Shown piece by piece: positions 1-64,000 of a stretch of DNA of 64,000 bases. The notes under the pieces are model-generated. The model searched no databases. It worked only from the letters and a program-made list of their open reading frames with translations, and was not told where the DNA came from. Each line of letters starts with the position of its first letter. Position 1 is the stretch's first letter. Where the stretch lies: positions 1 to 64,000 of the forward strand of contig NZ_NNRM01000047.1 in assembly GCF_002252525.1 (NCBI RefSeq). The letters are read 5' to 3'. The translations under genes and the position numbers were made by a program. Source of the DNA: Brucella pseudogrignonensis (GTDB lineage Bacteria; Pseudomonadota; Alphaproteobacteria; Rhizobiales; Rhizobiaceae).

Positions 1-39
1 GTATCGCGCTTGGGCGGGGGGGCTTGGGTAGCGCGATAC
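1..39. repeat. 10-bp inverted repeat with G-rich loop
   Basis: Perfect arms GTATCGCGCT and AGCGCGATAC enclose a 19-nt loop made almost only of G-tracts (GGG, a run of seven G, GGG). The window starts inside or exactly at this element, so its full extent is unknown. There is no T-tract, so it is not an obvious intrinsic terminator. The loop could form a G-quadruplex. The rest of 40-237 shows no gene. Confidence 0.6.
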
Positions 40-237
40 GGGTGCCGTCCTGCGAACAGGATGCCGACATTAAATAAGTACGAGCGCTGAATTCGGAAAT
101 GACAGTTTGTTGCAGTTGCAAATTGTTAGTGCAGCAACCAAAAAAGTCGCCCTGCAGCGAGGGCTGTCAGAGCGACTGCGTACGGCGCCCCCACCCGGAA
201 GCCGATACGCAATTCAAACGTAACATCAAAGGCATGC

Positions 238-257
238 AAGTAAAGTTACATTTACTT
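238..257. promoter_or_regulatory. Operator-like palindrome upstream of first phage gene
   Basis: AAGTAAA-GTTACA-TTTACTT is a perfect 7-6-7 palindrome about 80 bp upstream of the first gene. The size and symmetry fit a dimeric repressor site. No matching regulator is visible in the window, so the role is inference. Confidence 0.4.
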
Positions 258-303
258 TAGATTCCTATTGCGTCGAATGACGCCCCCACCACAATGAGTA
301 TTA

Positions 304-332
304 CTGGCCTCACCAGCCAACCACACGAGGAG
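304..332 (+). promoter_or_regulatory. Hairpin plus ACACGAGGAG ribosome-binding site (copy 1)
   Basis: Short stem TGGC/GCCA with loop CTCACCA (or CTGG/CCAG with loop CCTCA), then ACACGAGGAG ending 5 nt before the start codon at 338. This is the weakest member of a family also present before the genes at 1406, 9018, 39531 and 41164. Confidence 0.5.
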
Positions 333-337
333 CACAA

Positions 338-1102
338 ATGAAAAATCCTGACACTGAAACATACGATCCGTACAACGCCAGAACCACAGCGCAGGCAGGC
401 CACAACAACCCGCCGACTTCCCTGTATGAAGAGATCAAGCAGGAAATCGAAGACCTGTTCGACGAGGCGAAGAACTTCGCGGACGGCGAAGCGATCGACA
501 ATCAGGCGTTGGCAGACGCTGTGACTGAGTTGCACGATAAGATCCACGATGCTGGCAACCGTGCTGATACCGCTCGCAAGACTGAAGCCAAGCCGCACGA
601 TGACGCTAAGGCTGAAATCCAGGCGCGTTACAATAAGCTGATCGGCAACACCAAGACGTCAGGCAAGGGCAAGGTCGTGCTTGGCAAGGAAGTGTTGCAG
701 GGGCTCCTGACACCATGGCGCAATAAGGTTGCCGCTGAAAAGGAAGCTGCTGCCAAGGCAGCGCGCGAGGAAGCCGACCGCGTAATCCGGGAGGCGCAGA
801 AAGCCATACAGGAGAGTGCTGGCAATCTGGAAGCGCGCGAGCAGGCAGAGGAACTGGTCAAGGAAGCCAAACAGGCTGACCGTTGGGCTAAGCGCGGAGA
901 CAAGGCAGCAACGACTGGTACTGGCCTGCGCTCGGTATGGCATTGCGATCTGGTTGATGAAGGCGTGGCTTTGGATTGGGCATATGGCCGTGCGCCGGAG
1001 CGTTTCAAAGCTGTTGTGCAGGCAATGGCCGAGGAGACCGTACGCGCCGGTATGCGTCAGGTGCCGGGCTTTAATGTGCGAGAGGAAAGGGTGGCGCGGT
1101 GA
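338..1102 (+). CDS. Phage protein with alanine/glutamate-rich coiled coil, function unknown
   Basis: 254 aa, not recognised as a family of known function. The N-terminus carries AGHNNPPTSL (about residues 20-30), a short motif that reappears as GIGHNGGPSL at the C-terminus of the portal protein. Residues about 30-180 are highly charged and helical, with a KEAAAKAAREEADRV-type coiled coil. The last 60 residues look globular (SVWHCDLVDEGVALDWAY). First gene of the early + strand block; start supported by GAGGAG five bases upstream. Could be a recombination or DNA-binding accessory protein, but nothing in the sequence proves it. Confidence 0.8.
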   Translation: MKNPDTETYDPYNARTTAQAGHNNPPTSLYEEIKQEIEDLFDEAKNFADGEAIDNQALADAVTELHDKIHDAGNRADTARKTEAKPHDDAKAEIQARYNKLIGNTKTSGKGKVVLGKEVLQGLLTPWRNKVAAEKEAAAKAAREEADRVIREAQKAIQESAGNLEAREQAEELVKEAKQADRWAKRGDKAATTGTGLRSVWHCDLVDEGVALDWAYGRAPERFKAVVQAMAEETVRAGMRQVPGFNVREERVAR

Positions 1103-1114
1103 GGGTACCGGTCT

Positions 1115-1324
1115 TTAGACTTTAAGATCGTATTGGGCGCGATAATGGTCGCGAACTTCTTCGAATTTGTGAAGAAACTCTCTCGAGGCCGCTGAAATTG
1201 CAGGGATAGCGCTCCAACCATCGTCTTGCGTCACAATCCTGACGTCAACGTCGAAACCCAGCGCGATCAATCTCGATTTGATAATTTCTACCAATTCATC
1301 AGCGGTCTTCAATTCTTTAGTCAT
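1115..1324 (-). CDS. Small hypothetical phage protein
   Basis: 69 aa, acidic, no recognised domain. It lies opposite to the early genes, in the gap between the coiled-coil gene and the helicase. The start has a clear Shine-Dalgarno (AGGAG, 5-6 nt before ATG), and 20 bp upstream is A/T rich, which argues for a real gene with its own promoter. Confidence 0.6.
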   Translation of the reverse strand: MTKELKTADELVEIIKSRLIALGFDVDVRIVTQDDGWSAIPAISAASREFLHKFEEVRDHYRAQYDLKV

Positions 1325-1362
1325 GGCAACTCCTAACTAAAAATTAAGTCTATCACACACCA

Positions 1363-1400
1363 CGCCAGCCACCAACTGGCGGGTTACCACACACGAGGAG
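1363..1400 (+). promoter_or_regulatory. Hairpin plus ACACGAGGAG ribosome-binding site (copy 2)
   Basis: Stem CGCCAG (1363-1368) / CTGGCG (1376-1381) with seven-base loop CCACCAA, 13 nt before GAGGAG (1395-1400), then the helicase ATG at 1406. Confidence 0.65.
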
Positions 1401-1405
1401 AGAAT

Positions 1406-2788
1406 ATGTCTTATGCAGAGTTGTTGGCGCGTAAAAGCGCCGACGCCCCACTGCGCGGGCTTTCGTCTATTCCGTCATTGCATGAAGGCATGTTTGCTTA
1501 TCAGCGTGACGTAACCAAGTTTCTACTTGGTGTAGGCGGGGGTGCTGCGTTTCTGGATACCGGGCTTGGGAAAAGCTTTGTCGCATTAGAATGGGCGAGA
1601 GTAGTTTCAGAGCAGATCGGAAAGCCCGTTTTGATGCTGGCGCCGCTCGCTGTTGCGCCGCAGCACGTTCGAGAGGCGCAGAAATTCGGATACGAAGACG
1701 CGCGAGTTGTTCGTTCGCAAGACGATGTTGGACCGGGCATCAACGTCACTAACTACGCCAAAATCGATCATTTCGACCCTAGCGAGTTTGCGGGTGTGGT
1801 GCTTGATGAGTCCAGCATCATCAAGAATTTCAGTGGCCAGACAACCCGCAAAATGATTGCGATGTGGAAAGACACACCATTTCGTTTGGCATGCACCGCA
1901 ACGCCGGCGCCGAATGACCATATGGAGTTGGGCCAGCATTCGCAGTTCTTGGGCGTGATGAATTCCAACGAGATGCTAACTCGGTGGTTTATCGCCGATC
2001 AAACGAATATGGGCCGCTATCGTCTCAAGGGACACGCCGTAAAACCGTACTGGAGTTGGGTTGCGAGTTGGGCCAGATGCATTTCAAAGCCATCAGATAT
2101 CGGTTATTCCGACGAAGGTTTCGGACTCCCACCTTTGGAAACATTTCGACACGAGATCAGGGCCGACCTGAGTGTCGACGCGGGAGAAATGCTGTTTCGA
2201 ATTCCGGATACGAGCGCTACAGCCATTCACAAGGAAAAGCGCCTAACTGCCAACGCACGAGCCGAGGCAATTGCCGAGCAGGTGAATTCAGAGCGCTCTG
2301 AGCCTTGGGTTGTGTGGTGCGACACCGATTATGAAGCTGATGCTTTGACTAGCCGTATCCCCGATGCGGTTGAGGTTCGAGGATCGATGACTGACAAGGT
2401 TAAAGAAGATCGATTGGTTGGTTTCAGCGAAGGGAATATCCGCGTAATCGTCAGTAAGCCGTCAATCGCCGGTTTTGGATTGAACTGGCAGCACTGCGCC
2501 CGAATGGCATTTGTCGGGCTATCGTTCAGCTACGAGGCATATTACCAGTCAGTGCGTCGCTGCTACAGATTTGGGCAGAAACGCCCAGTTCATGTGCACA
2601 TTGCGCTAGCAGATACCGAACGAGCGATCTGGGACACAATCAATCGTAAGAGCGGCGATCACGAGCAAATGAAGAGCGAGATGTACGCAGCGATGCGTCG
2701 AGCTCATCAGAAACGCCAAGTCAAAATCAACTATCAGCCAACCACGCCTGTAAACTTGCCCGATTGGGTGAAGGGAGCTTCAGCATGA
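1406..2788 (+). CDS. SNF2/DEAD-like superfamily 2 helicase
   Basis: 460 aa. Motif I variant FLDTGLGKSFVALEWA (about residues 50-65), Walker B VVLDESS (about 132), motif III CTATPAPND (about 163), and motif VI QSVRRCYRFGQKRP near residue 380, which is the SNF2-type QxxxRxxRxGQ arrangement. ATP-dependent DNA translocase by family. It is too short to carry a nuclease. The stop overlaps the start of the next gene (ATGA), so helicase and methyltransferase are translationally coupled, a pairing seen in many phages. Preceded by the hairpin/ACACGAGGAG leader. Confidence 0.88.
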   Translation: MSYAELLARKSADAPLRGLSSIPSLHEGMFAYQRDVTKFLLGVGGGAAFLDTGLGKSFVALEWARVVSEQIGKPVLMLAPLAVAPQHVREAQKFGYEDARVVRSQDDVGPGINVTNYAKIDHFDPSEFAGVVLDESSIIKNFSGQTTRKMIAMWKDTPFRLACTATPAPNDHMELGQHSQFLGVMNSNEMLTRWFIADQTNMGRYRLKGHAVKPYWSWVASWARCISKPSDIGYSDEGFGLPPLETFRHEIRADLSVDAGEMLFRIPDTSATAIHKEKRLTANARAEAIAEQVNSERSEPWVVWCDTDYEADALTSRIPDAVEVRGSMTDKVKEDRLVGFSEGNIRVIVSKPSIAGFGLNWQHCARMAFVGLSFSYEAYYQSVRRCYRFGQKRPVHVHIALADTERAIWDTINRKSGDHEQMKSEMYAAMRRAHQKRQVKINYQPTTPVNLPDWVKGASA

Positions 2789-3726
2789 CCTATGTCCTAG
2801 ACCAAGCAGCCGGCGAAAAATGGGCGGCTTACAATGCAGATTGCGTGCCATTCACACAGGGTCTGCCTGATGCGTCGATAGATTTCAGTGTTTACTCCCC
2901 ACCGTTCTCTTCGCTCTACATCTATTCGGAGAGCGTAGCAGACATGGGAAACTGTGCGACGGACGATGAGTTCTTTGAGCAATACCGCTACTTGGTGCGC
3001 GAAAAACTTCGCGTGACCCGGCCGGGACGCCTCACTGCAATCCACGTCAAAGACCTAGTCTATTACCAGAATAGCAGTGAACGTGGCACAGCAGGTTTGC
3101 GTCCTTTTTCGGATGACTGTACCCGCCTCCATATTGAAGAAGGGTGGGATTTTCATTCGCGGATCACAATCTGGCGCGATCCAGTGCGGGAAATGCAAAA
3201 AACCAAAGCTCATGGGCTTCTTTGGAAAACACTTCGCGCTGACAGCACGTTTAGTCGAATGGGTATGCCTGAGTATTTGCTTGTTTTTCGGAAGTGGGCG
3301 AAGGATGGCGAAGAAGTTAAGCCCGTAACCCACACCAAAGAGAGTTTTCCAGTTACGGACTGGCAGGATCATGCGTCGCCAGTATGGAACTTTAGCAAGC
3401 AAGATTTGCCCGAGACTGATGTTCTGAATGTTAAGGTTGCCAGATCAGACAAGGACGAAAAACACCTTTGCCCCATGCCTCTAAACATCACAAAACGCGC
3501 ATTGCGTATGTGGTCAAATGCAGGCGACACCGTTTTTTCGCCGTTTATGGGAATTGGGTCTGAAGGATACGTTGCTCTGCAGAATAAGCGCCGCTTTATC
3601 GGCACAGAATTAAATCCCAACTACTTCAAACAAGCCGTGAAAAATCTAGGTGACGCCGCAGCTGTTGGCGAGGTTCCTAGCCTCTTTGGAGATAACGACA
3701 ACGTCGGGGCTGCAAATGCAGCCTGA
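2785..3726 (+). CDS. Site-specific DNA methyltransferase (beta class, N4/N6)
   Basis: 313 aa. Catalytic motif IV is VYSPPFSSLY near residue 35; the SAM-binding FxGxGS motif is FSPFMGIGSEGYVAL near residue 250, giving the motif IV-then-I order of beta-class enzymes. SPPF is commoner in N4-cytosine enzymes than N6-adenine enzymes, but the base is not certain. The ATG at 2785 is preferred over an upstream TTG because AAGGGAG lies 8 nt before it and ATGA couples it to the helicase. The C-terminus ends NDN plus seven residues, a tail shared with other genes here. Role: probably protects phage DNA from host restriction or alters regulation. Confidence 0.88.
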   Translation: MTYVLDQAAGEKWAAYNADCVPFTQGLPDASIDFSVYSPPFSSLYIYSESVADMGNCATDDEFFEQYRYLVREKLRVTRPGRLTAIHVKDLVYYQNSSERGTAGLRPFSDDCTRLHIEEGWDFHSRITIWRDPVREMQKTKAHGLLWKTLRADSTFSRMGMPEYLLVFRKWAKDGEEVKPVTHTKESFPVTDWQDHASPVWNFSKQDLPETDVLNVKVARSDKDEKHLCPMPLNITKRALRMWSNAGDTVFSPFMGIGSEGYVALQNKRRFIGTELNPNYFKQAVKNLGDAAAVGEVPSLFGDNDNVGAANAA

Positions 3727-4033
3727 CGACATCTGCCACGTCTGCTTCCGTCACGCCGTTGGACTCGGCGTCCAGGAACACAAAGAACCCATCCGCTGGC
3801 TATGCAAGGAATGCGCAGACATTGCTGAGCATATTCGATCGCGCCGCAGGATGGACCCTTACGAACTGCGCGCTCTTGATACCGGCGTTGAGGCGGTTGG
3901 GGAATTTTTGCAGTCCATACAGAAAACCGACCTTGCTGAGTGCGACGAGCTGGAAGCACGCATGCTGGTGAAAGCCGCATGGGAGGGCTGCGGGCGAGGG
4001 ATGCGGGAAGCTTTGAAGGAGGCGCCGTTCTAG
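3716..4033 (+). CDS. Small zinc-finger-like phage protein
   Basis: 105 aa from the ATG at 3716, overlapping the methyltransferase end by 11 bp. Two cysteine pairs, CHVC (about residue 7) and CKEC (about 29), suggest one zinc-binding knuckle followed by a helical region (MDPYELRALDTGVEAVGEF). It may belong to a DUF6511-type family, recalled but not searched. Same operon as helicase and methyltransferase by overlap. A longer in-frame start at 3650 is possible but lies inside the methyltransferase gene. Confidence 0.72.
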   Translation: MQPDDICHVCFRHAVGLGVQEHKEPIRWLCKECADIAEHIRSRRRMDPYELRALDTGVEAVGEFLQSIQKTDLAECDELEARMLVKAAWEGCGRGMREALKEAPF

Positions 4034-4518
4034 TTAGGTCCATCTTTGGAATGTGACGGTTGCTCACTATTCAGCTTTTTAAGCTTTTCGGTAAGCATCC
4101 CAGCTATGATGGCATCAGATATTCTTTGAATTTTGGCAATATCTGGATCATTCGCAAGAGCGGAGGATAATCCAATCCTCTTTTCAGCAAATGATACCGT
4201 TCCTACCTCTGCCCAAGTTGATCCCGTGACACCATCGATTTCAACGCCTGAATATTTTCGGAGAATGGACACAGCAAATCTGCGACTCTCTTGGGTTTTA
4301 TCACTTATCTCTCCACCAAGAATATTCAGAGCAAGCTTAACCATCTCTATGTCCGACTGACGATCCGTTGTGGCTTTCTGTAATGCCGCCACCTGCTTAT
4401 TTGAATCCGCTGCTGCAATAGCTGACTCTCTAGCAGCGGATCCTGACTGATACGCTGAATATGCTGATGCAACTGCTGCGATTAGCGCTGCACTGGCTGC
4501 CCATTTATTTCCGTCCAT
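4030..4518 (-). CDS. Membrane-anchored hypothetical protein
   Basis: 162 aa. One N-terminal hydrophobic helix (KWAASAALIAAVASAYSAY), then a coiled-coil stretch and a soluble domain containing ILGGEISDKTQESRRFAVSILRKYSGVEI-like sequence. The start is placed at 4518 because GAGGGG lies 4-6 nt before that ATG; an upstream ATG at 4572 has no such signal. Convergent with the zinc-finger gene, 4-bp overlap of stops. Opposite orientation to the surrounding operon suggests an independently expressed accessory gene. Confidence 0.6.
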   Translation of the reverse strand: MDGNKWAASAALIAAVASAYSAYQSGSAARESAIAAADSNKQVAALQKATTDRQSDIEMVKLALNILGGEISDKTQESRRFAVSILRKYSGVEIDGVTGSTWAEVGTVSFAEKRIGLSSALANDPDIAKIQRISDAIIAGMLTEKLKKLNSEQPSHSKDGPN

Positions 4519-4593
4519 TAGCCCCCTCACAAGTGGAGTGAAACATATCGTGTTTTTACCCAAACCGAACATGCTTAAGCAAGAGGCAGGCGC

Positions 4594-5775
4594 ATGACCG
4601 CCTACTACAATGAATTTGATCCGAAAGCTGCCGCTTGGCTGCGCGAGCTAATCAAAGCGGGGCACATAGCTCCGGGAGATGTTGATGAGCGTTCAATTGT
4701 CGATATTCGACCTGCCGACCTCGTCGGATACACACAATGCCACTTCTTTGCCGGGATCGGCGTCTGGTCCTACGCATTGCGCCGAGCAGGATGGCCCGAC
4801 GACCGTCCTGTCTGGACAGGTTCTTGCCCCTGCCAGCCTTTCAGCGCGGCAGGCAAAGGAGATGGGTTTGCTGACGAGCGGCACTTATGGCCGCACTTCC
4901 ACTGGCTTATTCAAAACTGCCGACCTGCAGTGGTCTTTGGCGAGCAGGTTGCGAGCAAGGACGGACTTGGCTGGCTCGACCTTGTACAAGCTGACCTGGA
5001 AGGATCGGGTTACACCAGCGGGGCGGTCGATACCTGCGCTGCGGGCTTCGGTGCGCCGCACATCAGACAAAGACTTTATTGGGTGGCCTACACCGACAAC
5101 GCGCGATCAAAAGGACGGGGCCAACCCGAACGTGAACGTACCCTTGAATGCCTTGTTGGGCCGTGTGGCTTGGTTGACGGGTTGGCCTACGACAACAACA
5201 ACAACGGATGCGCTGGGCAGCCGTCACCGGGGTTTCACAACTCCGAACATTACTTTGAACCATGCGGGGGCGGTGGCGTGCTGGAAAACCCCGTGCACTC
5301 CGAACGGCGGACGCAGCATGTCAACGGAGAAGATGGACGCGACGGGCAGGACGATCGACGGGAAGAAACACACGGCGTCATTGGAACACGAAGCGAAATT
5401 CTCAGGATGGCCGACACCAACAAGCAGCATGGCTACGCTCGGGGACATCGTGCAAGCCATGACCGCGGGCAACGCAACGAACCGTCCGAGTTACGAGAAG
5501 GCGAACGAACCGTTCTTCGGCCCCGCCCGACTAACGGCCTCTGGTCAGATGCTGACTGGCTCTTTTGCCGGGATGGAAAGTGGCGGCCAGTTGAACCCGG
5601 CACATTCCCGCTGGCTCATGGGGCTGCCGCCGGAGTGGGACGATTGCGCGGTTACGGCAATGCAATCGTTGCGCCCGCCGCGCAAGCCTTCATCGAAGCG
5701 TATCTCGAAACAGAGTTAGTCGCCGCGAACGACAACGAAATCAGGAAGCCTGACGCTTTGCCTCGAGCGTGTTGA
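4594..5775 (+). CDS. DNA (cytosine-5-)methyltransferase
   Basis: 393 aa. C5 methyltransferase motifs in order: [19 protein letters not shown] (about residue 50), [16 protein letters not shown] with catalytic Cys in PCQ (about 78), VI variant GEQVASKD instead of the usual ENV (about 110), [13 protein letters not shown] (about 150), and [12 protein letters not shown] near 355. The region between VIII and X (about 165-320) is low-complexity and hydrophilic where a target-recognition domain should be; there a second frame carries a conserved-looking protein (see nested gene at 4685). The C-terminus ends AANDN plus 12 residues. SD AAGAGGCAGG-like sequence lies just upstream. Confidence 0.88.
4685..5719 (+). 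CDS. Nested overlapping reading frame with GWPTPT motifs
   Basis: 344 codons in the +1 frame, wholly inside the C5 methyltransferase gene. The ATG at 4685 has GGGAG 6 nt upstream. The predicted protein starts [13 protein letters not shown], continues with [41 protein letters not shown], repeated GWPTPT-type motifs (about residues 135, 165 and 245), and ends with [20 protein letters not shown] recognise this pattern from stand-alone hypothetical phage proteins of unknown function. It may therefore be a true overlapping gene; alternatively that family is itself a shadow of methyltransferase genes. Codon evidence cannot separate the two by eye. Confidence 0.5.
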
Positions 5776-5950
5776 GAAGGTCGCTAAGTTCCTTGGCATC
5801 GCGGTAGTTCAGACCTACCGCCTGCCTAGATCCCATCTCGACTAGTTTTTGAGCTTTCTGATCAAACACTGACCAAGTGTCGTTTACTCCGTTCGATGTC
5901 TTGTAGCGTCCACCGATGTACCGTCCACCCGTTAATGTCGATCTGCTCAT
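5741..5950 (-). CDS. Small hypothetical phage protein
   Basis: 69 aa, no recognised family; middle part reads SVFDQKAQKLVEMGSRQAV. The start at 5950 is chosen because AAAGGA lies 7 nt before that ATG. The 3' end overlaps the end of the methyltransferase on the other strand by 35 bp, and the start is divergent from the primase gene, 35 bp away, so the gap probably holds back-to-back promoters. Confidence 0.55.
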   Translation of the reverse strand: MSRSTLTGGRYIGGRYKTSNGVNDTWSVFDQKAQKLVEMGSRQAVGLNYRDAKELSDLLNTLEAKRQAS

Positions 5951-5985
5951 GCGAGTCCTTTCAAGGAACGAATCAATTGAAAACA

Positions 5986-8178
5986 ATGAGTACAGCTATG
6001 GTTAATGCAGCGCAACCTTTGGTCAATGATGCTGACCCAATGCTCGACGTCGCGCTGTCGTACCAGGCGCAGAACTGGCCCGTATTTCCATGCCGGCATC
6101 GCGACGATGAATATGTCGATCAGGACGGCTGCATTGAGATCCTCGCCACCAAGACCCCGCTCACAAGCAACGGGTTCCGTGGCGCGACGCTGAATGAGCG
6201 CATCGTTCGCGAATACTGGCGCCGCAATCCTTCCGCTATGATCGGCGTGCCAACCGGTGCACCTATTGGCGCGTGGGTACTCGATATTGATCCGAAACAT
6301 GGTGGCGACGAAACGCTTGCAGCCCTTGAATTAACACACGGCGATCTGCCTGCAACCCTGACAGCAGAAACCACGAGCGGCGGCCGTCACTACTTCTTTC
6401 GTCACCGTCAGGGCGTTCGCAACCGCGGCGCTCTTGGCTCCGGCGTCGACGTGCGCGGTGACGGCGGTTATGTCATTGCGGCCGGGAGCGTGCCGGAGGT
6501 TGGCCTGCCTTATCGCTGGATATCAGAACAAGAGCCGGTCGACGCGCCAGACTGGTTGCTGGAGCTGGTGCTGCCACGCTCGTACGAGAGCACATACACT
6601 GCGGCGCCGTCTGTTAGCGGCAAGATCAATGACCGTTATGTCGAGCGTGCAGTTCAATCCGAGTTGGACGATCTTGCGCTTGAACCGATGGGCAACCGCA
6701 ACAACCGGCTGAATGACGCAGCGTTCCGTTTGGGCACTTTCGTCGGTGCAGGCGCTCTGGCTGAATCCGAGGCGCGCGCTCTGCTGCAAGATGTGGCACG
6801 AGGCTGGGGCCGAGATTGGCCGCGCTGCGTCAAGACCATCGACAACGGCCTTGCTGCCGGTGCGCGCAGCCCACGTAGCGTGCCGCAGAATGATAACGAC
6901 AACACGCGTCTGGTCGATATCAGCCGCATGATTGCCAATGGCTTGGCGAAAGCGGAGGCGCGCACAGACATCGTTGCAGAGCCAGTCACGGACTTTGATT
7001 CATCTATAAACGAACCGGAACAACCTACTGAAAGCAAACGTGCAATCATTGCAACGCCTTTTGTCTGGAAAGACCCGGCGACGCTTCCACGGCGCGAGTT
7101 TGCGTTTGGTAAGCACTTCATTCGCAAGTATGTTTCAGTGACGGTTGCCCCGGGAGGTCTCGGCAAAACTGCCAACAGCATCGTCGAAGCGCTGGCCATG
7201 GCGTCGGGTAAAGCGCTCAATGGCACGAAGCCGCCGAAGCGTCTTAAGGTCTGGTTATTCAATGCCGAAGATCCGCGCGACGAGCTTGAGCGCCGCATCA
7301 TGGCCGCGTGTATTCACTTCAATCTGAAGCCAGCGGATATCGTTGGGCATCTGTTTCTGGACACGGGCCGCGAGCAGGAATTGGTCATTGCGATCGATGA
7401 CAAGAAAGGCGTGCGCATTCAGGAGCCGGTCGTTGAAGCCGTAGTTGAAACGATCTCTGAGCTTGGCATTGACGTGATGATTGTTGACCCGTTCGTATCG
7501 ACGCACCAGGTCAATGAAAACGACAATGGCGCAATCGATAAGGTAGCCAAGCTTTGGGCGCAGGTCGCTGACCGGACGAACTGCTCAATCGATATTGTGC
7601 ACCATCTGCGTAAGGTGAGCGATCGTGAAGCTACGGTTGAAGATGCTCGCGGCGCTGTGTCCCTGATCGGTGCGGCACGCTCGGTGCGCGTGCTTAACCG
7701 TATGTCAGAAGCGCAAGCCAGTGAGGCTGGCCTTACACACGAAGCGCGGTTTTCATATTTCAGCGTGGTGTATGGCAAGTCGAACTTGTCGGCGCTTTCG
7801 CACAAGGCTGACTGGCGGAAGCTGGAAAGTGTCGCGCTGGGGAACGGGCAGGGCCTGACCAAGCCACAGGACCACGCACCGGTCGTGACCTCGTGGGCAT
7901 GGCCGACAAGCGAGGAAGTCGCTGAAACACTCACCGAAGACGAACGCGACGCAATCCGTGGCGTTGTGAACGGCGGCATGTACAAACCGGCGCCGCAGGC
8001 CAAGGAATGGGTAGGGCGTGCCGTTGCATATGCACTGCAGCTAGACGTTGACGAGGAGACAGATAAGAAGCGTGTCGGCATGATCACCAAGGCGCTGTTC
8101 GCCGAAGGCTTCCTAATGAAGGTGGAAGACCGCGACCCTGTTCAACGCAGGGCGACGACGTTTGTTCGAGCGATGTGA
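5986..8178 (+). CDS. Replication protein: Prim-Pol domain fused to RepA-like AAA ATPase
   Basis: 730 aa. Residues about 15-200 match the bifunctional primase/polymerase (archaeo-eukaryotic primase) fold: WPVFPCRH, GVPTGAPIGAWVLDIDPKHGG with the catalytic DID, and GGRHYFFRHR. Residues about 350-590 are a RecA-type ATPase of the RepA/AAA_25 kind: Walker A APGGLGKTANS, Walker B VMIVDPFVS, and IDIVHHLRK. Acts as primase plus replicative helicase for phage DNA. ATG at 5986 (or 5998) replaces an upstream in-frame start inside the opposite gene. Contains PQNDNDN in the linker between domains. Followed by an iteron-like region, fitting an origin close by. Confidence 0.9.
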   Translation: MSTAMVNAAQPLVNDADPMLDVALSYQAQNWPVFPCRHRDDEYVDQDGCIEILATKTPLTSNGFRGATLNERIVREYWRRNPSAMIGVPTGAPIGAWVLDIDPKHGGDETLAALELTHGDLPATLTAETTSGGRHYFFRHRQGVRNRGALGSGVDVRGDGGYVIAAGSVPEVGLPYRWISEQEPVDAPDWLLELVLPRSYESTYTAAPSVSGKINDRYVERAVQSELDDLALEPMGNRNNRLNDAAFRLGTFVGAGALAESEARALLQDVARGWGRDWPRCVKTIDNGLAAGARSPRSVPQNDNDNTRLVDISRMIANGLAKAEARTDIVAEPVTDFDSSINEPEQPTESKRAIIATPFVWKDPATLPRREFAFGKHFIRKYVSVTVAPGGLGKTANSIVEALAMASGKALNGTKPPKRLKVWLFNAEDPRDELERRIMAACIHFNLKPADIVGHLFLDTGREQELVIAIDDKKGVRIQEPVVEAVVETISELGIDVMIVDPFVSTHQVNENDNGAIDKVAKLWAQVADRTNCSIDIVHHLRKVSDREATVEDARGAVSLIGAARSVRVLNRMSEAQASEAGLTHEARFSYFSVVYGKSNLSALSHKADWRKLESVALGNGQGLTKPQDHAPVVTSWAWPTSEEVAETLTEDERDAIRGVVNGGMYKPAPQAKEWVGRAVAYALQLDVDEETDKKRVGMITKALFAEGFLMKVEDRDPVQRRATTFVRAM

Positions 8179-8268
8179 AGAAGCAAGAAAAAGGCAAGCG
8201 GGGCTTCGGCTCCGCTTTTTGCTTTTACTGAACGTTCACTATGTAACATTCTGATTATTGGAGAGTCT

Positions 8269-8685
8269 ATGAGTATGAATGGTTTAAGCTGGGCGTCTAT
8301 TCGACAGATGGTTGCACCAGCCGTTAAGGCGAAAACTAACGGGAAATGCTATTACTGTGGCGTCAATCTTGATGGCGTATTTGACGTTGAGCACTTGGTT
8401 CCACAAGCCAGAGGCGGCACCCATGCGCTTAAGAACCTTGTTCCATCATGCAAACCGTGTAACAGCGAAAAAGGGGCAAAATCGCTCGAAGATTGGCGCG
8501 ATTACAAGCATATGCTGATTGCATGTCGAGACTATCGCTTGCCATCTTTCAATTCTCGACAAGTGTCATGGCTTCGCTCTCAAGGATTCGAGCCATATGA
8601 GTCGGTCCCTAAACCAACATTCTGGTTCGAAATGGAGCGGACTGCTCACAACGATAACGGTCCATTGTCAGAAATTGCAGCTTAA
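8269..8685 (+). CDS. HNH endonuclease
   Basis: 138 aa. Zinc-binding CYYCG (about residue 25) and CKPCN (about 64) flank the HNH core FDVEHLVPQARGGTHALKNLVPSC-type sequence (EH at about 44). The family cuts double-stranded DNA. SD GGAGAG 5 nt before ATG. A palindrome GAACGTTC lies 35 bp upstream. Ends AHNDN plus eight residues. Likely a replication or homing-type nuclease; a separate HNH gene near the terminase is the better candidate for packaging. Confidence 0.88.
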   Translation: MSMNGLSWASIRQMVAPAVKAKTNGKCYYCGVNLDGVFDVEHLVPQARGGTHALKNLVPSCKPCNSEKGAKSLEDWRDYKHMLIACRDYRLPSFNSRQVSWLRSQGFEPYESVPKPTFWFEMERTAHNDNGPLSEIAA

Positions 8686-8724
8686 AATGCAACCTGCTGT
8701 CACAATACAAATACAACTAAAAGT

Positions 8725-8867
8725 TTGCGTAAGTCATACTGCGTAAGTCTCAAAAAACCTAAAAAGACTTGCGCAAAAGCACGCTGCTTTTAGTGCGTAA
8801 GAGTTCTTATATAGAAACTTACGCACAAAGCGCGCAGCGCGTAGTTCTATGCGTTTGAGAACTACGC
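8725..8867. repeat. Iteron-like repeat cluster, candidate phage replication origin
   Basis: Gene-free stretch 8686-9017. It holds at least six copies of a TGCGTAAGT-like unit in both orientations: 8725-8735 and 8739-8749 direct, 8766-8775 inverted, 8793-8801 direct, 8818-8826 inverted, 8861-8868 inverted variant. Three of them form hairpins: AAAAGCA/TGCTTTT (8775-8791), GTGCGTAAG/CTTACGCAC (8793-8826) and GCGTAGTTCT/AGAACTACGC (8839-8867). Location just after the Prim-Pol/helicase gene fits an origin; a regulatory RNA is the alternative. Confidence 0.55.
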
Positions 8868-8974
8868 ACTTTTGAGAAAATTTCCTGATTGAAAAATACA
8901 ACCTGATTTGAGGTTTGTTGAAATTATGCCGGTTGACGCTTGACCGACCTGTCACCCCCACCATGATGTGAATT

Positions 8975-9012
8975 GTCAGCCAACCAAGCTGACGCACCAT
9001 GAACACGAGGAG
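8975..9012 (+). promoter_or_regulatory. Hairpin plus ACACGAGGAG ribosome-binding site (copy 3)
   Basis: Stem GTCAGC (8975-8980) / GCTGAC (8988-8993), loop CAACCAA, 13 nt before GAGGAG (9007-9012), ATG at 9018. Confidence 0.65.
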
Positions 9013-9017
9013 AGACC

Positions 9018-9566
9018 ATGACACGAAGAAGTGCGCTGAAAGGCGCGTCTATTTCCAAACCTGCAGCAAAGACAAAAGCCACAACCCAGACCGTGCGCAT
9101 TAATGGCGTCCGGACGATCATCACGACACGCGATGGCAAGGTGACGACAAAAGCTGCCTTGCCTCTGGAATGGGAACTGCAAGCTGCGCAGGTCCGGGCA
9201 TTACGCAGATTACCAGAATACATTCACACAGCGAAAGACGTTCGACCGGGTACATTCACGCTGGCGGGTGATCAGAACGCAGCCAAGCGCGGCACCAAGG
9301 CGAGAGCAGAGGCATTAGCTGCAGGACTGACGCCAGGAGAAGCAGACGTCCGGATCTATCTCTACGGAGGTGTACTGCGGCAGATTGAAAACAAGGTCGG
9401 CAAGGCCAAGCTCGAACCAAGCCAGATAAGCCGTCATCCGTTACTTGAAGCTCTTGGCTTTCCCATCGTGGTCGTCAGGGCGGTGACCGAAGAAGATGCA
9501 GCGGAGCAGGCCGTGAGGCTGGTTAAAGGCTGGCTGAGTGAAAGCGCGACATACCAAGCCGCGTGA
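9018..9566 (+). CDS. VRR-NUC-type nuclease
   Basis: 182 aa. The C-terminal half reads GEADVRIYLYGGVLRQIENK, matching the PD-(D/E)xK core of VRR-NUC enzymes (D then E-x-K), followed by PSQISRHPLLEALGFPIVVV. VRR-NUC proteins act on branched DNA structures. The N-terminal 60 residues are basic and probably disordered. Place in the replication block suggests recombination or replication-fork processing. Confidence 0.82.
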   Translation: MTRRSALKGASISKPAAKTKATTQTVRINGVRTIITTRDGKVTTKAALPLEWELQAAQVRALRRLPEYIHTAKDVRPGTFTLAGDQNAAKRGTKARAEALAAGLTPGEADVRIYLYGGVLRQIENKVGKAKLEPSQISRHPLLEALGFPIVVVRAVTEEDAAEQAVRLVKGWLSESATYQAA

Positions 9567-9590
9567 CGAACCAAACACGAGGAGAATTTT

Positions 9591-9956
9591 ATGAGCAATG
9601 CATTAACAAACAAAATCATCCCTGAAGGCTTCTATTGGTCAAAGTTGTGCGGAATGGCTTTAAGGAAGAGACACCTTGGATCACCGGTCACGGTAGAACG
9701 GCACACCATGGCCCCAAATTCTTTGTTGAGGCGGGTACTTGCAGAAATATCGCCTGTCGAGAACGACGCGAATGAAGCCAAAAAACTGACATCAGAAGAC
9801 GCTTCCCGTTACGGTTCCGCATTGTGGTCTGGTAAATTGAAAGAATACTTCTCTTGGAGAGCGGAGCAAGGTTTGTCGTGGTGGCATGAACAAGAGCGCC
9901 TTTATCCTTCCGCAGCAAATGACAATTCGACGGTAGCAGTCAGGAAGGCGGCATGA
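9591..9956 (+). CDS. Hypothetical phage protein
   Basis: 121 aa, no recognised fold; aromatic-rich (SGKLKEYFSWRAEQGLSWWHEQ). SD AACACGAGGAG spaced 8 nt from ATG, the same core as other early genes but without a convincing hairpin. Ends AANDN plus nine residues. Overlaps the next gene by 4 bp (ATGA). Confidence 0.72.
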   Translation: MSNALTNKIIPEGFYWSKLCGMALRKRHLGSPVTVERHTMAPNSLLRRVLAEISPVENDANEAKKLTSEDASRYGSALWSGKLKEYFSWRAEQGLSWWHEQERLYPSAANDNSTVAVRKAA

Positions 9957-10861
9957 GCAGGCACAAGTCCCTTGCCGGAGCCATGGCTGCTTTGATGGCT
10001 TACAAAAACCGGCCTGAAAGCGAAATCATACCCGTTTCAACAAACTGGAATGTCTTACCCGCGAATGACAATGAGCCTGAAGTGCTGGCACAAATGCATA
10101 CAGAGCGACGCATCCAGATACTTCCGACCGTTGAGGAAATCATGCGAAATGTCGACAGTGAGGACATCGAGCGCAATGATCTAGGTCAGATCGTTCGTAT
10201 AGGTCGGCTGAAATTTAGCGATGGTACGCAAGTTGAGGCAGGGCATAAATACGGACCAGGTGGCGAGGTAATCGCCACTAAACATCGTATGCCAGCTGGT
10301 GCAATGCTTGGATGCCGCGAACAGGAGAGCAGAACGCTCGGTGGAGATGAAAACCCGTCTGAAGTTGCAGCAAGTAATAGCTACTTTCTAGCTGCGTTCG
10401 AATTGAAGCGCCGAGAGCGTATTCCATCAGGAAAAAAGACAAAGCGCTCGTACCAAACGCATGACGAGGCGAAAAAGGATCTCGCAAAGGCGTACGCAAA
10501 CACGCCAGAGCTGCCGCCAGTAATTAAATGTCCGCCCGGTCTGCCCAATGCAGGCAACCGCATTGGTGACAGCTTTCTCGGAATGAAGAAAACGACAACC
10601 GGTGAATCGGGTTCAATGGGTTGGCAGGATGTTTCTACTGCGCTGGTAGATCGCGAGATATGGGCCCAAGCCATCGAGGCGCTATCTGAGAGGGATAGAA
10701 CGGCAATGGATACGGCGGCACATGGGAAGGTGAGGAACTACGAAGGGTTAGGAATATCTTTGGGCTTCAAGCCAGAATATTCGAGACGGAGGGGTGGACG
10801 GAAGGCTCTGACAGCCGCGAATGATAACCTCCAAGAAAATATAAAAAGATTTTCTGCTTAG
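9953..10861 (+). CDS. Hypothetical phage protein with possible C-terminal DNA-binding region
   Basis: 302 aa. Contains PANDNE near residue 38 and AANDN ten residues before the C-terminus. The C-terminal 80 residues (ALSERDRTAMDTAAHGK, YEGLGISLGFKPEYSRRRGGRKAL) have a helical, basic, HTH-like look, but no family is recognised. As last gene of the early operon, just before structured RNA and the late region, a role as late-gene activator or antiterminator is possible; this is inference only. Confidence 0.68.
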   Translation: MSRHKSLAGAMAALMAYKNRPESEIIPVSTNWNVLPANDNEPEVLAQMHTERRIQILPTVEEIMRNVDSEDIERNDLGQIVRIGRLKFSDGTQVEAGHKYGPGGEVIATKHRMPAGAMLGCREQESRTLGGDENPSEVAASNSYFLAAFELKRRERIPSGKKTKRSYQTHDEAKKDLAKAYANTPELPPVIKCPPGLPNAGNRIGDSFLGMKKTTTGESGSMGWQDVSTALVDREIWAQAIEALSERDRTAMDTAAHGKVRNYEGLGISLGFKPEYSRRRGGRKALTAANDNLQENIKRFSA

Positions 10862-11025
10862 GTCCATATTCCGCATAGTTATGGTTCTTAGATGTGAAGG
10901 GGTCGAGATGGAAACATTGCGACCCCAAACATTTCCGGCCACGGACCCTGCGCTATGCTGCATCAAGTGCAGCCTCTGAGTGTGGGGTAACTACCCAACG
11001 AGAGTAGAAAGCATGCCGACCCCAC
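10861..11025 (+). other. Highly structured non-coding segment before the tRNAs
   Basis: Within the gene-free stretch 10862-11227: GGTCC/GGACC (10861-10865/10943-10947) encloses GGGGTCG/CGACCCC (10899-10905/10920-10926); then GCTGCA/TGCAGC (10957-10973); then GTGGGGT/ACCCCAC (10982-10988/11019-11025), with an inner CTAC/GTAG arm resembling a tRNA acceptor plus D-arm with the rest missing. Could be a phage ncRNA or decayed tRNA. A further stem CGGCGGG/CCCGCCG lies near 11183-11217. Confidence 0.4.
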
Positions 11026-11227
11026 TGGCTTTGCCATGCGTCGCCTGCGCTGTCGTCAATCTGACAAGCAAGCGCAATCCCCTGCAGTCATGGGCTCGCA
11101 GACATAGGCAGTGCACGCCTGCATTGCGCTTGCCAATCAATTCAGATCCCCGGCGCCGTTTCTCCTCCGGCAGACGGGATACGGCGGGTTGAGCTCATTC
11201 CTGTGGGCTCCCCGCCGATCAATAAAA

Positions 11228-11315
11228 GGAAGGTTGGCAGAGCGGCTTAATGTAGCGGGTTGCTAACTCGTCGGGCGGCAACGTCCCGTAGGTTCAAATC
11301 CTACACCTTCCGCCA
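11228..11315 (+). tRNA. tRNA-Ser(GCT)
   Basis: 88 nt with encoded CCA. Acceptor GGAAGGT/ACCTTCC, anticodon loop TTGCTAA, long variable arm (CGGGCGGCAACGTCCCG), T-arm GTAGG-TTCAAAT-CCTAC, discriminator G. Phage-encoded, standing before the late region. AGC/AGU serine codons are the target. Confidence 0.93.
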
Positions 11316-11320
11316 TTCAT

Positions 11321-11395
11321 AGCAGGATAGAGAAGCAGCATCTCATCTGGTTCATACCCAGAAGAACGCCGGTGCAAGTCCGGCTCCTGCAACCA
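11321..11395 (+). tRNA. tRNA with CAT anticodon (Met-like, atypical)
   Basis: 75 nt, CCA encoded, 5 nt after tRNA-Ser. Stem TCTGG/CCAGA with loop TTCATAC gives anticodon CAT. The acceptor GCAGGA/TCCTGC has an A-A mismatch at position 1-72, the D-loop is only about seven bases and lacks GG, and the T-loop is TGCAAGT rather than TTCRAAT. Could be elongator Met, or Ile2 if the C34 is modified; the unpaired 1-72 recalls initiators, but the GGG/CCC anticodon stem of initiators is absent. Confidence 0.78.
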
Positions 11396-11495
11396 ATTGA
11401 TCTGTTCTAGGGCGTGGCCCGCGAAATCGCCTTTGCGGTTGCAGATCATCCAAAACGAGACCGGCAAAGCTTCGTCGTAAACTACGGGAAAATTA

Positions 11496-11741
11496 TCAAA
11501 AGGTCTGAACTGAATAGTTGTTGAGGGAATAAGATCCTCTCTCTACTCGGATAAAAAGCGCAACTTCTAAGGGTAAGTTGTAATCACTGTTGTAAGCTAG
11601 AAAGCCGAAATAATCGGTGTAATTCCAACCTGGTATAATTCGACGTAAATCACGAGCCGTAAATGGTTCTAAAAGGGTTCCATCGACGTACACGGCAGTT
11701 AGAACGAGCTGATAGGCGTTCTTCGCCGAAATTTTCATCAT
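11496..11741 (-). CDS. Small winged-helix-like protein
   Basis: 81 aa. Pattern AKNAYQLVLTAVYVDG ... FTARDLRRIIPGWNYTDYFGFLAYNSDYN ... FIRVERGSYSLN resembles small winged-helix domains that end in an RVxRGxYxL strand. Probably DNA-binding. Start uncertain, two ATGs in tandem and no clear SD. Sits alone between the tRNAs and the packaging genes on the minus strand; 11,396-11,495 has no feature. Confidence 0.55.
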   Translation of the reverse strand: MMKISAKNAYQLVLTAVYVDGTLLEPFTARDLRRIIPGWNYTDYFGFLAYNSDYNLPLEVALFIRVERGSYSLNNYSVQTF

Positions 11742-11944
11742 ACAATGGTATACATAATCACCAAACTAGCAAGCAAACCTAAGTCCGCGCTTATAAAAAG
11801 GGGCGATCCAGCTTAGAGTGATGTGAAATGCGGCCACAAAAAATCCTTTGAATCGGCTTGTCGGGGCGTTTTCATTTGAGAAAAGGCAGGCGGTAAACGC
11901 CTACCTCAAGTTCGTATCCGGCAGTATTGTGCAAGAGCTTTAAA

Positions 11945-12085
11945 TTATTTCTTTTGCTTCTCGGTATCTTTGATTTGGGTGGTGAAGCCACCTCCTGTTT
12001 TGCTTGCAGATTTCTCAGCAGATGCTGATTTATCCTTCTTCGGTTTGCGCACTTCACGATTACTGCGTACTTGGCCTTTTGCCAT
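11945..12085 (-). CDS. 46-aa basic small protein
   Basis: Starts MAKGQVRSNREVRKPKKDKS and ends GGGFTTQIKDTEKQKK. Small lysine-rich proteins of this MAKGQxRSNRExRKPKK type are common in alphaproteobacteria and are usually left unannotated. Role unknown; nucleic-acid binding is plausible from charge. SD weak (AAGAAAG). Gene-free DNA on both sides (11,742-11,944; 12,086-12,339). Confidence 0.6.
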   Translation of the reverse strand: MAKGQVRSNREVRKPKKDKSASAEKSASKTGGGFTTQIKDTEKQKK

Positions 12086-12270
12086 GACGGAAACTTTCTT
12101 GTTCAGAGCGGATTGTTCCAAACCTGCACAGATATCCGTTCAGGTCATTTTGCTCTAATTTAAGCCTAGCACCTATGCCTTGCGCCCGTACGATAATTCG
12201 ACAGTTCAGGCCGTTTTGTTTGGAATGAGTATAGATTACCTGCAAGCATCGGCGCGCGATCTAAACGTAT

Positions 12271-12299
12271 TTGTCAATTGAAACTGCTCATTGATAAGT
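12271..12299 (+). promoter_or_regulatory. Candidate sigma70-type promoter for packaging genes
   Basis: TTGTCA, 17-bp spacer, ATAAGT, ending 40 bp before the HNH start. The surroundings are otherwise empty, and this is the first gene of the late block. A cos or pac site is also expected somewhere here but I cannot identify one. Confidence 0.45.
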
Positions 12300-12339
12300 C
12301 CCCTGCTTTTTGCCGGATCTCTATGTTTGGTTTCACACC

Positions 12340-12624
12340 ATGACACAACGCACATGGCTCCGCCTTTATAAGACTGCCCGTTGGCAACGAATGCGCGAGC
12401 GACAGCTGACCGAGCAACCGCTCTGCATGTTCTGTTTACAGGTCGGTGATGTGGAACCAGCGACAGTTTGCGACCATGTCATCGCTCATAAGGGCGACGA
12501 GTTCCTCTTCTGGGATGCTGGCAACCTCCAGTCACTTTGCAAGACGTGCCACGACCGAACCAAGCAGCGTTTGGAGCGAGGTCAGGACATCGTGACCTTC
12601 GGGGCCGATGGATGGCCGGTCTGA
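12340..12624 (+). CDS. HNH endonuclease of packaging module
   Basis: 94 aa from the ATG at 12340. Zinc ligands CMFC (about residue 28) and CKTCH (about 68), catalytic CDHVIAHKGD (about 41), N-terminal LRLYKTARWQRMR. HNH proteins directly upstream of terminase are a common part of HK97-type packaging machines and are needed for terminase cutting in several phages (established for that class). An upstream in-frame TTG at 12310 has no SD. Confidence 0.87.
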   Translation: MTQRTWLRLYKTARWQRMRERQLTEQPLCMFCLQVGDVEPATVCDHVIAHKGDEFLFWDAGNLQSLCKTCHDRTKQRLERGQDIVTFGADGWPV

Positions 12625-12732
12625 CCCCCGGGGCATCAAAAAGTCGACGAAGGTCGAAAACGCCGGAACGGCGAGGGTCCACAGCGCACGCATCCACAAT
12701 TCAAAATATGACCCCTGTAAAGGATTTATGCC

Positions 12733-13119
12733 ATGGCGAGGCCAAGAACGCCTCGCGCCAAGGCGGCAGTCGAGGCAAGCGATAAGAAAAACCCGCAGCG
12801 CTTTAAAAACCGTACCGAAGCGAAGGCTGATGGCCCGCTCGGCAATCCTCCCGCATGGTTGAAGGATACTCCGGAGCTTAAAGCCAAGGCTGCATGGAAG
12901 CTGTTTGAAAAAGAGCTGCCGTGGCTGAACCAGTCACATCGCACTTTGGTCGGTATGGCGGCCAATATTCAGGGCCGCATCATGGCTGGGCAAGAAGTTG
13001 GCGTGCAGGCGATGAACTTGCTGCGTCAGATGCTTGGCCAGATGGGCGCAACTCCGGCTGATGCATCGAAAGTTGCGACTGGCGACGACGGCGACGAGAA
13101 GGACGATTTGCTTGACTGA
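12733..13119 (+). CDS. Terminase small subunit (P27-like)
   Basis: 128 aa. Basic N-terminus (MARPRTPRAKAA), a central GNPPAWLKDTPELKAKAAWKLFEKELPWLN region and an acidic tail. Identified mainly by size, position between HNH and the large terminase, and the LxxLNxSHRTLVGM-type helices. Binds phage DNA ends and recruits the large subunit. AAAGGA lies 9 nt before ATG. Confidence 0.8.
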   Translation: MARPRTPRAKAAVEASDKKNPQRFKNRTEAKADGPLGNPPAWLKDTPELKAKAAWKLFEKELPWLNQSHRTLVGMAANIQGRIMAGQEVGVQAMNLLRQMLGQMGATPADASKVATGDDGDEKDDLLD

Positions 13120-13120
13120 T

Positions 13121-14974
13121 ATGCCTGCGCTGGAGCGTGTGAGCGCTTACGCGCAAGCTGTCCTTGATCGTACTGAGATAGCAGGCCCGCACGTTCGGAA
13201 CGCTTGCCAGCGTCATTTCGACGATTTGGCTACAGGTCATGAGCGCGGGCTCTGGTTTGACGACGAGGAAGCGGATCGTGTGTTTCGCTTCTTCGAAGAG
13301 CGCCTGAAGCTCTCAGAAGGCCAGTTCGAAGGCAAGCCATTTAAACTACATGCATCGCAAGCCTTCAAGCTCGGTTCGCTGTTCGGTTGGAAGCGTGAGG
13401 ACGGTTCCCGTCGTTTTCGTCGTGCTTACATCGAAGAAGGTAAGGGTAACGGTAAATCTCCATTCGCCGGCGGTGTCGGTCTATTCGGACTGATCGCAGA
13501 CAAGGAAGCTGGCGCACAGATTTATGCAGCCGCTGCCAAGAAGGAGCAGGCCGGAATTCTATTCCAGGACGCTGTGAAAATGGCGCGTGCCGCGCCTGCA
13601 CTGATGCAGCGTGTCAAGTTCAGTGGTGGTATCGGGCGCGAGTTCAACATCGCGCACCACAAATCGCAGTCTTTCTTCCGTCCGATCTCAAAGGATTCAG
13701 GCAAGTCGGGTTCTGGACCGCGTCCCCATTTCGCGCTTTGCGATGAGGTGCACGAGCATCCAGACCGATCGACGATGGAAATGTTGGAGCGTGGCTTCAA
13801 GTTTCGTCGCCAGCCGCTGCTTTTGATGATTACAAACTCTGGAAGCGACAAGAACAGCATTTGCTGGGAAGAGCACGAACACGCAGTTCGGGTTGCAGCC
13901 GGGACGCAGACGCCAGACGAGGTGTTTAACTACGTCGGTGAAGTCATCGACGACACGACGTTTGCATGGGTTTGTGCGCTTGATAAGGGCGATGATCCTC
14001 TGAACGATCCGACTTGCTGGAAAAAAGCTAATCCACTTCTCGGTGTGATCCTGACGCACGAATATCTTGCAGGGGTTGTTGCTCAGGCCAAACAAATGCC
14101 GGGCAAGCTAAATGGCATTCTGCGCCTGCACTTTTGCTGCTGGACGGACGCCGATAAGGCATGGATGCCACGCGAGACTGTCGAAAGCGTCATGGACGAC
14201 TTCGAACCCGAAGAAGATCATGCTGACAAGCCGGTTTTCATGGGTGTCGACCTTTCGGGCAGCAAGGATATGACTGTTCTTGCCTGCGTGGTGCCTACTG
14301 GCTTCATGGAGTTGGAACGCGAAGACGGTGCTACCGTCAGTCTGCCGACCTTTGACGCTTGGGTTGAGGCTTGGACGCCACAGGAAACGCTGCAAGCGAG
14401 AGCGCAGGCCGACAAAGCGCCATATGAGCTTTGGGTGCAGCAAGGCTGGCTCAATGCCACGCCCGGCAAACGTGTCCGATATGACTTTGTTGCAGCACGC
14501 CTCCAGCAGCTTGATCAGCAGTTTGAAATAAAAGCCATTGCTTACGACCGCTACGCTTACGACAAGTTTCGCGAAGAGGTGGATGCGCTCGGCATTGAAG
14601 TCGATCACGTTGCGCACCCGCAGGGCGGTAAGGTCAGGGCTAAGCCTGAACCAGCCAAGGTTGAAGCGGCAAAAGCTGCAGGTCTTCCCGCACCGCAAGG
14701 CTTGTGGATGCCGGGTTCTGTCCTGGCGCTGGAAGATATGATCATCGACGGGCGCATTCGTTTACGGCGAAACCCGGTGTTGATGACAGCGCTCATGGGC
14801 GCCACGTTCGATCACGACCCACAAGAAAATCGATGGTTTGTCAAAACGAAAGCTTCGGTGCGCATCGATGCGGCAGTAGCTTTGGCGATGGCTATTGGTG
14901 CTGCGATGGACACTCCGATTGAGCCGGAAGAAAACCTAGATGACTTCATCAATAACATGGTCGTCATCGCCTAA
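13121..14974 (+). CDS. Terminase large subunit
   Basis: 617 aa. ATPase motor with EEGKGNGKSPFAGG as Walker A-like motif (about residue 105), ALCDEVHEHPD as Walker B (about 208), and nuclease domain acidic residues in FMGVDLSGSKDMTVLA (about 375) and DAAVALAMAIGAAMD near the C-terminus. Packages DNA into proheads. ATG at 13121 follows the small-subunit stop by one base; a TTG at 13112 has better SD spacing (AGAAGGA), so the start is uncertain by three codons. Confidence 0.93.
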   Translation: MPALERVSAYAQAVLDRTEIAGPHVRNACQRHFDDLATGHERGLWFDDEEADRVFRFFEERLKLSEGQFEGKPFKLHASQAFKLGSLFGWKREDGSRRFRRAYIEEGKGNGKSPFAGGVGLFGLIADKEAGAQIYAAAAKKEQAGILFQDAVKMARAAPALMQRVKFSGGIGREFNIAHHKSQSFFRPISKDSGKSGSGPRPHFALCDEVHEHPDRSTMEMLERGFKFRRQPLLLMITNSGSDKNSICWEEHEHAVRVAAGTQTPDEVFNYVGEVIDDTTFAWVCALDKGDDPLNDPTCWKKANPLLGVILTHEYLAGVVAQAKQMPGKLNGILRLHFCCWTDADKAWMPRETVESVMDDFEPEEDHADKPVFMGVDLSGSKDMTVLACVVPTGFMELEREDGATVSLPTFDAWVEAWTPQETLQARAQADKAPYELWVQQGWLNATPGKRVRYDFVAARLQQLDQQFEIKAIAYDRYAYDKFREEVDALGIEVDHVAHPQGGKVRAKPEPAKVEAAKAAGLPAPQGLWMPGSVLALEDMIIDGRIRLRRNPVLMTALMGATFDHDPQENRWFVKTKASVRIDAAVALAMAIGAAMDTPIEPEENLDDFINNMVVIA

Positions 14975-14991
14975 CTCACGACGGAGCGAAT

Positions 14992-16236
14992 ATGGGCTTC
15001 ATTGATAGATGGGTCGGAAAGCCCATCAAGCTCACCGACGGCGAGTTCTGGCGGGGTTTCTTCGGCCTTGGAACGACGTCAGGTGAAACAGTCAATTACG
15101 AAAAGGCTCTTGAGCTTGATGCTGTTTGGGCCTGTGTAAATCTCGTAGCGAACTCTGTAAAAACGCTGCCATGCAACGTTTTCAAGGACGACGGCGTAAC
15201 AATCGATCGTGAAAACGTTCTCTATGAGCTGCTTCACGATATGCCAAATCTCGACGACACAGCGTCTGATTTTTGGGCAATGGTGGCCATGTGCCTTTGT
15301 CTGGACGGTAACTTCTTTGCAGAAAAGAAGATGAACGGCGGTCGCCTTACAGCGTTGAATCCATTTCATCCGCTCGCCGTTAAGGTCTGCCGTGACGATC
15401 GGAACAATCGATACTACGAAGTGACTGAAACCTCTAAGGGCAAGTCAGGCACCATTCGTCGTATCAGCGAAGACAAGATGTTTCACGTTCGTGGCATGGT
15501 AATTCCCGGCTGTGATCGCGGTCTTTCGCCAATTGGTGTTGTCAGGAACACTGTCGGCAACGCGCTTGCGGGTGAGAAGACTGCGGGCAAAATGTTTGCC
15601 AACGGTATGCAGGTTGCCGGCGTTCTTTCATCTGACCAGATCCTGAAATCAGAACAGCGTAAACAGCTTGGTGAAGTTCTTGGCCAGTTTGCCGGGTCTG
15701 AAAAGGCCGGCAAGATTGCTGTTCTGGAAGCTGGGCTTAAATACCAGCAGCTAACGATCAATCCTCAAGACGCACAAATGCTAGAAACTCGACAGTTTAG
15801 CGTTGAGCAGATCTGCCGCATCTTCGGCGTGCCCCCTGTCATGATTGGCCATGCATCAAATGGGACAACGACGTGGGGCAGCGGGATTGAGCAACTTATC
15901 CTACAGTTTACTAAGACCTGCCTCACCCCGTTGCTGCGCAGCATTGAATCGGCCGTTTATCGCGATTTGCTAGACGCAAAGACCCGCAAAACGACTGTCG
16001 TGAAGTTCAATATGGAAGGCTTGCTGAGAGGCGATAGCCAAGCTCGCGCTGACTTCCTGCAGAAGATGGTCAATAACGGCATTTATACGCCGAATGAAGC
16101 TCGATCCTATGAAAACAAGGCTGAAATGCCTGGCGGTGACGAGCTCATCGTAAACGGGACAATGCAACCTTTGCACGGCATCGGCCACAACGGCGGACCA
16201 TCGCTCGATGACGCGCCGGACACGCGCGCTGCTTAA
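14992..16236 (+). CDS. HK97-family portal protein
   Basis: 414 aa, usual length for the family. Recognisable segments: AVWACVNLVANSVKTLPC, SPIGVVRNTVGNALAGEKTAGKMFANG-like region, FGVPPVMIGH and GSGIEQLILQFTKTCLTPLL. Forms the dodecameric ring through which DNA enters. The C-terminal tail carries GIGHNGGPSLDDAP, echoing a motif in the first gene. SD GGAGCG 5 nt upstream. Confidence 0.93.
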   Translation: MGFIDRWVGKPIKLTDGEFWRGFFGLGTTSGETVNYEKALELDAVWACVNLVANSVKTLPCNVFKDDGVTIDRENVLYELLHDMPNLDDTASDFWAMVAMCLCLDGNFFAEKKMNGGRLTALNPFHPLAVKVCRDDRNNRYYEVTETSKGKSGTIRRISEDKMFHVRGMVIPGCDRGLSPIGVVRNTVGNALAGEKTAGKMFANGMQVAGVLSSDQILKSEQRKQLGEVLGQFAGSEKAGKIAVLEAGLKYQQLTINPQDAQMLETRQFSVEQICRIFGVPPVMIGHASNGTTTWGSGIEQLILQFTKTCLTPLLRSIESAVYRDLLDAKTRKTTVVKFNMEGLLRGDSQARADFLQKMVNNGIYTPNEARSYENKAEMPGGDELIVNGTMQPLHGIGHNGGPSLDDAPDTRAA

Positions 16237-16245
16237 GGATACTTT

Positions 16246-17367
16246 ATGAAATTCGAACACATTTTGACGGCCTTTGAGGCTGAGCCGTGGGCGATTCAGC
16301 GCGAAAAACTGGCAGTTCTTGCGGATATTATCGCAGCTCGTGCGGCTGGTGATAAGTTTGTGACGTCTGATTTTGCTGCTGCTGTTTCTGATGCTCGGGC
16401 GAAAGAAATTGCGGAAACCGACGGTAAGGTTGCAGTTATTCCTGTTTACGGGGTTCTCTCTGACCGTATGGACATGTTTTCTGCAATGAGCGGAGGCACT
16501 TCATATGCCGGCATCAAGCGGCAGCTCCACAAGGCGCTGTCGAATGACGATGTTAAGGCCGTCGTGCTTGACGTTGATAGCCCAGGCGGTTCTGTACCTG
16601 GCACCGATGAGCTGGCCACCGAGATCCGCAAGCTACGCGGTGGCGAAAAGCCGATCATCGCGCATGTCAACAGTCTTGCCGCAAGTGCCGCATACTGGTT
16701 GGCATCGTCCGCTGACGAAATCGTTGTTACGCCTTCGGGCCGAGCTGGTTCGATCGGTGTCTACACCGCGCATGATGACATTTCTGCTGCCTTGGATAAG
16801 GCAGGCGTCAAGCGGACATATATTTCGGCGGGCAAGCACAAAGTCGAGGGCAACGAAACCGAGCCGCTCGGCAAGGAAACGCTGGCGTATATTCAGGACA
16901 GCGTTAATCGCTCATATGAACGCTTCCTAACAAGCGTTGCCGATGGTCGCGGTATCACAAAAGCCCGTGTGGAAGCTGACTTCGGTCAGGGCAGAGTTTT
17001 CTACTCAGAAAAGCTCATCGAGCTGGGTATGGCGGACCGTGTCGCAACGCTCGACGAGACACTGGCACGCTTCGGGGCCGAAACTGAGCCAGCGTATGTG
17101 CGCAGGGTGAAAGCATCAAATGCCGCGAAGGCCGATGCAGCCACGCTTCTTGCCTCGAAAATGGCAACGGGCGAACAGATTACCAAACGCGAATTCGAGA
17201 ATGGTTTGAAGGGTCTTCTAAACCTATCGAATTCTGAGGCAGAGCGGGCCGCTCGGCTCTACCTCAAGGAAGGTCAGGGGGCTCCTGACGTCGAGACGGA
17301 TGCTGCTGCTTTGGCAGCCCTAAACCGGCTTTTGGCCGAAGCAAACACACCACTCATCAAAATTTAA
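16246..17367 (+). CDS. S49-family prohead protease, probably with scaffold tail
   Basis: 373 aa. SppA/ClpP-like peptidase: VDSPGGSVPGT, catalytic Ser in NSLAASAAYWLAS (about residue 147), general-base Lys probably in ISAGKHKVEGN (about 200). Residues 285-373 are alanine/glutamate-rich and helical and may act as scaffold, as in lambda gpC-Nu3 type fusions. Cleaves the capsid delta domain during head maturation. Confidence 0.9.
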   Translation: MKFEHILTAFEAEPWAIQREKLAVLADIIAARAAGDKFVTSDFAAAVSDARAKEIAETDGKVAVIPVYGVLSDRMDMFSAMSGGTSYAGIKRQLHKALSNDDVKAVVLDVDSPGGSVPGTDELATEIRKLRGGEKPIIAHVNSLAASAAYWLASSADEIVVTPSGRAGSIGVYTAHDDISAALDKAGVKRTYISAGKHKVEGNETEPLGKETLAYIQDSVNRSYERFLTSVADGRGITKARVEADFGQGRVFYSEKLIELGMADRVATLDETLARFGAETEPAYVRRVKASNAAKADAATLLASKMATGEQITKREFENGLKGLLNLSNSEAERAARLYLKEGQGAPDVETDAAALAALNRLLAEANTPLIKI

Positions 17368-17377
17368 GGAGCCACAC

Positions 17378-18586
17378 ATGGCTGATAATGTACTTGCCGA
17401 TAAGATCGGCGAGCTTGGTACTTCGCTTGCCTCCATTAAAGAACAGGTCGGCAATCTCGCTGTAGACTTTACGTCGAAACTTGCTGCTAACGGCGAGGTT
17501 TCGGCTGAGCTCAAGGAAAAGACCGACAAGGCACTTTCTGAACTCGGCGACATGACCACGCGTCTCGGCGACCTCGAAAAGCGTGCCGCTCGCGAAAAGG
17601 AAGAAGGCGCGAACGAACAGAAGTCGCTTGGCGATCTGGTTATCGACTCTGCCGACTACAAAGCGGGCATGCTGACGGGTTCGTCTCGCGGTTCGATCAA
17701 GGTAACGGCTGACCGTGCTGCAATTACTTCGGCCAACACCACGGTCGGTGCTGGTCGCAGTCAGGGCACTTCGCTCGTTCCGGGTGCACGCGTGCCGGGC
17801 ATCTTTGGTCTGCCAGAGCGTACTCTGACGATCCGCGATCTCGTGCTTCCGGGTCAGACTTCTTCTAGCTCTATCGAGTACGTGAAGGAAACCGGCTACA
17901 CGAACAATGCGGCTCCTGTCGCTGAAACGACTGCAAAGCCATATTCGGACCTGACGTTCGATATGACTTCTGCGCCGGTTCGTACGATTGCTCATCTGTT
18001 CAAGGCTTCGCGCCAGATCCTGGATGATGCTCCGGCTCTTCGTTCCTATATCGATGGCCGTGCTCGTTACGGTCTGCGCTTTGCCGAAGAAAATCAGCTG
18101 CTCAATGGCTCTGGTACTGGCCAGAACATTCACGGTCTGGTTCCGCAGGCAACTGCGTTCAATCCGGCGTTCGCCGCAGAGAATGAAACCGGCATTGACC
18201 GACTGCGCCTTGCGATCCTTCAGGTCGTACTCGCTGAATACCCGGCAACGGCATTTGTCCTCAATCCAATCGATTGGGCAAAGATCGAGCTGACCAAGGA
18301 TCTTGGCGGGAATTACATCATCGGCAATCCGCAGGGATCGTTGACGCCAACTCTCTGGAACCTGCCAGTGGTTTCCACTCAGGCTATGGCTGCAGGTGAA
18401 TTCCTCACTGGTGCGTTCAGCTTCGCTGCACAGATCTTCGATCGTCTCGATATCGAAGTGTTGCTGTCGAGCGAGAACGTCGACGACTTCGAAAAGAACA
18501 TGTTCACGATCCGCGCGGAAGAGCGACTGGCATTCGCCGTCTATCGTCCAGAGTCGTTCGTAACCGGCGACGTCGAAGGCGCTTAA
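17378..18586 (+). CDS. HK97-fold major capsid protein
   Basis: 402 aa. N-terminal coiled-coil delta domain (about residues 1-90, LSELGDMTTRLGDLEKRAA), a probable protease cleavage region near residue 100-110, then the capsid core with SIEYVKETGYTNNAAPVAE, LFKASRQILDDAPALRSYID and NPIDWAKIELTKD. SD AAGGAG 9 nt upstream. Followed by a hairpin with T-tract. Confidence 0.95.
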   Translation: MADNVLADKIGELGTSLASIKEQVGNLAVDFTSKLAANGEVSAELKEKTDKALSELGDMTTRLGDLEKRAAREKEEGANEQKSLGDLVIDSADYKAGMLTGSSRGSIKVTADRAAITSANTTVGAGRSQGTSLVPGARVPGIFGLPERTLTIRDLVLPGQTSSSSIEYVKETGYTNNAAPVAETTAKPYSDLTFDMTSAPVRTIAHLFKASRQILDDAPALRSYIDGRARYGLRFAEENQLLNGSGTGQNIHGLVPQATAFNPAFAAENETGIDRLRLAILQVVLAEYPATAFVLNPIDWAKIELTKDLGGNYIIGNPQGSLTPTLWNLPVVSTQAMAAGEFLTGAFSFAAQIFDRLDIEVLLSSENVDDFEKNMFTIRAEERLAFAVYRPESFVTGDVEGA

Positions 18587-18594
18587 TGGGGGAC

Positions 18595-18616
18595 GGGGAG
18601 CTTCAGCGCCCCTTTT
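18595..18616 (+). terminator. Possible intrinsic terminator or attenuator after capsid gene
   Basis: GGGG-A-GC-TTCA-GC-G-CCCC followed by TTTT, nine bases after the capsid stop. The short T-tract suggests partial termination, which would give more capsid than connector mRNA. Confidence 0.45.
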
Positions 18617-18632
18617 CCAGATTGGAGAGAAC

Positions 18633-18875
18633 ATGACTGATTTTCTAGAAGTTAAAGCCCTAAAGACTTTTGCTCTCGGCAAAGATCTAAAAACTCGCAA
18701 GAGCCCGTCTTTCGAAGTTGAAGCTGGCGAAGCTCGACAGCTGGAAGCACAGGGCCTTGTGTCTTTGGCTGGCAAGACAGATGCGACTAAGGAAGCGGAC
18801 GGCGGCGCGCCAGAAAATGGCACCAAGCCTAAGCAGAAGGCGAAATTAGATGGCAGTATCGACAAAGACGCGTAA
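18633..18875 (+). CDS. Small phage head-region protein, function unknown
   Basis: 80 aa. N-terminal half is folded-looking (KALKTFALGKDLKTRKSPSFEVEAGEARQLEAQGLVSLA), C-terminal half is lysine/aspartate-rich and disordered. Small genes in this position between capsid and connector are common; no activity can be assigned. TTGGAGAG SD 5 nt before ATG. Confidence 0.75.
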   Translation: MTDFLEVKALKTFALGKDLKTRKSPSFEVEAGEARQLEAQGLVSLAGKTDATKEADGGAPENGTKPKQKAKLDGSIDKDA

Positions 18876-18981
18876 GAGGCGGGTAGCCAGCTACATCGGC
18901 GCCGGGGTCGTTATCCCAAATCCTCAGCCCGAACCGGAGCCGGAAGTACCACCTGAAGGTGGGGGCGATGGCTCTGATTGA
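18850..18981 (+). CDS. 43-aa proline/glutamate-rich small protein
   Basis: MAVSTKTRKRRVASYIGAGV followed by a PxPEPEPE-type acidic-proline tail. It overlaps the preceding gene by 26 bp in another frame and the following gene by 14 bp, which is the tight packing typical of this module. Basic head and acidic tail suggest an adaptor or structural peptide. No SD stronger than its position in the preceding gene. Confidence 0.5.
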   Translation: MAVSTKTRKRRVASYIGAGVVIPNPQPEPEPEVPPEGGGDGSD

Positions 18982-19285
18982 TCTTACTGTATTCAAGCGT
19001 CACCTTCGTGTTTTTCACGACGACGAAGACGACGAGCTGACGCTTTATCTCGTCGCCGCAGAAAATGTGGTCACTGAATACCTCGATCGCGAGGTCGTAG
19101 CGGCGGGTCAAACGCCGTCACTTGCTGACGGCATCGTCATTAATGCCGCTATTTCGGCGGCCATTCTGCTTGTCGGTGCAGACCTTTACGAAAATCGCGA
19201 GCCTGACATGAGCGCGAGCGGAGACGCAGTGCTACCACGGCATGTTCGTGCACTGCTTTCAGCGTACCGAGTTTGGCGGGACTAA
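18968..19285 (+). CDS. Head-tail connector protein (gp6-like)
   Basis: 105 aa, helical: LTVFKRHLRVFHDDEDDELTLYLVAAENVVTEYLDREVV is the characteristic start of the HK97 gp6-like connector family, and it ends PRHVRALLSAYRVWRD. Forms the adaptor ring below the portal. The ATG at 18968 is preferred over a GTG three codons upstream because GGTGGGGG precedes it. Confidence 0.9.
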   Translation: MALIDLTVFKRHLRVFHDDEDDELTLYLVAAENVVTEYLDREVVAAGQTPSLADGIVINAAISAAILLVGADLYENREPDMSASGDAVLPRHVRALLSAYRVWRD

Positions 19286-19289
19286 ATAT

Positions 19290-19811
19290 TCAGCGCGGCA
19301 GAGAAAATGGGCAGCCAATATTGGCTTTTGCCCATTTGTTCCAAACAGTCTCAAAACGATCATGCGGAAAGGCCTGCCGGTCTTTGTAAAATGACGCATC
19401 CGCATACAGCAGCTTGGTTCTCAATAACTCCATCATAAAGTTGAGAAGCAAGTGCTTCCTTTTTGTTAGTAAATCGACGACTGGCTTAGCTAGTTCGGAC
19501 TCAGAGAATTCACCTGCTTTGTTCGGCAGATCAAAAATCCTGACGCGTACCAGATGCCTCATGACTGGATCTGGATTCAATCTCCAGACTGATCCACCCG
19601 GCTCATCGTAAAACGGCTGAGTATGTTGATGATTGTCGATGACTGCTTCGCAGCACGTAAGAATATTGTTGACGATGTCGGAAAATACGTCGGTTACAAC
19701 TGAAGTATGTGTGCTGTTCGGCAAGCTAAGAACAAGATTTGACCATCCATGCTTTCTGACAAGCAAGGAAATCTGAAACTCATCAAAAATTTCGTTTTGC
19801 TCTGCAATCAT
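19290..19811 (-). CDS. Reverse-strand accessory gene (moron), hypothetical
   Basis: 173 aa, no recognised family. Features: FDEFQISLLVRKHGWSNLVL, three cysteines (two adjacent), and GGSVWRLNPDP. It lies on the minus strand between the connector gene and the next head gene, filling the gap exactly. It is more A/T rich than its neighbours, so it is likely a horizontally acquired lysogenic gene expressed independently. No clear SD. Confidence 0.6.
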   Translation of the reverse strand: MIAEQNEIFDEFQISLLVRKHGWSNLVLSLPNSTHTSVVTDVFSDIVNNILTCCEAVIDNHQHTQPFYDEPGGSVWRLNPDPVMRHLVRVRIFDLPNKAGEFSESELAKPVVDLLTKRKHLLLNFMMELLRTKLLYADASFYKDRQAFPHDRFETVWNKWAKANIGCPFSLPR

Positions 19812-19923
19812 CGATACACACGCGCGGCTGATTGGCGTTTGATTTTTGCTCTAACCGCGCTTCTCCAGTCTTTGCCGCCATACGATCAGACTCGTTCTTT
19901 GCTGTCGAGCGAAGGAGGAAAAT

Positions 19924-20103
19924 ATGCCCCACGTCCGCTTCTCCGAAGACTTCGACTGGAAGCCACTCCCGCAAGTCACGCTTGCTTATAAGGCTGGCTG
20001 GTCCGGCCTTGTGACTACACCGTGCGCGACTGCAGCGGTTGAAGCCAAAAAGGCTTTGCAGCTGAAAACCCCGAAAAAAGGTGAGAAGGATGGTGACACG
20101 TAA
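19924..20103 (+). CDS. 59-aa small head-tail junction protein
   Basis: MPHVRFSEDFDWKPLPQVTL, then AYKAGWSGLVTTPCATAAVE and a lysine-rich tail. Small proteins beginning with a VRFxxDFDWKPxPxxTxAYKAG pattern sit between connector and head-closure genes in many siphoviruses. Very strong SD (AAGGAGG, 5-6 nt). Overlaps the next gene by 14 bp. Short length makes it easy to miss. Confidence 0.75.
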   Translation: MPHVRFSEDFDWKPLPQVTLAYKAGWSGLVTTPCATAAVEAKKALQLKTPKKGEKDGDT

Positions 20104-20440
20104 AGGCGCAGGTGCGCTCAACAACATCGTCGTCTTTCAACAGCGTGAAGCGGTGCGGGACGAAGGCGGTGGCACTAGCCAAGAGTGGGTAGACAAGTTC
20201 GAAACTTCTGCTCGTTTACAACCTCGCCTTGGTTCTGAAACCGACATTGCGGCCCGCACGCAGGGCATCCAGCCGTATACGCTCGTTGTCAGAAGCGAAC
20301 CACGAACACGAGGCGTTACTCCGTCATGGCGCGCGAGAAACAAGCGAACTGGCATCCTTTACGAGATCCAGTCTTGTGCGAACCCCGACGAGGTTAATCA
20401 GTACATCGAAATGCGCACTGTTGTGCAGGGCGGTGGCTGA
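20090..20440 (+). CDS. Phage head closure / head-tail adaptor protein
   Basis: 116 aa. Segments VVFQQREAVRDEGGGTSQEWVDKFETSARLQP and YTLVVRSEPRTRGVTPSWRARN-like sequence fit the SPP1 gp16/HK97 head-closure family: a small beta-barrel that plugs the connector. Start ATG 20090 (GTG 20081 also possible). Confidence 0.86.
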   Translation: MVTRKGAGALNNIVVFQQREAVRDEGGGTSQEWVDKFETSARLQPRLGSETDIAARTQGIQPYTLVVRSEPRTRGVTPSWRARNKRTGILYEIQSCANPDEVNQYIEMRTVVQGGG

Positions 20441-20907
20441 TGGCAACAAAGACTACGGGTCTCACGCAGTTAAATCGCAAGCTTAAGCTTTTGCCTCAAA
20501 TAGCCCAGGATCTCATTCGAAAAGCCATGGAAAGAAGCGCGGAAGAGATTTGCGATATGATGCGCAATCTTGTTCCCGTTGACGATATGGTGCTTCATGA
20601 CAGCATTGGCTGGACATGGGGCAAGGCGCCTCCAGGCAGCATTACAATTGCTTCTGTGGATTCCGTTGTCGGAGATGACACGACGATCACGATCTATGCT
20701 GGCAACAAAGAAGCCTACTACGCTCGCTGGGTTGAGTTTGGCACTACGCGTTTCACGAACCGGGGAATGTTCGCCGGTACCAGCAATCCCGGACAGGGAA
20801 AGCAACCATTCTTTTACGTGAGCTGGCGCGCCAAGAAAAAAGGCACGAAACGCCGCATCAGATCCGCAGTCACACGAGCCGCCAAAAAAGCTGCAGCGGG
20901 GTATTAA
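20440..20907 (+). CDS. HK97 gp10-like tail completion protein
   Basis: 155 aa. Typical pattern: MRNLVPVDDMVLHDSIGWTWG, then YYARWVEFGTTRF, then PFFYVSWRAKKKGTKRRIRSAV. This family terminates or caps the tail at the head end. ATG overlaps the previous stop by one base. Confidence 0.88.
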   Translation: MATKTTGLTQLNRKLKLLPQIAQDLIRKAMERSAEEICDMMRNLVPVDDMVLHDSIGWTWGKAPPGSITIASVDSVVGDDTTITIYAGNKEAYYARWVEFGTTRFTNRGMFAGTSNPGQGKQPFFYVSWRAKKKGTKRRIRSAVTRAAKKAAAGY

Positions 20908-20910
20908 GGA

Positions 20911-21330
20911 ATGGATCCTGTATGGGAACTTCAAACCGCGATCTATGCGCGGTTATCGCAGAATGCTGCGCTTACAACGCTAATCGGCGCTGACAAAGTC
21001 TATGACAATCCTCCCGCCGATCCTAATGGCAATATACCGGCCGCGACCTATCCATATGTTTCATTTGGCGATGCATCAGCAAATGATGAGAGCGTCGACT
21101 GCACCGATGCGGTAGACGTTACTTTTCAAATTAATTGCTGGTCGTCTCTGCCAAGTCAGAAACAGGTTCGACAAATCGCTGACGCTGTAACCAAAGCGCT
21201 TAAACGATGGGAGCCGCCGCTCACGGTGAACGCACTAGTCACCTTCGATTATTGGCGGACTGACTACATTCGCGCTCCCGGCATGAATCAGGCGTCGATT
21301 CAATACACGGCCGTCATCGAGACGCCGTAA
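20911..21330 (+). CDS. Tail completion protein (DUF3168-like)
   Basis: 139 aa. WELQTAIYARLSQNAALTTLIG at the start and PYVSFGDASANDESVDCTDAVDVTFQINCWS in the middle match the DUF3168 family. It joins the tail tube to the connector. SD TTAAGGA just upstream. Confidence 0.88.
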   Translation: MDPVWELQTAIYARLSQNAALTTLIGADKVYDNPPADPNGNIPAATYPYVSFGDASANDESVDCTDAVDVTFQINCWSSLPSQKQVRQIADAVTKALKRWEPPLTVNALVTFDYWRTDYIRAPGMNQASIQYTAVIETP

Positions 21331-21374
21331 CTCGCGCTGCCGGATCTCACCACCACCAAATCACGAGGACCAAT

Positions 21375-21824
21375 ATGGCCCAAGCAACCACGATTAAATC
21401 GGGGAAGATCCGCGTCTTGCTCGGCAATGACGCGACTCCGATTGTGTACACCAATCCATGCGGATTCACGCAGCGCTCAATTACAATCACAAAGGGCCTC
21501 GAAGAGGTCAATATTCCGGACTGCGAGAACCCTGACCTAGTTGATTGGGTTGGACGTGACGCAACCAGCCTGTCGATGAGCGTCAGTGGCGAAGGCGTGC
21601 TGGCCGCCGAAAGCGTCGACGCATGGCTTGAAGCCGTTGACAGCATCGATTCAGTGCCTGTGAAGGTCGAATGGGAATTCCCATTGAAGACGATTACATG
21701 GACTGGGTTCATGCACGTTGAAAGCATGGAGGTTGGCGCAACCAACGGCCAGCGCGCGACGAACAACGTTAGCCTGCAGTCCGACGGCGTTATGGTGCGC
21801 ACGTCTACGCCGGTCACACCGTAA
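21375..21824 (+). CDS. Major tail tube protein
   Basis: 149 aa. Beta-rich, with CGFTQRSITITKGLEEVNIPDCENPD and GVLAAESVDAWLEAV. Family: siphoviral TP901-1/lambda gpV-like tube subunit, polymerising into the tail tube. The ribosome-binding site is TCACGAGGACC, a variant of the ACACGAGGAG element but with no upstream hairpin. Confidence 0.86.
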   Translation: MAQATTIKSGKIRVLLGNDATPIVYTNPCGFTQRSITITKGLEEVNIPDCENPDLVDWVGRDATSLSMSVSGEGVLAAESVDAWLEAVDSIDSVPVKVEWEFPLKTITWTGFMHVESMEVGATNGQRATNNVSLQSDGVMVRTSTPVTP

Positions 21825-22237
21825 TGAGCCGCGACGCATCTGTGTCGCTCGACTTTGCAGACGGAACTTACACGTTCCGTCTCGCATGGGGCGAGCTTGA
21901 AGAACTTCAGGAGAAATGCGACGCGGGTCCTTACGTAGTGTTGGAACGTCTGCACAATCGCTCTTGGCGCATCAAAGATATCAGCGAAACGATCAGGCTT
22001 GGCCTTGTCGGCGGAGGTTTGGAGCCCACCAAAGCGCTCACGCTCATTCGTCGATATGTGACCGATCGCCCACCTCTTGAGAATCTGACCCTGTCGCAAG
22101 CAGTTCTATCTGCGGGTCTCGTCGGAGCTCCGGAGGAGAAGGTGGGGGAGCAGGAAGCGGCAAGTCAGAAGAAATCGATAGTCTCCCCAATGGAAAACTT
22201 AGATTTGCCGCCATCTACGGAAACGGAGCCGCAATAG
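21824..22237 (+). CDS. Tail assembly chaperone (GTA-like, upstream part)
   Basis: 137 aa. DASVSLDFADGTYTFRLAWGELEELQEKCDAGP is the hallmark start of the gene-transfer-agent-like tail assembly family (Phage_TAC_11 type). Coats the tape measure before tube assembly. ATG overlaps the previous stop (TAATG). Its 3' end overlaps an open -1 frame, see next entry. Confidence 0.87.
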   Translation: MSRDASVSLDFADGTYTFRLAWGELEELQEKCDAGPYVVLERLHNRSWRIKDISETIRLGLVGGGLEPTKALTLIRRYVTDRPPLENLTLSQAVLSAGLVGAPEEKVGEQEAASQKKSIVSPMENLDLPPSTETEPQ

Positions 22238-22386
22238 GCTTTAGCCCGCAGGAAGTCAGGCTAATGTCGATGTGGCAGTACATGGCTGCGCTTGATGGTT
22301 ACATCAAAGCAAATACGCCAGACGAGCCGGGTAAGCTATCAGAATCCGAAAAGGACGATCTTTGGGATTGGCTGCAGGGTGGGTAA
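22144..22386 (+). CDS. Tail assembly chaperone extension, probable -1 frameshift product
   Basis: In the -1 frame relative to the chaperone, an open stretch runs from about 22,080 to the stop at 22,386. It encodes GKLRFAAIYGNGAAIGFSPQ followed by EVRLMSMWQYMAALDGYIKA and an acidic WDWLQGG end, the usual content of the second tail-chaperone ORF. G-GGG-GAG at 22,144-22,150 allows a GGG tRNA to slip back one base. The alternative is independent initiation at ATG 22,264, which lacks a good SD. Confidence 0.65.
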   Translation, partial: GGAGSGKSEEIDSLPNGKLRFAAIYGNGAAIGFSPQEVRLMSMWQYMAALDGYIKANTPDEPGKLSESEKDDLWDWLQGG

Positions 22387-22390
22387 GCTT

Positions 22391-23281
22391 TCAAATAAGG
22401 CTTTGATCTGCGACCTTCATAAACACATCTAGCCTACCAGCCGCTTTAGAAAGTGTTTTAACGTCTTTAGGGTTCAGTCTCATCATGAACGAGAATTGGC
22501 TGATGAAGGTCTCGTCAAAAATTGTAACGTAGGTGATCGTACCTCGTACACTAACGTAATTATTCGTAACTTTGGATAGCTGGGAAAGGGTGACGCCTTC
22601 ACCTTCTATAGCTACCGTTTTGGGCTCGTTCACACCAAGCGAAGAATAAACCGGAGACATCGTGTCAGTTTCAACAGGTGGAATGACGATGGGATCGCCT
22701 GGATCTTTAACGTCAATCGTTCCTTGAACTGAAAAGTATTTGGCTGGTGTGGTACCGCAATTCGCTACAGTAACAATCGCCTGGGCACCTTCACTAAACC
22801 AGTTCATCACTGCTGACTCAGCATAAACATACGCACGCGTTTGTGCTTCACCGAAATGTCGAGTGACATCAACAGCCTCGTGAGCCGCGATGGCTGATTT
22901 TCTAGCGAAGACCACCGCCGCAATTGCGGTCACAAAGGTCAAGAGCGCGAACAATATTGACGCGCCAGCAATCCAGACCTGAAGGGAAGTATAATGAGCA
23001 ACCTGCTCGGAGCTATTTGCGATGGAACGTTGAACTGTCAGATTGGATTCGTCACGGTTGCGGCTATCCTCACGATCCTTTGCTTCCGCGTCATATTTTT
23101 CTTGGTCGCTTGGAGTTGTGATGATCCGAACGGGAAGCGAGACTTCATTGCTTGTGTCGGCGGAATGCTCGCTGGCTGCGTTTGCGTCGCCGTTATTATT
23201 GGGTTGGCTATAGCCGTGTTCCCACCATCCACAAGTTACCAACAATACACTTACGAATACAGTGAGACGCACAATTCGCAC
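22391..23281 (-). CDS. Membrane-anchored accessory protein (moron)
   Basis: 296 aa from GTG at 23281 (GGGGA 9 nt upstream). N-terminal signal or membrane segment (LTVFVSVLLVTCGWW), a hydrophilic stretch, then a transmembrane helix (VWIAGASILFALLTFVTAIAAVVFA, about residues 105-130), a short coiled coil, and a C-terminal beta-rich domain beginning QTRAYVYAESAVMNWF. Similar anchored proteins of unknown function recur in rhizobial genomes. Minus strand inside the + strand tail operon. Confidence 0.65.
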   Translation of the reverse strand: MRIVRLTVFVSVLLVTCGWWEHGYSQPNNNGDANAASEHSADTSNEVSLPVRIITTPSDQEKYDAEAKDREDSRNRDESNLTVQRSIANSSEQVAHYTSLQVWIAGASILFALLTFVTAIAAVVFARKSAIAAHEAVDVTRHFGEAQTRAYVYAESAVMNWFSEGAQAIVTVANCGTTPAKYFSVQGTIDVKDPGDPIVIPPVETDTMSPVYSSLGVNEPKTVAIEGEGVTLSQLSKVTNNYVSVRGTITYVTIFDETFISQFSFMMRLNPKDVKTLSKAAGRLDVFMKVADQSLI

Positions 23282-23361
23282 TTTCAATGTTCCCCAGCCA
23301 GTGTGATTACAAAGCCAGAGTCGCAACTGTAAGTCGATAGTTCTGATGGACGGGAGAGGTG

Positions 23362-23706
23362 TTAGTCCTTGAATGGGTTCAGGGATTTGCCGCCTTTTTT
23401 GGCGTTGAGCGTCATAGTGTAGATGCCGGCAGGAAACTTATACGGCGCGCAGCGCATGATTGACCGCTTCAAAGTTTCGCCAAAACCTCTGGAAACACCG
23501 TTCTGTACGTAACTTTTAGCAGTGATGTCGATCGGATGTCCCTTCTGATCGATTTCAACTGCCATTTCGAATTTTCCGGCGTCGTCAAACGAAACAGGCG
23601 TATTCCAGCACTTCAAAGCTGCCGCCTGAAACCCTGCATCATCAAGAGACAATGCCGGTGCCGTGAGCGCTGACAGCGCGATGACGCTTGCAATAATTCT
23701 CTTCAT
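23362..23706 (-). CDS. Secreted small protein with TolA/TonB C-terminal-like fold
   Basis: 114 aa. Signal peptide MKRIIASVIALSALTAPALS, predicted mature protein about 94 aa. Pattern LKCWNTPVSFDDAGKFEMAVEIDQKGHPIDITAKS ... FGETLKRSIMRCAPY resembles the TolA C-terminal domain (W-P, a strand with v-x-x-dxxG, helix ending RC-P) and has two cysteines that could form a disulphide. Periplasmic. As a phage-encoded mimic it could interfere with Tol-dependent uptake of other phages; that is inference. SD GGGGG; start divergent from the tape-measure gene by 10 bp. Confidence 0.65.
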   Translation of the reverse strand: MKRIIASVIALSALTAPALSLDDAGFQAAALKCWNTPVSFDDAGKFEMAVEIDQKGHPIDITAKSYVQNGVSRGFGETLKRSIMRCAPYKFPAGIYTMTLNAKKGGKSLNPFKD

Positions 23707-23716
23707 AAGGCCCCCA

Positions 23717-26140
23717 ATGGCAACAGATCTTGAGAAACTTGTAGTTCAGCTCGCTGCTGACCTCAAGGGCTTCGAACGCTCGTTTAATCGTGCAGTCGGA
23801 ATCACCAATCAGAAGATGGCGCAGGTTGAAAGACGATCCGATCAGGCAGCCAAGCATATTGAAAGCGCTTTTAACCGCATTTCGTTTGGCGGTCTAAATT
23901 CTGCTTTGGCTGGTGTCGGCGTCGCATTCGGTGCGAAGGAGATCGCCTCATATGCCGATGATTGGACGCGCGCAGGCAACCTTATCCGTTCGGCTGCAAC
24001 CTCGACAGGCGTTGAGGTGCGTTCGCTGGATGAGCTCAAAGAAGGCGCTAATGCCGCACGTACAAGCCTGCAGGATTATACAGAACTCTATGCACGCTTG
24101 ATCCGATCGGCCTCGGCCGTCGCGGAATCTGAAAGCGAAATATCGCTCGCTACCGATCTCGTTTCCAAGGCATTTAAGGCTGGCGGTGCGGCTGCTCAGG
24201 AGCAAGCGGCCGGCATTCTGCAGCTCGGCCAAGCGCTCGGATCTGGCGTTCTGCAGGGCGATGAACTTCGCTCGCTGCGTGAGAATGCTCCGATCATTGC
24301 CAAAGCCATCGCGGATGAATTTAAGACAACTATCGCGGGGCTTAAGCAGTTAGGCGCTGAAGGCAAACTGACTTCTGACCGTGTTTTCAAAGCCATTCTC
24401 AATGCGCAAAAGCCAATTGAAGCGCAGTTCAAGGCGACGAACGCAACCATCAAAGACGCGTTCACTCAGGTTAATAATGAATTCCTGTCGTACATCGGCA
24501 ACGCAGACGCATCGTACGGTGCAAGTGCGAAGCTTGTGGCTGCCCTCCAATATGTCGCCGACAACTTCAAGGAAGTAGCTGACGTAGCCGCAACCTTTGC
24601 TACGGTCATCATCACGGCCTTGACAGGTCGAGCTCTCGGCGGACTGGCTGCAAATCTTCTTACGGCACTTGGTTCATTGGGGAAGTTCCTCACAGCGATG
24701 AGGACCGGCGTGCCAATCGTCACCAGCTTTGCCGCAGCTCTGGGGCCTATCGGTTTGCTGGCAGGCGCTGCCGCCGCAGCTGTTCTGCTGCTCTACAATA
24801 ATATGGATGGTGGCGATCGCGCTGCGAAGTCCTTCACTGAGGCAGTTCGTGGCAACGAAACGGCGCTGAATAACGCGGCCACGGCTTCACGCAACTACCA
24901 GGCTGAGCTGGTTAAGCAGATCAGCTTGCAGTTGGAGGCGGCAAAGACGGCCGAGACGCAGGCCAACGCAGATTTCTACTCAGCTTTAGGGCGAGCAAAT
25001 TCGTTCAAAGAATTTACTGGCTTGGAGTTTGCGCCTTTAGAATACGCTGCCAACCAAGCTCAAGCACAGGCAGGTATCCTTAGTCGTGCTGTTGGCGATC
25101 TAGAAGTCCAAAAAAAGCGCGCCGAATCCATTCTTGCTTCAACGCCATCTGGTTATGGCAAGGGCATTCAGACCCCGTCTGAAGATAAGAAAAAGGGTCG
25201 CACTAAGAAAACTCCGTCAGAGCGTTTTGACGGGGACATGCAGCGTGTCACCGACCGCACAGCAGCACTTGTCGCGGAAACTGAAGCTCTTCGGCAACTC
25301 AATCCATTGATCGACGATTATGGCTTTGCGGTTGAAAAGGCTCGCACTGAACAGGAACTGATTAATGCCGCGCAGAAGGCCGGCGTTGCTATTACTCCAG
25401 CGTTGCGTGCGGAGATTGCAAAGACCGCCGAGCAGTGGGCTTTAGCTACCGCAGAAGCCAATAAGTTCAATGAGGCAAATGGCAGAATACAGCAAACTGC
25501 GCAGGAATGGCGTGATACTGAGAGGGATGCGATTGGCGGCGTTGTCAGTGACTTGATAGCGGGAAAATCGGCAGCTGAGACATTTGCAGATGCTTTGGGG
25601 AAAGTTCTCGATAAGCTTCTCGAGATTTTGTCTCAATCCCTCTTTGACGGCATTTTTGGTCAATCAGGTAGCATCTTTGGTGGGTTGGTTTCTGGGATTG
25701 TCGGCAAGAAAGACGGCGGTGTCGTTAAAGCTGCGACGGGTGGATTGATCCGTGGCCCCGGTGGACCTCATACAGACAGTATTCCAGCGCGTCTCTCTGA
25801 CGGTGAGTTTGTTGTTAACGCCAAAGCGACCAAGCAGAATAGATCATTGCTTGAACGTATCAACAATGGGCAGTCTTTGGCGCTTGCAACCGGAGGGATG
25901 GCGACACTACGTGCGCCCTCAATGCCCATTCTCCGGCCCTCTTCTGCATCACAGCAAGCGCAAGCGGGCGGAATTGCCGACGTGCGTGTTTTCATGGATC
26001 GCGACGGCAATTGGCAAGCCGAAGTTGAGCGCATTTCACAGAGATCGGTCAAGCAAGGTCTCGTGACATATGAAAAGGGAAGCACCGTGAGAACCGCAAG
26101 GGATCTTCGGCAGGTTAGTTCGAGAGGAATGGCAAAGTAA
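23717..26140 (+). CDS. Tape measure protein
   Basis: 807 aa from ATG 23717 (AAGG 7 nt upstream). Tape-measure domain at about residues 60-230 (YADDWTRAGNLIRSAA, LLRSLREN-type VLQGDELRSLRENAP), hydrophobic helices around 295-375, coiled coils, and a glycine-rich C-terminus GGLIRGPGGPHTDSIPARLSDGEF typical of lambda gpH-like proteins. Sets tail length: 807 aa predicts a tail near 120 nm by the usual 0.15 nm per residue rule. Confidence 0.93.
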   Translation: MATDLEKLVVQLAADLKGFERSFNRAVGITNQKMAQVERRSDQAAKHIESAFNRISFGGLNSALAGVGVAFGAKEIASYADDWTRAGNLIRSAATSTGVEVRSLDELKEGANAARTSLQDYTELYARLIRSASAVAESESEISLATDLVSKAFKAGGAAAQEQAAGILQLGQALGSGVLQGDELRSLRENAPIIAKAIADEFKTTIAGLKQLGAEGKLTSDRVFKAILNAQKPIEAQFKATNATIKDAFTQVNNEFLSYIGNADASYGASAKLVAALQYVADNFKEVADVAATFATVIITALTGRALGGLAANLLTALGSLGKFLTAMRTGVPIVTSFAAALGPIGLLAGAAAAAVLLLYNNMDGGDRAAKSFTEAVRGNETALNNAATASRNYQAELVKQISLQLEAAKTAETQANADFYSALGRANSFKEFTGLEFAPLEYAANQAQAQAGILSRAVGDLEVQKKRAESILASTPSGYGKGIQTPSEDKKKGRTKKTPSERFDGDMQRVTDRTAALVAETEALRQLNPLIDDYGFAVEKARTEQELINAAQKAGVAITPALRAEIAKTAEQWALATAEANKFNEANGRIQQTAQEWRDTERDAIGGVVSDLIAGKSAAETFADALGKVLDKLLEILSQSLFDGIFGQSGSIFGGLVSGIVGKKDGGVVKAATGGLIRGPGGPHTDSIPARLSDGEFVVNAKATKQNRSLLERINNGQSLALATGGMATLRAPSMPILRPSSASQQAQAGGIADVRVFMDRDGNWQAEVERISQRSVKQGLVTYEKGSTVRTARDLRQVSSRGMAK

Positions 26141-26751
26141 TGGCTGAACTTCTCCCATCGGGTCTTCGATATGAAGCGACTTTCCCTGTACTCAATCGCT
26201 CGGTCTCCATGTCAAAATTTGGCGAGCGGGCGATAGCCTTTATCGAGAACGGTGATCCCTTTTGGACATGGACAGCTAAAGTCATCAAGATGTCCAATGC
26301 TGACCGAAATCGGCTTGAGGCATTCATTGATCGCTGCCGTGGTGGTCAGGTGACGGTTCATTACACGCCCAAGCACGTTTGCATTCCGCAGGCTTATTGG
26401 GGCGATCCTAACAATCCAGCAATCATTGGCAATCCGACACTCACTGCGATTAACGGCAACACTGTTACCCTCGGAACTGTGGTTGTCGGACTAAAGCTGA
26501 AAGCGGGTGATCTGATAGGGTTGTCGAATGGCGATTATAACCTGATCGTTCGAGTGGCTGCCGATGCGACAGCAGCTACAACAAACTTGCAGGTTAGGAT
26601 TGAGCCCTTTCTGCCTTCGTACATCACAACAGGCTCAGTGGTCCGATTGAAAAACCCGATCATGAACATGCGGCTAATTCCGGGCAGTTGGAGCATTGGC
26701 GAGGGTAAATTCCCCGAAGCAACCTTCCAACTAGTGGAGGTTCCGAAATGA
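26140..26751 (+). CDS. Distal tail protein, function by position
   Basis: 203 aa. Starts AELLPSGLRYEATFPVLNRSV; beta-rich middle with GNTVTLGTVVVGLKLKAGDL. It follows the tape measure and precedes other baseplate genes, so probably a Dit-like or baseplate hub subunit. ATG overlaps the tape-measure stop. Confidence 0.72.
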   Translation: MAELLPSGLRYEATFPVLNRSVSMSKFGERAIAFIENGDPFWTWTAKVIKMSNADRNRLEAFIDRCRGGQVTVHYTPKHVCIPQAYWGDPNNPAIIGNPTLTAINGNTVTLGTVVVGLKLKAGDLIGLSNGDYNLIVRVAADATAATTNLQVRIEPFLPSYITTGSVVRLKNPIMNMRLIPGSWSIGEGKFPEATFQLVEVPK

Positions 26752-26936
26752 CAGAGCCGTTGCACGAAGCAACTCGGACGTGGATGAAGGACGGAGTGAC
26801 TGTTCTTGACAGTGACGAAATTTACATCGCTTGCTCGGACACTGATGATTACCATGCTGAAAACACTCAGCGTCAAACTGAAGTCCAGAGAATACGGGAG
26901 GGTGAAGTTATCGCACGAATGTGGTGGGTCCGTTAG
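26748..26936 (+). CDS. Small tail-operon protein, hypothetical
   Basis: 62 aa, acidic, no family recognised (DGVTVLDSDEIYIACSDTDD). SD GTGGAGG 8 nt before ATG and a 4-bp overlap with the previous gene support it. Converges with a minus-strand gene, stop to stop, 4-bp overlap. Confidence 0.65.
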   Translation: MTEPLHEATRTWMKDGVTVLDSDEIYIACSDTDDYHAENTQRQTEVQRIREGEVIARMWWVR

Positions 26937-27187
26937 ACAAGAGGCTCAGGATATTCTTTTGCTGCTCCCAGTGCTTTAAGCACCGCAGCGCGGCCATTGA
27001 AGTCGATATCGTTTGGCGGCATCTTGTCGAAAGCGCTCAACATAATCTCTTGTACATTGTTGGCTCGGAAGATCGCTTCGATCATTTGATCGACATATTC
27101 AGCTCCTCGTTCTTTGTTGATCACCCTCAGGGCCTCCGACAGAGCAAACCTCAGATAGAGGTGCTCGGCTTTAATCTTGTCACTCAT
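26933..27187 (-). CDS. Small helical hypothetical protein (moron)
   Basis: 84 aa from ATG 27187, chosen for GGGAGGAAAGT directly upstream. Almost all helical: KAEHLYLRFALSEALRVINKERGAEYVDQMIEAIF. No family recognised. First of three minus-strand genes between tail genes. Confidence 0.62.
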   Translation of the reverse strand: MSDKIKAEHLYLRFALSEALRVINKERGAEYVDQMIEAIFRANNVQEIMLSAFDKMPPNDIDFNGRAAVLKALGAAKEYPEPLV

Positions 27188-27321
27188 ACTTTCCTCCCGG
27201 GTAATGCCCTGCAAGATGATTAAAACTTCCAAGATTGGAGAAAACAATGGAAAAGAACAAAAAGGCGGACATCAATCCGCCAGTTTATGGTTTTTTTGAC
27301 CAGATCAGCCAGAACGTTGTT

Positions 27322-27525
27322 TCACTTCTGAAATGGCTTCAGCCGAAGAGCTACTAACTCTGAAACTTCTGCAGGAGCTTTGTCTATTATCTTCTGCACA
27401 TCGGCTGAGCCAAAAATACCCTTCTCAATTAGCAGGGCGATTATCATAGAGGTGGTGTAATACTCCGAGCCGATTGAGAGCCGAACTCGCAGTTCGTGTG
27501 GCGTATCTTTCGGATATTCCTTCAT
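27322..27525 (-). CDS. Small helical hypothetical protein (moron)
   Basis: 67 aa. PHELRVRLSIGSEYYTTSMI, then helices. Similar size and style to the neighbouring 84-aa gene. GGGAGG lies 7 nt before ATG. Both may encode regulators or antidotes of unknown action. Confidence 0.6.
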   Translation of the reverse strand: MKEYPKDTPHELRVRLSIGSEYYTTSMIIALLIEKGIFGSADVQKIIDKAPAEVSELVALRLKPFQK

Positions 27526-27600
27526 ATCAAGCCTCCCTTTTTGTTAGGCTGCCATATAAGCCGATAACAAAAAGAATGGCGATCCTGACTAAAGTTGAGC

Positions 27601-28233
27601 CTATTTCAGGCGCGGGAAACCTTTGAAGCGTTCATTTTTGTCGGCCGGTGTTTCACTGTGATAAATCATACGTACTTTTCCGAGGATTTTATCCTTCGGT
27701 AACGGTCCTGACGTGAAGCGGCTATCGTCTGAATTATCTCTGTTGTCGCCCATCATAAAATAGTGATTTCCCGGGACATGAAAGACCTCTGTGTTATCGC
27801 CAAGTGAGTCATCATTCTGGCTTACAACGATATGGCTTTCGGAATTATTTGGCGCGAACTCACGAAAGAAAGTGCAACTTTGTTCCGTACCAAACACGTC
27901 AACCGGGCAGTTGATATCGGGAAGGTTGTCAATCTTCACCAACTTAAGAGGTTGATCGTCGATGTAAACAACACCTTTCTTTATCTGAATTTTCTCACCG
28001 GGCAGGCCAATAACCCGATGTACAAAGATAGTGCGTGTATCATTCGTATTTTTCGTGCTGATGATAATATCGCCCCGCTTGACAGGTTCATCCTCAAGGT
28101 AAGTGCTGGATCCAATAAGGTCGCCCATTATCAAAGTCGGATACATACTATTACTTGGTACGACATTATTATAGACCTCTGCCATCGCAGCCATAGGGAT
28201 GAAAGTAATCATAGCCACCAATAGTGAGCGCAT
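27601..28233 (-). CDS. Signal peptidase I-like protein (S26) with Ser-His instead of Ser-Lys
   Basis: 210 aa from ATG 28233 (GGAG 9 nt upstream). N-terminal signal peptide MRSLLVAMITFIPMAAMA, so it is probably exported, with no second membrane helix. Family boxes: PSNSMYPTL with catalytic Ser29, KRGDII, FVHRVIGLPGEKI, and MMGDNRDNSDDSRFTSGPL. In LepB-type enzymes the position before RxxGLPGD is the catalytic lysine (IKR); here it is His72 (codon CAT). Ser-His dyads occur in ER/SipW-type enzymes but not normally with GDNRDNSxDSR. Either a changed mechanism or an inactive decoy. Minus-strand moron among tail genes. Confidence 0.85.
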   Translation of the reverse strand: MRSLLVAMITFIPMAAMAEVYNNVVPSNSMYPTLIMGDLIGSSTYLEDEPVKRGDIIISTKNTNDTRTIFVHRVIGLPGEKIQIKKGVVYIDDQPLKLVKIDNLPDINCPVDVFGTEQSCTFFREFAPNNSESHIVVSQNDDSLGDNTEVFHVPGNHYFMMGDNRDNSDDSRFTSGPLPKDKILGKVRMIYHSETPADKNERFKGFPRLK

Positions 28234-28310
28234 GTGGGTCATCTCCGATTTTCTGCCACCCCCCTTAATCTTACTACGATTGAGAAATTACAACCCTATT
28301 CGGAGGCTTG

Positions 28311-28877
28311 ATGGCCTTTCCAGCACGTCTTCAGCAGCTTCTAAACGAGGGCAGAGGCAAGATTGCTTCTGCCGTCAAATTCGAGTTTGGCACTGGCACA
28401 TATGGCTTCTTCGCGGGCAAGGGCAGTATCGATTATGGCGGTTTGACCTATCACGGCAATACGCTGATTGATATTGACGAGCCTGTCTATGCGCTCGGAA
28501 CAGCGGCGCAGCCGATCACAATGAAGCTGCCCGCAAAGGCCGACTTTGGCCTTACACCGGACAAGCTCGGTCTGATCGAACAGGAAGATTACAAAAACCG
28601 ACCTGTCACATTCTACGACTTCTACTTTGACCCGGACAACAACGCCTTTCTTCATGCGGAAGCGACATTCTACGGCTATGTGGATGTCATTGATCATCGC
28701 GAGGAAGGCGACGAAGTCTGGCTGGAGGGCCATATTGAAACCGGCGCAGTCGATAACTTCCGTGAAGGGTATCGATATGCATCGCATGAGGATCAGCAGC
28801 TCGTTTCACCGGGCGACATGTTCTTCGAATATGCAGCAAGGATCAAAAATGAATACTTCAAAATTAAGTTTGGCTAG
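28311..28877 (+). CDS. Baseplate/tail tip protein (DUF2163-like)
   Basis: 188 aa. AVKFEFGTGTYGFFAGKGSIDYGGLTYHG and GLIEQEDYKNRPVTFYDFYFD fit a beta-rich baseplate component acting between the distal tail protein and the peptidase-like gene, as in GTA-like tail modules. SD GGAGG 8 nt before ATG. Confidence 0.75.
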   Translation: MAFPARLQQLLNEGRGKIASAVKFEFGTGTYGFFAGKGSIDYGGLTYHGNTLIDIDEPVYALGTAAQPITMKLPAKADFGLTPDKLGLIEQEDYKNRPVTFYDFYFDPDNNAFLHAEATFYGYVDVIDHREEGDEVWLEGHIETGAVDNFREGYRYASHEDQQLVSPGDMFFEYAARIKNEYFKIKFG

Positions 28878-29286
28878 GGTGCCTGGTTGGGACCGAGCGG
28901 TTGAAGATCTTGCTTCGCAGCATGTGAACATTTTGCCGGAGTGGGGAACATCCGACTGCCTGATGTCTGCTGCCGATGCGATTAAGGCGGTTACTGGGAT
29001 TGATCCACTCTCGAAGTTTCGCGGGAAGTATCAGACTGAGGCTGGGGCAGCGCGAAAGATGCGCCAGAACGGCTGCAAGAACGTCAAAGATGTGTTTGAG
29101 ACCTATCTTGGCCTTGAGCCTGTCAATCGCCTCTCGGCGCGCCGTGGCGACGTTGGCGTCATGAAACTGAACGGTGAGTATGTTGCCGGTTTCATTTGCA
29201 GCTCTGGCTTCGCAGTCAAACAGCCACAAGGGCTGACATTCTTTCCAGTGACGGAAATCGAGCAAGCCTACACCGTAGGCGAATAA
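28849..29286 (+). CDS. NlpC/P60-like tail peptidase (DUF6950-like)
   Basis: 145 aa, start ATG 28849 with AAGGA upstream, overlapping the previous gene by 29 bp. WGTSDCLMSAADAIKAVTG places a candidate catalytic Cys at about residue 32, as in NlpC/P60 folds; the His would lie in the RRGDVGVM region but is not seen, so activity is uncertain. Genes of this class sit before the tail-tip protein and may open peptidoglycan at infection. Confidence 0.75.
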   Translation: MNTSKLSLARVPGWDRAVEDLASQHVNILPEWGTSDCLMSAADAIKAVTGIDPLSKFRGKYQTEAGAARKMRQNGCKNVKDVFETYLGLEPVNRLSARRGDVGVMKLNGEYVAGFICSSGFAVKQPQGLTFFPVTEIEQAYTVGE

Positions 29287-29366
29287 CAGCACCGACAATT
29301 TGCAATGACCAGGGCTCGTACCAGTTGCGGGCCAGCTTTGTTGCATTCCTTTGCAAGGTTTATCTC

Positions 29367-32345
29367 ATGCCATTTCTTGCGCCTGTCGCTGCCTGGATCG
29401 GCGGAATTGTCTCGAGCGTGGCAGCTTGGGCTGCGGCAAGTCCAATTCTTGCCGGTATCGCACAAACAGCTTTCGGCATTGCGCTGAAATATGCGGTCAA
29501 CGCGCTTTTCCCACCCAAGACCCAGAGCCGTGCATCCGAGCTGGAAACGCAATATGGCGCAAACATTCCGCGCTCGGTCATTCTCGGTACCTGTGGGATT
29601 GAAGGGCATCACGTCTATCGTAACAGCTATGGCTCTGGTGGCCGGCTTATTCAGGACGTTTTTGCTCTTGCGAGCTTTCGTATCACAGCCGTTCCGCGTG
29701 TTCGATACAACGGCGCATGGCGCGTGCTGGCTGAACAAGATGCTGATGGTTATTGGCTGGTTCCGAACGAAGGCACGAGTGGCGATGACCATGACAACGT
29801 ACGCGTCAAATTCTACTACGGCACTATGGATCAGCAGGCCGATGCGACACTGATTATTCGTGCGCGTCCCGCTGGCCGTTGGACCGCAAACCATCGTGGC
29901 GCAGGCGTTGCTTATGCGATTGTTTTCTCAGAACTGCGAAAGAACGGCGATGGCCTCACTTCTCCGGCAAAGTTGCTGTTCGAAGTCGTCGGCGCTCCTC
30001 TTTATGATTGGCGTAAAGACAGCACGATGGGCGGTTTTGGTCCTCATCGCTGGGATAATCAGAACACTTGGGAATACAGCGATAATCCCGCGGTTCAAAT
30101 TTACAACCTCGAACGCGGCTTCTTCAACGGTTCTCAGCGCATGGTTGGCAAAGCCGTTCGCGCAAGCCGACTACCTTTGGCAGAATATACACAAGCTGCA
30201 AACATCTGCGACGAAGTGATGTCCGACAACACGAAACGTTATCGGTCAAACGCAATCGCAAAAGACGGTCCCGGCGCCAACCACGATGCAAACCTCACTC
30301 CAATTCTTGAAGCGATGTGCGGTTCTTGGGTAGAGCGTGTGGATGGTGAGTTTCCGATTGCTGGCGCGCCACAAGCTATCGTGGCGACCATTACGGACAA
30401 TGATGTCAAGAAAGGCGCACCGCTCCGCATGAGCGTAAAGCGGAAGCGGACTGAACTGATCAATACCGTCGCTGCGTCTTATATCTCAGTAGATGATTTC
30501 TATGAAACGAAAGACGCCGCAACCCGCATCGATACAGGCGCTTTAGCAGAAGACCGCGAAACGCTTGCCAGTGCTATCCCGTATGGCGCTGTCACCGATC
30601 CTAAGCAGGTTGACCGTCTCGCAGATATTGCCATTCGTGGCGCTCGCTATCAGGCGTCTGCCGAGATTACCGTTCATCCGAAGTTTCTTGATATGATCAA
30701 GGAAGGGCGGTGGCTTCGTTGGAACAGCGCGAAGTATGGCGATAGGACGTTTCAGGTTCTCACGCGCCAGCTCGGCGGCATTAATACGGATGGTGCGCGT
30801 GATATCTCAATTGCGTTGCAGCAGATCAGCAACGGCGTATTCGATCCGACAGCGTATGAAACTAACCCTCCGAATATCGTAGTCGTTCCCCCGCCTCAGT
30901 ATCTTGCTGAGGTACAAAATTTCGATGTTCTGCCGATTATCGTTAAGGCGGACGGGGGTGGAGAGCTTCCGGGCGCACGTCTTCTCTGGGATCCGATTGA
31001 TGATATTTCAGTGGTTGGCGTCGATATTGAATATTGGCCTGCCAATGATCCCTCTCAGGTCTTCAGGAAGTTTGTTACCTGGGATGTTACCAACGTCATC
31101 CTTGTTGAAGGCCTGACATCGCTCACCGATTGGTTTGTTCGAACCCGACTTCGTGTTGACAACGGGCGCTCTGTGGCTTGGTCTGCGGCAACCCCATTTC
31201 GCACACTCAATGCTAATAACGGTAATCCTATCGATTACGAGGGGCTAGACGATGATCTGAAAGGTTATATGGGCTGGATTGGTCCGCAGATGCGCGAAAT
31301 CATCCGTCAGGCGGAAGAACTCGCAACAACGACATCTGACAACCACAATGCGAACTATGCAGATATCCAGCGCTTAAGCCGTCAGCTTAGCAGCACATTC
31401 AACGATGCGCAGGCGAGCTGGCAAGAAGACATCCTTGTCGCAACTGGTCCAAACAGCGCGATAGGGCAGCAACTGATCCGGATCAACGCGCAGCTTTGGG
31501 ATAATACCGGCGCCAGCATCGTCCAACTTCTTCAGGCCAGAGTTGATGGCGTTGAGGATGAGGTTGAAGCTCAGGCAACGGCAATCACCAGCCTGACGAC
31601 TGTTGTGAACAATGTCAGCGCAAATGCGACGTTCAGAATGGCAAGCTCGGTTGCGCCGTCTGGTTGGAATTCCCGTATCGGAATGCAGGTTGAAGGTGGC
31701 ACGGTTGGCGACTGGAAGAGCGCGGGGCTTTTTCTGGACGTCAACAGTACACAAGCTCGCATAGCGCTGATGGCTGCACAGATTGTTTTCACCAACGGCA
31801 CTGAGTTTTTTCACCCCTTCGTCATTCAGAACAACGTCATGTATGGCGAAGGCTTCGTCATGGACTGGGCGAAGATCGTTAATGTCTCGATAGAGTGGGC
31901 GCAAATTCAGAATGCTGTGATCAACAATCTGATTGTCGGAACAAGCAATCTCGACTTCAACGCTGTGACAGCGACGACCGACACGCCTTACAACATCAAC
32001 ACGTCAGTCAATGACGTTACCCTAAGCTCATTCGTGATTAACAGCCCGCAGGGCAACACGATTTTGCTGGATTGGTACATCAATGCGACGCTGACTATTG
32101 TCGGTGGTTCAACCCAGTCAACGACCACGATATCGCTGATTAATACGACTACGGGGGCTGTCATTCGACAGTTCAGCTATGGCCTAACCACCGGTCAGAG
32201 CACAGCTGTATCCATCAACACGGCAGCTATTGATAGCAGTGCTGTTCGTGGGAACAATACCTATCAGGTCAGAGAGACCAACAACCAGACCGGAACGAAC
32301 TTAAGCGGTACAGGAAATCTGAAATCGCTCGTCTGGAAACGCTGA
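29367..32345 (+). CDS. Tail tip / host-recognition protein (GpJ-like)
   Basis: 992 aa from ATG 29367 (CAAGG upstream). Hydrophobic N-terminus (AAWIGGIVSSVAAWAAASPILAGIA), then FFPPKTQSRASELETQYGANIPR-like segment, large beta-rich middle, and a C-terminal segment from about residue 650 with a helical stalk (residues 650-760, QAEELATTTSDNHNANYADIQR) and beta domains (LTIVGGSTQSTTTISLINTT). This is the layout of central tail-tip proteins. An in-frame start 57 codons upstream would overlap the previous gene and lacks an SD. Confidence 0.88.
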   Translation: MPFLAPVAAWIGGIVSSVAAWAAASPILAGIAQTAFGIALKYAVNALFPPKTQSRASELETQYGANIPRSVILGTCGIEGHHVYRNSYGSGGRLIQDVFALASFRITAVPRVRYNGAWRVLAEQDADGYWLVPNEGTSGDDHDNVRVKFYYGTMDQQADATLIIRARPAGRWTANHRGAGVAYAIVFSELRKNGDGLTSPAKLLFEVVGAPLYDWRKDSTMGGFGPHRWDNQNTWEYSDNPAVQIYNLERGFFNGSQRMVGKAVRASRLPLAEYTQAANICDEVMSDNTKRYRSNAIAKDGPGANHDANLTPILEAMCGSWVERVDGEFPIAGAPQAIVATITDNDVKKGAPLRMSVKRKRTELINTVAASYISVDDFYETKDAATRIDTGALAEDRETLASAIPYGAVTDPKQVDRLADIAIRGARYQASAEITVHPKFLDMIKEGRWLRWNSAKYGDRTFQVLTRQLGGINTDGARDISIALQQISNGVFDPTAYETNPPNIVVVPPPQYLAEVQNFDVLPIIVKADGGGELPGARLLWDPIDDISVVGVDIEYWPANDPSQVFRKFVTWDVTNVILVEGLTSLTDWFVRTRLRVDNGRSVAWSAATPFRTLNANNGNPIDYEGLDDDLKGYMGWIGPQMREIIRQAEELATTTSDNHNANYADIQRLSRQLSSTFNDAQASWQEDILVATGPNSAIGQQLIRINAQLWDNTGASIVQLLQARVDGVEDEVEAQATAITSLTTVVNNVSANATFRMASSVAPSGWNSRIGMQVEGGTVGDWKSAGLFLDVNSTQARIALMAAQIVFTNGTEFFHPFVIQNNVMYGEGFVMDWAKIVNVSIEWAQIQNAVINNLIVGTSNLDFNAVTATTDTPYNINTSVNDVTLSSFVINSPQGNTILLDWYINATLTIVGGSTQSTTTISLINTTTGAVIRQFSYGLTTGQSTAVSINTAAIDSSAVRGNNTYQVRETNNQTGTNLSGTGNLKSLVWKR

Positions 32346-32404
32346 ACGTCTCAATCAAACAATCTGACTAACAATACCGTGCTTTTGCATGGGGAGGCAA
32401 ATCT

Positions 32405-33463
32405 ATGGCCGTTTTACCTGATTATGTGTCGGGAACGATTACGCTCGCCAACGGGTCTACGACTGTCACCGGCACAGGCACCATGTTTCAGGCTGCCGCA
32501 TTCAAGGCCGGTGACACGCTGCAGATCCAAAACCTGACGGCTGTTATCGCCAGCGTGAATAGCAACACGTCTCTGACGCTAACGGCGCCATGGACCGGCA
32601 CGTCACTCACCAATGCGCCTTATCGAGCAAGATACTTGCCTGATGGCGCTCGTGTGACTGCACAGACGACAACGCTTATCGAACTTCTCGGTAACGGCGT
32701 CCTGACAAATCTTGCTGAAATTGGCGTGGAGGAAGGAAAGGCGCCAGTCGGCAATGCGGCTGGGCAGTATGAGCTGGCTAACCTTGTGACTGACCCGAGC
32801 GGCAGCCTTGCCAAGCTTGCGGCGCTGACGTTGGCTGCAAACAAGTTCATGAGTACGAACGGCGATAAAAATCTTACTCAGTCTGACATTACTGCGGCGG
32901 CAATCGCTTTGCTCAATCTCAGCGGTGCAGCTGCAGCGGACATGATGCCTTATCTGAATGGCGCAAACGGGGCAGCGCTAACACCGTTGACGCCGGTTGC
33001 GCGCAACCTCTTGGACGATACGACAACTGCTGCGCAGCGTGGTACATTAAGCGCCGGTCGCCCAGTATTCAAAGCACATCTGGCAGCTAATCAGTTAGTT
33101 TACAACGGCACGACCAATCTCAGCTTTACAGCCTCACCTTTGAACGTGGGTAATTGCTGGAGTGGTGGGTTGTTCACCGCGCCTGAGGCCGGAATGTACT
33201 TCTTTTCCATGGGCACTACGCTGGGAGATGGGTACGCAGGCCAGTTTATCGTCCAGATATTCGTCAATGGCAGCGTTTACACCGAGATGGTTTATCCTAT
33301 GAACCCACAGAATGTGCAGCAGTATTACCGCGCCGGAACGCTCTCAGCAGCTCTTCAGCTAGCCGCAGGAGGAACCGTTCAATTCAAGCTTGTTCTTGAC
33401 GCGGTTCAGGGCAATCCGATGATGCAAGCTTTCAGAAACTTCGCCACGGGTTTTTTGATTTAG
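32405..33463 (+). CDS. Tail fibre with C1q-like tip domain
   Basis: 352 aa. N-terminus begins VLPDYVSGTITLANGSTTVTG, a recurrent fibre-attachment start. The C-terminal 130 residues (PVFKAHLAANQL ... SPLNVGNCWSGGLFTAPEAG ... MYFFSMGTTLG ... FATGFLI) fit a C1q/TNF-like trimeric jelly-roll, a common receptor-binding tip. GGGGAGG SD far upstream (11 nt). Confidence 0.85.
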   Translation: MAVLPDYVSGTITLANGSTTVTGTGTMFQAAAFKAGDTLQIQNLTAVIASVNSNTSLTLTAPWTGTSLTNAPYRARYLPDGARVTAQTTTLIELLGNGVLTNLAEIGVEEGKAPVGNAAGQYELANLVTDPSGSLAKLAALTLAANKFMSTNGDKNLTQSDITAAAIALLNLSGAAAADMMPYLNGANGAALTPLTPVARNLLDDTTTAAQRGTLSAGRPVFKAHLAANQLVYNGTTNLSFTASPLNVGNCWSGGLFTAPEAGMYFFSMGTTLGDGYAGQFIVQIFVNGSVYTEMVYPMNPQNVQQYYRAGTLSAALQLAAGGTVQFKLVLDAVQGNPMMQAFRNFATGFLI

Positions 33464-33472
33464 GGAACACTC

Positions 33473-33934
33473 ATGCATTACAAATTTATCAAGTTCGGCC
33501 CGGAAGGCTTTCCGCTATTTTATTATTGCGAAGAAACCTATCCGCCTGTTGGCAATGATGCTGGCGAACATATCGCGGTCAATACAGACATTCCGCATGA
33601 CGCGGTTCCCGTAAGCGACGAACAGTGGCAGAAAGCGCAGTCGATGGACCTATGGCGCGCTTCTGATGGCTCTTTGACAAGCCCGCCATTGCCGGAGCCT
33701 GTCGAGCCAGATCCGGTCGTTACGATTCTGCCAGCCATCACTCTGTGGGAAAGAATGACGGAAGATGAAGCTGTAGCTGTAAGCGAAGCAATGAAAACGC
33801 AATCAGTACGCACAATTGAAATATTCAGAAACGCTTCAACTTTCCGCTCAGATCACGAGCTTTGGCCGCTGCTTGAGCAGATGGCTGCTAATCTGTTTGG
33901 TGAGGCGCGGGCGGCTGAGTTGCTGGCAGATTAA
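33473..33934 (+). CDS. Tail fibre assembly-like protein
   Basis: 153 aa. KFIKFGPEGFPLFYYCEETYPP and IPHDAVPVSDEQWQKAQ resemble tail fibre assembly chaperones; placed directly after the fibre. The proline-rich central linker PPLPEPVEPDPV is typical. GGAAC SD weak. Confidence 0.72.
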   Translation: MHYKFIKFGPEGFPLFYYCEETYPPVGNDAGEHIAVNTDIPHDAVPVSDEQWQKAQSMDLWRASDGSLTSPPLPEPVEPDPVVTILPAITLWERMTEDEAVAVSEAMKTQSVRTIEIFRNASTFRSDHELWPLLEQMAANLFGEARAAELLAD

Positions 33935-34600
33935 AAGCCCCAGCAGATCCCCATCCGCCGGGGCTACGCAGTTCGATAGTCACGTCTCTATATTGACCTG
34001 CGCCAGTAGAATTTACACCGGCACCAAAACAAAGAAAACCCCGGCACGTATTGCGACCGTACCGGGGCTTAGTGCGCTGAAGGTCTGATATTCACCAACG
34101 CTCGAACAGAATAACAAGGCTACCACAAAAAGAAAACCCCGAACGACGGTAGGTCAAATCCGGGGTTACACCTCGGGCAACTATGACGGGCGGCCTTTGG
34201 TGCGGCTTCATCATCTCATAATAACGCCAAAAGAAAAGCCCCGGCGTGTTGAATGAAGGAAGCACTAGCCGGGGCTGCGCCAAGACAGCTTGCGGACAAT
34301 CTCAGCGCAAAATCTCAATAACAAATAACGCGGAAAAGAAAAGCCCCGACCGGTTGTGTGCGATCGGGGCCATGCGAGCCATCCGATTGCGTCGTTAAGG
34401 TTGGCTCGCGCGAGTCGAGTTTACACTCACCGCAGATTGAAGAAAACCCCGGCAGGCGGGCAGCCATGAACCGGGGTTACTCACTGGTGCAACTCGAGCA
34501 ATGCTTCGATCCGGTGAATAACAAAGATCTAGTGTCGCATATCTCAGCGTCAAGAGTTGGAAAAAGCAAAAACCCCAGCCGGAGGGAACCAACTGGGGTT
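33933..34600 (-). repeat. Tandem array of seven terminator-like hairpins
   Basis: No gene over 890 bp (33,935-34,824). Seven stems spaced about 60-130 bp apart: AGCCCC/GGGGCT (33936-33965), CCCCGG/CCGGGG (34039-34067), AACCCCG/CGGGGTT (34135-34167), AGCCCCGGC/GCCGGGGCT (34237-34276), GCCCCGA/TCGGGGC (34343-34370), AACCCCGG/CCGGGGTT (34445-34478), AACCCCAG/CTGGGGTT (34571-34600). Each has an A-tract before the left arm and no T-tract after the right arm, so each reads as an intrinsic terminator only on the minus strand. Arms co-vary and loops differ. Flanks also share GTTTACACTC and ATCTCATAA blocks. Confidence 0.8.
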
Positions 34601-34824
34601 ACTCACTTTGCACTCAAGCGGGGGCTGTGATGCTGTGAATAACCGCTATTTAGAGCGAAACGTTGAGGTGTCAATGGACGAGAGATCGAATTCTTTTCAC
34701 TGACACTTGGTGCGCCATATAGCGATTGGAAAAGTAATTTTTTCTGTCTGCAGAGTTATAATTGTCTATTGCAACGCGGTTAGCTTAATTAGATAGGGAA
34801 AGGAGGTGAAGTTTTCCTCGAAAA

Positions 34825-36045
34825 ATGGAGAGTTGTCGGTTGGCGCCACTTACGGACCAGAATGGAAAACTAGCCATCTTCATCAAATCGTTGAAGGGAG
34901 GCGGTGCCGAAAGATCAACTGTGAATCTTGCTAATGCTCTTGCTGCGTCGGGCGTCGATGTCGATCTTTTGGTAGTTGATGAAAAAGGCGTTTTCCATGA
35001 TCTGGTTTCCGACAAAGTTAATTTTATCAGGCTACGCCAAGCCTCCTTCGTCCAAACAATGCGTAGTCTGTGGCGATATCCGATGGACTTATTATACCTG
35101 CTGCGACTAATCGTTATTCCCAGCTCACCAAAGCCCGCAGCTGCAGTGCCGGCTTTGGCTGATTATCTTCGCAAAACTCGGCCCCGAGCGCTACTGACTG
35201 CTCTAGATTATGGTAACATCGCAGCGGTCGTTGCACGAACGGTGTCAGATGTGGATACACGCATCGTTATAGGCCAACGAAACCAATTGGGTGAAGGTTA
35301 TATCGGGCGAGCAAAATGGCGTCAGAAACACGTAGCCCCAACGCTAAGGTATTTTTTTGAACGCGCCGATGCAATTGTTTCTGTTTCAAAGGGCGTTTCT
35401 AAAGATCTCGGCGAAGCTTTAAAATTACCTGATCATCAGCTTCATGCCGTTTACAATGCTGTATACAATTCGACACTTGAAAAACAATCATTGGAAGACA
35501 TGCAGCATGTCTGGTTTAACAATAAAGAAATCCCCGTAATTATCGCGGTAGGGAAGCTGAAGCCCCAAAAGGATTTTGAAACACTAATAAAAGCGTTTGC
35601 ACTAGTCCGAACCAAACTTAAAGCTCGTCTGATCATATTGGGCGAAGGTCCAATGCTCTCAGATCTCAACCTATTGGTAGAGAAGTTAAATATCTCAGAT
35701 CATGTTATATTTGAGGGCTTCGTTCAAAATCCGTTTAAGTACATGCGCAACGCTGATTTATTTGTTCTGTCCTCGAAGTATGAGGGGCTGCCTGGTGTTT
35801 TAGTCCAAGCTCTAGCCTGTGGTTGCCCTGTCGTGAGCACGGACTGTCCGAGCGGACCCAGAGAAATTCTTGAGAACGGAAAGTACGGTCCACTTGTTCC
35901 TGTTGCAGATGCGAATGCCTTAGCAACTGCCATCATCTCACAACTTCAGACCCGGCACGATCGTGATTATCTGCAAATCAGAGGACGGAGCTTCTCTGAA
36001 GAAGAGGCTGTGCGAGGCTACCTAAGGGTTTTACTCGGAAACTAA
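34825..36045 (+). CDS. Glycosyltransferase family 4 protein (lysogenic conversion candidate)
   Basis: 406 aa. N-terminal nucleotide-sugar enzyme start FIKSLKGGGAERSTVNLANAL; C-terminal GT4 domain with VGKLKPQKDFETLIKAFA, ILGEGPM, FVQNPFKYMRNADLFVLSS, YEGLPGVLVQALACGCPVVS and the EX7E-like region. Retaining transferase acting on lipopolysaccharide or capsule sugars. It is more A/T rich than neighbours (AT-rich upstream), stands alone between hairpin clusters, and is not a structural gene, so a serotype-conversion or superinfection-exclusion role is likely (inference). SD AAAGGAGGTG is 15 nt away, longer than usual. Confidence 0.88.
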   Translation: MESCRLAPLTDQNGKLAIFIKSLKGGGAERSTVNLANALAASGVDVDLLVVDEKGVFHDLVSDKVNFIRLRQASFVQTMRSLWRYPMDLLYLLRLIVIPSSPKPAAAVPALADYLRKTRPRALLTALDYGNIAAVVARTVSDVDTRIVIGQRNQLGEGYIGRAKWRQKHVAPTLRYFFERADAIVSVSKGVSKDLGEALKLPDHQLHAVYNAVYNSTLEKQSLEDMQHVWFNNKEIPVIIAVGKLKPQKDFETLIKAFALVRTKLKARLIILGEGPMLSDLNLLVEKLNISDHVIFEGFVQNPFKYMRNADLFVLSSKYEGLPGVLVQALACGCPVVSTDCPSGPREILENGKYGPLVPVADANALATAIISQLQTRHDRDYLQIRGRSFSEEEAVRGYLRVLLGN

Positions 36046-36091
36046 GCGTTGAGCGCAAGTCCATGAACTTTTACTTTTGGGCAGAAATAAA

Positions 36092-36128
36092 AAGCCCCAG
36101 CTCGTGGGTATCTTTAACGAGCTGAGGC
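36092..36128 (-). repeat. Isolated terminator-like hairpin of the same family (unit 8)
   Basis: GCC-C-AGCTCGT/ACGAGCT-G-AGGC with an A-tract on the left and no T-tract on the right. Part of the gene-free stretch 36,046-36,619, which also holds unit 9. A conserved ATCTTCTCACA sequence follows about 45 bp downstream. Confidence 0.65.
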
Positions 36129-36428
36129 CATGCGTACAGCCTGTCTGCGGTGACGTCGATACGCATCAGTATCTTCTCACAAATGCGTGCCAATGCAATG
36201 TACGGTAGCGTACAGAGAGGCGATAGTTTCAATCTCGCTGTACCCACAAAATCACGAGACATAATAGGCCGAACCCTACCATCGATATTGCCAAAGCCAT
36301 ATTGATAACGCTGATCCAGTCCATGATCCCCTCCTGATACAAAAGACGATGCTACAGTCTGCAGTTGAAATTCTCAAGCCGTGCAACGAACTGAGCAGAA
36401 GCCGCGAGTTCATCGCCGGTCAATAAAA

Positions 36429-36460
36429 AAGCCCCGACGAGACGGATCAAGTCGGAGCTT
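36429..36460 (-). repeat. Isolated terminator-like hairpin of the same family (unit 9)
   Basis: AAGCCCCGAC/GTCGGAGCTT with one C-A mismatch. Followed 40 bp on by TTTCATCATCTCATAA, the same block that follows the third hairpin of the 34-kb array (TTCATCATCTCATAA near 34,207). Confidence 0.65.
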
Positions 36461-36619
36461 TGCGCTAGGCAGTATTTGGCAGACCGTCTTTGCGCGGTTT
36501 CATCATCTCATAAATCCCCGCCTAATCAATGTACGAAACCGTACAGATAGGTGCATTTCCTACCGAGGGCCGCACTAAAACTGCTTGCCTTCCGCAAATA
36601 CAATTCCAAGGACAATCAA

Positions 36620-37483
36620 ATGAACAAAACAACGTTCTTCGCGTATGCGAGGCGCGCGCCTTTTGGCGGCCGTTTGAGCCAGGCTCAGGTTGATGGCACA
36701 TCGGCTATCTTGGCCGAAGCTGAGCGCCGTAATCTGCCCGACGAGCAGATCGCTTATATCCTAGCGACTGTCTTCCACGAGACAGGCGGCAAGATGCATC
36801 CGGTTGTCGAGAATCTGAATTACACCAGTGCGGCGCAAATTCGGAAGACATGGCCGAAGCGTTTTTCGTCGATCGCGGCAGCCCAGCCTTATGTTCGCCA
36901 GCCTCAAAAGCTTGCAAACAAGGTCTACGGCGGTCGCATGGGTAACGACAGCGTTAACGAGGGCTGGACTTATCGCGGACGCGGCCTGCCTCAGATCACT
37001 GGCGAGGACAATTACAAAAAGTTCGGTATTGCCGATGCACCTGAGAAGGCGCTGGAGCTCGGAACAGCAATCCGCATCCTCTTTGAAGGCATGGTGTTGG
37101 GCAAGTTCACGGGGCGCAAACTGAGTGACTTTTTCGGCAAGGGCAAAGCGGATCCTGAAGGCGCGCGTGTTATCGTCAACGGTACGGACAAGGCAACGCT
37201 TATCGCCGGCTATTACCGCAACTTCCTCGACAGTCTGATTGCTGCGCGCGAAATGAAAGCCGTCGCTCCTGATGACGCCAAGTCTGATGACGTGCCTTTG
37301 CTTCAGGATAAGACGGTGCAGACCATCGTCGCAGCTGGCGGCGGTACGTTTGTGACTGGCCTTATTGGTGCGGTTTCGAACCCTTGGGCTTTCCTGACTG
37401 TCGCGCTTGTGCTCGTCGCTATCGGTGGCGGTTTCTGGCTTTGGCATACAGGCAGGCTAGAATTGAAGAGGGTGGCGGCGTGA
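36620..37483 (+). CDS. Endolysin, glycoside hydrolase family 19-like, with C-terminal membrane helix
   Basis: 287 aa. ATVFHETGGKMHPVVEN carries the catalytic Glu of the family 19 lysozyme/chitinase fold; second motif YRGRGLPQITGEDNYKKFG. C-terminal helix WAFLTVALVLVAIGGGFWLW (about residues 255-275) anchors it to the inner membrane, unusual for a soluble lysin and suggesting a signal-anchor or pinholin-type release. SD AAGGAC 8 nt before ATG 36620. First gene of the lysis cassette. Confidence 0.9.
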   Translation: MNKTTFFAYARRAPFGGRLSQAQVDGTSAILAEAERRNLPDEQIAYILATVFHETGGKMHPVVENLNYTSAAQIRKTWPKRFSSIAAAQPYVRQPQKLANKVYGGRMGNDSVNEGWTYRGRGLPQITGEDNYKKFGIADAPEKALELGTAIRILFEGMVLGKFTGRKLSDFFGKGKADPEGARVIVNGTDKATLIAGYYRNFLDSLIAAREMKAVAPDDAKSDDVPLLQDKTVQTIVAAGGGTFVTGLIGAVSNPWAFLTVALVLVAIGGGFWLWHTGRLELKRVAA

Positions 37484-37716
37484 TGTGGCTCGCAACCATG
37501 AAGGCACGCATGACAGCCTACGCCGTTGCTCTTAGCGCGGCGCTGGCCGTCCTTGTCGGCGCGTATCTCAAAGGGCGGTTTGACAGCAAAACGGCTCAGA
37601 CCGCGCGCGACGCACAATCCGCAACCAAAGCAAGGAAGATAGAAAATGAAGTCAGCCGTCTTGATGACAGCGCTGTTGACGCTCGGCTTGCTAAGTGGAT
37701 GCGCGACAAGCGGTAA
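37483..37716 (+). CDS. Inner-membrane spanin (Rz-like)
   Basis: 77 aa from ATG 37483 (TGATG overlap with the endolysin). One N-terminal membrane helix (AYAVALSAALAVLVGAYLKG) followed by a short charged periplasmic coiled coil. Pairs with the overlapping lipoprotein, the usual Rz/Rz1 arrangement, to fuse inner and outer membranes at lysis. Shorter than Rz of lambda (153 aa). Confidence 0.83.
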   Translation: MWLATMKARMTAYAVALSAALAVLVGAYLKGRFDSKTAQTARDAQSATKARKIENEVSRLDDSAVDARLAKWMRDKR

Positions 37717-37831
37717 TTACTGTGATGTGGCGCGGGTGATCTACGCCAGCCACGACGACACATCAGAAACCAAGCGCCAGATCCTGGCCGAGAATGAGAA
37801 AATGGAAAAGCTGTGCGGGGTACAGCCTTGA
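37646..37831 (+). CDS. Outer-membrane spanin lipoprotein (Rz1-like)
   Basis: 61 aa. Signal peptide with lipobox LLSGC (Cys at about residue 19) followed by a mature part of 42 residues with two further Cys. It starts inside the Rz-like gene in another frame, the classic embedded Rz1 configuration. AGGAAG lies 8 nt before ATG. Confidence 0.85.
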   Translation: MKSAVLMTALLTLGLLSGCATSGNYCDVARVIYASHDDTSETKRQILAENEKMEKLCGVQP

Positions 37832-37833
37832 GT

Positions 37834-38016
37834 TCAGTTGCCCAAAGGCTCAGTCACTCCTGGGGTTTGCTCTTTCGGCACGAACGCCCGTCTTTCTTCG
37901 TACTTCACAATGAAGACTATAGCTGCCAATGCAACAACCACCGGCACCGCGATGCATAAAACCCGCAGAACCGCACCGAAGATTTCGCCAATCAAACTGT
38001 TCGACACCTGTCTCAT
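37834..38016 (-). CDS. Possible small membrane protein
   Basis: 60 aa with one strong membrane helix (FGAVLRVLCIAVPVVVALAAIVFIV). Opposite to the lysis genes and without a clear SD. Hydrophobicity could also arise by chance from GC-skewed coding DNA; kept at low confidence. Confidence 0.35.
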   Translation of the reverse strand: MRQVSNSLIGEIFGAVLRVLCIAVPVVVALAAIVFIVKYEERRAFVPKEQTPGVTEPLGN

Positions 38017-38095
38017 GCCGCAATCATATCAGCAAAGACCTTAAGCGAACACAAAGGGGCACATTAACTATGTTTAATCTAAAGAGAAACGAAGC

Positions 38096-38431
38096 ATGAC
38101 CGGGCCTGAAATCATGGGCGTTGTCGGCTTCATCGTGATGCTGTTTGGCTTTTTCTTTGGCCTTTGGAAGTACGTCGACAGCAAGATAAACGCCGCGAGA
38201 AACGAAACAGCCGCCAAAGCTGACGCAGCCACAGCGCTCGCCGCACTAACGCGGCAGGAGCTGTCAGATTATAAACTGCGCGCGGCCGAAACCTTCGCGA
38301 CAAAGGCCGGGATGCAGGAACAGACGTCGCAGATCATGCGCGCAATCGAAAGCGTTGCAAACCGCATTGATGGACTTACCGAGCGCATGGACCGTGTGTT
38401 TGAGCAGAAGACGACGCGGGCGAGGGGGTAG
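38096..38431 (+). CDS. Single-span membrane protein, holin-like
   Basis: 111 aa. N-terminal membrane helix IMGVVGFIVMLFGFFFGLW, then alanine-rich coiled coil with TFATKAGMQEQTSQIMRAIESVANRIDGLTERMD. Follows the spanin pair. Could be a holin or antiholin, or an accessory coiled-coil protein; no sequence feature decides this. Confidence 0.65.
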   Translation: MTGPEIMGVVGFIVMLFGFFFGLWKYVDSKINAARNETAAKADAATALAALTRQELSDYKLRAAETFATKAGMQEQTSQIMRAIESVANRIDGLTERMDRVFEQKTTRARG

Positions 38432-38565
38432 GGCAGTAACCCGACAGGAATTAATGAGTTCGCGTAATGGATCAACATTAGCTAGGTAAAACATCGTGCG
38501 GCGACTTCCCGCCAGATCAAAAAACAAGCTATTGTTTCATCTCGTGTGGATCGTGGTACTTCTCA

Positions 38566-38796
38566 CTAATGTCGTTTACGTGCCCTCTTCTTTTTTGCCA
38601 CTGGAGGAACAATAGTTTGTTCATATTCCATCCGAGCTTTCCTGAGGCGCAAGGTCTTTGCAATTCGAGCATCTGTCTCGACCTTTTGAATGGAACGTGC
38701 AGTACGATCTATTCTCTCTGCGATCGACTCTTTAACAGATGAGGTTGGCTTAAAGAGTGTCTCTTTTGTGTGGGTTGGTTGCATTTCAATGGACAT
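38566..38796 (-). CDS. Small basic hypothetical protein
   Basis: 76 aa from ATG 38796, chosen for AAAGGA 9 nt upstream. Starts MSIEMQPTHTKETLFKPTSS and ends in a lysine/arginine-rich tail (VAKKKRARKRH). Same orientation as the cold-shock gene 110 bp upstream, possibly one transcript. Function unknown. Confidence 0.5.
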   Translation of the reverse strand: MSIEMQPTHTKETLFKPTSSVKESIAERIDRTARSIQKVETDARIAKTLRLRKARMEYEQTIVPPVAKKKRARKRH

Positions 38797-38904
38797 AAAA
38801 GAATTCCTTTTTAAATAAAAAAGGTCAGGCATTGCCTGACCTGTAAAGTAAACTTCTTTCAACAGTGCCAGTACATCCGTGGTCAAAGGAAAGAAGGATA
38901 ATAT

Positions 38905-39114
38905 TTATGCAGGCTGGAGGTTACCAGCCGACATCCTGCCCGACTTGTTGTCGCGTTCCAGATCGTAGCCGATTTTCTGGCCTTCGATGAGTTCGCGCAT
39001 TCCGGCGCGCTCGACAGCAGATATGTGAACAAACGCATGGAGGCCGCCATTATCAGGCTGAATGAAGCCGAAGCCCTTGGTGGAATCGAACCATTTAACT
39101 GTGCCAGTGCTCAT
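38905..39114 (-). CDS. Cold-shock domain protein
   Basis: 69 aa, full CspA length. RNP1 KGFGFIQPD and RNP2 variant AFVHISAVE are present; begins MSTGTVKWFDSTKGFG. Binds single-stranded RNA/DNA. ATG 39114 has AAAGGG 7-9 nt upstream; an upstream in-frame start is less likely. A long leader is expected (next feature). A phage-carried copy is unusual and may regulate phage or host mRNA. Confidence 0.92.
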   Translation of the reverse strand: MSTGTVKWFDSTKGFGFIQPDNGGLHAFVHISAVERAGMRELIEGQKIGYDLERDNKSGRMSAGNLQPA

Positions 39115-39486
39115 AAAGAACCCTTTCATAGCAATAAAGATAGCAGCACGCATTTGCGTGACGCAAAGTGATAACGATTTTTAAAAGGGGGTTCGTTCAG
39201 GGCGCGTTGCTAAACGCGCAATAAGCAAAACACATCAAGAAAACATCGATAAATATTGCATAAAGATTTATTTTGCTTTTGTCAAATTATATTTATTTTT
39301 GTTATTAAAATGACAATCGTAGTTAGCTTTTTTAAATGTATTTATTTGTTAATTATTTTAACAGTTGCGAAAGACGATCTTTGAAAAGGTAGCTCAGGTA
39401 TTTGCCAGTCAGAGAATTAGGGACTTGCTGCCGTTATTTCGGCGCAAACCTGTTGACGCCTCTTTCACTTTCACCAAAATGACAAA
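39115..39486. promoter_or_regulatory. A/T-rich divergent regulatory region
   Basis: Between cspA-like (-) and the metallophosphoesterase (+). Bases 39,230-39,370 are strongly A/T with runs such as TTAATTATTTTAAC and several TTTATTT blocks, unlike anything else in the prophage. It probably contains the cold-shock gene promoter and a long 5' leader, and may be a target of a xenogeneic silencer such as MucR. No single promoter can be fixed. Confidence 0.45.
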
Positions 39487-39525
39487 TTGCGGGCTACCAA
39501 CCCGCAAACCAACCAACACGAGGAG
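39487..39525 (+). promoter_or_regulatory. Hairpin plus ACACGAGGAG ribosome-binding site (copy 4)
   Basis: Perfect stem TTGCGGG (39487-39493) / CCCGCAA (39501-39507), loop CTACCAA, 12 nt before GAGGAG (39520-39525), ATG at 39531. Strongest member together with copy 5. Confidence 0.7.
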
Positions 39526-39530
39526 ACTGT

Positions 39531-40814
39531 ATGTCCAATGACAGACAGCGGGCGAACACGCGCCTTTCAAAACAAGAACTAACCCGCCGTGTTGCTGCGT
39601 ATCAGCAGCACGGCACGATAACGAAGGCTGCGGCCGCATGTGGCATCAAGAAGTCTGCATTTCACGACAGCATTAAACGCGCGGCTGAGCTTGGGTTGAT
39701 GGGTCCGAAGGAAACGCTGCCCGGCTATGCAATCAAAAGCCTGACCGAAACGCCTAACGGCACCTACATGCGCCAGACGAAAGAGGCTGGCCCTGTTTAT
39801 GAAGCGACTGCCGGTCTAGCGGTCAAAGGCAAGACGACGCTCGTTAACAGCGAAGGCCGCATCGTCACTCAGCACATCATGGAACGCGCGGACGCCGACC
39901 AACAGCGTGCAGCAATCACGGCCATGGTTGAAGCGATAAAAGAAGATTTGCCGCGCGTTTCGATTATGCCGGCGCCAAAGGGGTGTCGCGAGGATCTGTT
40001 GAATCAGTTCACGATCACTGACAACCATTTCGGCATGATGTCGTGGCGCGAAGAAACTGGCAGCGATTACGATCTGCGGATTGCCGAGCAGCTATTGCTT
40101 GATTGGTTCTCTGCGGCTGTGGCACAGGCTCCCGACGCTCATACGGCCATTCTGGCGCAGTTGGGCGACCTTATGCATCACGATGCACTTGAAAGCGTCA
40201 CGCCTGCCCACAAGCATGTTCTGGACGCGGATAGCCGCCTCCAGAAAGTCATTCGCATTGTGATCCGCACGATCCGCCGCATAATTGATATGCTGTTGCA
40301 GAAGCATGAGCGGGTTCATGTAGTAATGGCGTCGGGCAACCATGACCCAGCCTCATCTGCATGGCTGCGTGAAATGCTGGCCGTACTGTACGAGAACGAG
40401 CCGCGCATCACTGTTGATAATTCACCCAGCCTCTATTACGCCTTCGAGTGGGGCAGCACGATGCTGGCCTATCACCACGGGCATAAGCGCGGTGTCGCAA
40501 ATATCGAGGGCACGATTGCAGGCATGTTTCGCGGGATGTTCGGTCGCTCACTACAAGCCTACGTGCATATAGGTCACAGACACAGCGACGATGCCAGAAA
40601 AGGCACGCTGATGTATGTCGAGCAGCATGAAACGCTCGCGGCACCAGACGCTTATGCAGCTGGCGGCGGGTGGCTGTCAGGCCGATCAGCAAAGCGAATA
40701 ACCTATAGCAAGCAGTTCGGTGAAGTCGGTCGCGACATTCTACGGCCCGAGATGGTCGCAGGTAAGTATGCGGCGGCAAATGATAATGCGGAAAGTCAAA
40801 GGGCTGCAGCCTAA
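39531..40814 (+). CDS. Metallophosphoesterase with N-terminal HTH-like region
   Basis: 427 aa. Residues about 10-60 look like a helix-turn-helix (YQQHGTITKAAAACGIKKSAFHDSIKRAAELG). The phosphoesterase motifs follow: ITDNHFG (D-x-H), LGDLMHHDALE (GD), ASGNHDP, YHHGHKRG and HIGHRH. Metal-dependent hydrolysis of a phosphoester; nucleic acid or nucleotide substrates are likely in a phage. Fusion of DNA-binding and phosphoesterase domains is notable. Ends AANDN plus eight residues. Confidence 0.86.
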   Translation: MSNDRQRANTRLSKQELTRRVAAYQQHGTITKAAAACGIKKSAFHDSIKRAAELGLMGPKETLPGYAIKSLTETPNGTYMRQTKEAGPVYEATAGLAVKGKTTLVNSEGRIVTQHIMERADADQQRAAITAMVEAIKEDLPRVSIMPAPKGCREDLLNQFTITDNHFGMMSWREETGSDYDLRIAEQLLLDWFSAAVAQAPDAHTAILAQLGDLMHHDALESVTPAHKHVLDADSRLQKVIRIVIRTIRRIIDMLLQKHERVHVVMASGNHDPASSAWLREMLAVLYENEPRITVDNSPSLYYAFEWGSTMLAYHHGHKRGVANIEGTIAGMFRGMFGRSLQAYVHIGHRHSDDARKGTLMYVEQHETLAAPDAYAAGGGWLSGRSAKRITYSKQFGEVGRDILRPEMVAGKYAAANDNAESQRAAA

Positions 40815-40817
40815 CTG

Positions 40818-41054
40818 TCAGCCCTTTTGGGACGCTAGATAGTCTGCAACGGCCGCTCGAATTTCAGTTTCAAGTTGGTTGGTTTGTGCCAAGATTTCTT
40901 TCATGGCTAAATCCTTATTGTCGATGAAAGGGGAATGCATTGTTCCGTCCAATGGTGGAGCTATCGGGCCATATTCCACGACCACTTTCTTTCCGGAGAA
41001 CTGCACAGTGATGGATGCTGAGTTCCCAATGTACTTGGCATCTAATATTTGCAT
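40818..41054 (-). CDS. Small hypothetical protein
   Basis: 78 aa, start ATG 41054 with GGGAGG 6 nt upstream. MQILDAKYIGNSASITVQFS is strand-like; the rest is acidic and helical. The reading frame continues upstream to 41186 with a lipobox-like GLVLSGC, but that would overlap the hairpin/RBS of the opposite gene and has no SD. Stop converges with the phosphoesterase, 3 bp apart. Confidence 0.5.
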   Translation of the reverse strand: MQILDAKYIGNSASITVQFSGKKVVVEYGPIAPPLDGTMHSPFIDNKDLAMKEILAQTNQLETEIRAAVADYLASQKG

Positions 41055-41118
41055 ATCGGCCTCCCTGATTGTTTGTCCACTGTAGGCTTGGAAACCGCAT
41101 CCAGACAATACCAACCCC

Positions 41119-41158
41119 ACGCCGCCCACCAAGCGGCGTAACACCACAACACGAGGAG
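41119..41158 (+). promoter_or_regulatory. Hairpin plus ACACGAGGAG ribosome-binding site (copy 5)
   Basis: Perfect 7-bp stem ACGCCGC (41119-41125) / GCGGCGT (41133-41139), loop CCACCAA, 13 nt before GAGGAG (41153-41158), ATG at 41164. Confidence 0.7.
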
Positions 41159-41163
41159 AGAAT

Positions 41164-41595
41164 ATGCTTGAAGAAGCAGAAGACAAAGCTGCGCGTGCAT
41201 CTGTTGAAGGTCGGCAGTTAAGAACAGGGGTTATAAGGTGCCCGCCAAAACCTTATAACGTCAACCGCCAACCACTCATCATCATCGAAACGCCGTATAG
41301 CGGCGACGTGGAAGCCAACACCGCATATGCACGGTATTGCCTCTTAGACAGCCTAAGGCGAGGCGAGGCACCGATTGCCAGCCATTTGCTGCACACGCAA
41401 GTGTTGGACGATATGCGGCCCGATGAACGATCGTTGGGCATTGAGGCCGCTCTTGCCTGGTATCGCGTGGCTACGAAATGCGTTGTTTACTCTGATCGTG
41501 GTATCAGCGCCGGAATGACGATGGGCATCGATCGAGCGATGCAGCACGATGTGGCAGTTGAGTACCGAAGCATTGAGAATAGGGCAGCGGCGTGA
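41164..41595 (+). CDS. Nucleoside 2-deoxyribosyltransferase-like protein (DUF7768/DUF4406-like)
   Basis: 143 aa. IIETPYSGDVEANTAYARYC, SHLLHTQVLDD, GIEAALAWYRVATKCVVYSDRGIS, and SAGMTMGIDRAMQHDVAVEYR match the Rossmann-like deoxyribosyltransferase-related fold seen in many phages. Probably acts on nucleotides or nucleosides; substrate unknown. First gene of a five-gene + strand operon with overlapping ends. Confidence 0.75.
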   Translation: MLEEAEDKAARASVEGRQLRTGVIRCPPKPYNVNRQPLIIIETPYSGDVEANTAYARYCLLDSLRRGEAPIASHLLHTQVLDDMRPDERSLGIEAALAWYRVATKCVVYSDRGISAGMTMGIDRAMQHDVAVEYRSIENRAAA

Positions 41596-41789
41596 TGGGC
41601 GAAAATATTGCAGCAATTAAACTTGAGCGTCACATCGAGGAGAGAATTGCAGCAGCCGTCCTTGCAGAAAGGCAGCGATGTGCGGCGATAGCGATCTGCG
41701 TATTCGACGATGAGGATGCGTGGTCGGATATACATAGAATTGCAGGAGGCATTATTGCCGGAGCCATTATTGAAGGAGACACAGCATGA
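41595..41789 (+). CDS. Small hypothetical protein
   Basis: 64 aa. Coiled-coil-like start (IAAIKLERHIEERIAAAVLAERQRC) and an alanine/isoleucine-rich end. TGATG junction with the previous gene, ATGA with the next, so co-translated. Confidence 0.65.
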   Translation: MGENIAAIKLERHIEERIAAAVLAERQRCAAIAICVFDDEDAWSDIHRIAGGIIAGAIIEGDTA

Positions 41790-42118
41790 ACCAATTCCAT
41801 GTTGGGCAAAAAGTGGTCTGCATCGATTCAGTCGTTGGCTTTGAGCAATACCTCGAGGTGAAGGAAGGCGAGATTTACGAGATCGAGTGGATCGGACCTT
41901 TTGAGCATTATATTCATGGCTCTTACATCGGCGTTCGTCTCAAGGGTGTCGATCGCGGAACTTGCCCGCAGTTTGGTTATGAAAACCCGCCGTTTGCAGC
42001 AAGGCGCTTCCGACCGCTTGTGGAAGATAAGCTGTCAGCGTTGCGCGGATTGCTTGCTGGCGGGCCTCTGACAGAGAGCTTCGAAGAGCCAAAGCGTAAG
42101 GTGAGGGAGGGTGTATGA
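41786..42118 (+). CDS. Hypothetical protein with SH3-like N-terminus
   Basis: 110 aa. FHVGQKVVCIDSVVGFEQYLEVKEGEIYEIEWIGPF resembles small SH3-type barrels found in phage operons; the C-terminal 30 residues are charged. No specific function. ATGA overlaps on both sides. Confidence 0.65.
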   Translation: MNQFHVGQKVVCIDSVVGFEQYLEVKEGEIYEIEWIGPFEHYIHGSYIGVRLKGVDRGTCPQFGYENPPFAARRFRPLVEDKLSALRGLLAGGPLTESFEEPKRKVREGV

Positions 42119-42336
42119 GTAGCTGGCAGCGAATGGAAACTGCGCCTTTAGATGGGACTGAGGTCGATCTGTGGACGAACTTTGGACGCATAACCGGCTG
42201 CGCATTCACTCACCATCATTGGCTTAATGGCGAGCCCGTGGGTGAAATGGGCTGGTTCGACGAGCGCTTTGACGGTGGAATGCCACCCGTACCAACTCAT
42301 TGGATGCTGCCGCCAGCACCGCCGGAGGATATGTGA
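42115..42336 (+). CDS. DUF551-like small protein
   Basis: 73 aa. SWQRMETAPLDGTEVDLWTN ... THWMLPPAPP matches the W-xM-x-TAPxDG ... HWxxLP pattern of the DUF551 family, common in phage early operons, function unknown. ATGA with the previous gene. Confidence 0.72.
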   Translation: MSSWQRMETAPLDGTEVDLWTNFGRITGCAFTHHHWLNGEPVGEMGWFDERFDGGMPPVPTHWMLPPAPPEDM

Positions 42337-42698
42337 TGGTGCCAGATGCAAGAATTGACCGTGAGATCGCGCGTGGAGAGTTGGATAAACCTAAGGTGCC
42401 TATGCCGAAGCCTTTGCATTTAACTGCTCTTGGCATGCGATCCTGCAGTGCGATCAAATCCGACGGCGGCTCAACCAGCTATTATGAACTGCCTGAAGGT
42501 GCGAGCGAACTAAACGATCTTATTGAACACAAACGCATGTCCTTTGCGCTCGGTAACATCTTTAAGGCTTGCTATCGTTTTGGAGAGAAGGACGCGGCCA
42601 GTCGCCTTTACGATCTGAATAAGATCATCTTCTTTGCTGAAAGATTGAAGGCGATCGAGCTGCGCGCCAAAAATCGCACGGCTATAATTACAATCTAA
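42336..42698 (+). CDS. DUF3310-like protein
   Basis: 120 aa. ELPEGASELNDLIEHKRMSFALGNIFKACYRFGEKDAASRLYDLNKIIFFAERL fits the DUF3310 pattern (FxxGNxxK-Y.. R-G-K) often found near nucleotide-metabolism genes of phages. ATG overlaps the previous stop. Followed by a strong terminator, so this ends the operon. Confidence 0.68.
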   Translation: MVPDARIDREIARGELDKPKVPMPKPLHLTALGMRSCSAIKSDGGSTSYYELPEGASELNDLIEHKRMSFALGNIFKACYRFGEKDAASRLYDLNKIIFFAERLKAIELRAKNRTAIITI

Positions 42699-42789
42699 GT
42701 TATTTTAACCGCACATTAACCTTGATAGCATTTACTAAGTTGGCTGGCTGATCCAACCCGTACCGATCCCTCCCGCCGGCGAAAACCCA

Positions 42790-42825
42790 AAAAACCCGCT
42801 CAGATAATTTACTGGGCGGGTTTTT
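42790..42825 (+). terminator. Intrinsic terminator
   Basis: AAAACCCGCTC ... GGGCGGGTTTTT: a nine- to ten-base stem with poly-T on + and A-tract on the left, so it works in both directions and separates the + operon from the minus-strand genes on its right. Confidence 0.8.
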
Positions 42826-42876
42826 CGTATCCATTAAATAAAATAACCCTACCGAGGCGGGGTCAGCTTAACCAAG

Positions 42877-43161
42877 TTACTTTTTCGGTGGGCCAACGCG
42901 ATCGAGCAACTTGTAGACGATCTCAGCACAGTCGCTCGTTGACTCATCCTCAGAGCATTTCACGTCTACCTTGAAGCCCTTATCCTCAACGCGAATGTGT
43001 GCTGACTTTTCGGGAGGAGGCGGTCCTCTGTGTGGCGGCGGCGGTGGGGGCGTCCCCGGTGCTTCTGTAGATGGAGGTGCAGGTGGCTTAGGCGGCTCCT
43101 GCGCTAGTGCAGAGCTTGAAATCATAGCGAGTGCAGCGGCAGCAATAAGGACGATCTTCAT
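42877..43161 (-). CDS. Secreted proline-rich small protein
   Basis: 94 aa. Signal peptide MKIVLIAAAALAMISSSALA, a proline-rich spacer (about residues 22-52), and a C-terminal domain with two cysteines (VDVKCSEDESTSDCAEIVYKLLD) probably disulphide-linked. Periplasmic or surface-exposed. AGGAGT SD upstream. Unusual content for a phage gene; may modify the lysogen's envelope. Confidence 0.7.
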   Translation of the reverse strand: MKIVLIAAAALAMISSSALAQEPPKPPAPPSTEAPGTPPPPPPHRGPPPPEKSAHIRVEDKGFKVDVKCSEDESTSDCAEIVYKLLDRVGPPKK

Positions 43162-43260
43162 TGCATTACTCCTAGGGGTGTTTGCTCAGGAGAAACATGC
43201 GGACGAACCTTAGGTTCCTAGGCGAGTTGATCATATTTTTATGATTGCTGCCTGCAATAA

Positions 43261-43294
43261 AAAGCCCCGGCACGTCTCCCAACGTCACGGGGCT
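43261..43294 (-). terminator. Terminator-like hairpin of the same family (unit 10)
   Basis: AGCCCCG/CGGGGCT with an inner ACGT/ACGT extension, A-tract on the left. Here a minus-strand operon ends about 170 bp to the right, so its function as minus-strand terminator is plausible. A further GC-rich stem at 43,423-43,440 (CCCCG/CGGGG) lies closer to that gene. Confidence 0.65.
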
Positions 43295-43460
43295 GCGCAC
43301 GTGGGCATGACCCGTATTCCTCCACGCGGCGCGGCGATAATTTATCAAAGAGAATTATCGTTGAAAAGTGTATTTTAACTCTGTTGGACCGTGCCAGAGA
43401 TGCGATGCCTGAATAAAACTGAACCCCGCTTTGACGGGGGGTTGGGTTTCAGGTGTTTTG

Positions 43461-43700
43461 TTATTCCATGTCTGGGATCTCGCCAAACTGAAAAATAATG
43501 GCTGGAGGTCCATATTCACCAATATCTGGATCGGCTTCCCGGCTCCAAGCGACAATCCCTGAATGCTTTCCTTCGAGACTAGTCGCAGCTTTCATTGCAC
43601 GGCCTTCGGTCTCAAACGACATTGGATCGAATGCGGGAACGAGCTCACCGTCATCATTCTTATCAAAGGCAGCAACCACGATCAGACGCGCATTAGCCAT
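43461..43700 (-). CDS. Hypothetical protein of SOS-box operon
   Basis: 79 aa. ANARLIVVAAFDKNDDGELVPAFDP ... EGRAMKAATSLEGKHSGIVAWSREADPDIGEYGPPAIIF: compact alpha/beta protein, no family recognised. Five bp after the stop of the small gene upstream; both lie downstream of a LexA-type box. Confidence 0.65.
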   Translation of the reverse strand: MANARLIVVAAFDKNDDGELVPAFDPMSFETEGRAMKAATSLEGKHSGIVAWSREADPDIGEYGPPAIIFQFGEIPDME

Positions 43701-43705
43701 TTAGG

Positions 43706-43840
43706 TCACTTCCCGTTGGTATCTTCGTCGAGATCGGAATTATCGCGGTTCGACGGCCCACCTGCTTTTTTCGAACCTTTGGCTTTACCTGTTTTAGGCT
43801 CTACTGGGCGGACAGGGGTGTTCGTAAACTTAATTGCCAT
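43706..43840 (-). CDS. 44-aa small basic protein
   Basis: MAIKFTNTPVRPVEPKTGKA followed by a lysine/glycine segment and an acidic end (DNSDLDEDTNGK). ATG lies 31 bp downstream of the SOS box and its stop 5 bp before the next gene, so it is the first gene of the operon. Too short to be found by common length cut-offs. Confidence 0.58.
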   Translation of the reverse strand: MAIKFTNTPVRPVEPKTGKAKGSKKAGGPSNRDNSDLDEDTNGK

Positions 43841-43870
43841 GAGTCTTTCTAATTCGTCTTCGCTTCGGAT

Positions 43871-43885
43871 GTTCCTATAATGTTC
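43871..43885 (-). promoter_or_regulatory. LexA (SOS) box, alphaproteobacterial type
   Basis: GTTC-CTATAAT-GTTC, a direct repeat GTTC-N7-GTTC, the established LexA box of alphaproteobacteria. It lies 31 bp before the ATG of the 44-aa gene. The following gene-free stretch to 44,201 holds unit 11 hairpin and nothing else visible. Confidence 0.75.
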
Positions 43886-44054
43886 TCATTCTACTCGAGA
43901 GTCAATTGGCGTTATCATCGCTAAGATATCACTTAGGAAACGCGCCGATGAATGTTCGAATGGGATTACGTTCGATGCCATAGCCAGTTTTGCCGCGATT
44001 GCATATCGACTGGCCGGAATTCGAGGGGTGCAGATATCCAACTCAACAACAAAA

Positions 44055-44092
44055 AGCCCCGGCACGAGAGGTGTGATCGAGTGGCCGGGGCT
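44055..44092 (-). terminator. Terminator-like hairpin of the same family (unit 11)
   Basis: Perfect 9-bp AGCCCCGGC/GCCGGGGCT, A-tract on the left, no T-tract on the right, 110 bp downstream of the minus-strand gene at 44,202. Fits a terminator of that gene. Confidence 0.7.
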
Positions 44093-44201
44093 GCGCTTCG
44101 CCTGGACCCAGCTTCCTGTCACGAAGCGCGGCAAAATTTTATCAAAATGATCTCGTTTTGGAAGAGAAAAAAGTTCATAAGTCTACACGCACATACGCAG
44201 A

Positions 44202-44390
44202 TCACTTCTCTTTTTTCTCGACCTCATCCAACTTTCTTAAGAGCTCATCGAACTTGTCTGCTGCATCACGATCTGCATCATGAATTTCTATTAACCCAAG
44301 ACCGATTGCTCGACTAGCTTCATTGAGTTGAGGGTGTTTCAAGGATTTGTTTTTTCTAGCCGCGTTGATTAGATCATTATGAATAGGCAT
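44202..44390 (-). CDS. Small helical hypothetical protein
   Basis: 62 aa from ATG 44390 (AGCAGG 6 nt upstream). MPIHNDLINAARKNKSLKHPQLNEASRAIGLGLIEIHDADRD, then an EEVEKKEK-type acidic coiled coil. No family recognised. Confidence 0.5.
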   Translation of the reverse strand: MPIHNDLINAARKNKSLKHPQLNEASRAIGLGLIEIHDADRDAADKFDELLRKLDEVEKKEK

Positions 44391-44470
44391 TAGGCCTGCT
44401 TTCAACTGGAGGGCGCAGGCTGAACATCCAGAAGAAAGCTTTGTTCCAAAATAAAAAAATAGTTAGCTAA

Positions 44471-44740
44471 TTAACCTGTTTTGGACCAGTTGGCGTTATC
44501 TAAGCCCGCATTCAAAAACTCATTCGCATGCTTTTCTGCAAGCCTTGCAGCTAGTTCCGCCCACTTTTCCATATTTCTAAGTCCACCATCGTACAGTTTG
44601 ATGATAGTCTCTGCTAAGTGCGCTTCGTCGTATTCCCTGCCGCTTTCTTCCAACATAATAGAGGCAATAGAGAAGCAACGTCGCATCGCTTCCAGTTCGT
44701 CAGGGGCATACACTTTGCTGGATTGACTGAACAATGGCAT
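44471..44740 (-). CDS. Helical hypothetical protein
   Basis: 89 aa. APDELEAMRRCFSIASIMLEESGREYDEAHLAETIIKLYDGGLRN reads as a helical bundle. SD GAGGAGG is very good. May form an operon with the 62-aa gene. Function unknown. Confidence 0.6.
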   Translation of the reverse strand: MPLFSQSSKVYAPDELEAMRRCFSIASIMLEESGREYDEAHLAETIIKLYDGGLRNMEKWAELAARLAEKHANEFLNAGLDNANWSKTG

Positions 44741-44879
44741 CTTATCCTCCTCGGGATAGCGGAAGTCTCCCCTCCATTTTTACGAGCGAAAGTGCATACT
44801 GATACTTAAGGTGTATCATATCAACCTTTATGTGCCTGAGTGACTATTTGCTCGGATCGGTATGCTCTTACCGCACCAG

Positions 44880-45557
44880 TCAAAACAGACTAGTTTGTTC
44901 TTCCTTATTGTCATTGCTTGGCGTCAGGTCGATCAAGTCTACATCTGGTAGTGGCTTTTGCATCTCCTTCGCTTCATCCCATGGCGCACGCAACCACGCG
45001 TCGATCTCCTCGGTCGTGCGTAGGATTACCGGCATCGCTTTCGGGTGAATAGGTTTGACCACGGCGTTAGGTTCGGTGGTCAGGAAGGCAAAGATATCAA
45101 CTTCGACCGGCCCTTCTTTTTTCTTCCGCACGCCCTTCCAAATCGTCCAGATGCCAGCAAAGACAAAAAGCGGCTTCGCCTCGTTTAGAGCGAACCAGTG
45201 CAGAGGCTTGCGTTTGGTCTTTGGATCGGGTTCTTGCCCATATTCGGAGAAGGATGTGGCAGGTACAACGCAACGGCTTTCAACGCCTTGCCACCGACGC
45301 CAATGGGGTGACGTGAGGTTGCGAATATTCGTCACACCGCTGTCGGCTTCACCCTTAACGTACATAGGTGGCGTCGGCATTCCCCACCGAAGATGTGCAA
45401 GCTCGTGCTCACCATCTGCCATGTTGCGCAGGACCGGGGCTGGATAGTCTGGATAGACATCTAACTGCGGATCGACGCGGTTCGTCACATCTCCGAACTT
45501 CGGAAACAGACGGCGCATGGCTTCATGTGCCGTAGTGAGGTTGTAAAGATTGCACAT
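44880..45557 (-). CDS. SRAP (SOS response-associated peptidase, YedK/HMCES family)
   Basis: 225 aa. ATG 45557 with AGGAGG 5 nt upstream gives the required N-terminal Met-Cys: MCNLYN. Cys2 is the residue that crosslinks abasic sites. Also present: LRWGMPTPP, RCVVPATSFSEYGQ with the conserved Glu, and HPKAMPVIL with the active-site His. Shields abasic sites in single-stranded DNA. The C-terminus NDNKEEQTSLF combines the NDN tail with a QxSLF end that resembles a sliding-clamp motif. Last gene of the minus-strand operon headed by a LexA box. Confidence 0.92.
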   Translation of the reverse strand: MCNLYNLTTAHEAMRRLFPKFGDVTNRVDPQLDVYPDYPAPVLRNMADGEHELAHLRWGMPTPPMYVKGEADSGVTNIRNLTSPHWRRWQGVESRCVVPATSFSEYGQEPDPKTKRKPLHWFALNEAKPLFVFAGIWTIWKGVRKKKEGPVEVDIFAFLTTEPNAVVKPIHPKAMPVILRTTEEIDAWLRAPWDEAKEMQKPLPDVDLIDLTPSNDNKEEQTSLF

Positions 45558-45592
45558 GCGCTCCTCCTGAACCGGATAGGATAGAGCGCCTT

Positions 45593-45775
45593 TCACTTCC
45601 GTCCAGCTAGCGCGTCTTCGCCTCGCTGCTTGTGTTCGTAGCAGAACCACAACTGCCCAAACTTGGTTTTGTATCCGTAGGTGCCCCAGGCTTCGCATCC
45701 GTCCGCGTCACACCAATGCTCAAACCTTTTACTGCTTGTTCCAGCGACACCGCTTTCAGACTTATATCCGGACAT
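45593..45775 (-). CDS. Small cysteine-rich protein of SRAP operon
   Basis: 60 aa. HWCDADGCEAWGTYGYKTKFGQLWFCYEHK has Cys-x4-Cys and Cys-x2-His, likely a zinc site. GAGG lies 6 nt before ATG. The gap to SRAP is 35 bp. Function unknown; the SOS context suggests DNA damage or induction. Confidence 0.65.
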   Translation of the reverse strand: MSGYKSESGVAGTSSKRFEHWCDADGCEAWGTYGYKTKFGQLWFCYEHKQRGEDALAGRK

Positions 45776-45777
45776 AT

Positions 45778-46020
45778 TTACCTCGGCGCTCTAAAAACAA
45801 CGAACTCACTTTGCCCTTTCACAGTGCAAGCTCTGCATCTAAGTTTCCATTGCTGAGTTTTGAGAAACTCATTGGGCCCGATTTTTCGGCTAATTTCACC
45901 AATGTTCAAGTCTCGAACATGGCCGCACCTTGCGCAAAGGCCGCAGAGAACAGCCCACGGCTCCAGGTCGGCTATGCAAGTGAACTCGCCAATTTTCTCA
46001 TAAGACGTAGGCCTGGGCAT
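45778..46020 (-). CDS. Zinc-ribbon-like protein of SRAP operon
   Basis: 80 aa from ATG 46020 (MPRPTSYEKIGEFTCI). LCARCGH and CRACTVKG provide two CxxC pairs about 40 residues apart, as in zinc ribbons. No known function. Its stop is two bases before the next ATG. Confidence 0.62.
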   Translation of the reverse strand: MPRPTSYEKIGEFTCIADLEPWAVLCGLCARCGHVRDLNIGEISRKIGPNEFLKTQQWKLRCRACTVKGQSEFVVFRAPR

Positions 46021-46025
46021 GCTGA

Positions 46026-46262
46026 TTACCGAACGACAACTCGTTCCCAATTACCATCACCAAATGGCTTGCCGCCGTGACGCCCCATGAAGACGCTCAT
46101 TCGCCTTTCCGATTGAAAACTGAATACGCAGAAGTCGATACCCGACTTGCGTGCCATGCGGTGAGGTAAGCGAGCACCAAGCCGGCCGGCATCTCGGTGA
46201 ACTTCACGTCGAGCGCATTTCAGTGCGTACTCTTCTGGAAGAGCAACTTGGAACGTTTTCAT
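46026..46262 (-). CDS. Small basic hypothetical protein of SRAP operon
   Basis: 78 aa from ATG 46262 (TGATG junction). KTFQVALPEEYALKCARREVHRDAGRLGARLP then VFMGRHGGKPFGDGNWERVV; no family recognised. Coupled to the upstream gene. Confidence 0.55.
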   Translation of the reverse strand: MKTFQVALPEEYALKCARREVHRDAGRLGARLPHRMARKSGIDFCVFSFQSERRMSVFMGRHGGKPFGDGNWERVVVR

Positions 46263-46447
46263 CACGCGGCCCTCTTGAAAGAACTGCCACGCTGGCCGTG
46301 GGTGAGAGCAAGGCGCGAAAGCTCAATTTCACGCGCTAGGAAATCTCGGTCTTTTAAAAGCGCTTCAATGGACGCGCGAACATCGCCCTTGTGGTAGGCT
46401 AATACCAGATCTATCTCAGCGTCGTAGTTTCCCGAAACTCCATTCAT
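46262..46447 (-). CDS. First gene of SOS-controlled SRAP operon, small helical protein
   Basis: 61 aa from ATG 46447 with GGAG 6 nt upstream (an ATG four codons earlier is possible). NYDAEIDLVLAYHKGDVRASIEALLKDRDFLAREIELSRLAL: helical. ATG lies 35 bp from the LexA box. Confidence 0.6.
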   Translation of the reverse strand: MNGVSGNYDAEIDLVLAYHKGDVRASIEALLKDRDFLAREIELSRLALTHGQRGSSFKRAA

Positions 46448-46481
46448 GGCGCTCTCCATCGTTGAATTGCCACCCGTCAAT

Positions 46482-46496
46482 GTTCTTGTAATGTTC
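46482..46496 (-). promoter_or_regulatory. LexA (SOS) box, alphaproteobacterial type
   Basis: GTTC-TTGTAAT-GTTC (GTTC-N7-GTTC), nearly the same as the box at 43,871, and the same distance (31-35 bp) from its first ATG. It should put the five-gene operon ending in SRAP under LexA control. Confidence 0.78.
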
Positions 46497-46584
46497 TCTT
46501 TTTTGTGAGATGTCAATAATCCTGGTTAGATTGCAGCCGTGTGTGCCATGCGGTATCATGTGACGCGATTATCAGGAGATCATT

Positions 46585-47727
46585 TTGGCTAGAATTAAGA
46601 AGCGTTCGTGGGAAAACGCGAGCGGAAAACACGAAGCGTGGCAGTTGGATTTCACTGACAGGCATGGGAAGCGTCATCGAGAACAGTATGCAAAGAAACG
46701 CGAAGCCGAAGCTCGTCTTTCTGACCTTGTGAGTGCGACAGGTGCCGCGACATACAAAGAAGCAGCTCAAAAGACGACCGTAGCTGACGTATGCGTTGAT
46801 TATTATGAGGAGATGGAGAAGCGCAACAAACGTGGTGAAAGCGTCGTACAATCCTATCTGCGCACCACAAAGCAGCACATCGATAATTGGATTGATCCAA
46901 AAGAGGAAAGCGCTGTTGGCTTCACCAAAGGAATCGGAACCAAAACACTGTCGGAACTGACGACGGCGGACGTGATAAAGCTTAGGAATGAAATGCGCGA
47001 TGCTTCAGCCGGAGTTGTCACGACACGGCGTGTTCTCGGAACGCTGAGTCGTATTCTGAAACATGGCGTTGAGACGGATAAGGTGGGCGTCAATGTCGCC
47101 AAAGGTGTTCGAGTTATTGGCAAGCGCGATGAGGCCGGAGATAAGGTAACGCCACCTTCAAAGGCGGCTCTCGCTAAGATCCTTAAGAAAGCTGATGACA
47201 AATTAGCGGTACGAATCAGGTTCGCTGCTTCGTCAGGCCTGCGAGCTTCCGAGCAATGGGCGCTACGCTGGGTGCACCTCGATCTGAAGAAAGGCTTCGT
47301 CTCGGTCGAAACGCGCGTGGATGCGTACGGTGAATTCGACACGACAAAATCATCCGCAGGTCGTCGCACTGTTCCAATCGGAAAGGCGATGCTTGAGCAG
47401 TTAAAAGCTTGGAAGGGTGAAACGAAGCACAGCGCGCCTGATGACTTCGTTTTCACTGACAGCAAGGGCGGCTTTGTACGCCACACCAACTTTATGAAGC
47501 GCGATTGGAAACCCACAATTAAGCGCGCAGAAGTTGAAAATATCGGCTGGCACGCTCTTCGACACTTCGCTATTTCGACTTGGATTGAGGCTGGCCTTTC
47601 ACCCAAAGCGGTACAGACATTGGCCGGTCATGCGAGTTATGCCATTACGATGAATCGCTATGGCCATCTGTTTCCTTCGGACGATCATAAAGCAGCTTTC
47701 GACAGGATTGCGGAAACACTCGCATAA
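46585..47727 (+). CDS. Tyrosine-recombinase integrase
   Basis: 380 aa. Start is TTG at 46585 with AGGAG 8 nt upstream. N-terminal SAM-like/arm-binding region, then catalytic core: Arg220 (GLRASEQWALRW), His323-x-x-Arg326 (HALRHF), His349 (GHASY) and Tyr359 (MNRYGHLF). Integrates and excises the phage at a tRNA-Lys site 65 bp downstream. The region 47,728-48,038 otherwise has no gene. Confidence 0.95.
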   Translation: MARIKKRSWENASGKHEAWQLDFTDRHGKRHREQYAKKREAEARLSDLVSATGAATYKEAAQKTTVADVCVDYYEEMEKRNKRGESVVQSYLRTTKQHIDNWIDPKEESAVGFTKGIGTKTLSELTTADVIKLRNEMRDASAGVVTTRRVLGTLSRILKHGVETDKVGVNVAKGVRVIGKRDEAGDKVTPPSKAALAKILKKADDKLAVRIRFAASSGLRASEQWALRWVHLDLKKGFVSVETRVDAYGEFDTTKSSAGRRTVPIGKAMLEQLKAWKGETKHSAPDDFVFTDSKGGFVRHTNFMKRDWKPTIKRAEVENIGWHALRHFAISTWIEAGLSPKAVQTLAGHASYAITMNRYGHLFPSDDHKAAFDRIAETLA

Positions 47728-47791
47728 TCATAGTTTGGCACATGAATGACACATGATGGTTATAAGTTATGGAAAAATAAGATGATATATT

Positions 47792-47840
47792 CTGACTTTT
47801 AATCAGCAGGTCCAGGGTTTGAATCCCTGCGCGCTCACCA
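47792..47840 (+). other. attR: 3' half of tRNA-Lys(TTT)
   Basis: CTGACTTTTAATCAG anticodon arm (loop CTTTTAA), T-arm CAGGG-TTTGAAT-CCCTG, acceptor strand CGCGCTC, A, CCA. The 5' half is missing, so this is the attachment-site remnant, and the complete tRNA-Lys should lie at attL left of this window. A TTT anticodon fits lysine; the identity should be checked against the intact gene. Confidence 0.85.
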
Positions 47841-48038
47841 TTTTCAATGACTTAGCAAACATTAAGACTAGCTGTTTTACCTTTATGTTTTTATTTTAAA
47901 CTTGTTCGTCAGTTTATTTGCTTAGCTTTACCCTCCTTCGAAATATTAGTTGCTACCCCAATCAATGGGTCGCGAAGCTTTGCGATACCGCCAGCTGTTA
48001 ATCTACTTAGATTGCGTATGATTGTTTGGAGAATGATC

Positions 48039-48347
48039 ATGCGCTTAACTTTAAAGCTTTTTATCATTTCAATTATTGCAATTTTGATCGGTTTTAGCAG
48101 CCCTGCTTTCGCAGGAGTGGTGAGTTGCAACATCGTTCCGCTAGAAGGAACAGGTGCTCTGAGCAAAACTGTTACTCGGCCTGCTTGGCGCATTAAACCA
48201 GAACTGCCGGCATCGGGAGATTTTCCCTGGTATCCGCCTGCAAAGTCGCCGCAGCTTTATCAGTTTGATTGCTCTGACAATCCCAAGGGTAAACCATTGT
48301 CTGGAATTTCACCAAACATTCCTGTTCTCCAATTGAACAGGAAATAG
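48039..48347 (+). CDS. Periplasmic hypothetical protein
   Basis: 102 aa from ATG 48039 (GGAG 8 nt upstream). Signal peptide MRLTLKLFIISIIAILIGFS with AFA cleavage, then VVSCNIVPLEGTG and two more Cys/Pro-rich segments. First host gene past the prophage; no family recognised. Confidence 0.65.
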   Translation: MRLTLKLFIISIIAILIGFSSPAFAGVVSCNIVPLEGTGALSKTVTRPAWRIKPELPASGDFPWYPPAKSPQLYQFDCSDNPKGKPLSGISPNIPVLQLNRK

Positions 48348-48422
48348 CTCAGAGCAGATTCTGGTGCTCGGCTCTCGCATTTGTCGCAGTGACAATCCCG
48401 CCAAGGGATGAGATGAGCGATT

Positions 48423-48827
48423 ATGAGCCTTAAAGCCAGAATTATCGGCGATAAATTTGAAGCTGCCCTTTGGGTGGCCTCAATTGCGCTCGTCATTCTG
48501 TTTCAGGGCATCGTAACATCCTATGCTCAGGCCTCGATGGTTGCGTGGTCCAATGGTCCAACCGCAATCATCTGCTCGATCCATAACAATCAGGGCACGA
48601 GCGACGACGCACCACTAAAGGATCTTGCGCGGTCCTGTTGCTCGACGCTTTGTCAGGCTGCGTGTGCCATAGGCACAGGTCTTGCGGCTCAGACGCTTTC
48701 ATTTGCCTATCACGCCGTTTTCATTCCCTCGCACCATGTCGTGCGACTTGCGGTTCTTGGTCCACCGGATCATGTTGCGGAAACACATCTTCCCAGAGGC
48801 CCGCCCGCATTTTCAGCTCAAGTATGA
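48423..48827 (+). CDS. DUF2946-like membrane protein
   Basis: 134 aa. One hydrophobic helix (ALWVASIALVILFQGIVTS), central cysteines (SIHN, ARSCCSTLCQAAC) and a histidine-containing C-terminal region. DUF2946-type proteins often precede copper or heme-related PepSY proteins, as here. Possible copper or heme carrier; function not proven. Confidence 0.62.
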   Translation: MSLKARIIGDKFEAALWVASIALVILFQGIVTSYAQASMVAWSNGPTAIICSIHNNQGTSDDAPLKDLARSCCSTLCQAACAIGTGLAAQTLSFAYHAVFIPSHHVVRLAVLGPPDHVAETHLPRGPPAFSAQV

Positions 48828-48916
48828 ATCAAATCCGACGTTACGTAGTTTTCGCGCATTCTAAGTGAGGCGCGATCGCGTGACGTCCGGCTGTTTCACA
48901 TAGGCTGGAGATGCCA

Positions 48917-48970
48917 ATGTTTTCTATTCGTTTATTCGCAGATGCTGCACGATATGGGGTGCAGCTATGA
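48917..48970 (+). CDS. 17-aa leader ORF coupled to PepSY gene
   Basis: MFSIRLFADAARYGVQL, with GGAG 6-8 nt upstream; its TGA overlaps the next ATG (ATGA). The PepSY gene itself has no separate SD, so translation may depend on reading this leader. Confidence 0.45.
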   Translation: MFSIRLFADAARYGVQL

Positions 48971-50376
48971 CAGATACTGTATTGTCGAAGCCCAAGTCCC
49001 ATCCTGCTGAGGCAACGCGCGTTGCCAGTTCAAGCTTAAAGGCTTTCATTACACGGCTGCACTTTTATGTCGGGCTGTTCGTCGGTCCCTTCATTCTGAT
49101 CGCAGCGATTACAGGCACGCTTTACGTGCTGACGCCACAACTCGAAGATATGATCTATCGCGACCAGTTGCGCACGTCCTCTCTGGGGACCGTGCAGCCG
49201 TTGGCGGATCAGGTTAAGGCTGCGCGCGATTTTATCGGTGACGAACCAAGGCTCTTTGCTATACGGCCATCAACAGGTCCGGGCTGGAACTCGCGTATTA
49301 TGTTCAGCGAGCCGGGTTTGGGTGAATCGGAAAGTCGAACGATTTTCGTTGATCCGATCACGCTGGCGATCAAAGGCGATCTCGTCGTCTATGGAACGAG
49401 CGGTATTTTGCCGTTGCGCGCGTCGATTGACTATCTCCATCGCAATCTCATGCTTGGCAATCTCGGGCGCTATTATAGCGAGCTTGCCGCGTCTTGGTTG
49501 TGGGTCGCCGCACTTGGCGGGGTTCTGCTCTGGTGGTGGAAACGTGATGTTCGCCGCAATGCAAAGGCTAACGAGAACAAGCACCTCCGCACCCGTCGCC
49601 TGCACGGACAGATAGGAATCTGGATCGCCGTCGGACTGGTCTTTCTTTCGGCAACGGGTATGACCTGGTCGCAACTGGCTGGTGGCCGGATTGATGACTT
49701 CCGTGCCGCTGTAGGCTGGATCACGCCATCTGTTTCGGTGGCACTTGATAAGCCTGCTGTCGCGGCTGATCCTCATGCTGAACATCACGATCATGCAGAT
49801 CATCTGGATCATGATGCTACACCTGCAACGATTGACTATATTGGTCAGCTGGACGCCGTAAATCTTTTGTCGCGACAATCCGGCCTTGAATCGCCGATGC
49901 TGGAAATTCGACTGCCGCGCAATGCCGAGCAGGCCTGGCTGGTTCGTGAATATGATCGTTCATGGCCAACGCAGGTCGACACGATTGCAATCGATCCGCG
50001 CGATATGCAGGTCATCAGCCGGGCCGATTTTGCAACCTTTCCGATCATCGCAAAGCTGATCCGCTGGGGTATTGATTTGCATATGGGCGTCCTGTTTGGC
50101 GTCGCCAATCAGGTCATCATGGCTTTGCTGGGTTTGGCGCTGATCGGCACAATCATCTATGGTTATCGCATCTGGTGGCAGCGACGTCCGCCCGCGGGCA
50201 GCACGCCGCGAACGCTGATTCAGAGCTGGCTCTATCTTCGCATATCGCAGAGGCTCGTTGTCGTCGTGATTGCGGCTATCATCGGATGGACTTTGCCGAT
50301 GGTCGGTTTAAGCCTGTTGGTATTTCTGGTCATAGATTTGGTGCGCTGGAAACTGGCTACAATCGCCAAAATCTGA
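48967..50376 (+). CDS. PepSY-associated membrane protein (PiuB-like)
   Basis: 469 aa. Four or five membrane helices (LFVGPFILIAAITGTLYVL, LAASWLWVAALGGVLLWWW, IGIWIAVGLVFLSATGMTW, VIMALLGLALIGTIIYGY, and two at the C-terminus) with the PepSY_TM repeats between. A His/Asp-rich loop DPHAEHHDHADHLDHDA (about residues 262-280) suggests metal binding. PiuB-like proteins take part in iron/siderophore or copper handling, probably as membrane reductases. Confidence 0.85.
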   Translation: MTDTVLSKPKSHPAEATRVASSSLKAFITRLHFYVGLFVGPFILIAAITGTLYVLTPQLEDMIYRDQLRTSSLGTVQPLADQVKAARDFIGDEPRLFAIRPSTGPGWNSRIMFSEPGLGESESRTIFVDPITLAIKGDLVVYGTSGILPLRASIDYLHRNLMLGNLGRYYSELAASWLWVAALGGVLLWWWKRDVRRNAKANENKHLRTRRLHGQIGIWIAVGLVFLSATGMTWSQLAGGRIDDFRAAVGWITPSVSVALDKPAVAADPHAEHHDHADHLDHDATPATIDYIGQLDAVNLLSRQSGLESPMLEIRLPRNAEQAWLVREYDRSWPTQVDTIAIDPRDMQVISRADFATFPIIAKLIRWGIDLHMGVLFGVANQVIMALLGLALIGTIIYGYRIWWQRRPPAGSTPRTLIQSWLYLRISQRLVVVVIAAIIGWTLPMVGLSLLVFLVIDLVRWKLATIAKI

Positions 50377-50381
50377 GTCAT

Positions 50382-50413
50382 AAAAGGCACCGGCCTTGGC
50401 CAGTGCCTTTTAT
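50382..50413. terminator. Bidirectional terminator between convergent genes
   Basis: AAAAGGCAC-C-GGCC-TT-GGCC-A-GTGCCTTTT: long stem with A-tract and T-tract on opposite sides. Separates PepSY (+) from acvB (-). Confidence 0.8.
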
Positions 50414-50418
50414 TAACT

Positions 50419-51831
50419 TCAGCTCGCAGGGCGTGGGGGCAAGCCTGCGCGTGCCCGCATTTTGTCGAGCAGTGCTGCTGCAATCGGTTCGTAGTTTTCA
50501 TCGAAGTGATGCCCGCCCGACAGCTTCATTAGGTCAGCGCCTTTAAGCTCCGGCGCGGTGCAGGCAGTATCGTCTTCCTCTTCGCCATAGACGCAGACAA
50601 CGCGATCAAGCGGAATTGTCGTAATGGCTGGAACAACGTCTTTGTCGCCATCCATACCCAGCCAGCCTTCAATCGAAACCTGGAATGTGGTGGTTGTTTC
50701 GACGCCAAGGAGCCCGATCATTTTCGTGCGATCCTGCAATACAGGATCGAGATATTTCCACGCAAAGGGGAACGTATCGGCACCAAAGGAATAGCCCAGA
50801 ACTGCGACTGGCAGCTTGCCGGTTGGATCGGCTTTCTGGATCATGGCCGTTGTATCCCGGGCAATTTCTTCCGGTGTCCGTTCCGACCAGAAATAGCGCA
50901 AAGAGTCGACACCGATGACATGAACACCATGGGCCTGCAGCCATTCGCCAATTGATTTGTCGAGATCGCGCCAACCGCCGTCGCCGGAATAAAACACAGC
51001 AACCATATCGGCATTGCCATTCTTTGCAGGCAGGTCAACGATTGGGAGAGCCTCGTTTTTTGCGTCCTGATCGGCCATGGCAACGACGTTATCGACCGCC
51101 ATCTTCATGCGTGCCGGGAAATCTGGCCCGGATTGCAATACCGCAATCTTCCTCTGACGCGCTTCAACCGGGTTGTTTACTGGCGAGCCTGTCGGCCCGA
51201 TAACCAGCGTTGGGGCAGGCATGTTGGCATTATAGCCATAGGTAAAGCCGCCTTCCGGTGCCTTATTGGCTTCTGCTGCTTCTGTGCATGAAGGCAGACG
51301 CGTTTTCGCAGGCGTTGGGTCGAGCGAAATGGCCCCTGCGATAGTTGCATCTGGCGAGTCCGATGCGGCGGCGTATGCAATCGTTGCGCCCTGACCGATG
51401 CCGGTTACGACGGGATGGAAATAGATATCCAGATCAAGCCCGCGCAGGGCTTCCTTGGCAATCGCCTCAAAGTCGGAATCGAGATAGTTGCACTCGCCAT
51501 CTTCCTTGTCTAGCGCCGCACGCCAAGGGCCAAGCTCCACAGGCAACACGATGATGTTGCGTGCCAACATGGCATCCATATAGCTGCGTTCTTTGTCGCC
51601 AATGCCGTTCTCATCGCTCAAGAGAATGGCAAGGCCAACTGGATCGCTTTTGGGCATATAAACTGGAATGTTTGAAAGCCGCTCAGCGCTTGCATGAATG
51701 ACGGGTTCATCTGCATTGAAGAACTGCGCCCACTGACGGGCAATTTTGCCCGGATGAAGTGCGGTATAGGCGCCAGCGCCACCGATCAGTGCCAGCCCAA
51801 GGACGGTCAAAAGAATGCGTCGCTTCTTCAT
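50419..51831 (-). CDS. acvB: AcvB/VirJ-family lysyl-phosphatidylglycerol hydrolase
   Basis: 470 aa. N-terminal membrane segment ([20 protein letters not shown]), two alpha/beta-hydrolase-like halves: first with [15 protein letters not shown], second with [37 protein letters not shown] (GxSxG nucleophile) and GGHHFDENY (His). In Agrobacterium, AcvB degrades lysyl-PG made by the partner gene (established). ATGA overlap with the upstream mprF gene shows a single operon. Confidence 0.85.
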
Positions 51832-54446
51832 TTGCGGATGAACTCCAGAGGGTTGCCGTTGATCAGGGTTGTGGCATCGATAAGAGTACGTGGTGTTTCA
51901 AGTCCGCCGGGACAGACCATATAGTGCGGCGTCCAGATCGGGTCGAACTTCTCTTTGAAGGCTTTGAGGCCATCAAAGTGATAAAGGTCTGCGCCTCGAC
52001 GATAAATGAAGGACCCAAAGCGGTTCCATCGCGAAGCGAGCCTGCTGCGGTTCAGGCCGGAGAGTGGCGCCGCACCCAGATTGAACCATTTATAGCCCTG
52101 ATCCTTGCTATACATAAGCAGCTTGGCAAAAAGCGCGTCCATCAAAAGCTTATGGACATTGGGCATATAACGCATCAGATCGACGGTGATTTCGTATTTA
52201 TCAGCGCCGCGCCAGAGATTGGCGAAAGCCACGATCTCGCCATCCTTTTTCAGAACGGCCACATCAAAGCGCTCCATGTAGTCATCATTGAAGTAACCGA
52301 GTGAGAAGCCTTTTTCGCTGCCGGACTTATGATCAAGCCATGCATCCGAAATTTCACGCAGACGCGGCACCAATGGAGGCACGTCTTTAACGTCAATGAC
52401 TTCAAAGGTCAGTCCGTCCTTATCAACCTTGCGATCAGCATAACGGAACGGCTGGCGACGAGGGCCTTCAAGCGAGAAATCAGTCAAGTCGACGCGAGCG
52501 ACTTCGCCGAGTTTCAGTGCCACCAGCCCCATATCAAGAAACAGCGGCAGACTTTGTGGGCCAACGCCGTAAAAGACTGTGCGTAGAGCCATTCGGTCGG
52601 CAAGGCCATGGAAGGACCAAGCAAGTTCCTTGGCTGCTTGTGCATTGCCGATAGGCTCACCCAGCGCAATCAGGCTGCCGCCAGACTGCGCATACATGAT
52701 GAAGGCGCTATCATCCGGAGCGAGCATGAATTGCTTGTCGCCAAGCATGGCAAGAGCTGCATCCGTATGCGGGCAAGCGGCCACAAGCGCGGGTACCGCG
52801 TCAGGAATGGAATAATCGCGCTTGCGTTTGCGCTGGCTGTGCCGGTTGATGATGGAATGAAGACCGACTGCTGCCACCACCGCGAAGACGAGAACTGTTG
52901 CTCGCAGGAAGCGCGGCGCGTTGTCGTTCCAGGCAAAATCCCACCAGAGATCGTTGGAATATTCGACGTGGCGATAAACGAAAAAACCTAACCAAGTCGA
53001 CACGATAACTGTCGTACCGACTGACGCAATCCAGCTCCAGCTCAGTTCAAACGGGCCGGAGATGGGGCGGCGATAGAATGAATCGCGGAAGCCCCATAGG
53101 GCGAAGGCAAAGACGCAGAGAATAGTCGCCTCTTCCCAGTCGAGACCCTTGGTGAGTGAGAAAACTGCACCGAAAAGCAGCAGTGCTAGTGCTGCAATCC
53201 AGGCGCGCTCCAGCCGCTTAAACAGGCCGCGCGCAACGATAAGCAAAGCGACGCCGACCAGACTTGCAGCAAGATGCGATGTTTCGACAAAAAACTCAGG
53301 TACGATGCCTGAAAGAATTTTGGTCCGGTTATGCAGATCTGGTGTGGCTCCTGAAACGAGCAGGATAATGCCGCCGAGGAAAATGATACTGGCAGAAAGG
53401 CCGGGAATGAGAGGCTCGACAAGCCGCTTGGCAAACTTGGCTTGTCGGCCAAGCATGTGCCTGCGGCGCATAGCTTCCCAGATAAGAAGACCTATCGTGG
53501 CAACTACGAGCGGCATGACCGTATAGATCACACGATAGGCGAGGAGCGCTGCAATCGCATCGGGTTTTCCGCCAATGCCCAAGCCTGCAATGATTGTCGC
53601 TTCAAATGCACCGAGCCCGCCCGGTGCATGGCTGGCAATGCCAAGCACGATAGCAATCACATAGACCAGTGCGAAAACCGCAAAACTTGGAACCGCATCC
53701 TGTGGCATCAGCACGTAAAGAGTTGCTGCTGCTGCGCCGACATCAACAAGACCTGCGAAAATCTGGGTGATTGCACCCTTTGAGTTGGGCAGGCGAAGGC
53801 TAAGTGAGCCGATGCGCAGCGTCCGCTGACCGTGCGAAAGCCAATAAATCAGCCATGTGATGCCACCCAGAATGACGATGCCGGCAACAATATCGATGCG
53901 CGAGTCGATGGTGGAAATCCATGGCACATCTTGTGGGTCGATAAGCAATGCTGCTCCGACCATGATGATGAGTGCAAACCAGATCGCAAACCATGACGTG
54001 CCAACGATCTTGCCAATGTCGGCAAGGCTTATGCCTTCGGCTGCATAGATGCGATAGCGAAGCGCACCGCCGGTGAGCAGTGAGAAGCCGATTGCATTGG
54101 AGATCGCATAGCCCGCAGCGCCTGCGACCGCCGCGATACGGCGCGGAATCTGGTTGGGTGCAATCGTATCAACCGCGACCACGTCGTAAAGTGCTACCGC
54201 TGCATAGCTGAGCATTGTGAAGAGAACAGCAAGGCCGATAGTGGACCACGAAAAGCTGTGGAATGCTTCAAGCGTATCCTTGCGGGACGTGTTCTGAAGA
54301 AGGTTTTCCAGAACATAAATTGCCAGCAGAGCGATCGCTATACCGGCGACAGGAAATAGAAAATGTTGGTATCGCCTTAGCCAGCCAAATGACGTACTCG
54401 GTCCGCTGGTTACTACGGTAGGTTCATCATCATCAATTAGGCTCAT
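51828..54446 (-). CDS. mprF: Lysylphosphatidylglycerol synthase/flippase MprF (LpiA)
   Basis: 872 aa from ATG 54446 (a TTG eight codons upstream is possible; neither has a clear SD). N-terminal flippase with 12-14 membrane helices (about residues 30-560) and a C-terminal lysyl-transferase domain (about 580-860; contains [26 protein letters not shown] and [12 protein letters not shown]). Makes and flips lysyl-PG, giving resistance to acid and cationic peptides. In rhizobia called lpiA, and paired with acvB. Confidence 0.93.
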
Positions 54447-54697
54447 AGGAGCGTCGTCCAGTTGGAGCAATCTAAAATCGCGCAGTGATCCTGATTTAGG
54501 GCGAACTTATGTTCGAGCGAGATGCCGCATTGAAAATACTAAAAGTAATGTCGAAGTTAGACGATATAGTTGAGCGAAATGGTTTTTGCCGCAAGCGCTT
54601 TGAACAGAGTGGGGAAAGAAAGCTCAATTTCTTCTAACTTTGATCAAAAACAAATGAATAGAGCTATTTATCTGTATCAGATAAAACCAAGTTCTAT

Positions 54698-55465
54698 GTG
54701 AAAAATGAGGTTTTGGTGCTTAGTGTTTCTTATCTGACGGCTGCCGGTGCGGGTGCGCTGTCGTTTCTTTCGCCCTGTGTTCTGCCGCTTGTACCGCCTT
54801 ATCTGTGCTATATGGCGGGCGTGAGTGTTGAGGATTTTCGTGCCGAAAAAGAATCACGGATTGCTGCCGCCCCTTCGCATCGTCGTTCGCTAGCTTTCGC
54901 GGCTATCTGCTTTGTACTCGGTTTCACCACTGTTTTCGTCGCGCTTGGCGCGGGAGCTTCTTCTATCGGCGCATTCCTGCGTATGTGGCAGCAGGAAATC
55001 GCAATGGTGGCGGGCGTTGTCATCATCCTGATGGGCCTGAACTTTCTTGGTGTTCTGCGATTTTCATTTCTGTCACGCGAAGCACGTTTTCAGGCGCGCA
55101 GTGCGCCAGCCACGCCATTGGGCGCTTATGTCATGGGGCTGGCTTTTGCGTTTGGATGGACGCCTTGTATCGGCCCGGTTTTAGGCCCGATCCTCACTTT
55201 GGCAGGCGGCAGCAGCACTGTAGGCGAGGGTGCAGCACTGCTTGCGGTCTATTCGCTTGGGCTTGGTATTCCGTTTTTGATCGCAGCGCTTTTCTCTGGC
55301 GCGTTCATGCGGTTTTTGTCCCGCTTCCGTGTGCATCTCGGCAAGGTCGAGAAAGCGATGGGCGCTCTTTTGATCGCTGCAGGCATCCTTTTCCTTACGG
55401 GCGGAATGCAGTCTTTCTCGTTCTGGCTGCTTGAAACCTTCCCTGCATTGGGCAGACTTGGATAA
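54698..55465 (+). CDS. ccdA: Cytochrome c biogenesis protein CcdA
   Basis: 255 aa, GTG start. Six membrane helices. Motifs: GALSFLSPCVLPLVPPYLCYMAG (redox Cys in SPCVLPLVP) and GWTPCIGPVLGPIL (second redox Cys). Transfers electrons from cytoplasmic thioredoxin to periplasmic thiol-disulphide proteins. The 227-bp upstream gap has A/T-rich sequence that may hold the promoter. Confidence 0.93.
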   Translation: MKNEVLVLSVSYLTAAGAGALSFLSPCVLPLVPPYLCYMAGVSVEDFRAEKESRIAAAPSHRRSLAFAAICFVLGFTTVFVALGAGASSIGAFLRMWQQEIAMVAGVVIILMGLNFLGVLRFSFLSREARFQARSAPATPLGAYVMGLAFAFGWTPCIGPVLGPILTLAGGSSTVGEGAALLAVYSLGLGIPFLIAALFSGAFMRFLSRFRVHLGKVEKAMGALLIAAGILFLTGGMQSFSFWLLETFPALGRLG

Positions 55466-55536
55466 AGAGCTGTAAGCTTCCATATACGCTTTGATGCTAT
55501 TGAGCAGAGAAGCCTTCAATCATTCTGGACGAAACA

Positions 55537-56901
55537 ATGACAGACCGTACCTGCCTTTCCATCGTGCTTGCCGCTGGCGAAGGCACACGAATGAAGTCGA
55601 ATTTGCCAAAAGTTCTGCATCAGGTGGCTGGCCTGCCGCTGGTCTCGCATGTGGTCAAAGCCGTGCAGGGAACCGGTAAGAGCGACGTTGCGCTGGTCGT
55701 CGGACGTGGTGCTGATGAGGTGCGCGGCGCTGTCGAAAAAGTTGCCGATGCTGTTTCTGCTTTCGAGCAGAAAGAACGTCTTGGTACGGCGCACGCAGTT
55801 TTGGCTGCGCGTACAGCGATTGAACGCGGCTATGATGATCTGCTGATCGTCTTTGGCGATACACCGCTTATCGAAGCACATTCGTTGCAAGCTGCGCGCA
55901 ACAAGCTTTCAGAGGGTGCTGATGTTGTCGTTATCGGTTTCCGCCCCGCGAGCCCGCATGGCTATGGTCGCCTGATCGAAGAAGGTGGCAAGCTCACCGC
56001 AATCATCGAGGAAAAAGAAGCAAGCGAAGCGCAGAAGAAAATCGGTTTCTGCAATGGCGGACTTATGGCCGTTCGTGGAAGCCACGCACTTGCTCTTCTC
56101 GATGCGGTTGATAACAAGAACGCCAAGGGCGAATATTATCTCACCGACATTGTCGGCCTTGCTCATGGCAAGGGCCTGAATGTCGTAGCGATTGAAGTGC
56201 CGGTCGATAATGTGATTGGCATTAACAACCGCGCCGAACTCGCTGAAGCTGAAAACATCTGGCAGAACCGCAAGCGTCAGGAAATGATGCTTGCCGGTGT
56301 GACGCTGATTGCGCCTGAAACCGTGTTCTTCTCGCACGATACGCTGGTCGAAGCTGATGTTGTGATTGAGCCAAATGTCTTCTTCGGGCAGGGCGTGCAT
56401 GTGGCGTCTGGCGCGCTGATCCATGCTTTCTCACATATTGAAGGTGCGAAGATTGGCGTAAATGCCGAGATCGGACCGTTTGCGCGTTTGCGTCCAGGTG
56501 CAAATCTTGGTGAAAAATCTAAAGTGGGTAATTTCTGCGAAGTGAAGAATGCGCAGGTCGGCAAGGGCGCCAAGATCAACCACCTGACCTATATTGGCGA
56601 TGCAACCGTTGGAGCGTCGAGCAATATCGGCGCAGGCACGATCACCTGCAATTACGACGGCTATAACAAATACAAGACCGTGATCGGCGAAAACGCATTT
56701 GTCGGTTCCAACAGCTCGCTCGTTGCACCTGTATCGATTGGTGATAATGCCTATATCGCATCCGGCAGCACGATCACGGATGATGTGCCTGCGGATGCTC
56801 TGGCTTTCGGTCGTGCGCGACAGGAAACCAAAGAAGGTCGGGGAAAGATCCTGCGAGAGAAGTATGCTGCCATCAAAGCGGCTAAAACCTCTTCGAAATA
56901 A
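55537..56901 (+). CDS. glmU: Bifunctional GlmU (GlcNAc-1-P uridyltransferase / acetyltransferase)
   Basis: 454 aa, usual length. N-terminal pyrophosphorylase [19 protein letters not shown] (about residues 10-28), GDTPLI; C-terminal left-handed beta-helix with [20 protein letters not shown] and [17 protein letters not shown]. Makes UDP-GlcNAc for peptidoglycan and lipopolysaccharide. The product of the glmS gene downstream feeds this pathway. Confidence 0.97.
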
Positions 56902-57003
56902 ACCACGAACAGATGAATGAAACGGCAGTCCTCTGGGTTGCCGTTCAGCGTTAGAATCTTTAAATCGCAATTGAATGCGTGAATCTCGGATCTGGAGCAC
57001 CCT

Positions 57004-58827
57004 ATGTGTGGAATTATCGGCATTATCGGCAATGACGAAGTCGCACCGCGTCTGGTCGATGCGCTGAAGCGACTTGAATATCGTGGTTATGACTCTGCCG
57101 GTATTGCTACGCTGCTAGATGGCAAGCTTGATCGTCGCCGTGCGGAAGGCAAGCTGGTCAATCTGGAAAAGCGCCTTGCAGGTGAACCGCTTCCGGGCGT
57201 TATCGGCATTGGCCACACTCGCTGGGCGACCCACGGCAAGCCTGTTGAGCGCAATGCGCATCCGCATATCACGCCACGTCTGGCCGTTGTTCATAACGGC
57301 ATTATCGAAAATTTTGCCGAACTGCGCACCATGCTTGCAGCGGAAGGCTACAAGTTCGAGACAGAAACCGACACCGAAGCTGTCGCACATCTCGTGACGC
57401 GTGAGCTGGAAAAGGGCAAGTCGCCGGTAGAAGCCGTGCGCGATTGCCTGCCGCAGCTGCAGGGTGCTTTTGCTCTCGCTTTTCTGTTTGAAGGCGATGA
57501 AGAAACCCTGATTGGTGCCCGTCAGGGACCACCACTGGCTGTTGGCTATGGCGAAGGTGAAATGTTCCTCGGCTCCGACGCTATCGCGCTTTCGCCGTTC
57601 ACGGATACGATTGCTTATCTCGAAGATGGCGACTGGGCCGTGCTGACCCGCAAGGGCGTGACCGTCTATGATGAAAACAATGTAGAGGTTGAGCGCACGA
57701 TTCAGAAATCGCAGACTGCAAATATGCTGGTCTCGAAGGGCAATCATCGCCACTTCATGCAAAAAGAGATGTTCGAGCAGCCGGAAGTGATTTCGCACAC
57801 GCTCGCCAATTATCTCGATTTCACTACCGGCAAGGTGCGTCCGGAAGCAGTCAGCATAGATTTCAGCAAGATTGATCGTCTGACGATCTCTGCTTGCGGT
57901 ACGGCTTTCTACGCAGCTTCGGTGGGTAAATACTGGTTTGAGCAGATCGCACGTTTGCCAGTCGACAGCGATATCGCTTCGGAATTCCGCTATCGCGAAA
58001 TGCCGCTTTCAAAAGATTCGCTCGCGATGTTTGTTTCGCAGTCTGGTGAAACGGCAGATACGCTTGCTTCGCTTCGTTATTGTAAGTCACAGGGCCTGAA
58101 AATCGCCTCCGTGGTCAATGTCACTGGCTCGACCATTGCGCGTGAATCGGATGCTGTGTTCCCGACGCTTGCCGGTCCTGAAATCGGTGTTGCATCGACC
58201 AAGGCTTTCACCTGCCAGCTGTCGACCATGGCATCACTTGCTATTGCTGCTGCTAAAGCACGCGGTGCGATTGATGACAAGCGCGAGCAGGAGCTGGTGC
58301 GCCAGCTTTCGGAAGCTCCGCGCTTCCTTAATCAGGTTCTCAAGCTTGAAGACCAGATTGCTGCCGTCTGCCATGAGCTGGCCAAGGTTAATCATGTGCT
58401 TTATCTCGGCCGCGGAACATCCTTCCCGCTGGCGATGGAAGGTGCGCTGAAGCTCAAGGAAATTTCCTACATTCATGCCGAAGGCTATGCGGCTGGCGAA
58501 CTCAAGCACGGCCCGATTGCGCTCATCGATGAGACCATGCCGGTTATCGTCATTGCACCGTCGGATCGTCTTTATGAGAAGACCGTTTCCAACATGCAGG
58601 AAGTGGCAGCACGCGGCGGTCGCATCATTCTCATCACCGATAAGAAGGGTGCTGCGGCAGCGAGCCTTGATACGATGGCGACCATCGTTCTGCCGGATGT
58701 GCCTGAGTTTATCACGCCGTTGGTCTATGCCCTGCCGATCCAGATGCTCGCTTATCACACCGCTATTCTGATGGGTACAGACGTCGATCAGCCGCGTAAT
58801 CTCGCAAAGTCAGTGACTGTAGAATAA
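57004..58827 (+). CDS. glmS: Glutamine-fructose-6-phosphate aminotransferase GlmS
   Basis: 607 aa. N-terminal MCGIIGIIG with catalytic Cys2, GHTRWATHGKP, and glutaminase domain to about 220; two SIS sugar-isomerase domains (SACGTAFYAA, GRGTSFPLAMEGALKLKEISY). Makes glucosamine-6-phosphate. 102 bp after glmU; the gap contains ACGGCA/TGCCGT, a hairpin. No glmS ribozyme-like structure recognised. Confidence 0.97.
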   Translation: MCGIIGIIGNDEVAPRLVDALKRLEYRGYDSAGIATLLDGKLDRRRAEGKLVNLEKRLAGEPLPGVIGIGHTRWATHGKPVERNAHPHITPRLAVVHNGIIENFAELRTMLAAEGYKFETETDTEAVAHLVTRELEKGKSPVEAVRDCLPQLQGAFALAFLFEGDEETLIGARQGPPLAVGYGEGEMFLGSDAIALSPFTDTIAYLEDGDWAVLTRKGVTVYDENNVEVERTIQKSQTANMLVSKGNHRHFMQKEMFEQPEVISHTLANYLDFTTGKVRPEAVSIDFSKIDRLTISACGTAFYAASVGKYWFEQIARLPVDSDIASEFRYREMPLSKDSLAMFVSQSGETADTLASLRYCKSQGLKIASVVNVTGSTIARESDAVFPTLAGPEIGVASTKAFTCQLSTMASLAIAAAKARGAIDDKREQELVRQLSEAPRFLNQVLKLEDQIAAVCHELAKVNHVLYLGRGTSFPLAMEGALKLKEISYIHAEGYAAGELKHGPIALIDETMPVIVIAPSDRLYEKTVSNMQEVAARGGRIILITDKKGAAAASLDTMATIVLPDVPEFITPLVYALPIQMLAYHTAILMGTDVDQPRNLAKSVTVE

Positions 58828-58866
58828 ATTAAAACAATCGCTTATCTGGAAATTTTGACAGATAAA

Positions 58867-58898
58867 TAGAAAAGGCCGCAGCGATGCGGCCATTTTCG
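58867..58898. terminator. Intrinsic terminator after glmS
   Basis: AAAA-GGCCGCA-GCGA-TGCGGCC-ATTTTC: seven-base stem, tetraloop, T-rich on the right and A-rich on the left. Works for glmS and possibly for recG on the other strand. Confidence 0.7.
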
Positions 58899-58911
58899 TC
58901 TTTAATTTCGT

Positions 58912-58956
58912 GCATGTCGTTATCGGAAAACCGGTTCCCACTTTTCCGCGACATGC
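58912..58956. repeat. Dispersed Rhizobiales intergenic repeat
   Basis: Ends GCATGTCG and CGACATGC with inner GGAAAA...TTTTCC; sequence GGTTCCCACTTTTCCGCG is familiar from many Brucella and Ochrobactrum intergenic regions (recalled, not searched). It ends one base before the recG stop. Acts as a stem-loop; may protect mRNA or terminate. Confidence 0.75.
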
Positions 58957-58957
58957 T

Positions 58958-61078
58958 TTATCCTGCGCGTAGCAGACGAATGGCCTCATCGCGACCGAAA
59001 AGATAGAGCAGAACGCGCAGTGCCTTTCCGCGTTCGCTTTCAAGGTCGGGGTCGCTGGTCAACACATAACGGGCATCTTTGCGGGCGATTTCCAGCAGGT
59101 CTCCGTGTGCCTCAATCGAAGCAAGACGGAAGCCTGGTGTACCGGATTGGCGGGTGCCAAGCAGCTCGCCTTCACCGCGCAGCTTCAGATCTTCTTCGGC
59201 GATGCGGAAACCGTCTTCCGTTTCACGCATCACCTTGAGACGCGCCTGTCCGATTTCACCAAGCGGACCTTTATAAAGCAGAAGACAGGTGGATGGTTTG
59301 TCGCCACGTCCGACGCGCCCGCGCAGCTGGTGCAATTGGGATAGGCCGAAACGTTCCGCATGTTCGATGACGATGATCGTTGCATCCGGCACGTCGACGC
59401 CAACCTCAATGACGGTGGTGGCGACGAGCAGCCGTGTTTCGCCCTGCTTGAAAGCGCGCATGGCTTCGTCTTTTTCAGCACCATTCATGCGGCCATGGAT
59501 GAGGCCGATCTTGTTGCCAAAAACAGATTTGAGCGATTCAAAGCGTTCTTCGGCGGAAGTCAGCTCTACGACTTCGGATTCCTCAACGAGTGGGCAAATC
59601 CAATAGATCTTCTGCCCTTCGTGAACGGCCTTCCGAATACGCTCGACAAGTTCGCCCATGCGTTCCATGGGCAGAATGGCAGTGGTAATCGGCTGGCGTC
59701 CGGCGGGCTTTTCGGTGAGCTTGGATACATCCATATCGCCAAATGCGGTCAGAACCAGCGTGCGTGGAATAGGGGTTGCCGTCATCACCAGCATGTCGGG
59801 CGCGCTGCCTTTTGCCGTCAGCATCAGACGCTGATGCACGCCGAAACGATGCTGCTCGTCGATGATGACGAAGACGAGATCGTGATACTCGACCTTCTCC
59901 TGAAAAAGCGCATGGGTGCCGATAACAATATCGACTTCGCCGCTTTTCAAGCCCTCAAGCACGGCATTGCGTTCCTTGCCTTTTTCGCGACCTGTAAGAA
60001 GAGCGGCTTTCAGCCCAACCTTTTCTGCCAGAGGCGCAATGGTTGCAAAATGCTGCCTTGCCAGCACTTCCGTAGGCGCCATCAGGGCAGACTGACCACC
60101 AGATTCCGCAGCATGTGCCATCGATAAAAGGCCCACAACCGTCTTACCTGAGCCGACATCGCCTTGTAGCAGGCGAAGCATACGCTCAGGCGATTTAAGA
60201 TCGGTGATGATTTCGCGAACCGCCTGATCCTGGCTCCCGGTCAGTTTATAGGGGAGGTGGCGCATGATTTCAGCAACGATGCGGCCATTGCCTTCCAGCG
60301 GACGCCCTGAAAGGCGGCGTGTTTTGGCACGCACGAGAGCCAGCGCCAGCTGTCCCGCCAGAAACTCGTCATAAGCCAATCTGCGCCGCGTAATGCTTTC
60401 AAGCGCAATATCGCTGGGGTCTTCCGGCAGATGCATCGTGTTGAGTGCGTCTTTGAAAGCGGTAAACCGCTCGCGTGCGATCAGCGGCCCGTCAATCCAC
60501 TCGGGCAGCACCGGCACGCGTGTCAGAGCTTCTTTCATGGCGCGGCCAAGCGTTTTGGAAGAAAGCCCAGCCGTCAACGGATAGACGGGTTCGACCATAG
60601 GCAGATTGGCTGCATCTTCAAGGCTTGCGATATAATCCGGATGCACCATCGAGGCACGCCCGTTGAACCATTCGACCTTGCCGGAAACGATTACAGTTTC
60701 GCCTTCGGGCAGCATCTTTTCAAGCCATGGTAATTGCGCATGAAAGAATGTGAGGATGATTTCGCCGGTATCATCATGCGCAACCACGCGATGCGGAACA
60801 TTGCCGCGTCCGCGCGGTGCTGGCTGATGCTGATCGACCATCACCTCAAGCGTGACAATCGCGCCTTCCTGCGCAAATGCAACGCCGGGACGATTGCGCC
60901 GGTCGATCACACTGTGAGGCGGCAGGAAAAGAAGCTGGCCAACTTTTGGCTCGGCTCCGGGCACATCTGTGCCTAAAAGTTTGCCAAGCAAAGCTGCCAC
61001 TTTCGGGCCAATGCCGGAAAGGGAGCGGACGGAAGCGAAAAACGGATCAAGCACAGACGGACGCATGGCGGGGAGCAT
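58958..61078 (-). CDS. recG: ATP-dependent DNA helicase RecG
   Basis: 706 aa if ATG 61078 is used; ATG 61066 (MRPSVLDPFF) fits family starts nearly as well, and an in-frame extension to 61165 is unlikely. Wedge domain (IVSGKVEWFNG), Walker A LLQGDVGSGKTVVGLL, DEQHRFG, TATPIPRT, and QLRGRVGRGD. Remodels stalled replication forks. Confidence 0.95.
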   Translation of the reverse strand: MLPAMRPSVLDPFFASVRSLSGIGPKVAALLGKLLGTDVPGAEPKVGQLLFLPPHSVIDRRNRPGVAFAQEGAIVTLEVMVDQHQPAPRGRGNVPHRVVAHDDTGEIILTFFHAQLPWLEKMLPEGETVIVSGKVEWFNGRASMVHPDYIASLEDAANLPMVEPVYPLTAGLSSKTLGRAMKEALTRVPVLPEWIDGPLIARERFTAFKDALNTMHLPEDPSDIALESITRRRLAYDEFLAGQLALALVRAKTRRLSGRPLEGNGRIVAEIMRHLPYKLTGSQDQAVREIITDLKSPERMLRLLQGDVGSGKTVVGLLSMAHAAESGGQSALMAPTEVLARQHFATIAPLAEKVGLKAALLTGREKGKERNAVLEGLKSGEVDIVIGTHALFQEKVEYHDLVFVIIDEQHRFGVHQRLMLTAKGSAPDMLVMTATPIPRTLVLTAFGDMDVSKLTEKPAGRQPITTAILPMERMGELVERIRKAVHEGQKIYWICPLVEESEVVELTSAEERFESLKSVFGNKIGLIHGRMNGAEKDEAMRAFKQGETRLLVATTVIEVGVDVPDATIIVIEHAERFGLSQLHQLRGRVGRGDKPSTCLLLYKGPLGEIGQARLKVMRETEDGFRIAEEDLKLRGEGELLGTRQSGTPGFRLASIEAHGDLLEIARKDARYVLTSDPDLESERGKALRVLLYLFGRDEAIRLLRAG

Positions 61079-61212
61079 TAACTGCTTTGCTTTTCTGTGC
61101 AAGCCTTTGAAATAGTTTTGTACTATTTTTGTTCTTATTGAGGAAACTGGTTCCCTCATCGCCAACAGATGCTATATACCGGCAACATATTTGTTAATGG
61201 AGCGCTTAAACA

Positions 61213-61500
61213 ATGACTGGCAGCACACTTGCGGCAGGGAATCTTGATGTAAGGCGTCGCAAGCTTCTGTTCCGCGCCTGGCATCGCGGTATGCGCGAGA
61301 TGGATCTGATCCTCGGCCAGTATGCCGATCAGTATCTTCCAGACTTCACCGATGCACAGTTGGATGAGTTTGAGCAGATTCTTGAGGTGCTCGACCGAGA
61401 TCTTTTGAAGTGGGTGACAGGCGAAAGCGAAACACCACAGGAATACGATACACCTTTATTCCGAGACATTATCGCTTTCCGCGACCGCATAGAATTTTGA
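61213..61500 (+). CDS. sdhE: Succinate dehydrogenase assembly factor SdhE
   Basis: 95 aa. KLLFRAWHRGMREMDLILGQYA holds the RGxxE signature that promotes FAD attachment to SdhA. GGAG 8 nt before ATG. Divergent from recG, 134 bp apart; TATATAC near 61,174 may be a -10 element. Confidence 0.93.
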   Translation: MTGSTLAAGNLDVRRRKLLFRAWHRGMREMDLILGQYADQYLPDFTDAQLDEFEQILEVLDRDLLKWVTGESETPQEYDTPLFRDIIAFRDRIEF

Positions 61501-61512
61501 GAATAAATCCCC

Positions 61513-64000
61513 ATGCCCGTATTCAGCAAATTTGGTCTTAAAACCGGCCCAAGCGTTAAAAATGGCAAGCATATCGTTATCGACGGCGTAGCCGATGGTT
61601 TCGAGGCTTTTTGTCTTGCGCGTCTGGTAGAAGAGATCGGAGAACGCGGGCCTGTCTTGTATATTGTGCGCGATGGGCAGCGCATTGCTGATCTGGAACA
61701 GGTGCTGAACTTTGTTTCGCCCGATCTTCCTGTACTGCATCTGCCAGCATGGGACTGTCTGCCATATGATCGTGTGTCGCCGGGGGCTGACGCATCGGCG
61801 CGCAGGCTTGCGGCACTCGCTGCCTTGGCATCACTCAAGAAAACGCCGCATCCAGCTGTCATTATCACCACTGCCAACGCCATTCTGCAAAAGCTGCCAC
61901 CGCAGGCCGCAATCGCCGAGCAGGTGATTTCCGCACGCCCCGGTAATCAGCTCAATATGAATGATCTGAGTGCGCGGCTTGAGCGTAACGGCTTTGAGCG
62001 TGTCTCGACGGTGCGTGACATTGGCGAATATGCTGTGCGCGGTGGCATTCTTGATCTTTATGCGCCGGGTTCAGAAGAACCGCTGCGGCTCGATTTCTTT
62101 GGCGACACACTCGAAACAATACGCGCGTTTGATCCGGCGTCGCAGCGCACCACAGGCGCGCGCAAGGAATTCGTGCTTCAGCCTATGAGCGAAATTTCGC
62201 TCTCGCCGGATATGATCAGCCGTTTCCGCAAGAATTACGTGGCGATGTTTGGCGCACCACAGCGGGATGATGCGCTTTATCAAGCGATCAGCGAAGGGCG
62301 TCGCTTTGCCGGTATGGAACATTGGCTGCCGCTGTTCTACGACAATCTCGAAACCGTATTTGACCATACGGGCGACATGCCGGTGGTGTTCGATCATCTG
62401 GTACATGAAGCGCTGACCGAGCGCCATACGATGGTCGTCGATCATTTTGAGTCGCGTTTGCGACAGTCCGAAGGCAAAGAGCCGGGCAGCGATGCTGTGC
62501 CGTATAAGCCGGTTAAGCCGGAAGCGCTTTATCTGACGCCACGCGAAGTTGAAGCAATTGCAGAAACGAGTGGTCTGCGCATTGATCTGACACCGTTCGG
62601 CACACCGGAAGTCTCAGGCCGCACGGTTGTTCATGCTGACGTTCATAAAGGTCGCAGTTTTGCAGAAGAGCGCGCTGCGACCGATGTGAACTTGTTTGAA
62701 GCGGCGGTTAAATATATCGCCGATCTGCGCGTGGCTGGCAAAAAAGTGCTGGTGGCTGCATGGTCGGAAGGTTCGCTCGACCGTCTCTTGCAGGTGTTGG
62801 ACGAGCACGGCCTTGAAAAGATCGAGACGGTGGATCGTCTTTCCACTGTAAAGGCACTGTCGCGTGACAACATCACGGCTGCGGTTCTGGCTGTTGAAAG
62901 CGGCTTCGATGCAGGTGATCTCGTTGTCGTTGCCGAACAGGATATTCTGGGCGATCGCCTTGTACGCCGCTCCAAACGCCGTAAGCGCGATCAGGATTTC
63001 ATTTCGGAAGCGGCTTCGCTTTCGGCTGGCGATATCGTGGTTCACGTCGATCACGGTATTGGTCGCTTCGTCGGTCTAAAGACCATCACGGCTGCAGGTG
63101 CGCCGCATGACTGTCTCGAAATTCATTATGCGGGCGATGATCGGCTGTTCCTGCCAGTTGAGAATATTGAGCTGCTCTCTCGCTTCGGGTCGGAAGGATC
63201 GGAAGCAGTTCTTGATAAGCTCGGCGGCGGCGCATGGCAGATGCGCAAAGCCAAGCTCAAGAAGCGCCTGCTTGAGATTGCCGGTCATCTGATCCAGATC
63301 GCAGCCGAACGACAGATGCGTGGCGCGCCAGTCATGCAGCCGCCAGAAGGCCTTTACGCAGAATTCGCAGCGCGTTTCCCTTATGATGAAACCGAAGATC
63401 AGCTGCGCGCCATTGATGCCATCACGGACGATCTGGGTGCAGGCAAGCCAATGGATCGCCTCATCTGCGGTGACGTTGGTTTCGGCAAGACGGAAGTGGC
63501 GCTTCGCGCGGCGTTCGTTGCAGCTTTGAGCGGCTTTCAGGTGGCTGTCGTCGTGCCGACCACGCTTCTGTCGCGCCAGCATTTCAAGACTTTCTCGACG
63601 CGCTTCCATGGTCTTCCGGTCAATGTCGCGCATGCTTCGCGTCTTGTCGGAACGAAAGAGCTGGCCGCCACCAAGAAAGGTCTTGAAAACGGCACTGTCG
63701 ATATTGTGGTTGGCACCCATGCACTATTGGGCAACTCCATCAAGATCAGAAATCTCGGCCTGCTTATCATTGACGAAGAGCAGCATTTTGGCGTGAAGCA
63801 CAAGGAACGGCTTAAGGAACTGAAGTCGGACATTCACGTCCTGACGCTTTCCGCAACGCCGATCCCACGCACATTGCAGCTGGCTTTGACGGGCGTTCGT
63901 GAGCTTTCACTGATTACGACGCCACCGGTCGACCGCATGGCCGTGCGTACCTTCGTATCACCGTTTGATCCCTTGGTGATCCGCGAAACATTGCTGCGCG
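61513..64000 (+). CDS. mfd: Transcription-repair coupling factor Mfd (3' truncated by window)
   Basis: First 829 codons. UvrB-like module at residues 1-300 (VLHLPAWDCLPYDRVSP, GGILDLYAPG), RNA-polymerase interaction domain near 500 (SLSAGDIVVHVDHGIGRFVGL), and translocase with Walker A ICGDVGFGKTE (about 651), DEEQHFG (about 754) and SATPIPRTLQ. Removes stalled RNA polymerase and recruits UvrA. Starts 12 bp after sdhE, so probably co-transcribed. The C-terminus is outside the window. Confidence 0.96.
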   Translation, partial: MPVFSKFGLKTGPSVKNGKHIVIDGVADGFEAFCLARLVEEIGERGPVLYIVRDGQRIADLEQVLNFVSPDLPVLHLPAWDCLPYDRVSPGADASARRLAALAALASLKKTPHPAVIITTANAILQKLPPQAAIAEQVISARPGNQLNMNDLSARLERNGFERVSTVRDIGEYAVRGGILDLYAPGSEEPLRLDFFGDTLETIRAFDPASQRTTGARKEFVLQPMSEISLSPDMISRFRKNYVAMFGAPQRDDALYQAISEGRRFAGMEHWLPLFYDNLETVFDHTGDMPVVFDHLVHEALTERHTMVVDHFESRLRQSEGKEPGSDAVPYKPVKPEALYLTPREVEAIAETSGLRIDLTPFGTPEVSGRTVVHADVHKGRSFAEERAATDVNLFEAAVKYIADLRVAGKKVLVAAWSEGSLDRLLQVLDEHGLEKIETVDRLSTVKALSRDNITAAVLAVESGFDAGDLVVVAEQDILGDRLVRRSKRRKRDQDFISEAASLSAGDIVVHVDHGIGRFVGLKTITAAGAPHDCLEIHYAGDDRLFLPVENIELLSRFGSEGSEAVLDKLGGGAWQMRKAKLKKRLLEIAGHLIQIAAERQMRGAPVMQPPEGLYAEFAARFPYDETEDQLRAIDAITDDLGAGKPMDRLICGDVGFGKTEVALRAAFVAALSGFQVAVVVPTTLLSRQHFKTFSTRFHGLPVNVAHASRLVGTKELAATKKGLENGTVDIVVGTHALLGNSIKIRNLGLLIIDEEQHFGVKHKERLKELKSDIHVLTLSATPIPRTLQLALTGVRELSLITTPPVDRMAVRTFVSPFDPLVIRETLLR

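What the first reader, a model, noticed from the sequence alone, without database searches (positions are those of the whole stretch)
2785..45557. NDN tripeptide 7-12 residues from the C-terminus of seven unrelated phage proteins
NDN followed by 7 (methyltransferase 2785), 12 (C5 methyltransferase 4594), 8 (HNH 8269), 9 (gene 9591), 10 (gene 9953), 8 (phosphoesterase 39531) and 8 (SRAP 44880) residues. It is usually AANDN, PSNDN or AHNDN. Codons differ (GAC/GAT, AAC/AAT), so it is kept at protein level. Internal copies also occur in 9953 and the Prim-Pol linker. None occurs in structural genes. From usual residue frequencies such a tripeptide in this place should be rare, so seven cases suggest a shared tail with a common partner, degradation signal or localisation role.
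Basis: seen in the sequence. Interest (0 to 1): 0.85.

Follow-up and report, generated by a model that had tools for sequence, protein, structure and literature searches.

The report
Phage proteins ending in rescue-tag mimics
Several DNA-handling proteins of this prophage, and of many related viruses of soil bacteria, end in what looks like a built-in copy of the host's 'destroy me' tag, which suggests that the virus uses its host's protein disposal machine to keep its own enzymes short-lived.

Summary
Seven prophage proteins carry NDN 7-12 residues from the end. Composition shuffles never reach seven (0 of 3000). In 0.95 Mb of the same genome outside the window, 2 of 1105 ORFs have it, both in a phage-like stretch.

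The tail matches the host's ssrA (tmRNA) degradation tag, (A)ANDNKAQGYALAA; 29 of 29 related tags read begin ANDN. The host has the adaptor SspB.

In related viral DNA 65 of 2994 protein clusters have NDN 5-13 residues from the C-terminus, 9 from the N-terminus. It is the most enriched tripeptide there in two sets, and tailed proteins end in AA more often. ANDN and the last A persist while spacers and codons vary. Lambdoid phages lack it, as do 13 of 13 exonuclease homologues of beta/gamma hosts.

Best reading: gene-encoded ssrA-like degrons, docked by SspB and destroyed by ClpXP. Binding and degradation are untested, and several phages of alpha hosts lack tails. Mycobacteriophages have single-protein precedents; several tailed proteins with an adaptor dock looks new.

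The parts
3688..3723 (+). C-terminal tail GDNDNVGAANAA of the N4/N6 DNA methyltransferase 2785-3726
   Evidence: Pfam PF01555 covers residues 32-286 of 313; NDN in last 24 residues of 10 of 12 distinct homologues (the window's own viral record included), 10 end AA
5722..5772 (+). C-terminal tail AANDNEIRKPDALPRAC of the C5 DNA methyltransferase 4594-5775 (does not end in AA)
   Evidence: 24 of 62 distinct homologues have NDN in the last 24; the more distant homologues that were printed end without it
8644..8682 (+). C-terminal tail AHNDNGPLSEIAA of the HNH endonuclease 8269-8685
   Evidence: 3 of 3 distinct homologues
9912..9953 (+). C-terminal tail AANDNSTVAVRKAA of gene 9591-9956; 14 residues, the length of the host tag with its non-templated first A, same first five and last two residues
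   Evidence: 10 of 10 distinct homologues
10814..10858 (+). C-terminal tail AANDNLQENIKRFSA of gene 9953-10861 (phrog_36072, unknown function)
   Evidence: 13 of 13 distinct homologues
40773..40811 (+). C-terminal tail AANDNAESQRAAA of the DNA repair exonuclease (phosphoesterase) 39531-40814
   Evidence: 37 of 40 distinct homologues; residues 411-427 predicted below pLDDT 50
44883..44921 (-). C-terminal tail PSNDNKEEQTSLF of the SRAP protein 44880-45698; ends in a clamp-binding-like QxSLF (likeness recalled), not AA
   Evidence: 23 of 28 distinct homologues have NDN in the last 24, none of the 28 ends AA
10064..10072 (+). internal NDN of gene 9953 (about residue 38), present in six of the seven distinct patterns printed, missing in one
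6889..6903 (+). NDNDN in the Prim-Pol/ATPase linker of 5896-8178; an NDN is kept there in all printed homologues but one
46585..47727 (+). tyrosine integrase: marks the element as a temperate prophage; host-type genes follow it

Best explanation
The tails are gene-encoded mimics of the host's ssrA (tmRNA) degradation tag. ANDN is the docking site for the alpha-proteobacterial adaptor SspB. The short variable spacer and the terminal A/AA are the part that ClpX pulls towards ClpP. The phage puts this bipartite degron on several of its mostly non-virion proteins, above all DNA methyltransferases and nucleases, so that they are short-lived. This would keep leaky expression from the prophage harmless and limit the time of action of DNA-modifying enzymes in lytic growth. 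Shown: the motif, its position, the enrichment, conservation, match to the host tag, presence of SspB, and a low-confidence (probably flexible) tail in the exonuclease model. Inferred: SspB binding, ClpXP degradation and the purpose.
For: Host tag ANDNKAQGYALAA with NDN followed by 9 residues; 29 of 29 related tags read begin ANDN and end AA; host SspB gene about 2.5 kb past ssrA, nearest solved relatives by sequence 2nys and 2qas/2qaz. Viral set 1: 29 of 2170 clusters with NDN 5-13 from the end against 2.7 expected (p 2.7e-20), first of all tripeptides; 19 of 29 end AA against 101 of 2141 others (p 4e-18). Set 2 (only clusters not in set 1): 35 of 824 against 4.4 (p 5.6e-20), first again; 19 of 35 end AA against 65 of 789. 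C-terminal 65 against N-terminal 9 of 2994. Some tails are close to the tag (L138 AANDNFAETANAA, L107 AANDNFESAAVAA). Tails follow complete cores: several homologues without a tail stop near where it begins. In 32 distinct exonuclease tails the last residue is always A and the second-last A or V, while NDN codons use 7 combinations in 39 genes. Not in lambdoid phages. Exonuclease residues 411-427 have pLDDT below 50. Published E. coli work: AANDENY is needed for SspB binding and ALAA for ClpX (PMC8512704, passages).
Against: No binding or degradation data. Two window tails do not fit the ClpX half: 4594 ends RAC and 44880 ends SLF. AANDENY alone binds SspB without degradation, and in E. coli cells reporters with ALAA were still strongly reduced in an sspB deletion (PMC8512704, passages), so SspB dependence may be modest. 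AA also ends 8 of 13 tail-less beta/gamma exonucleases, so in that family AA is not tied to the tail. Some phages of alpha hosts lack tails in what was read: RHph_X2_26 0 of 95 and 0 of 24 ORFs, Mesorhizobium P1 0 of 53, RHph_N28_2 0 of 51, Y5A 0 of 53, Dinoroseobacter R4C 0 of 42; 16 of 47 loci of set 2 have none. 19 of 49 exonucleases from alpha or unassigned hosts lack NDN in the last 30 residues (one of these has ANDN further in and one has ANDD). SspB is in 59 of 60 genomes of the phylum, so its presence does not explain why only some phages use the motif. Two portal proteins carry tails.
Confidence: 0.78

Rival explanations
1. The tail docks SspB and recruits ClpX as an unfoldase that remodels phage replication and modification complexes, as ClpX does for MuA (recalled), without degradation.
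For: Tails sit mostly on DNA-metabolism proteins (28 of 40 scanned); some tails lack the terminal AA (4594, 44880).
Against: Terminal AA, part of what the ClpX pore binds in ssrA, is strongly enriched in tailed proteins; nucleases and methyltransferases need no remodelling that I know of.
Confidence: 0.08
2. The tail is an SspB decoy: many tailed proteins titrate SspB/ClpXP and protect other phage or tmRNA-tagged proteins from the protease.
For: Several tailed proteins per phage: 7 in the window, 5 in the 50 kb of NV1.1.1 and 4 in the 50 kb of 16-3 that were read.
Against: A decoy would do better without the terminal AA; enzymes are poor decoys; virion proteins, the most abundant, mostly lack it.
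Confidence: 0.05
3. The motif binds a different alpha-proteobacterial partner (a phage replication protein or the sliding clamp) and only resembles the ssrA tag by chance.
For: Clamp-like Q.[DSN][LI]F lies in the last 40 residues of 3 of 65 tailed clusters against 5 of 2929 others; internal NDN copies exist in 9953 and Prim-Pol.
Against: The match to the host tag covers the ANDN core, the distance to the end and, in many, the last residues; 62 of 65 tailed clusters have no such clamp-like motif.
Confidence: 0.05
4. Chance or composition, or shared descent of a few genes.
For: Proteins in this window have more NDN in all (13 in 19,127 aa against 10 in 106,027 host aa).
Against: Shuffles, control tripeptides, the N-terminal control and many different PHROG families.
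Confidence: 0.02

Closest known systems
tmRNA-encoded ssrA tag with SspB and ClpXP (alpha-proteobacterial form)
   Same: ANDN start, A/AA end in most, NDN 8-9 residues from the end in the tags read; host has alpha tmRNA and SspB
   Different: Here the tag is part of the gene and permanent, on intact functional proteins, with a variable spacer; not added on stalled ribosomes
ssrA-like tags of mycobacteriophage repressors in integration-dependent immunity (PMC9934374 passages; Broussard et al. 2013 only as cited there)
   Same: Phage-encoded C-terminal tag ending AA that makes a phage protein unstable
   Different: There the passages describe one repressor per phage, an AA end, and removal of the tag by integration. 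Here several proteins per phage, an added SspB-docking half, alpha-proteobacterial hosts, and no removal
Cellular SspB substrate RseA fragment of E. coli (table in PMC8138137, passage)
   Same: A natural protein delivered by SspB to ClpXP, C-terminal degron ending VAA
   Different: The listed RseA sequence has no AND core; it is exposed by cleavage
Phage-encoded SspB of Pseudomonas phage pf16 (PMC5587285 passages)
   Same: A phage touching the SspB branch of host proteolysis
   Different: pf16 carries the adaptor; the phages here carry the docking tag, and no SspB was found in 5199 viral ORFs

Membership tests
ssrA-like bipartite degron (SspB dock plus ClpX signal) | Begins with the host tag's adaptor-binding core (ANDN) | tested here: met
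   Host and 29 of 29 related tags read begin ANDN. Of the seven window tails four are ANDN; the others are HNDN, SNDN and DNDN
ssrA-like bipartite degron (SspB dock plus ClpX signal) | C-terminal AA (or A) read by ClpX | tested here: inconclusive
   4 of 7 window tails end AA, 5 of 7 end A; enriched in sets 1 and 2; 4594 and 44880 fail
ssrA-like bipartite degron (SspB dock plus ClpX signal) | Spacing between dock and C-terminus like the tag | tested here: met
   Host tag 9 residues after NDN; merged clusters peak at 7-10
ssrA-like bipartite degron (SspB dock plus ClpX signal) | Flexible, exposed tail | tested here: inconclusive
   One protein modelled: exonuclease residues 411-427 below pLDDT 50, with short low-confidence helices
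ssrA-like bipartite degron (SspB dock plus ClpX signal) | Binds SspB | not testable with these tools
   needs peptide binding
ssrA-like bipartite degron (SspB dock plus ClpX signal) | Degraded by ClpXP, faster with SspB | not testable with these tools
   needs degradation assay
tmRNA tagging product | Tag templated by tmRNA, not by the gene | tested here: not met
   The letters are encoded in the genes with varied codons; no tmRNA in the window
Mycobacteriophage integration-dependent immunity tag | Tag on the repressor, cut off at attP on integration | tested here: not met
   The five tailed window genes with recognised families are DNA-related, none an integrase or repressor; two are unknown; the tails are present in the prophage state

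The most novel reading that the evidence does not exclude
These phages hard-wire the host's ribosome-rescue tag into a whole set of early enzymes as a post-translational regulon. Because SspB/ClpXP capacity is shared with tmRNA-tagged proteins, translational stress that floods the system would spare the tailed phage enzymes. Enzyme stability would then report host stress and help the prophage switch to lytic growth.
Probability: 0.15. Interest if true: 0.9.

Novelty: new variant of a known kind. Interest (0 to 1): 0.77.

Why it matters
Natural substrates of the SspB adaptor are few (my recollection). Here a simple sequence rule predicts a large set, in phages of easily grown rhizobia such as 16-3. 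It would show phages using a host quality-control tag as a general stability code, would make short protein life a predictable trait of phage DNA methyltransferases and nucleases, and would supply ready-made degrons for alpha-proteobacteria. It also warns that C-terminal tags or truncations of these proteins in the laboratory could change their stability.

Tried and rejected
Gamma counterpart: in lambdoid phages (80 best of 478 relatives, so closely alike) NDE, the E. coli tag's letters, was 0 within 5-13 residues and NDN 2, both chance-like. Lifestyle: tails at first looked temperate-only. 16-3 (int and attP) and TM3_3_14B (integrase) have them; X2_26 has no annotated integrase in its whole record and no tails; Y5A shows none in the 37.5 of 69.4 kb read; of TM3_3_9 only 3.2 kb was read. 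But N28_2, Mesorhizobium P1 and R4C have annotated integrases and no tails in what was read, so lifestyle alone does not explain it. 'Never structural' was dropped after two portals. A nucleotide-level cause (overlapping start or binding site) was rejected because wobble positions vary. Phage-encoded SspB: none in 5199 ORFs by phmmer with the host protein. Literature: ten searches of the held library listed no paper that I recognised as reporting ANDN or SspB tails on alpha-proteobacterial phage proteins; most subscription papers are not held, so this is weak.

Dropped or biased rows: ORFs are greedy longest-first predictions, not annotations. Clusters were made by shared 5-mers at 25%. Set 1 loci were fetched with tail-bearing genes as queries, two of the search patterns held NDN letters, and the set includes the window's own viral record and overlapping loci of the same contigs (clustered). 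Set 2 used the X2_26 Prim-Pol; one pattern held an internal NDN. Host stretches were partly chosen around ANDN sites, which works against my reading. Hosts were sorted by me from record titles; one unassigned locus (L420) is counted with the alpha hosts, and L404 looks like a broken or wrong frame. PHROG scans covered 20 of the 30 tails listed and 20 of 35.
Full report
Observation. The window holds a temperate prophage: terminase, portal, protease, capsid, tape measure, endolysin and, at 46585-47727, an integrase, followed by host-type genes from about 49 kb. Of the tailed genes, five have recognised families (N4/N6 methyltransferase, C5 methyltransferase, HNH, SRAP, DNA repair exonuclease) and two are of unknown function. 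The tails lie after the recognised domain in the exonuclease (13-409 of 427), SRAP (48-251 of 272) and N4/N6 methyltransferase (32-286 of 313).

Chance. Greedy ORFs of 60 aa or more: 7 of 83 in the window against 0 of 384 on host contig C49; fourteen other tripeptides give 0-1 in the window. For 70 prophage ORFs, composition shuffles never reached 7 in 3000 (mean 0.04), nor did last-30 shuffles (mean 0.06); 0 of 36 predicted ORFs lie in the structural and lysis block and 7 of 34 outside. Over 949,507 bases of the same genome outside the window, 2 of 1105 ORFs (50 aa or more) have such a tail, against 7 of 78 in the prophage (Fisher 1.4e-7). Both are in one stretch of contig C48, where two other ORFs match a phage single-strand binding protein and a phage helicase. 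The genome has 48 ANDN-coding sites in any frame (29 for the pattern read backwards), the window's own among them. Thirty were read; none lay 4-15 residues from the end of a long frame, the three at 11-14 residues being in open frames of 45-86 aa.

What it matches. The host's alpha tmRNA encodes ANDNKAQGYALAA, to which the charged alanine adds a first A (the added A is established knowledge). Tags of 29 relatives, all that were read out of 37 other genomes with a match, begin ANDN and end AA. Gene 9591 ends AANDNSTVAVRKAA: same length as the tag, same first five and last two residues. The host has SspB close to ssrA, related by sequence to the solved chains 2nys and 2qas/2qaz (Agrobacterium and Caulobacter, species recalled). 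In E. coli the AANDENY half of the tag is needed for SspB binding and ALAA for ClpX; AANDENY alone binds but is not degraded, and a longer extension can replace ALAA. In cells, ALAA reporters were still strongly reduced without SspB (PMC8512704, passages).

Related phages. Four scans of viral contigs with tailed window genes gave 173 loci, 3987 ORFs and 2170 clusters. NDN lies 5-13 residues from the end in 29 clusters against 2.7 expected from the interior; it is the most enriched of all tripeptides there, and ANDN of all tetrapeptides (21 against 1.1). 19 of the 29 end AA against 101 of 2141 others. A second set fetched with a different gene, counting only clusters not in the first, gave 35 of 824 against 4.4, NDN again first, 19 of 35 ending AA against 65 of 789; 31 of its 47 loci have at least one tail. 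Merged, 65 of 2994 clusters have it at the C-terminus and 9 at the same distance from the N-terminus, with a peak at 7-10 residues.

Conservation. Within set 1, NDN is in the last 24 residues of 37 of 40 distinct exonuclease homologues, 10 of 10 for 9591, 13 of 13 for 9953, 3 of 3 HNH, 23 of 28 SRAP, 10 of 12 N4/N6 methyltransferase and 24 of 62 C5 methyltransferase homologues; neighbours Prim-Pol (0 of 16) and 9018 (0 of 20) lack it (each count includes the window's own viral record). In 32 distinct exonuclease tails the last residue is always A, A precedes N in 28, and the spacer varies in length (7-10) and letters. The NDN codons use seven of the eight possible combinations in 39 exonuclease genes. 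The exonuclease model (mean pLDDT 73, 12 sequences) has its last 17 residues below 50.

Hosts. The exonuclease family in named genomes: NDN in the last 30 residues in 30 of 49 from alpha or unassigned hosts and 0 of 13 from beta/gamma hosts (Fisher 5.6e-5). The latter mostly stop where the tail would begin, and 8 of 13 end AA there. In all ORF clusters of these loci, 13 of 1239 (alpha) and 0 of 359 (beta/gamma) have tails; this difference was not tested. Phage 16-3, NV1.1.1, AP-16-3, X2_25 and TM3_3_14B have the tail on the exonuclease; X2_26, Y5A and TM3_3_9 lack it. Phage 16-3 also has it on its Cas4-type exonuclease, a methyltransferase and an HNH gene, with a double NDN further in on its helicase. 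Lambdoid phages (80 loci, 506 clusters) show no NDE and two chance-like NDN. Among 40 tailed proteins scanned with PHROGs at E 1e-20, 18 match DNA methyltransferases (three of them as second hit), 10 other DNA metabolism, 2 portals, 1 PAPS reductase and 9 nothing or unknown families.

Mechanism. The best reading is a permanent, gene-encoded ssrA-like degron: SspB holds ANDN, ClpX takes the C-terminal A/AA, ClpP destroys the protein. Why a phage should want this is inferred: methyltransferases and nucleases can harm a lysogen if expressed at a low level, and short life confines their action. Tails without AA (4594, 44880) may dock more than they degrade.

Limits. Binding and turnover are untested. 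Several phages of alpha hosts have no tails in what was read, and neither lifestyle nor SspB presence (59 of 60 genomes) explains who has them. The AA end is partly a property of the exonuclease core. Sets were chosen by phage genes, not at random.

Known or new. Mycobacteriophage repressors with ssrA-like AA tags are known (PMC9934374, passages), and one phage SspB is reported (PMC5587285, passages). A paper on a 16-3-like phage has no hit for tmRNA, ssrA, C-terminal, degradation or ClpX (PMC10460002, term search), and one on phiLM21-like prophages none for ssrA, C-terminal, ClpX, degron or SspB and one for tmRNA in its references (PMC12429752, term search). I call it a new variant of a known kind.

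Noticed in passing
window 44880-44921; L129:8777-9679; L463:6514-7404; L122 and L140 methyltransferases: A sliding-clamp-binding-like motif (QxSLF, QDSIF; consensus recalled) lies in or beside several tails; Q.[DSN][LI]F in the last 40 residues of 3 of 65 tailed against 5 of 2929 other clusters. Fork-tethered proteins that are also degradable would be worth testing.
   Followed up: partly
L242:17804-19561; L196:36810-38543; L194:2780-4522: Three long proteins, two matched or annotated as helicases, end in an SSB-like acidic tip (DDDIPF, DDEVPF; likeness recalled) preceded by two NDN copies.
   Followed up: no
window 9018-9566 and homologues: Neighbour gene without NDN: 19 of 20 distinct homologues end AA, a possible adaptor-free ClpX signal.
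   Followed up: no
G000 C48:261229-281228 (L242): A second phage-like stretch at a contig end with two tailed ORFs, a single-strand binding protein and a helicase.
   Followed up: partly
G000 contigs C23, C30, C32, C36, C39 (L212, L215, L220, L223, L224, L227): The same short frame FEVRLANDN recurs near contig ends, as expected of a repeat that broke the assembly.
   Followed up: no
window 11228-11395: The prophage carries tRNA-Ser(gct) and tRNA-Met(cat) genes side by side; NV1.1.1 also has a tRNA-Met.
   Followed up: no
window 7519-7527 and Prim-Pol homologues: The third NDN of Prim-Pol lies in a fixed VNENDN within the ATPase domain and is probably structural, not a tag.
   Followed up: partly
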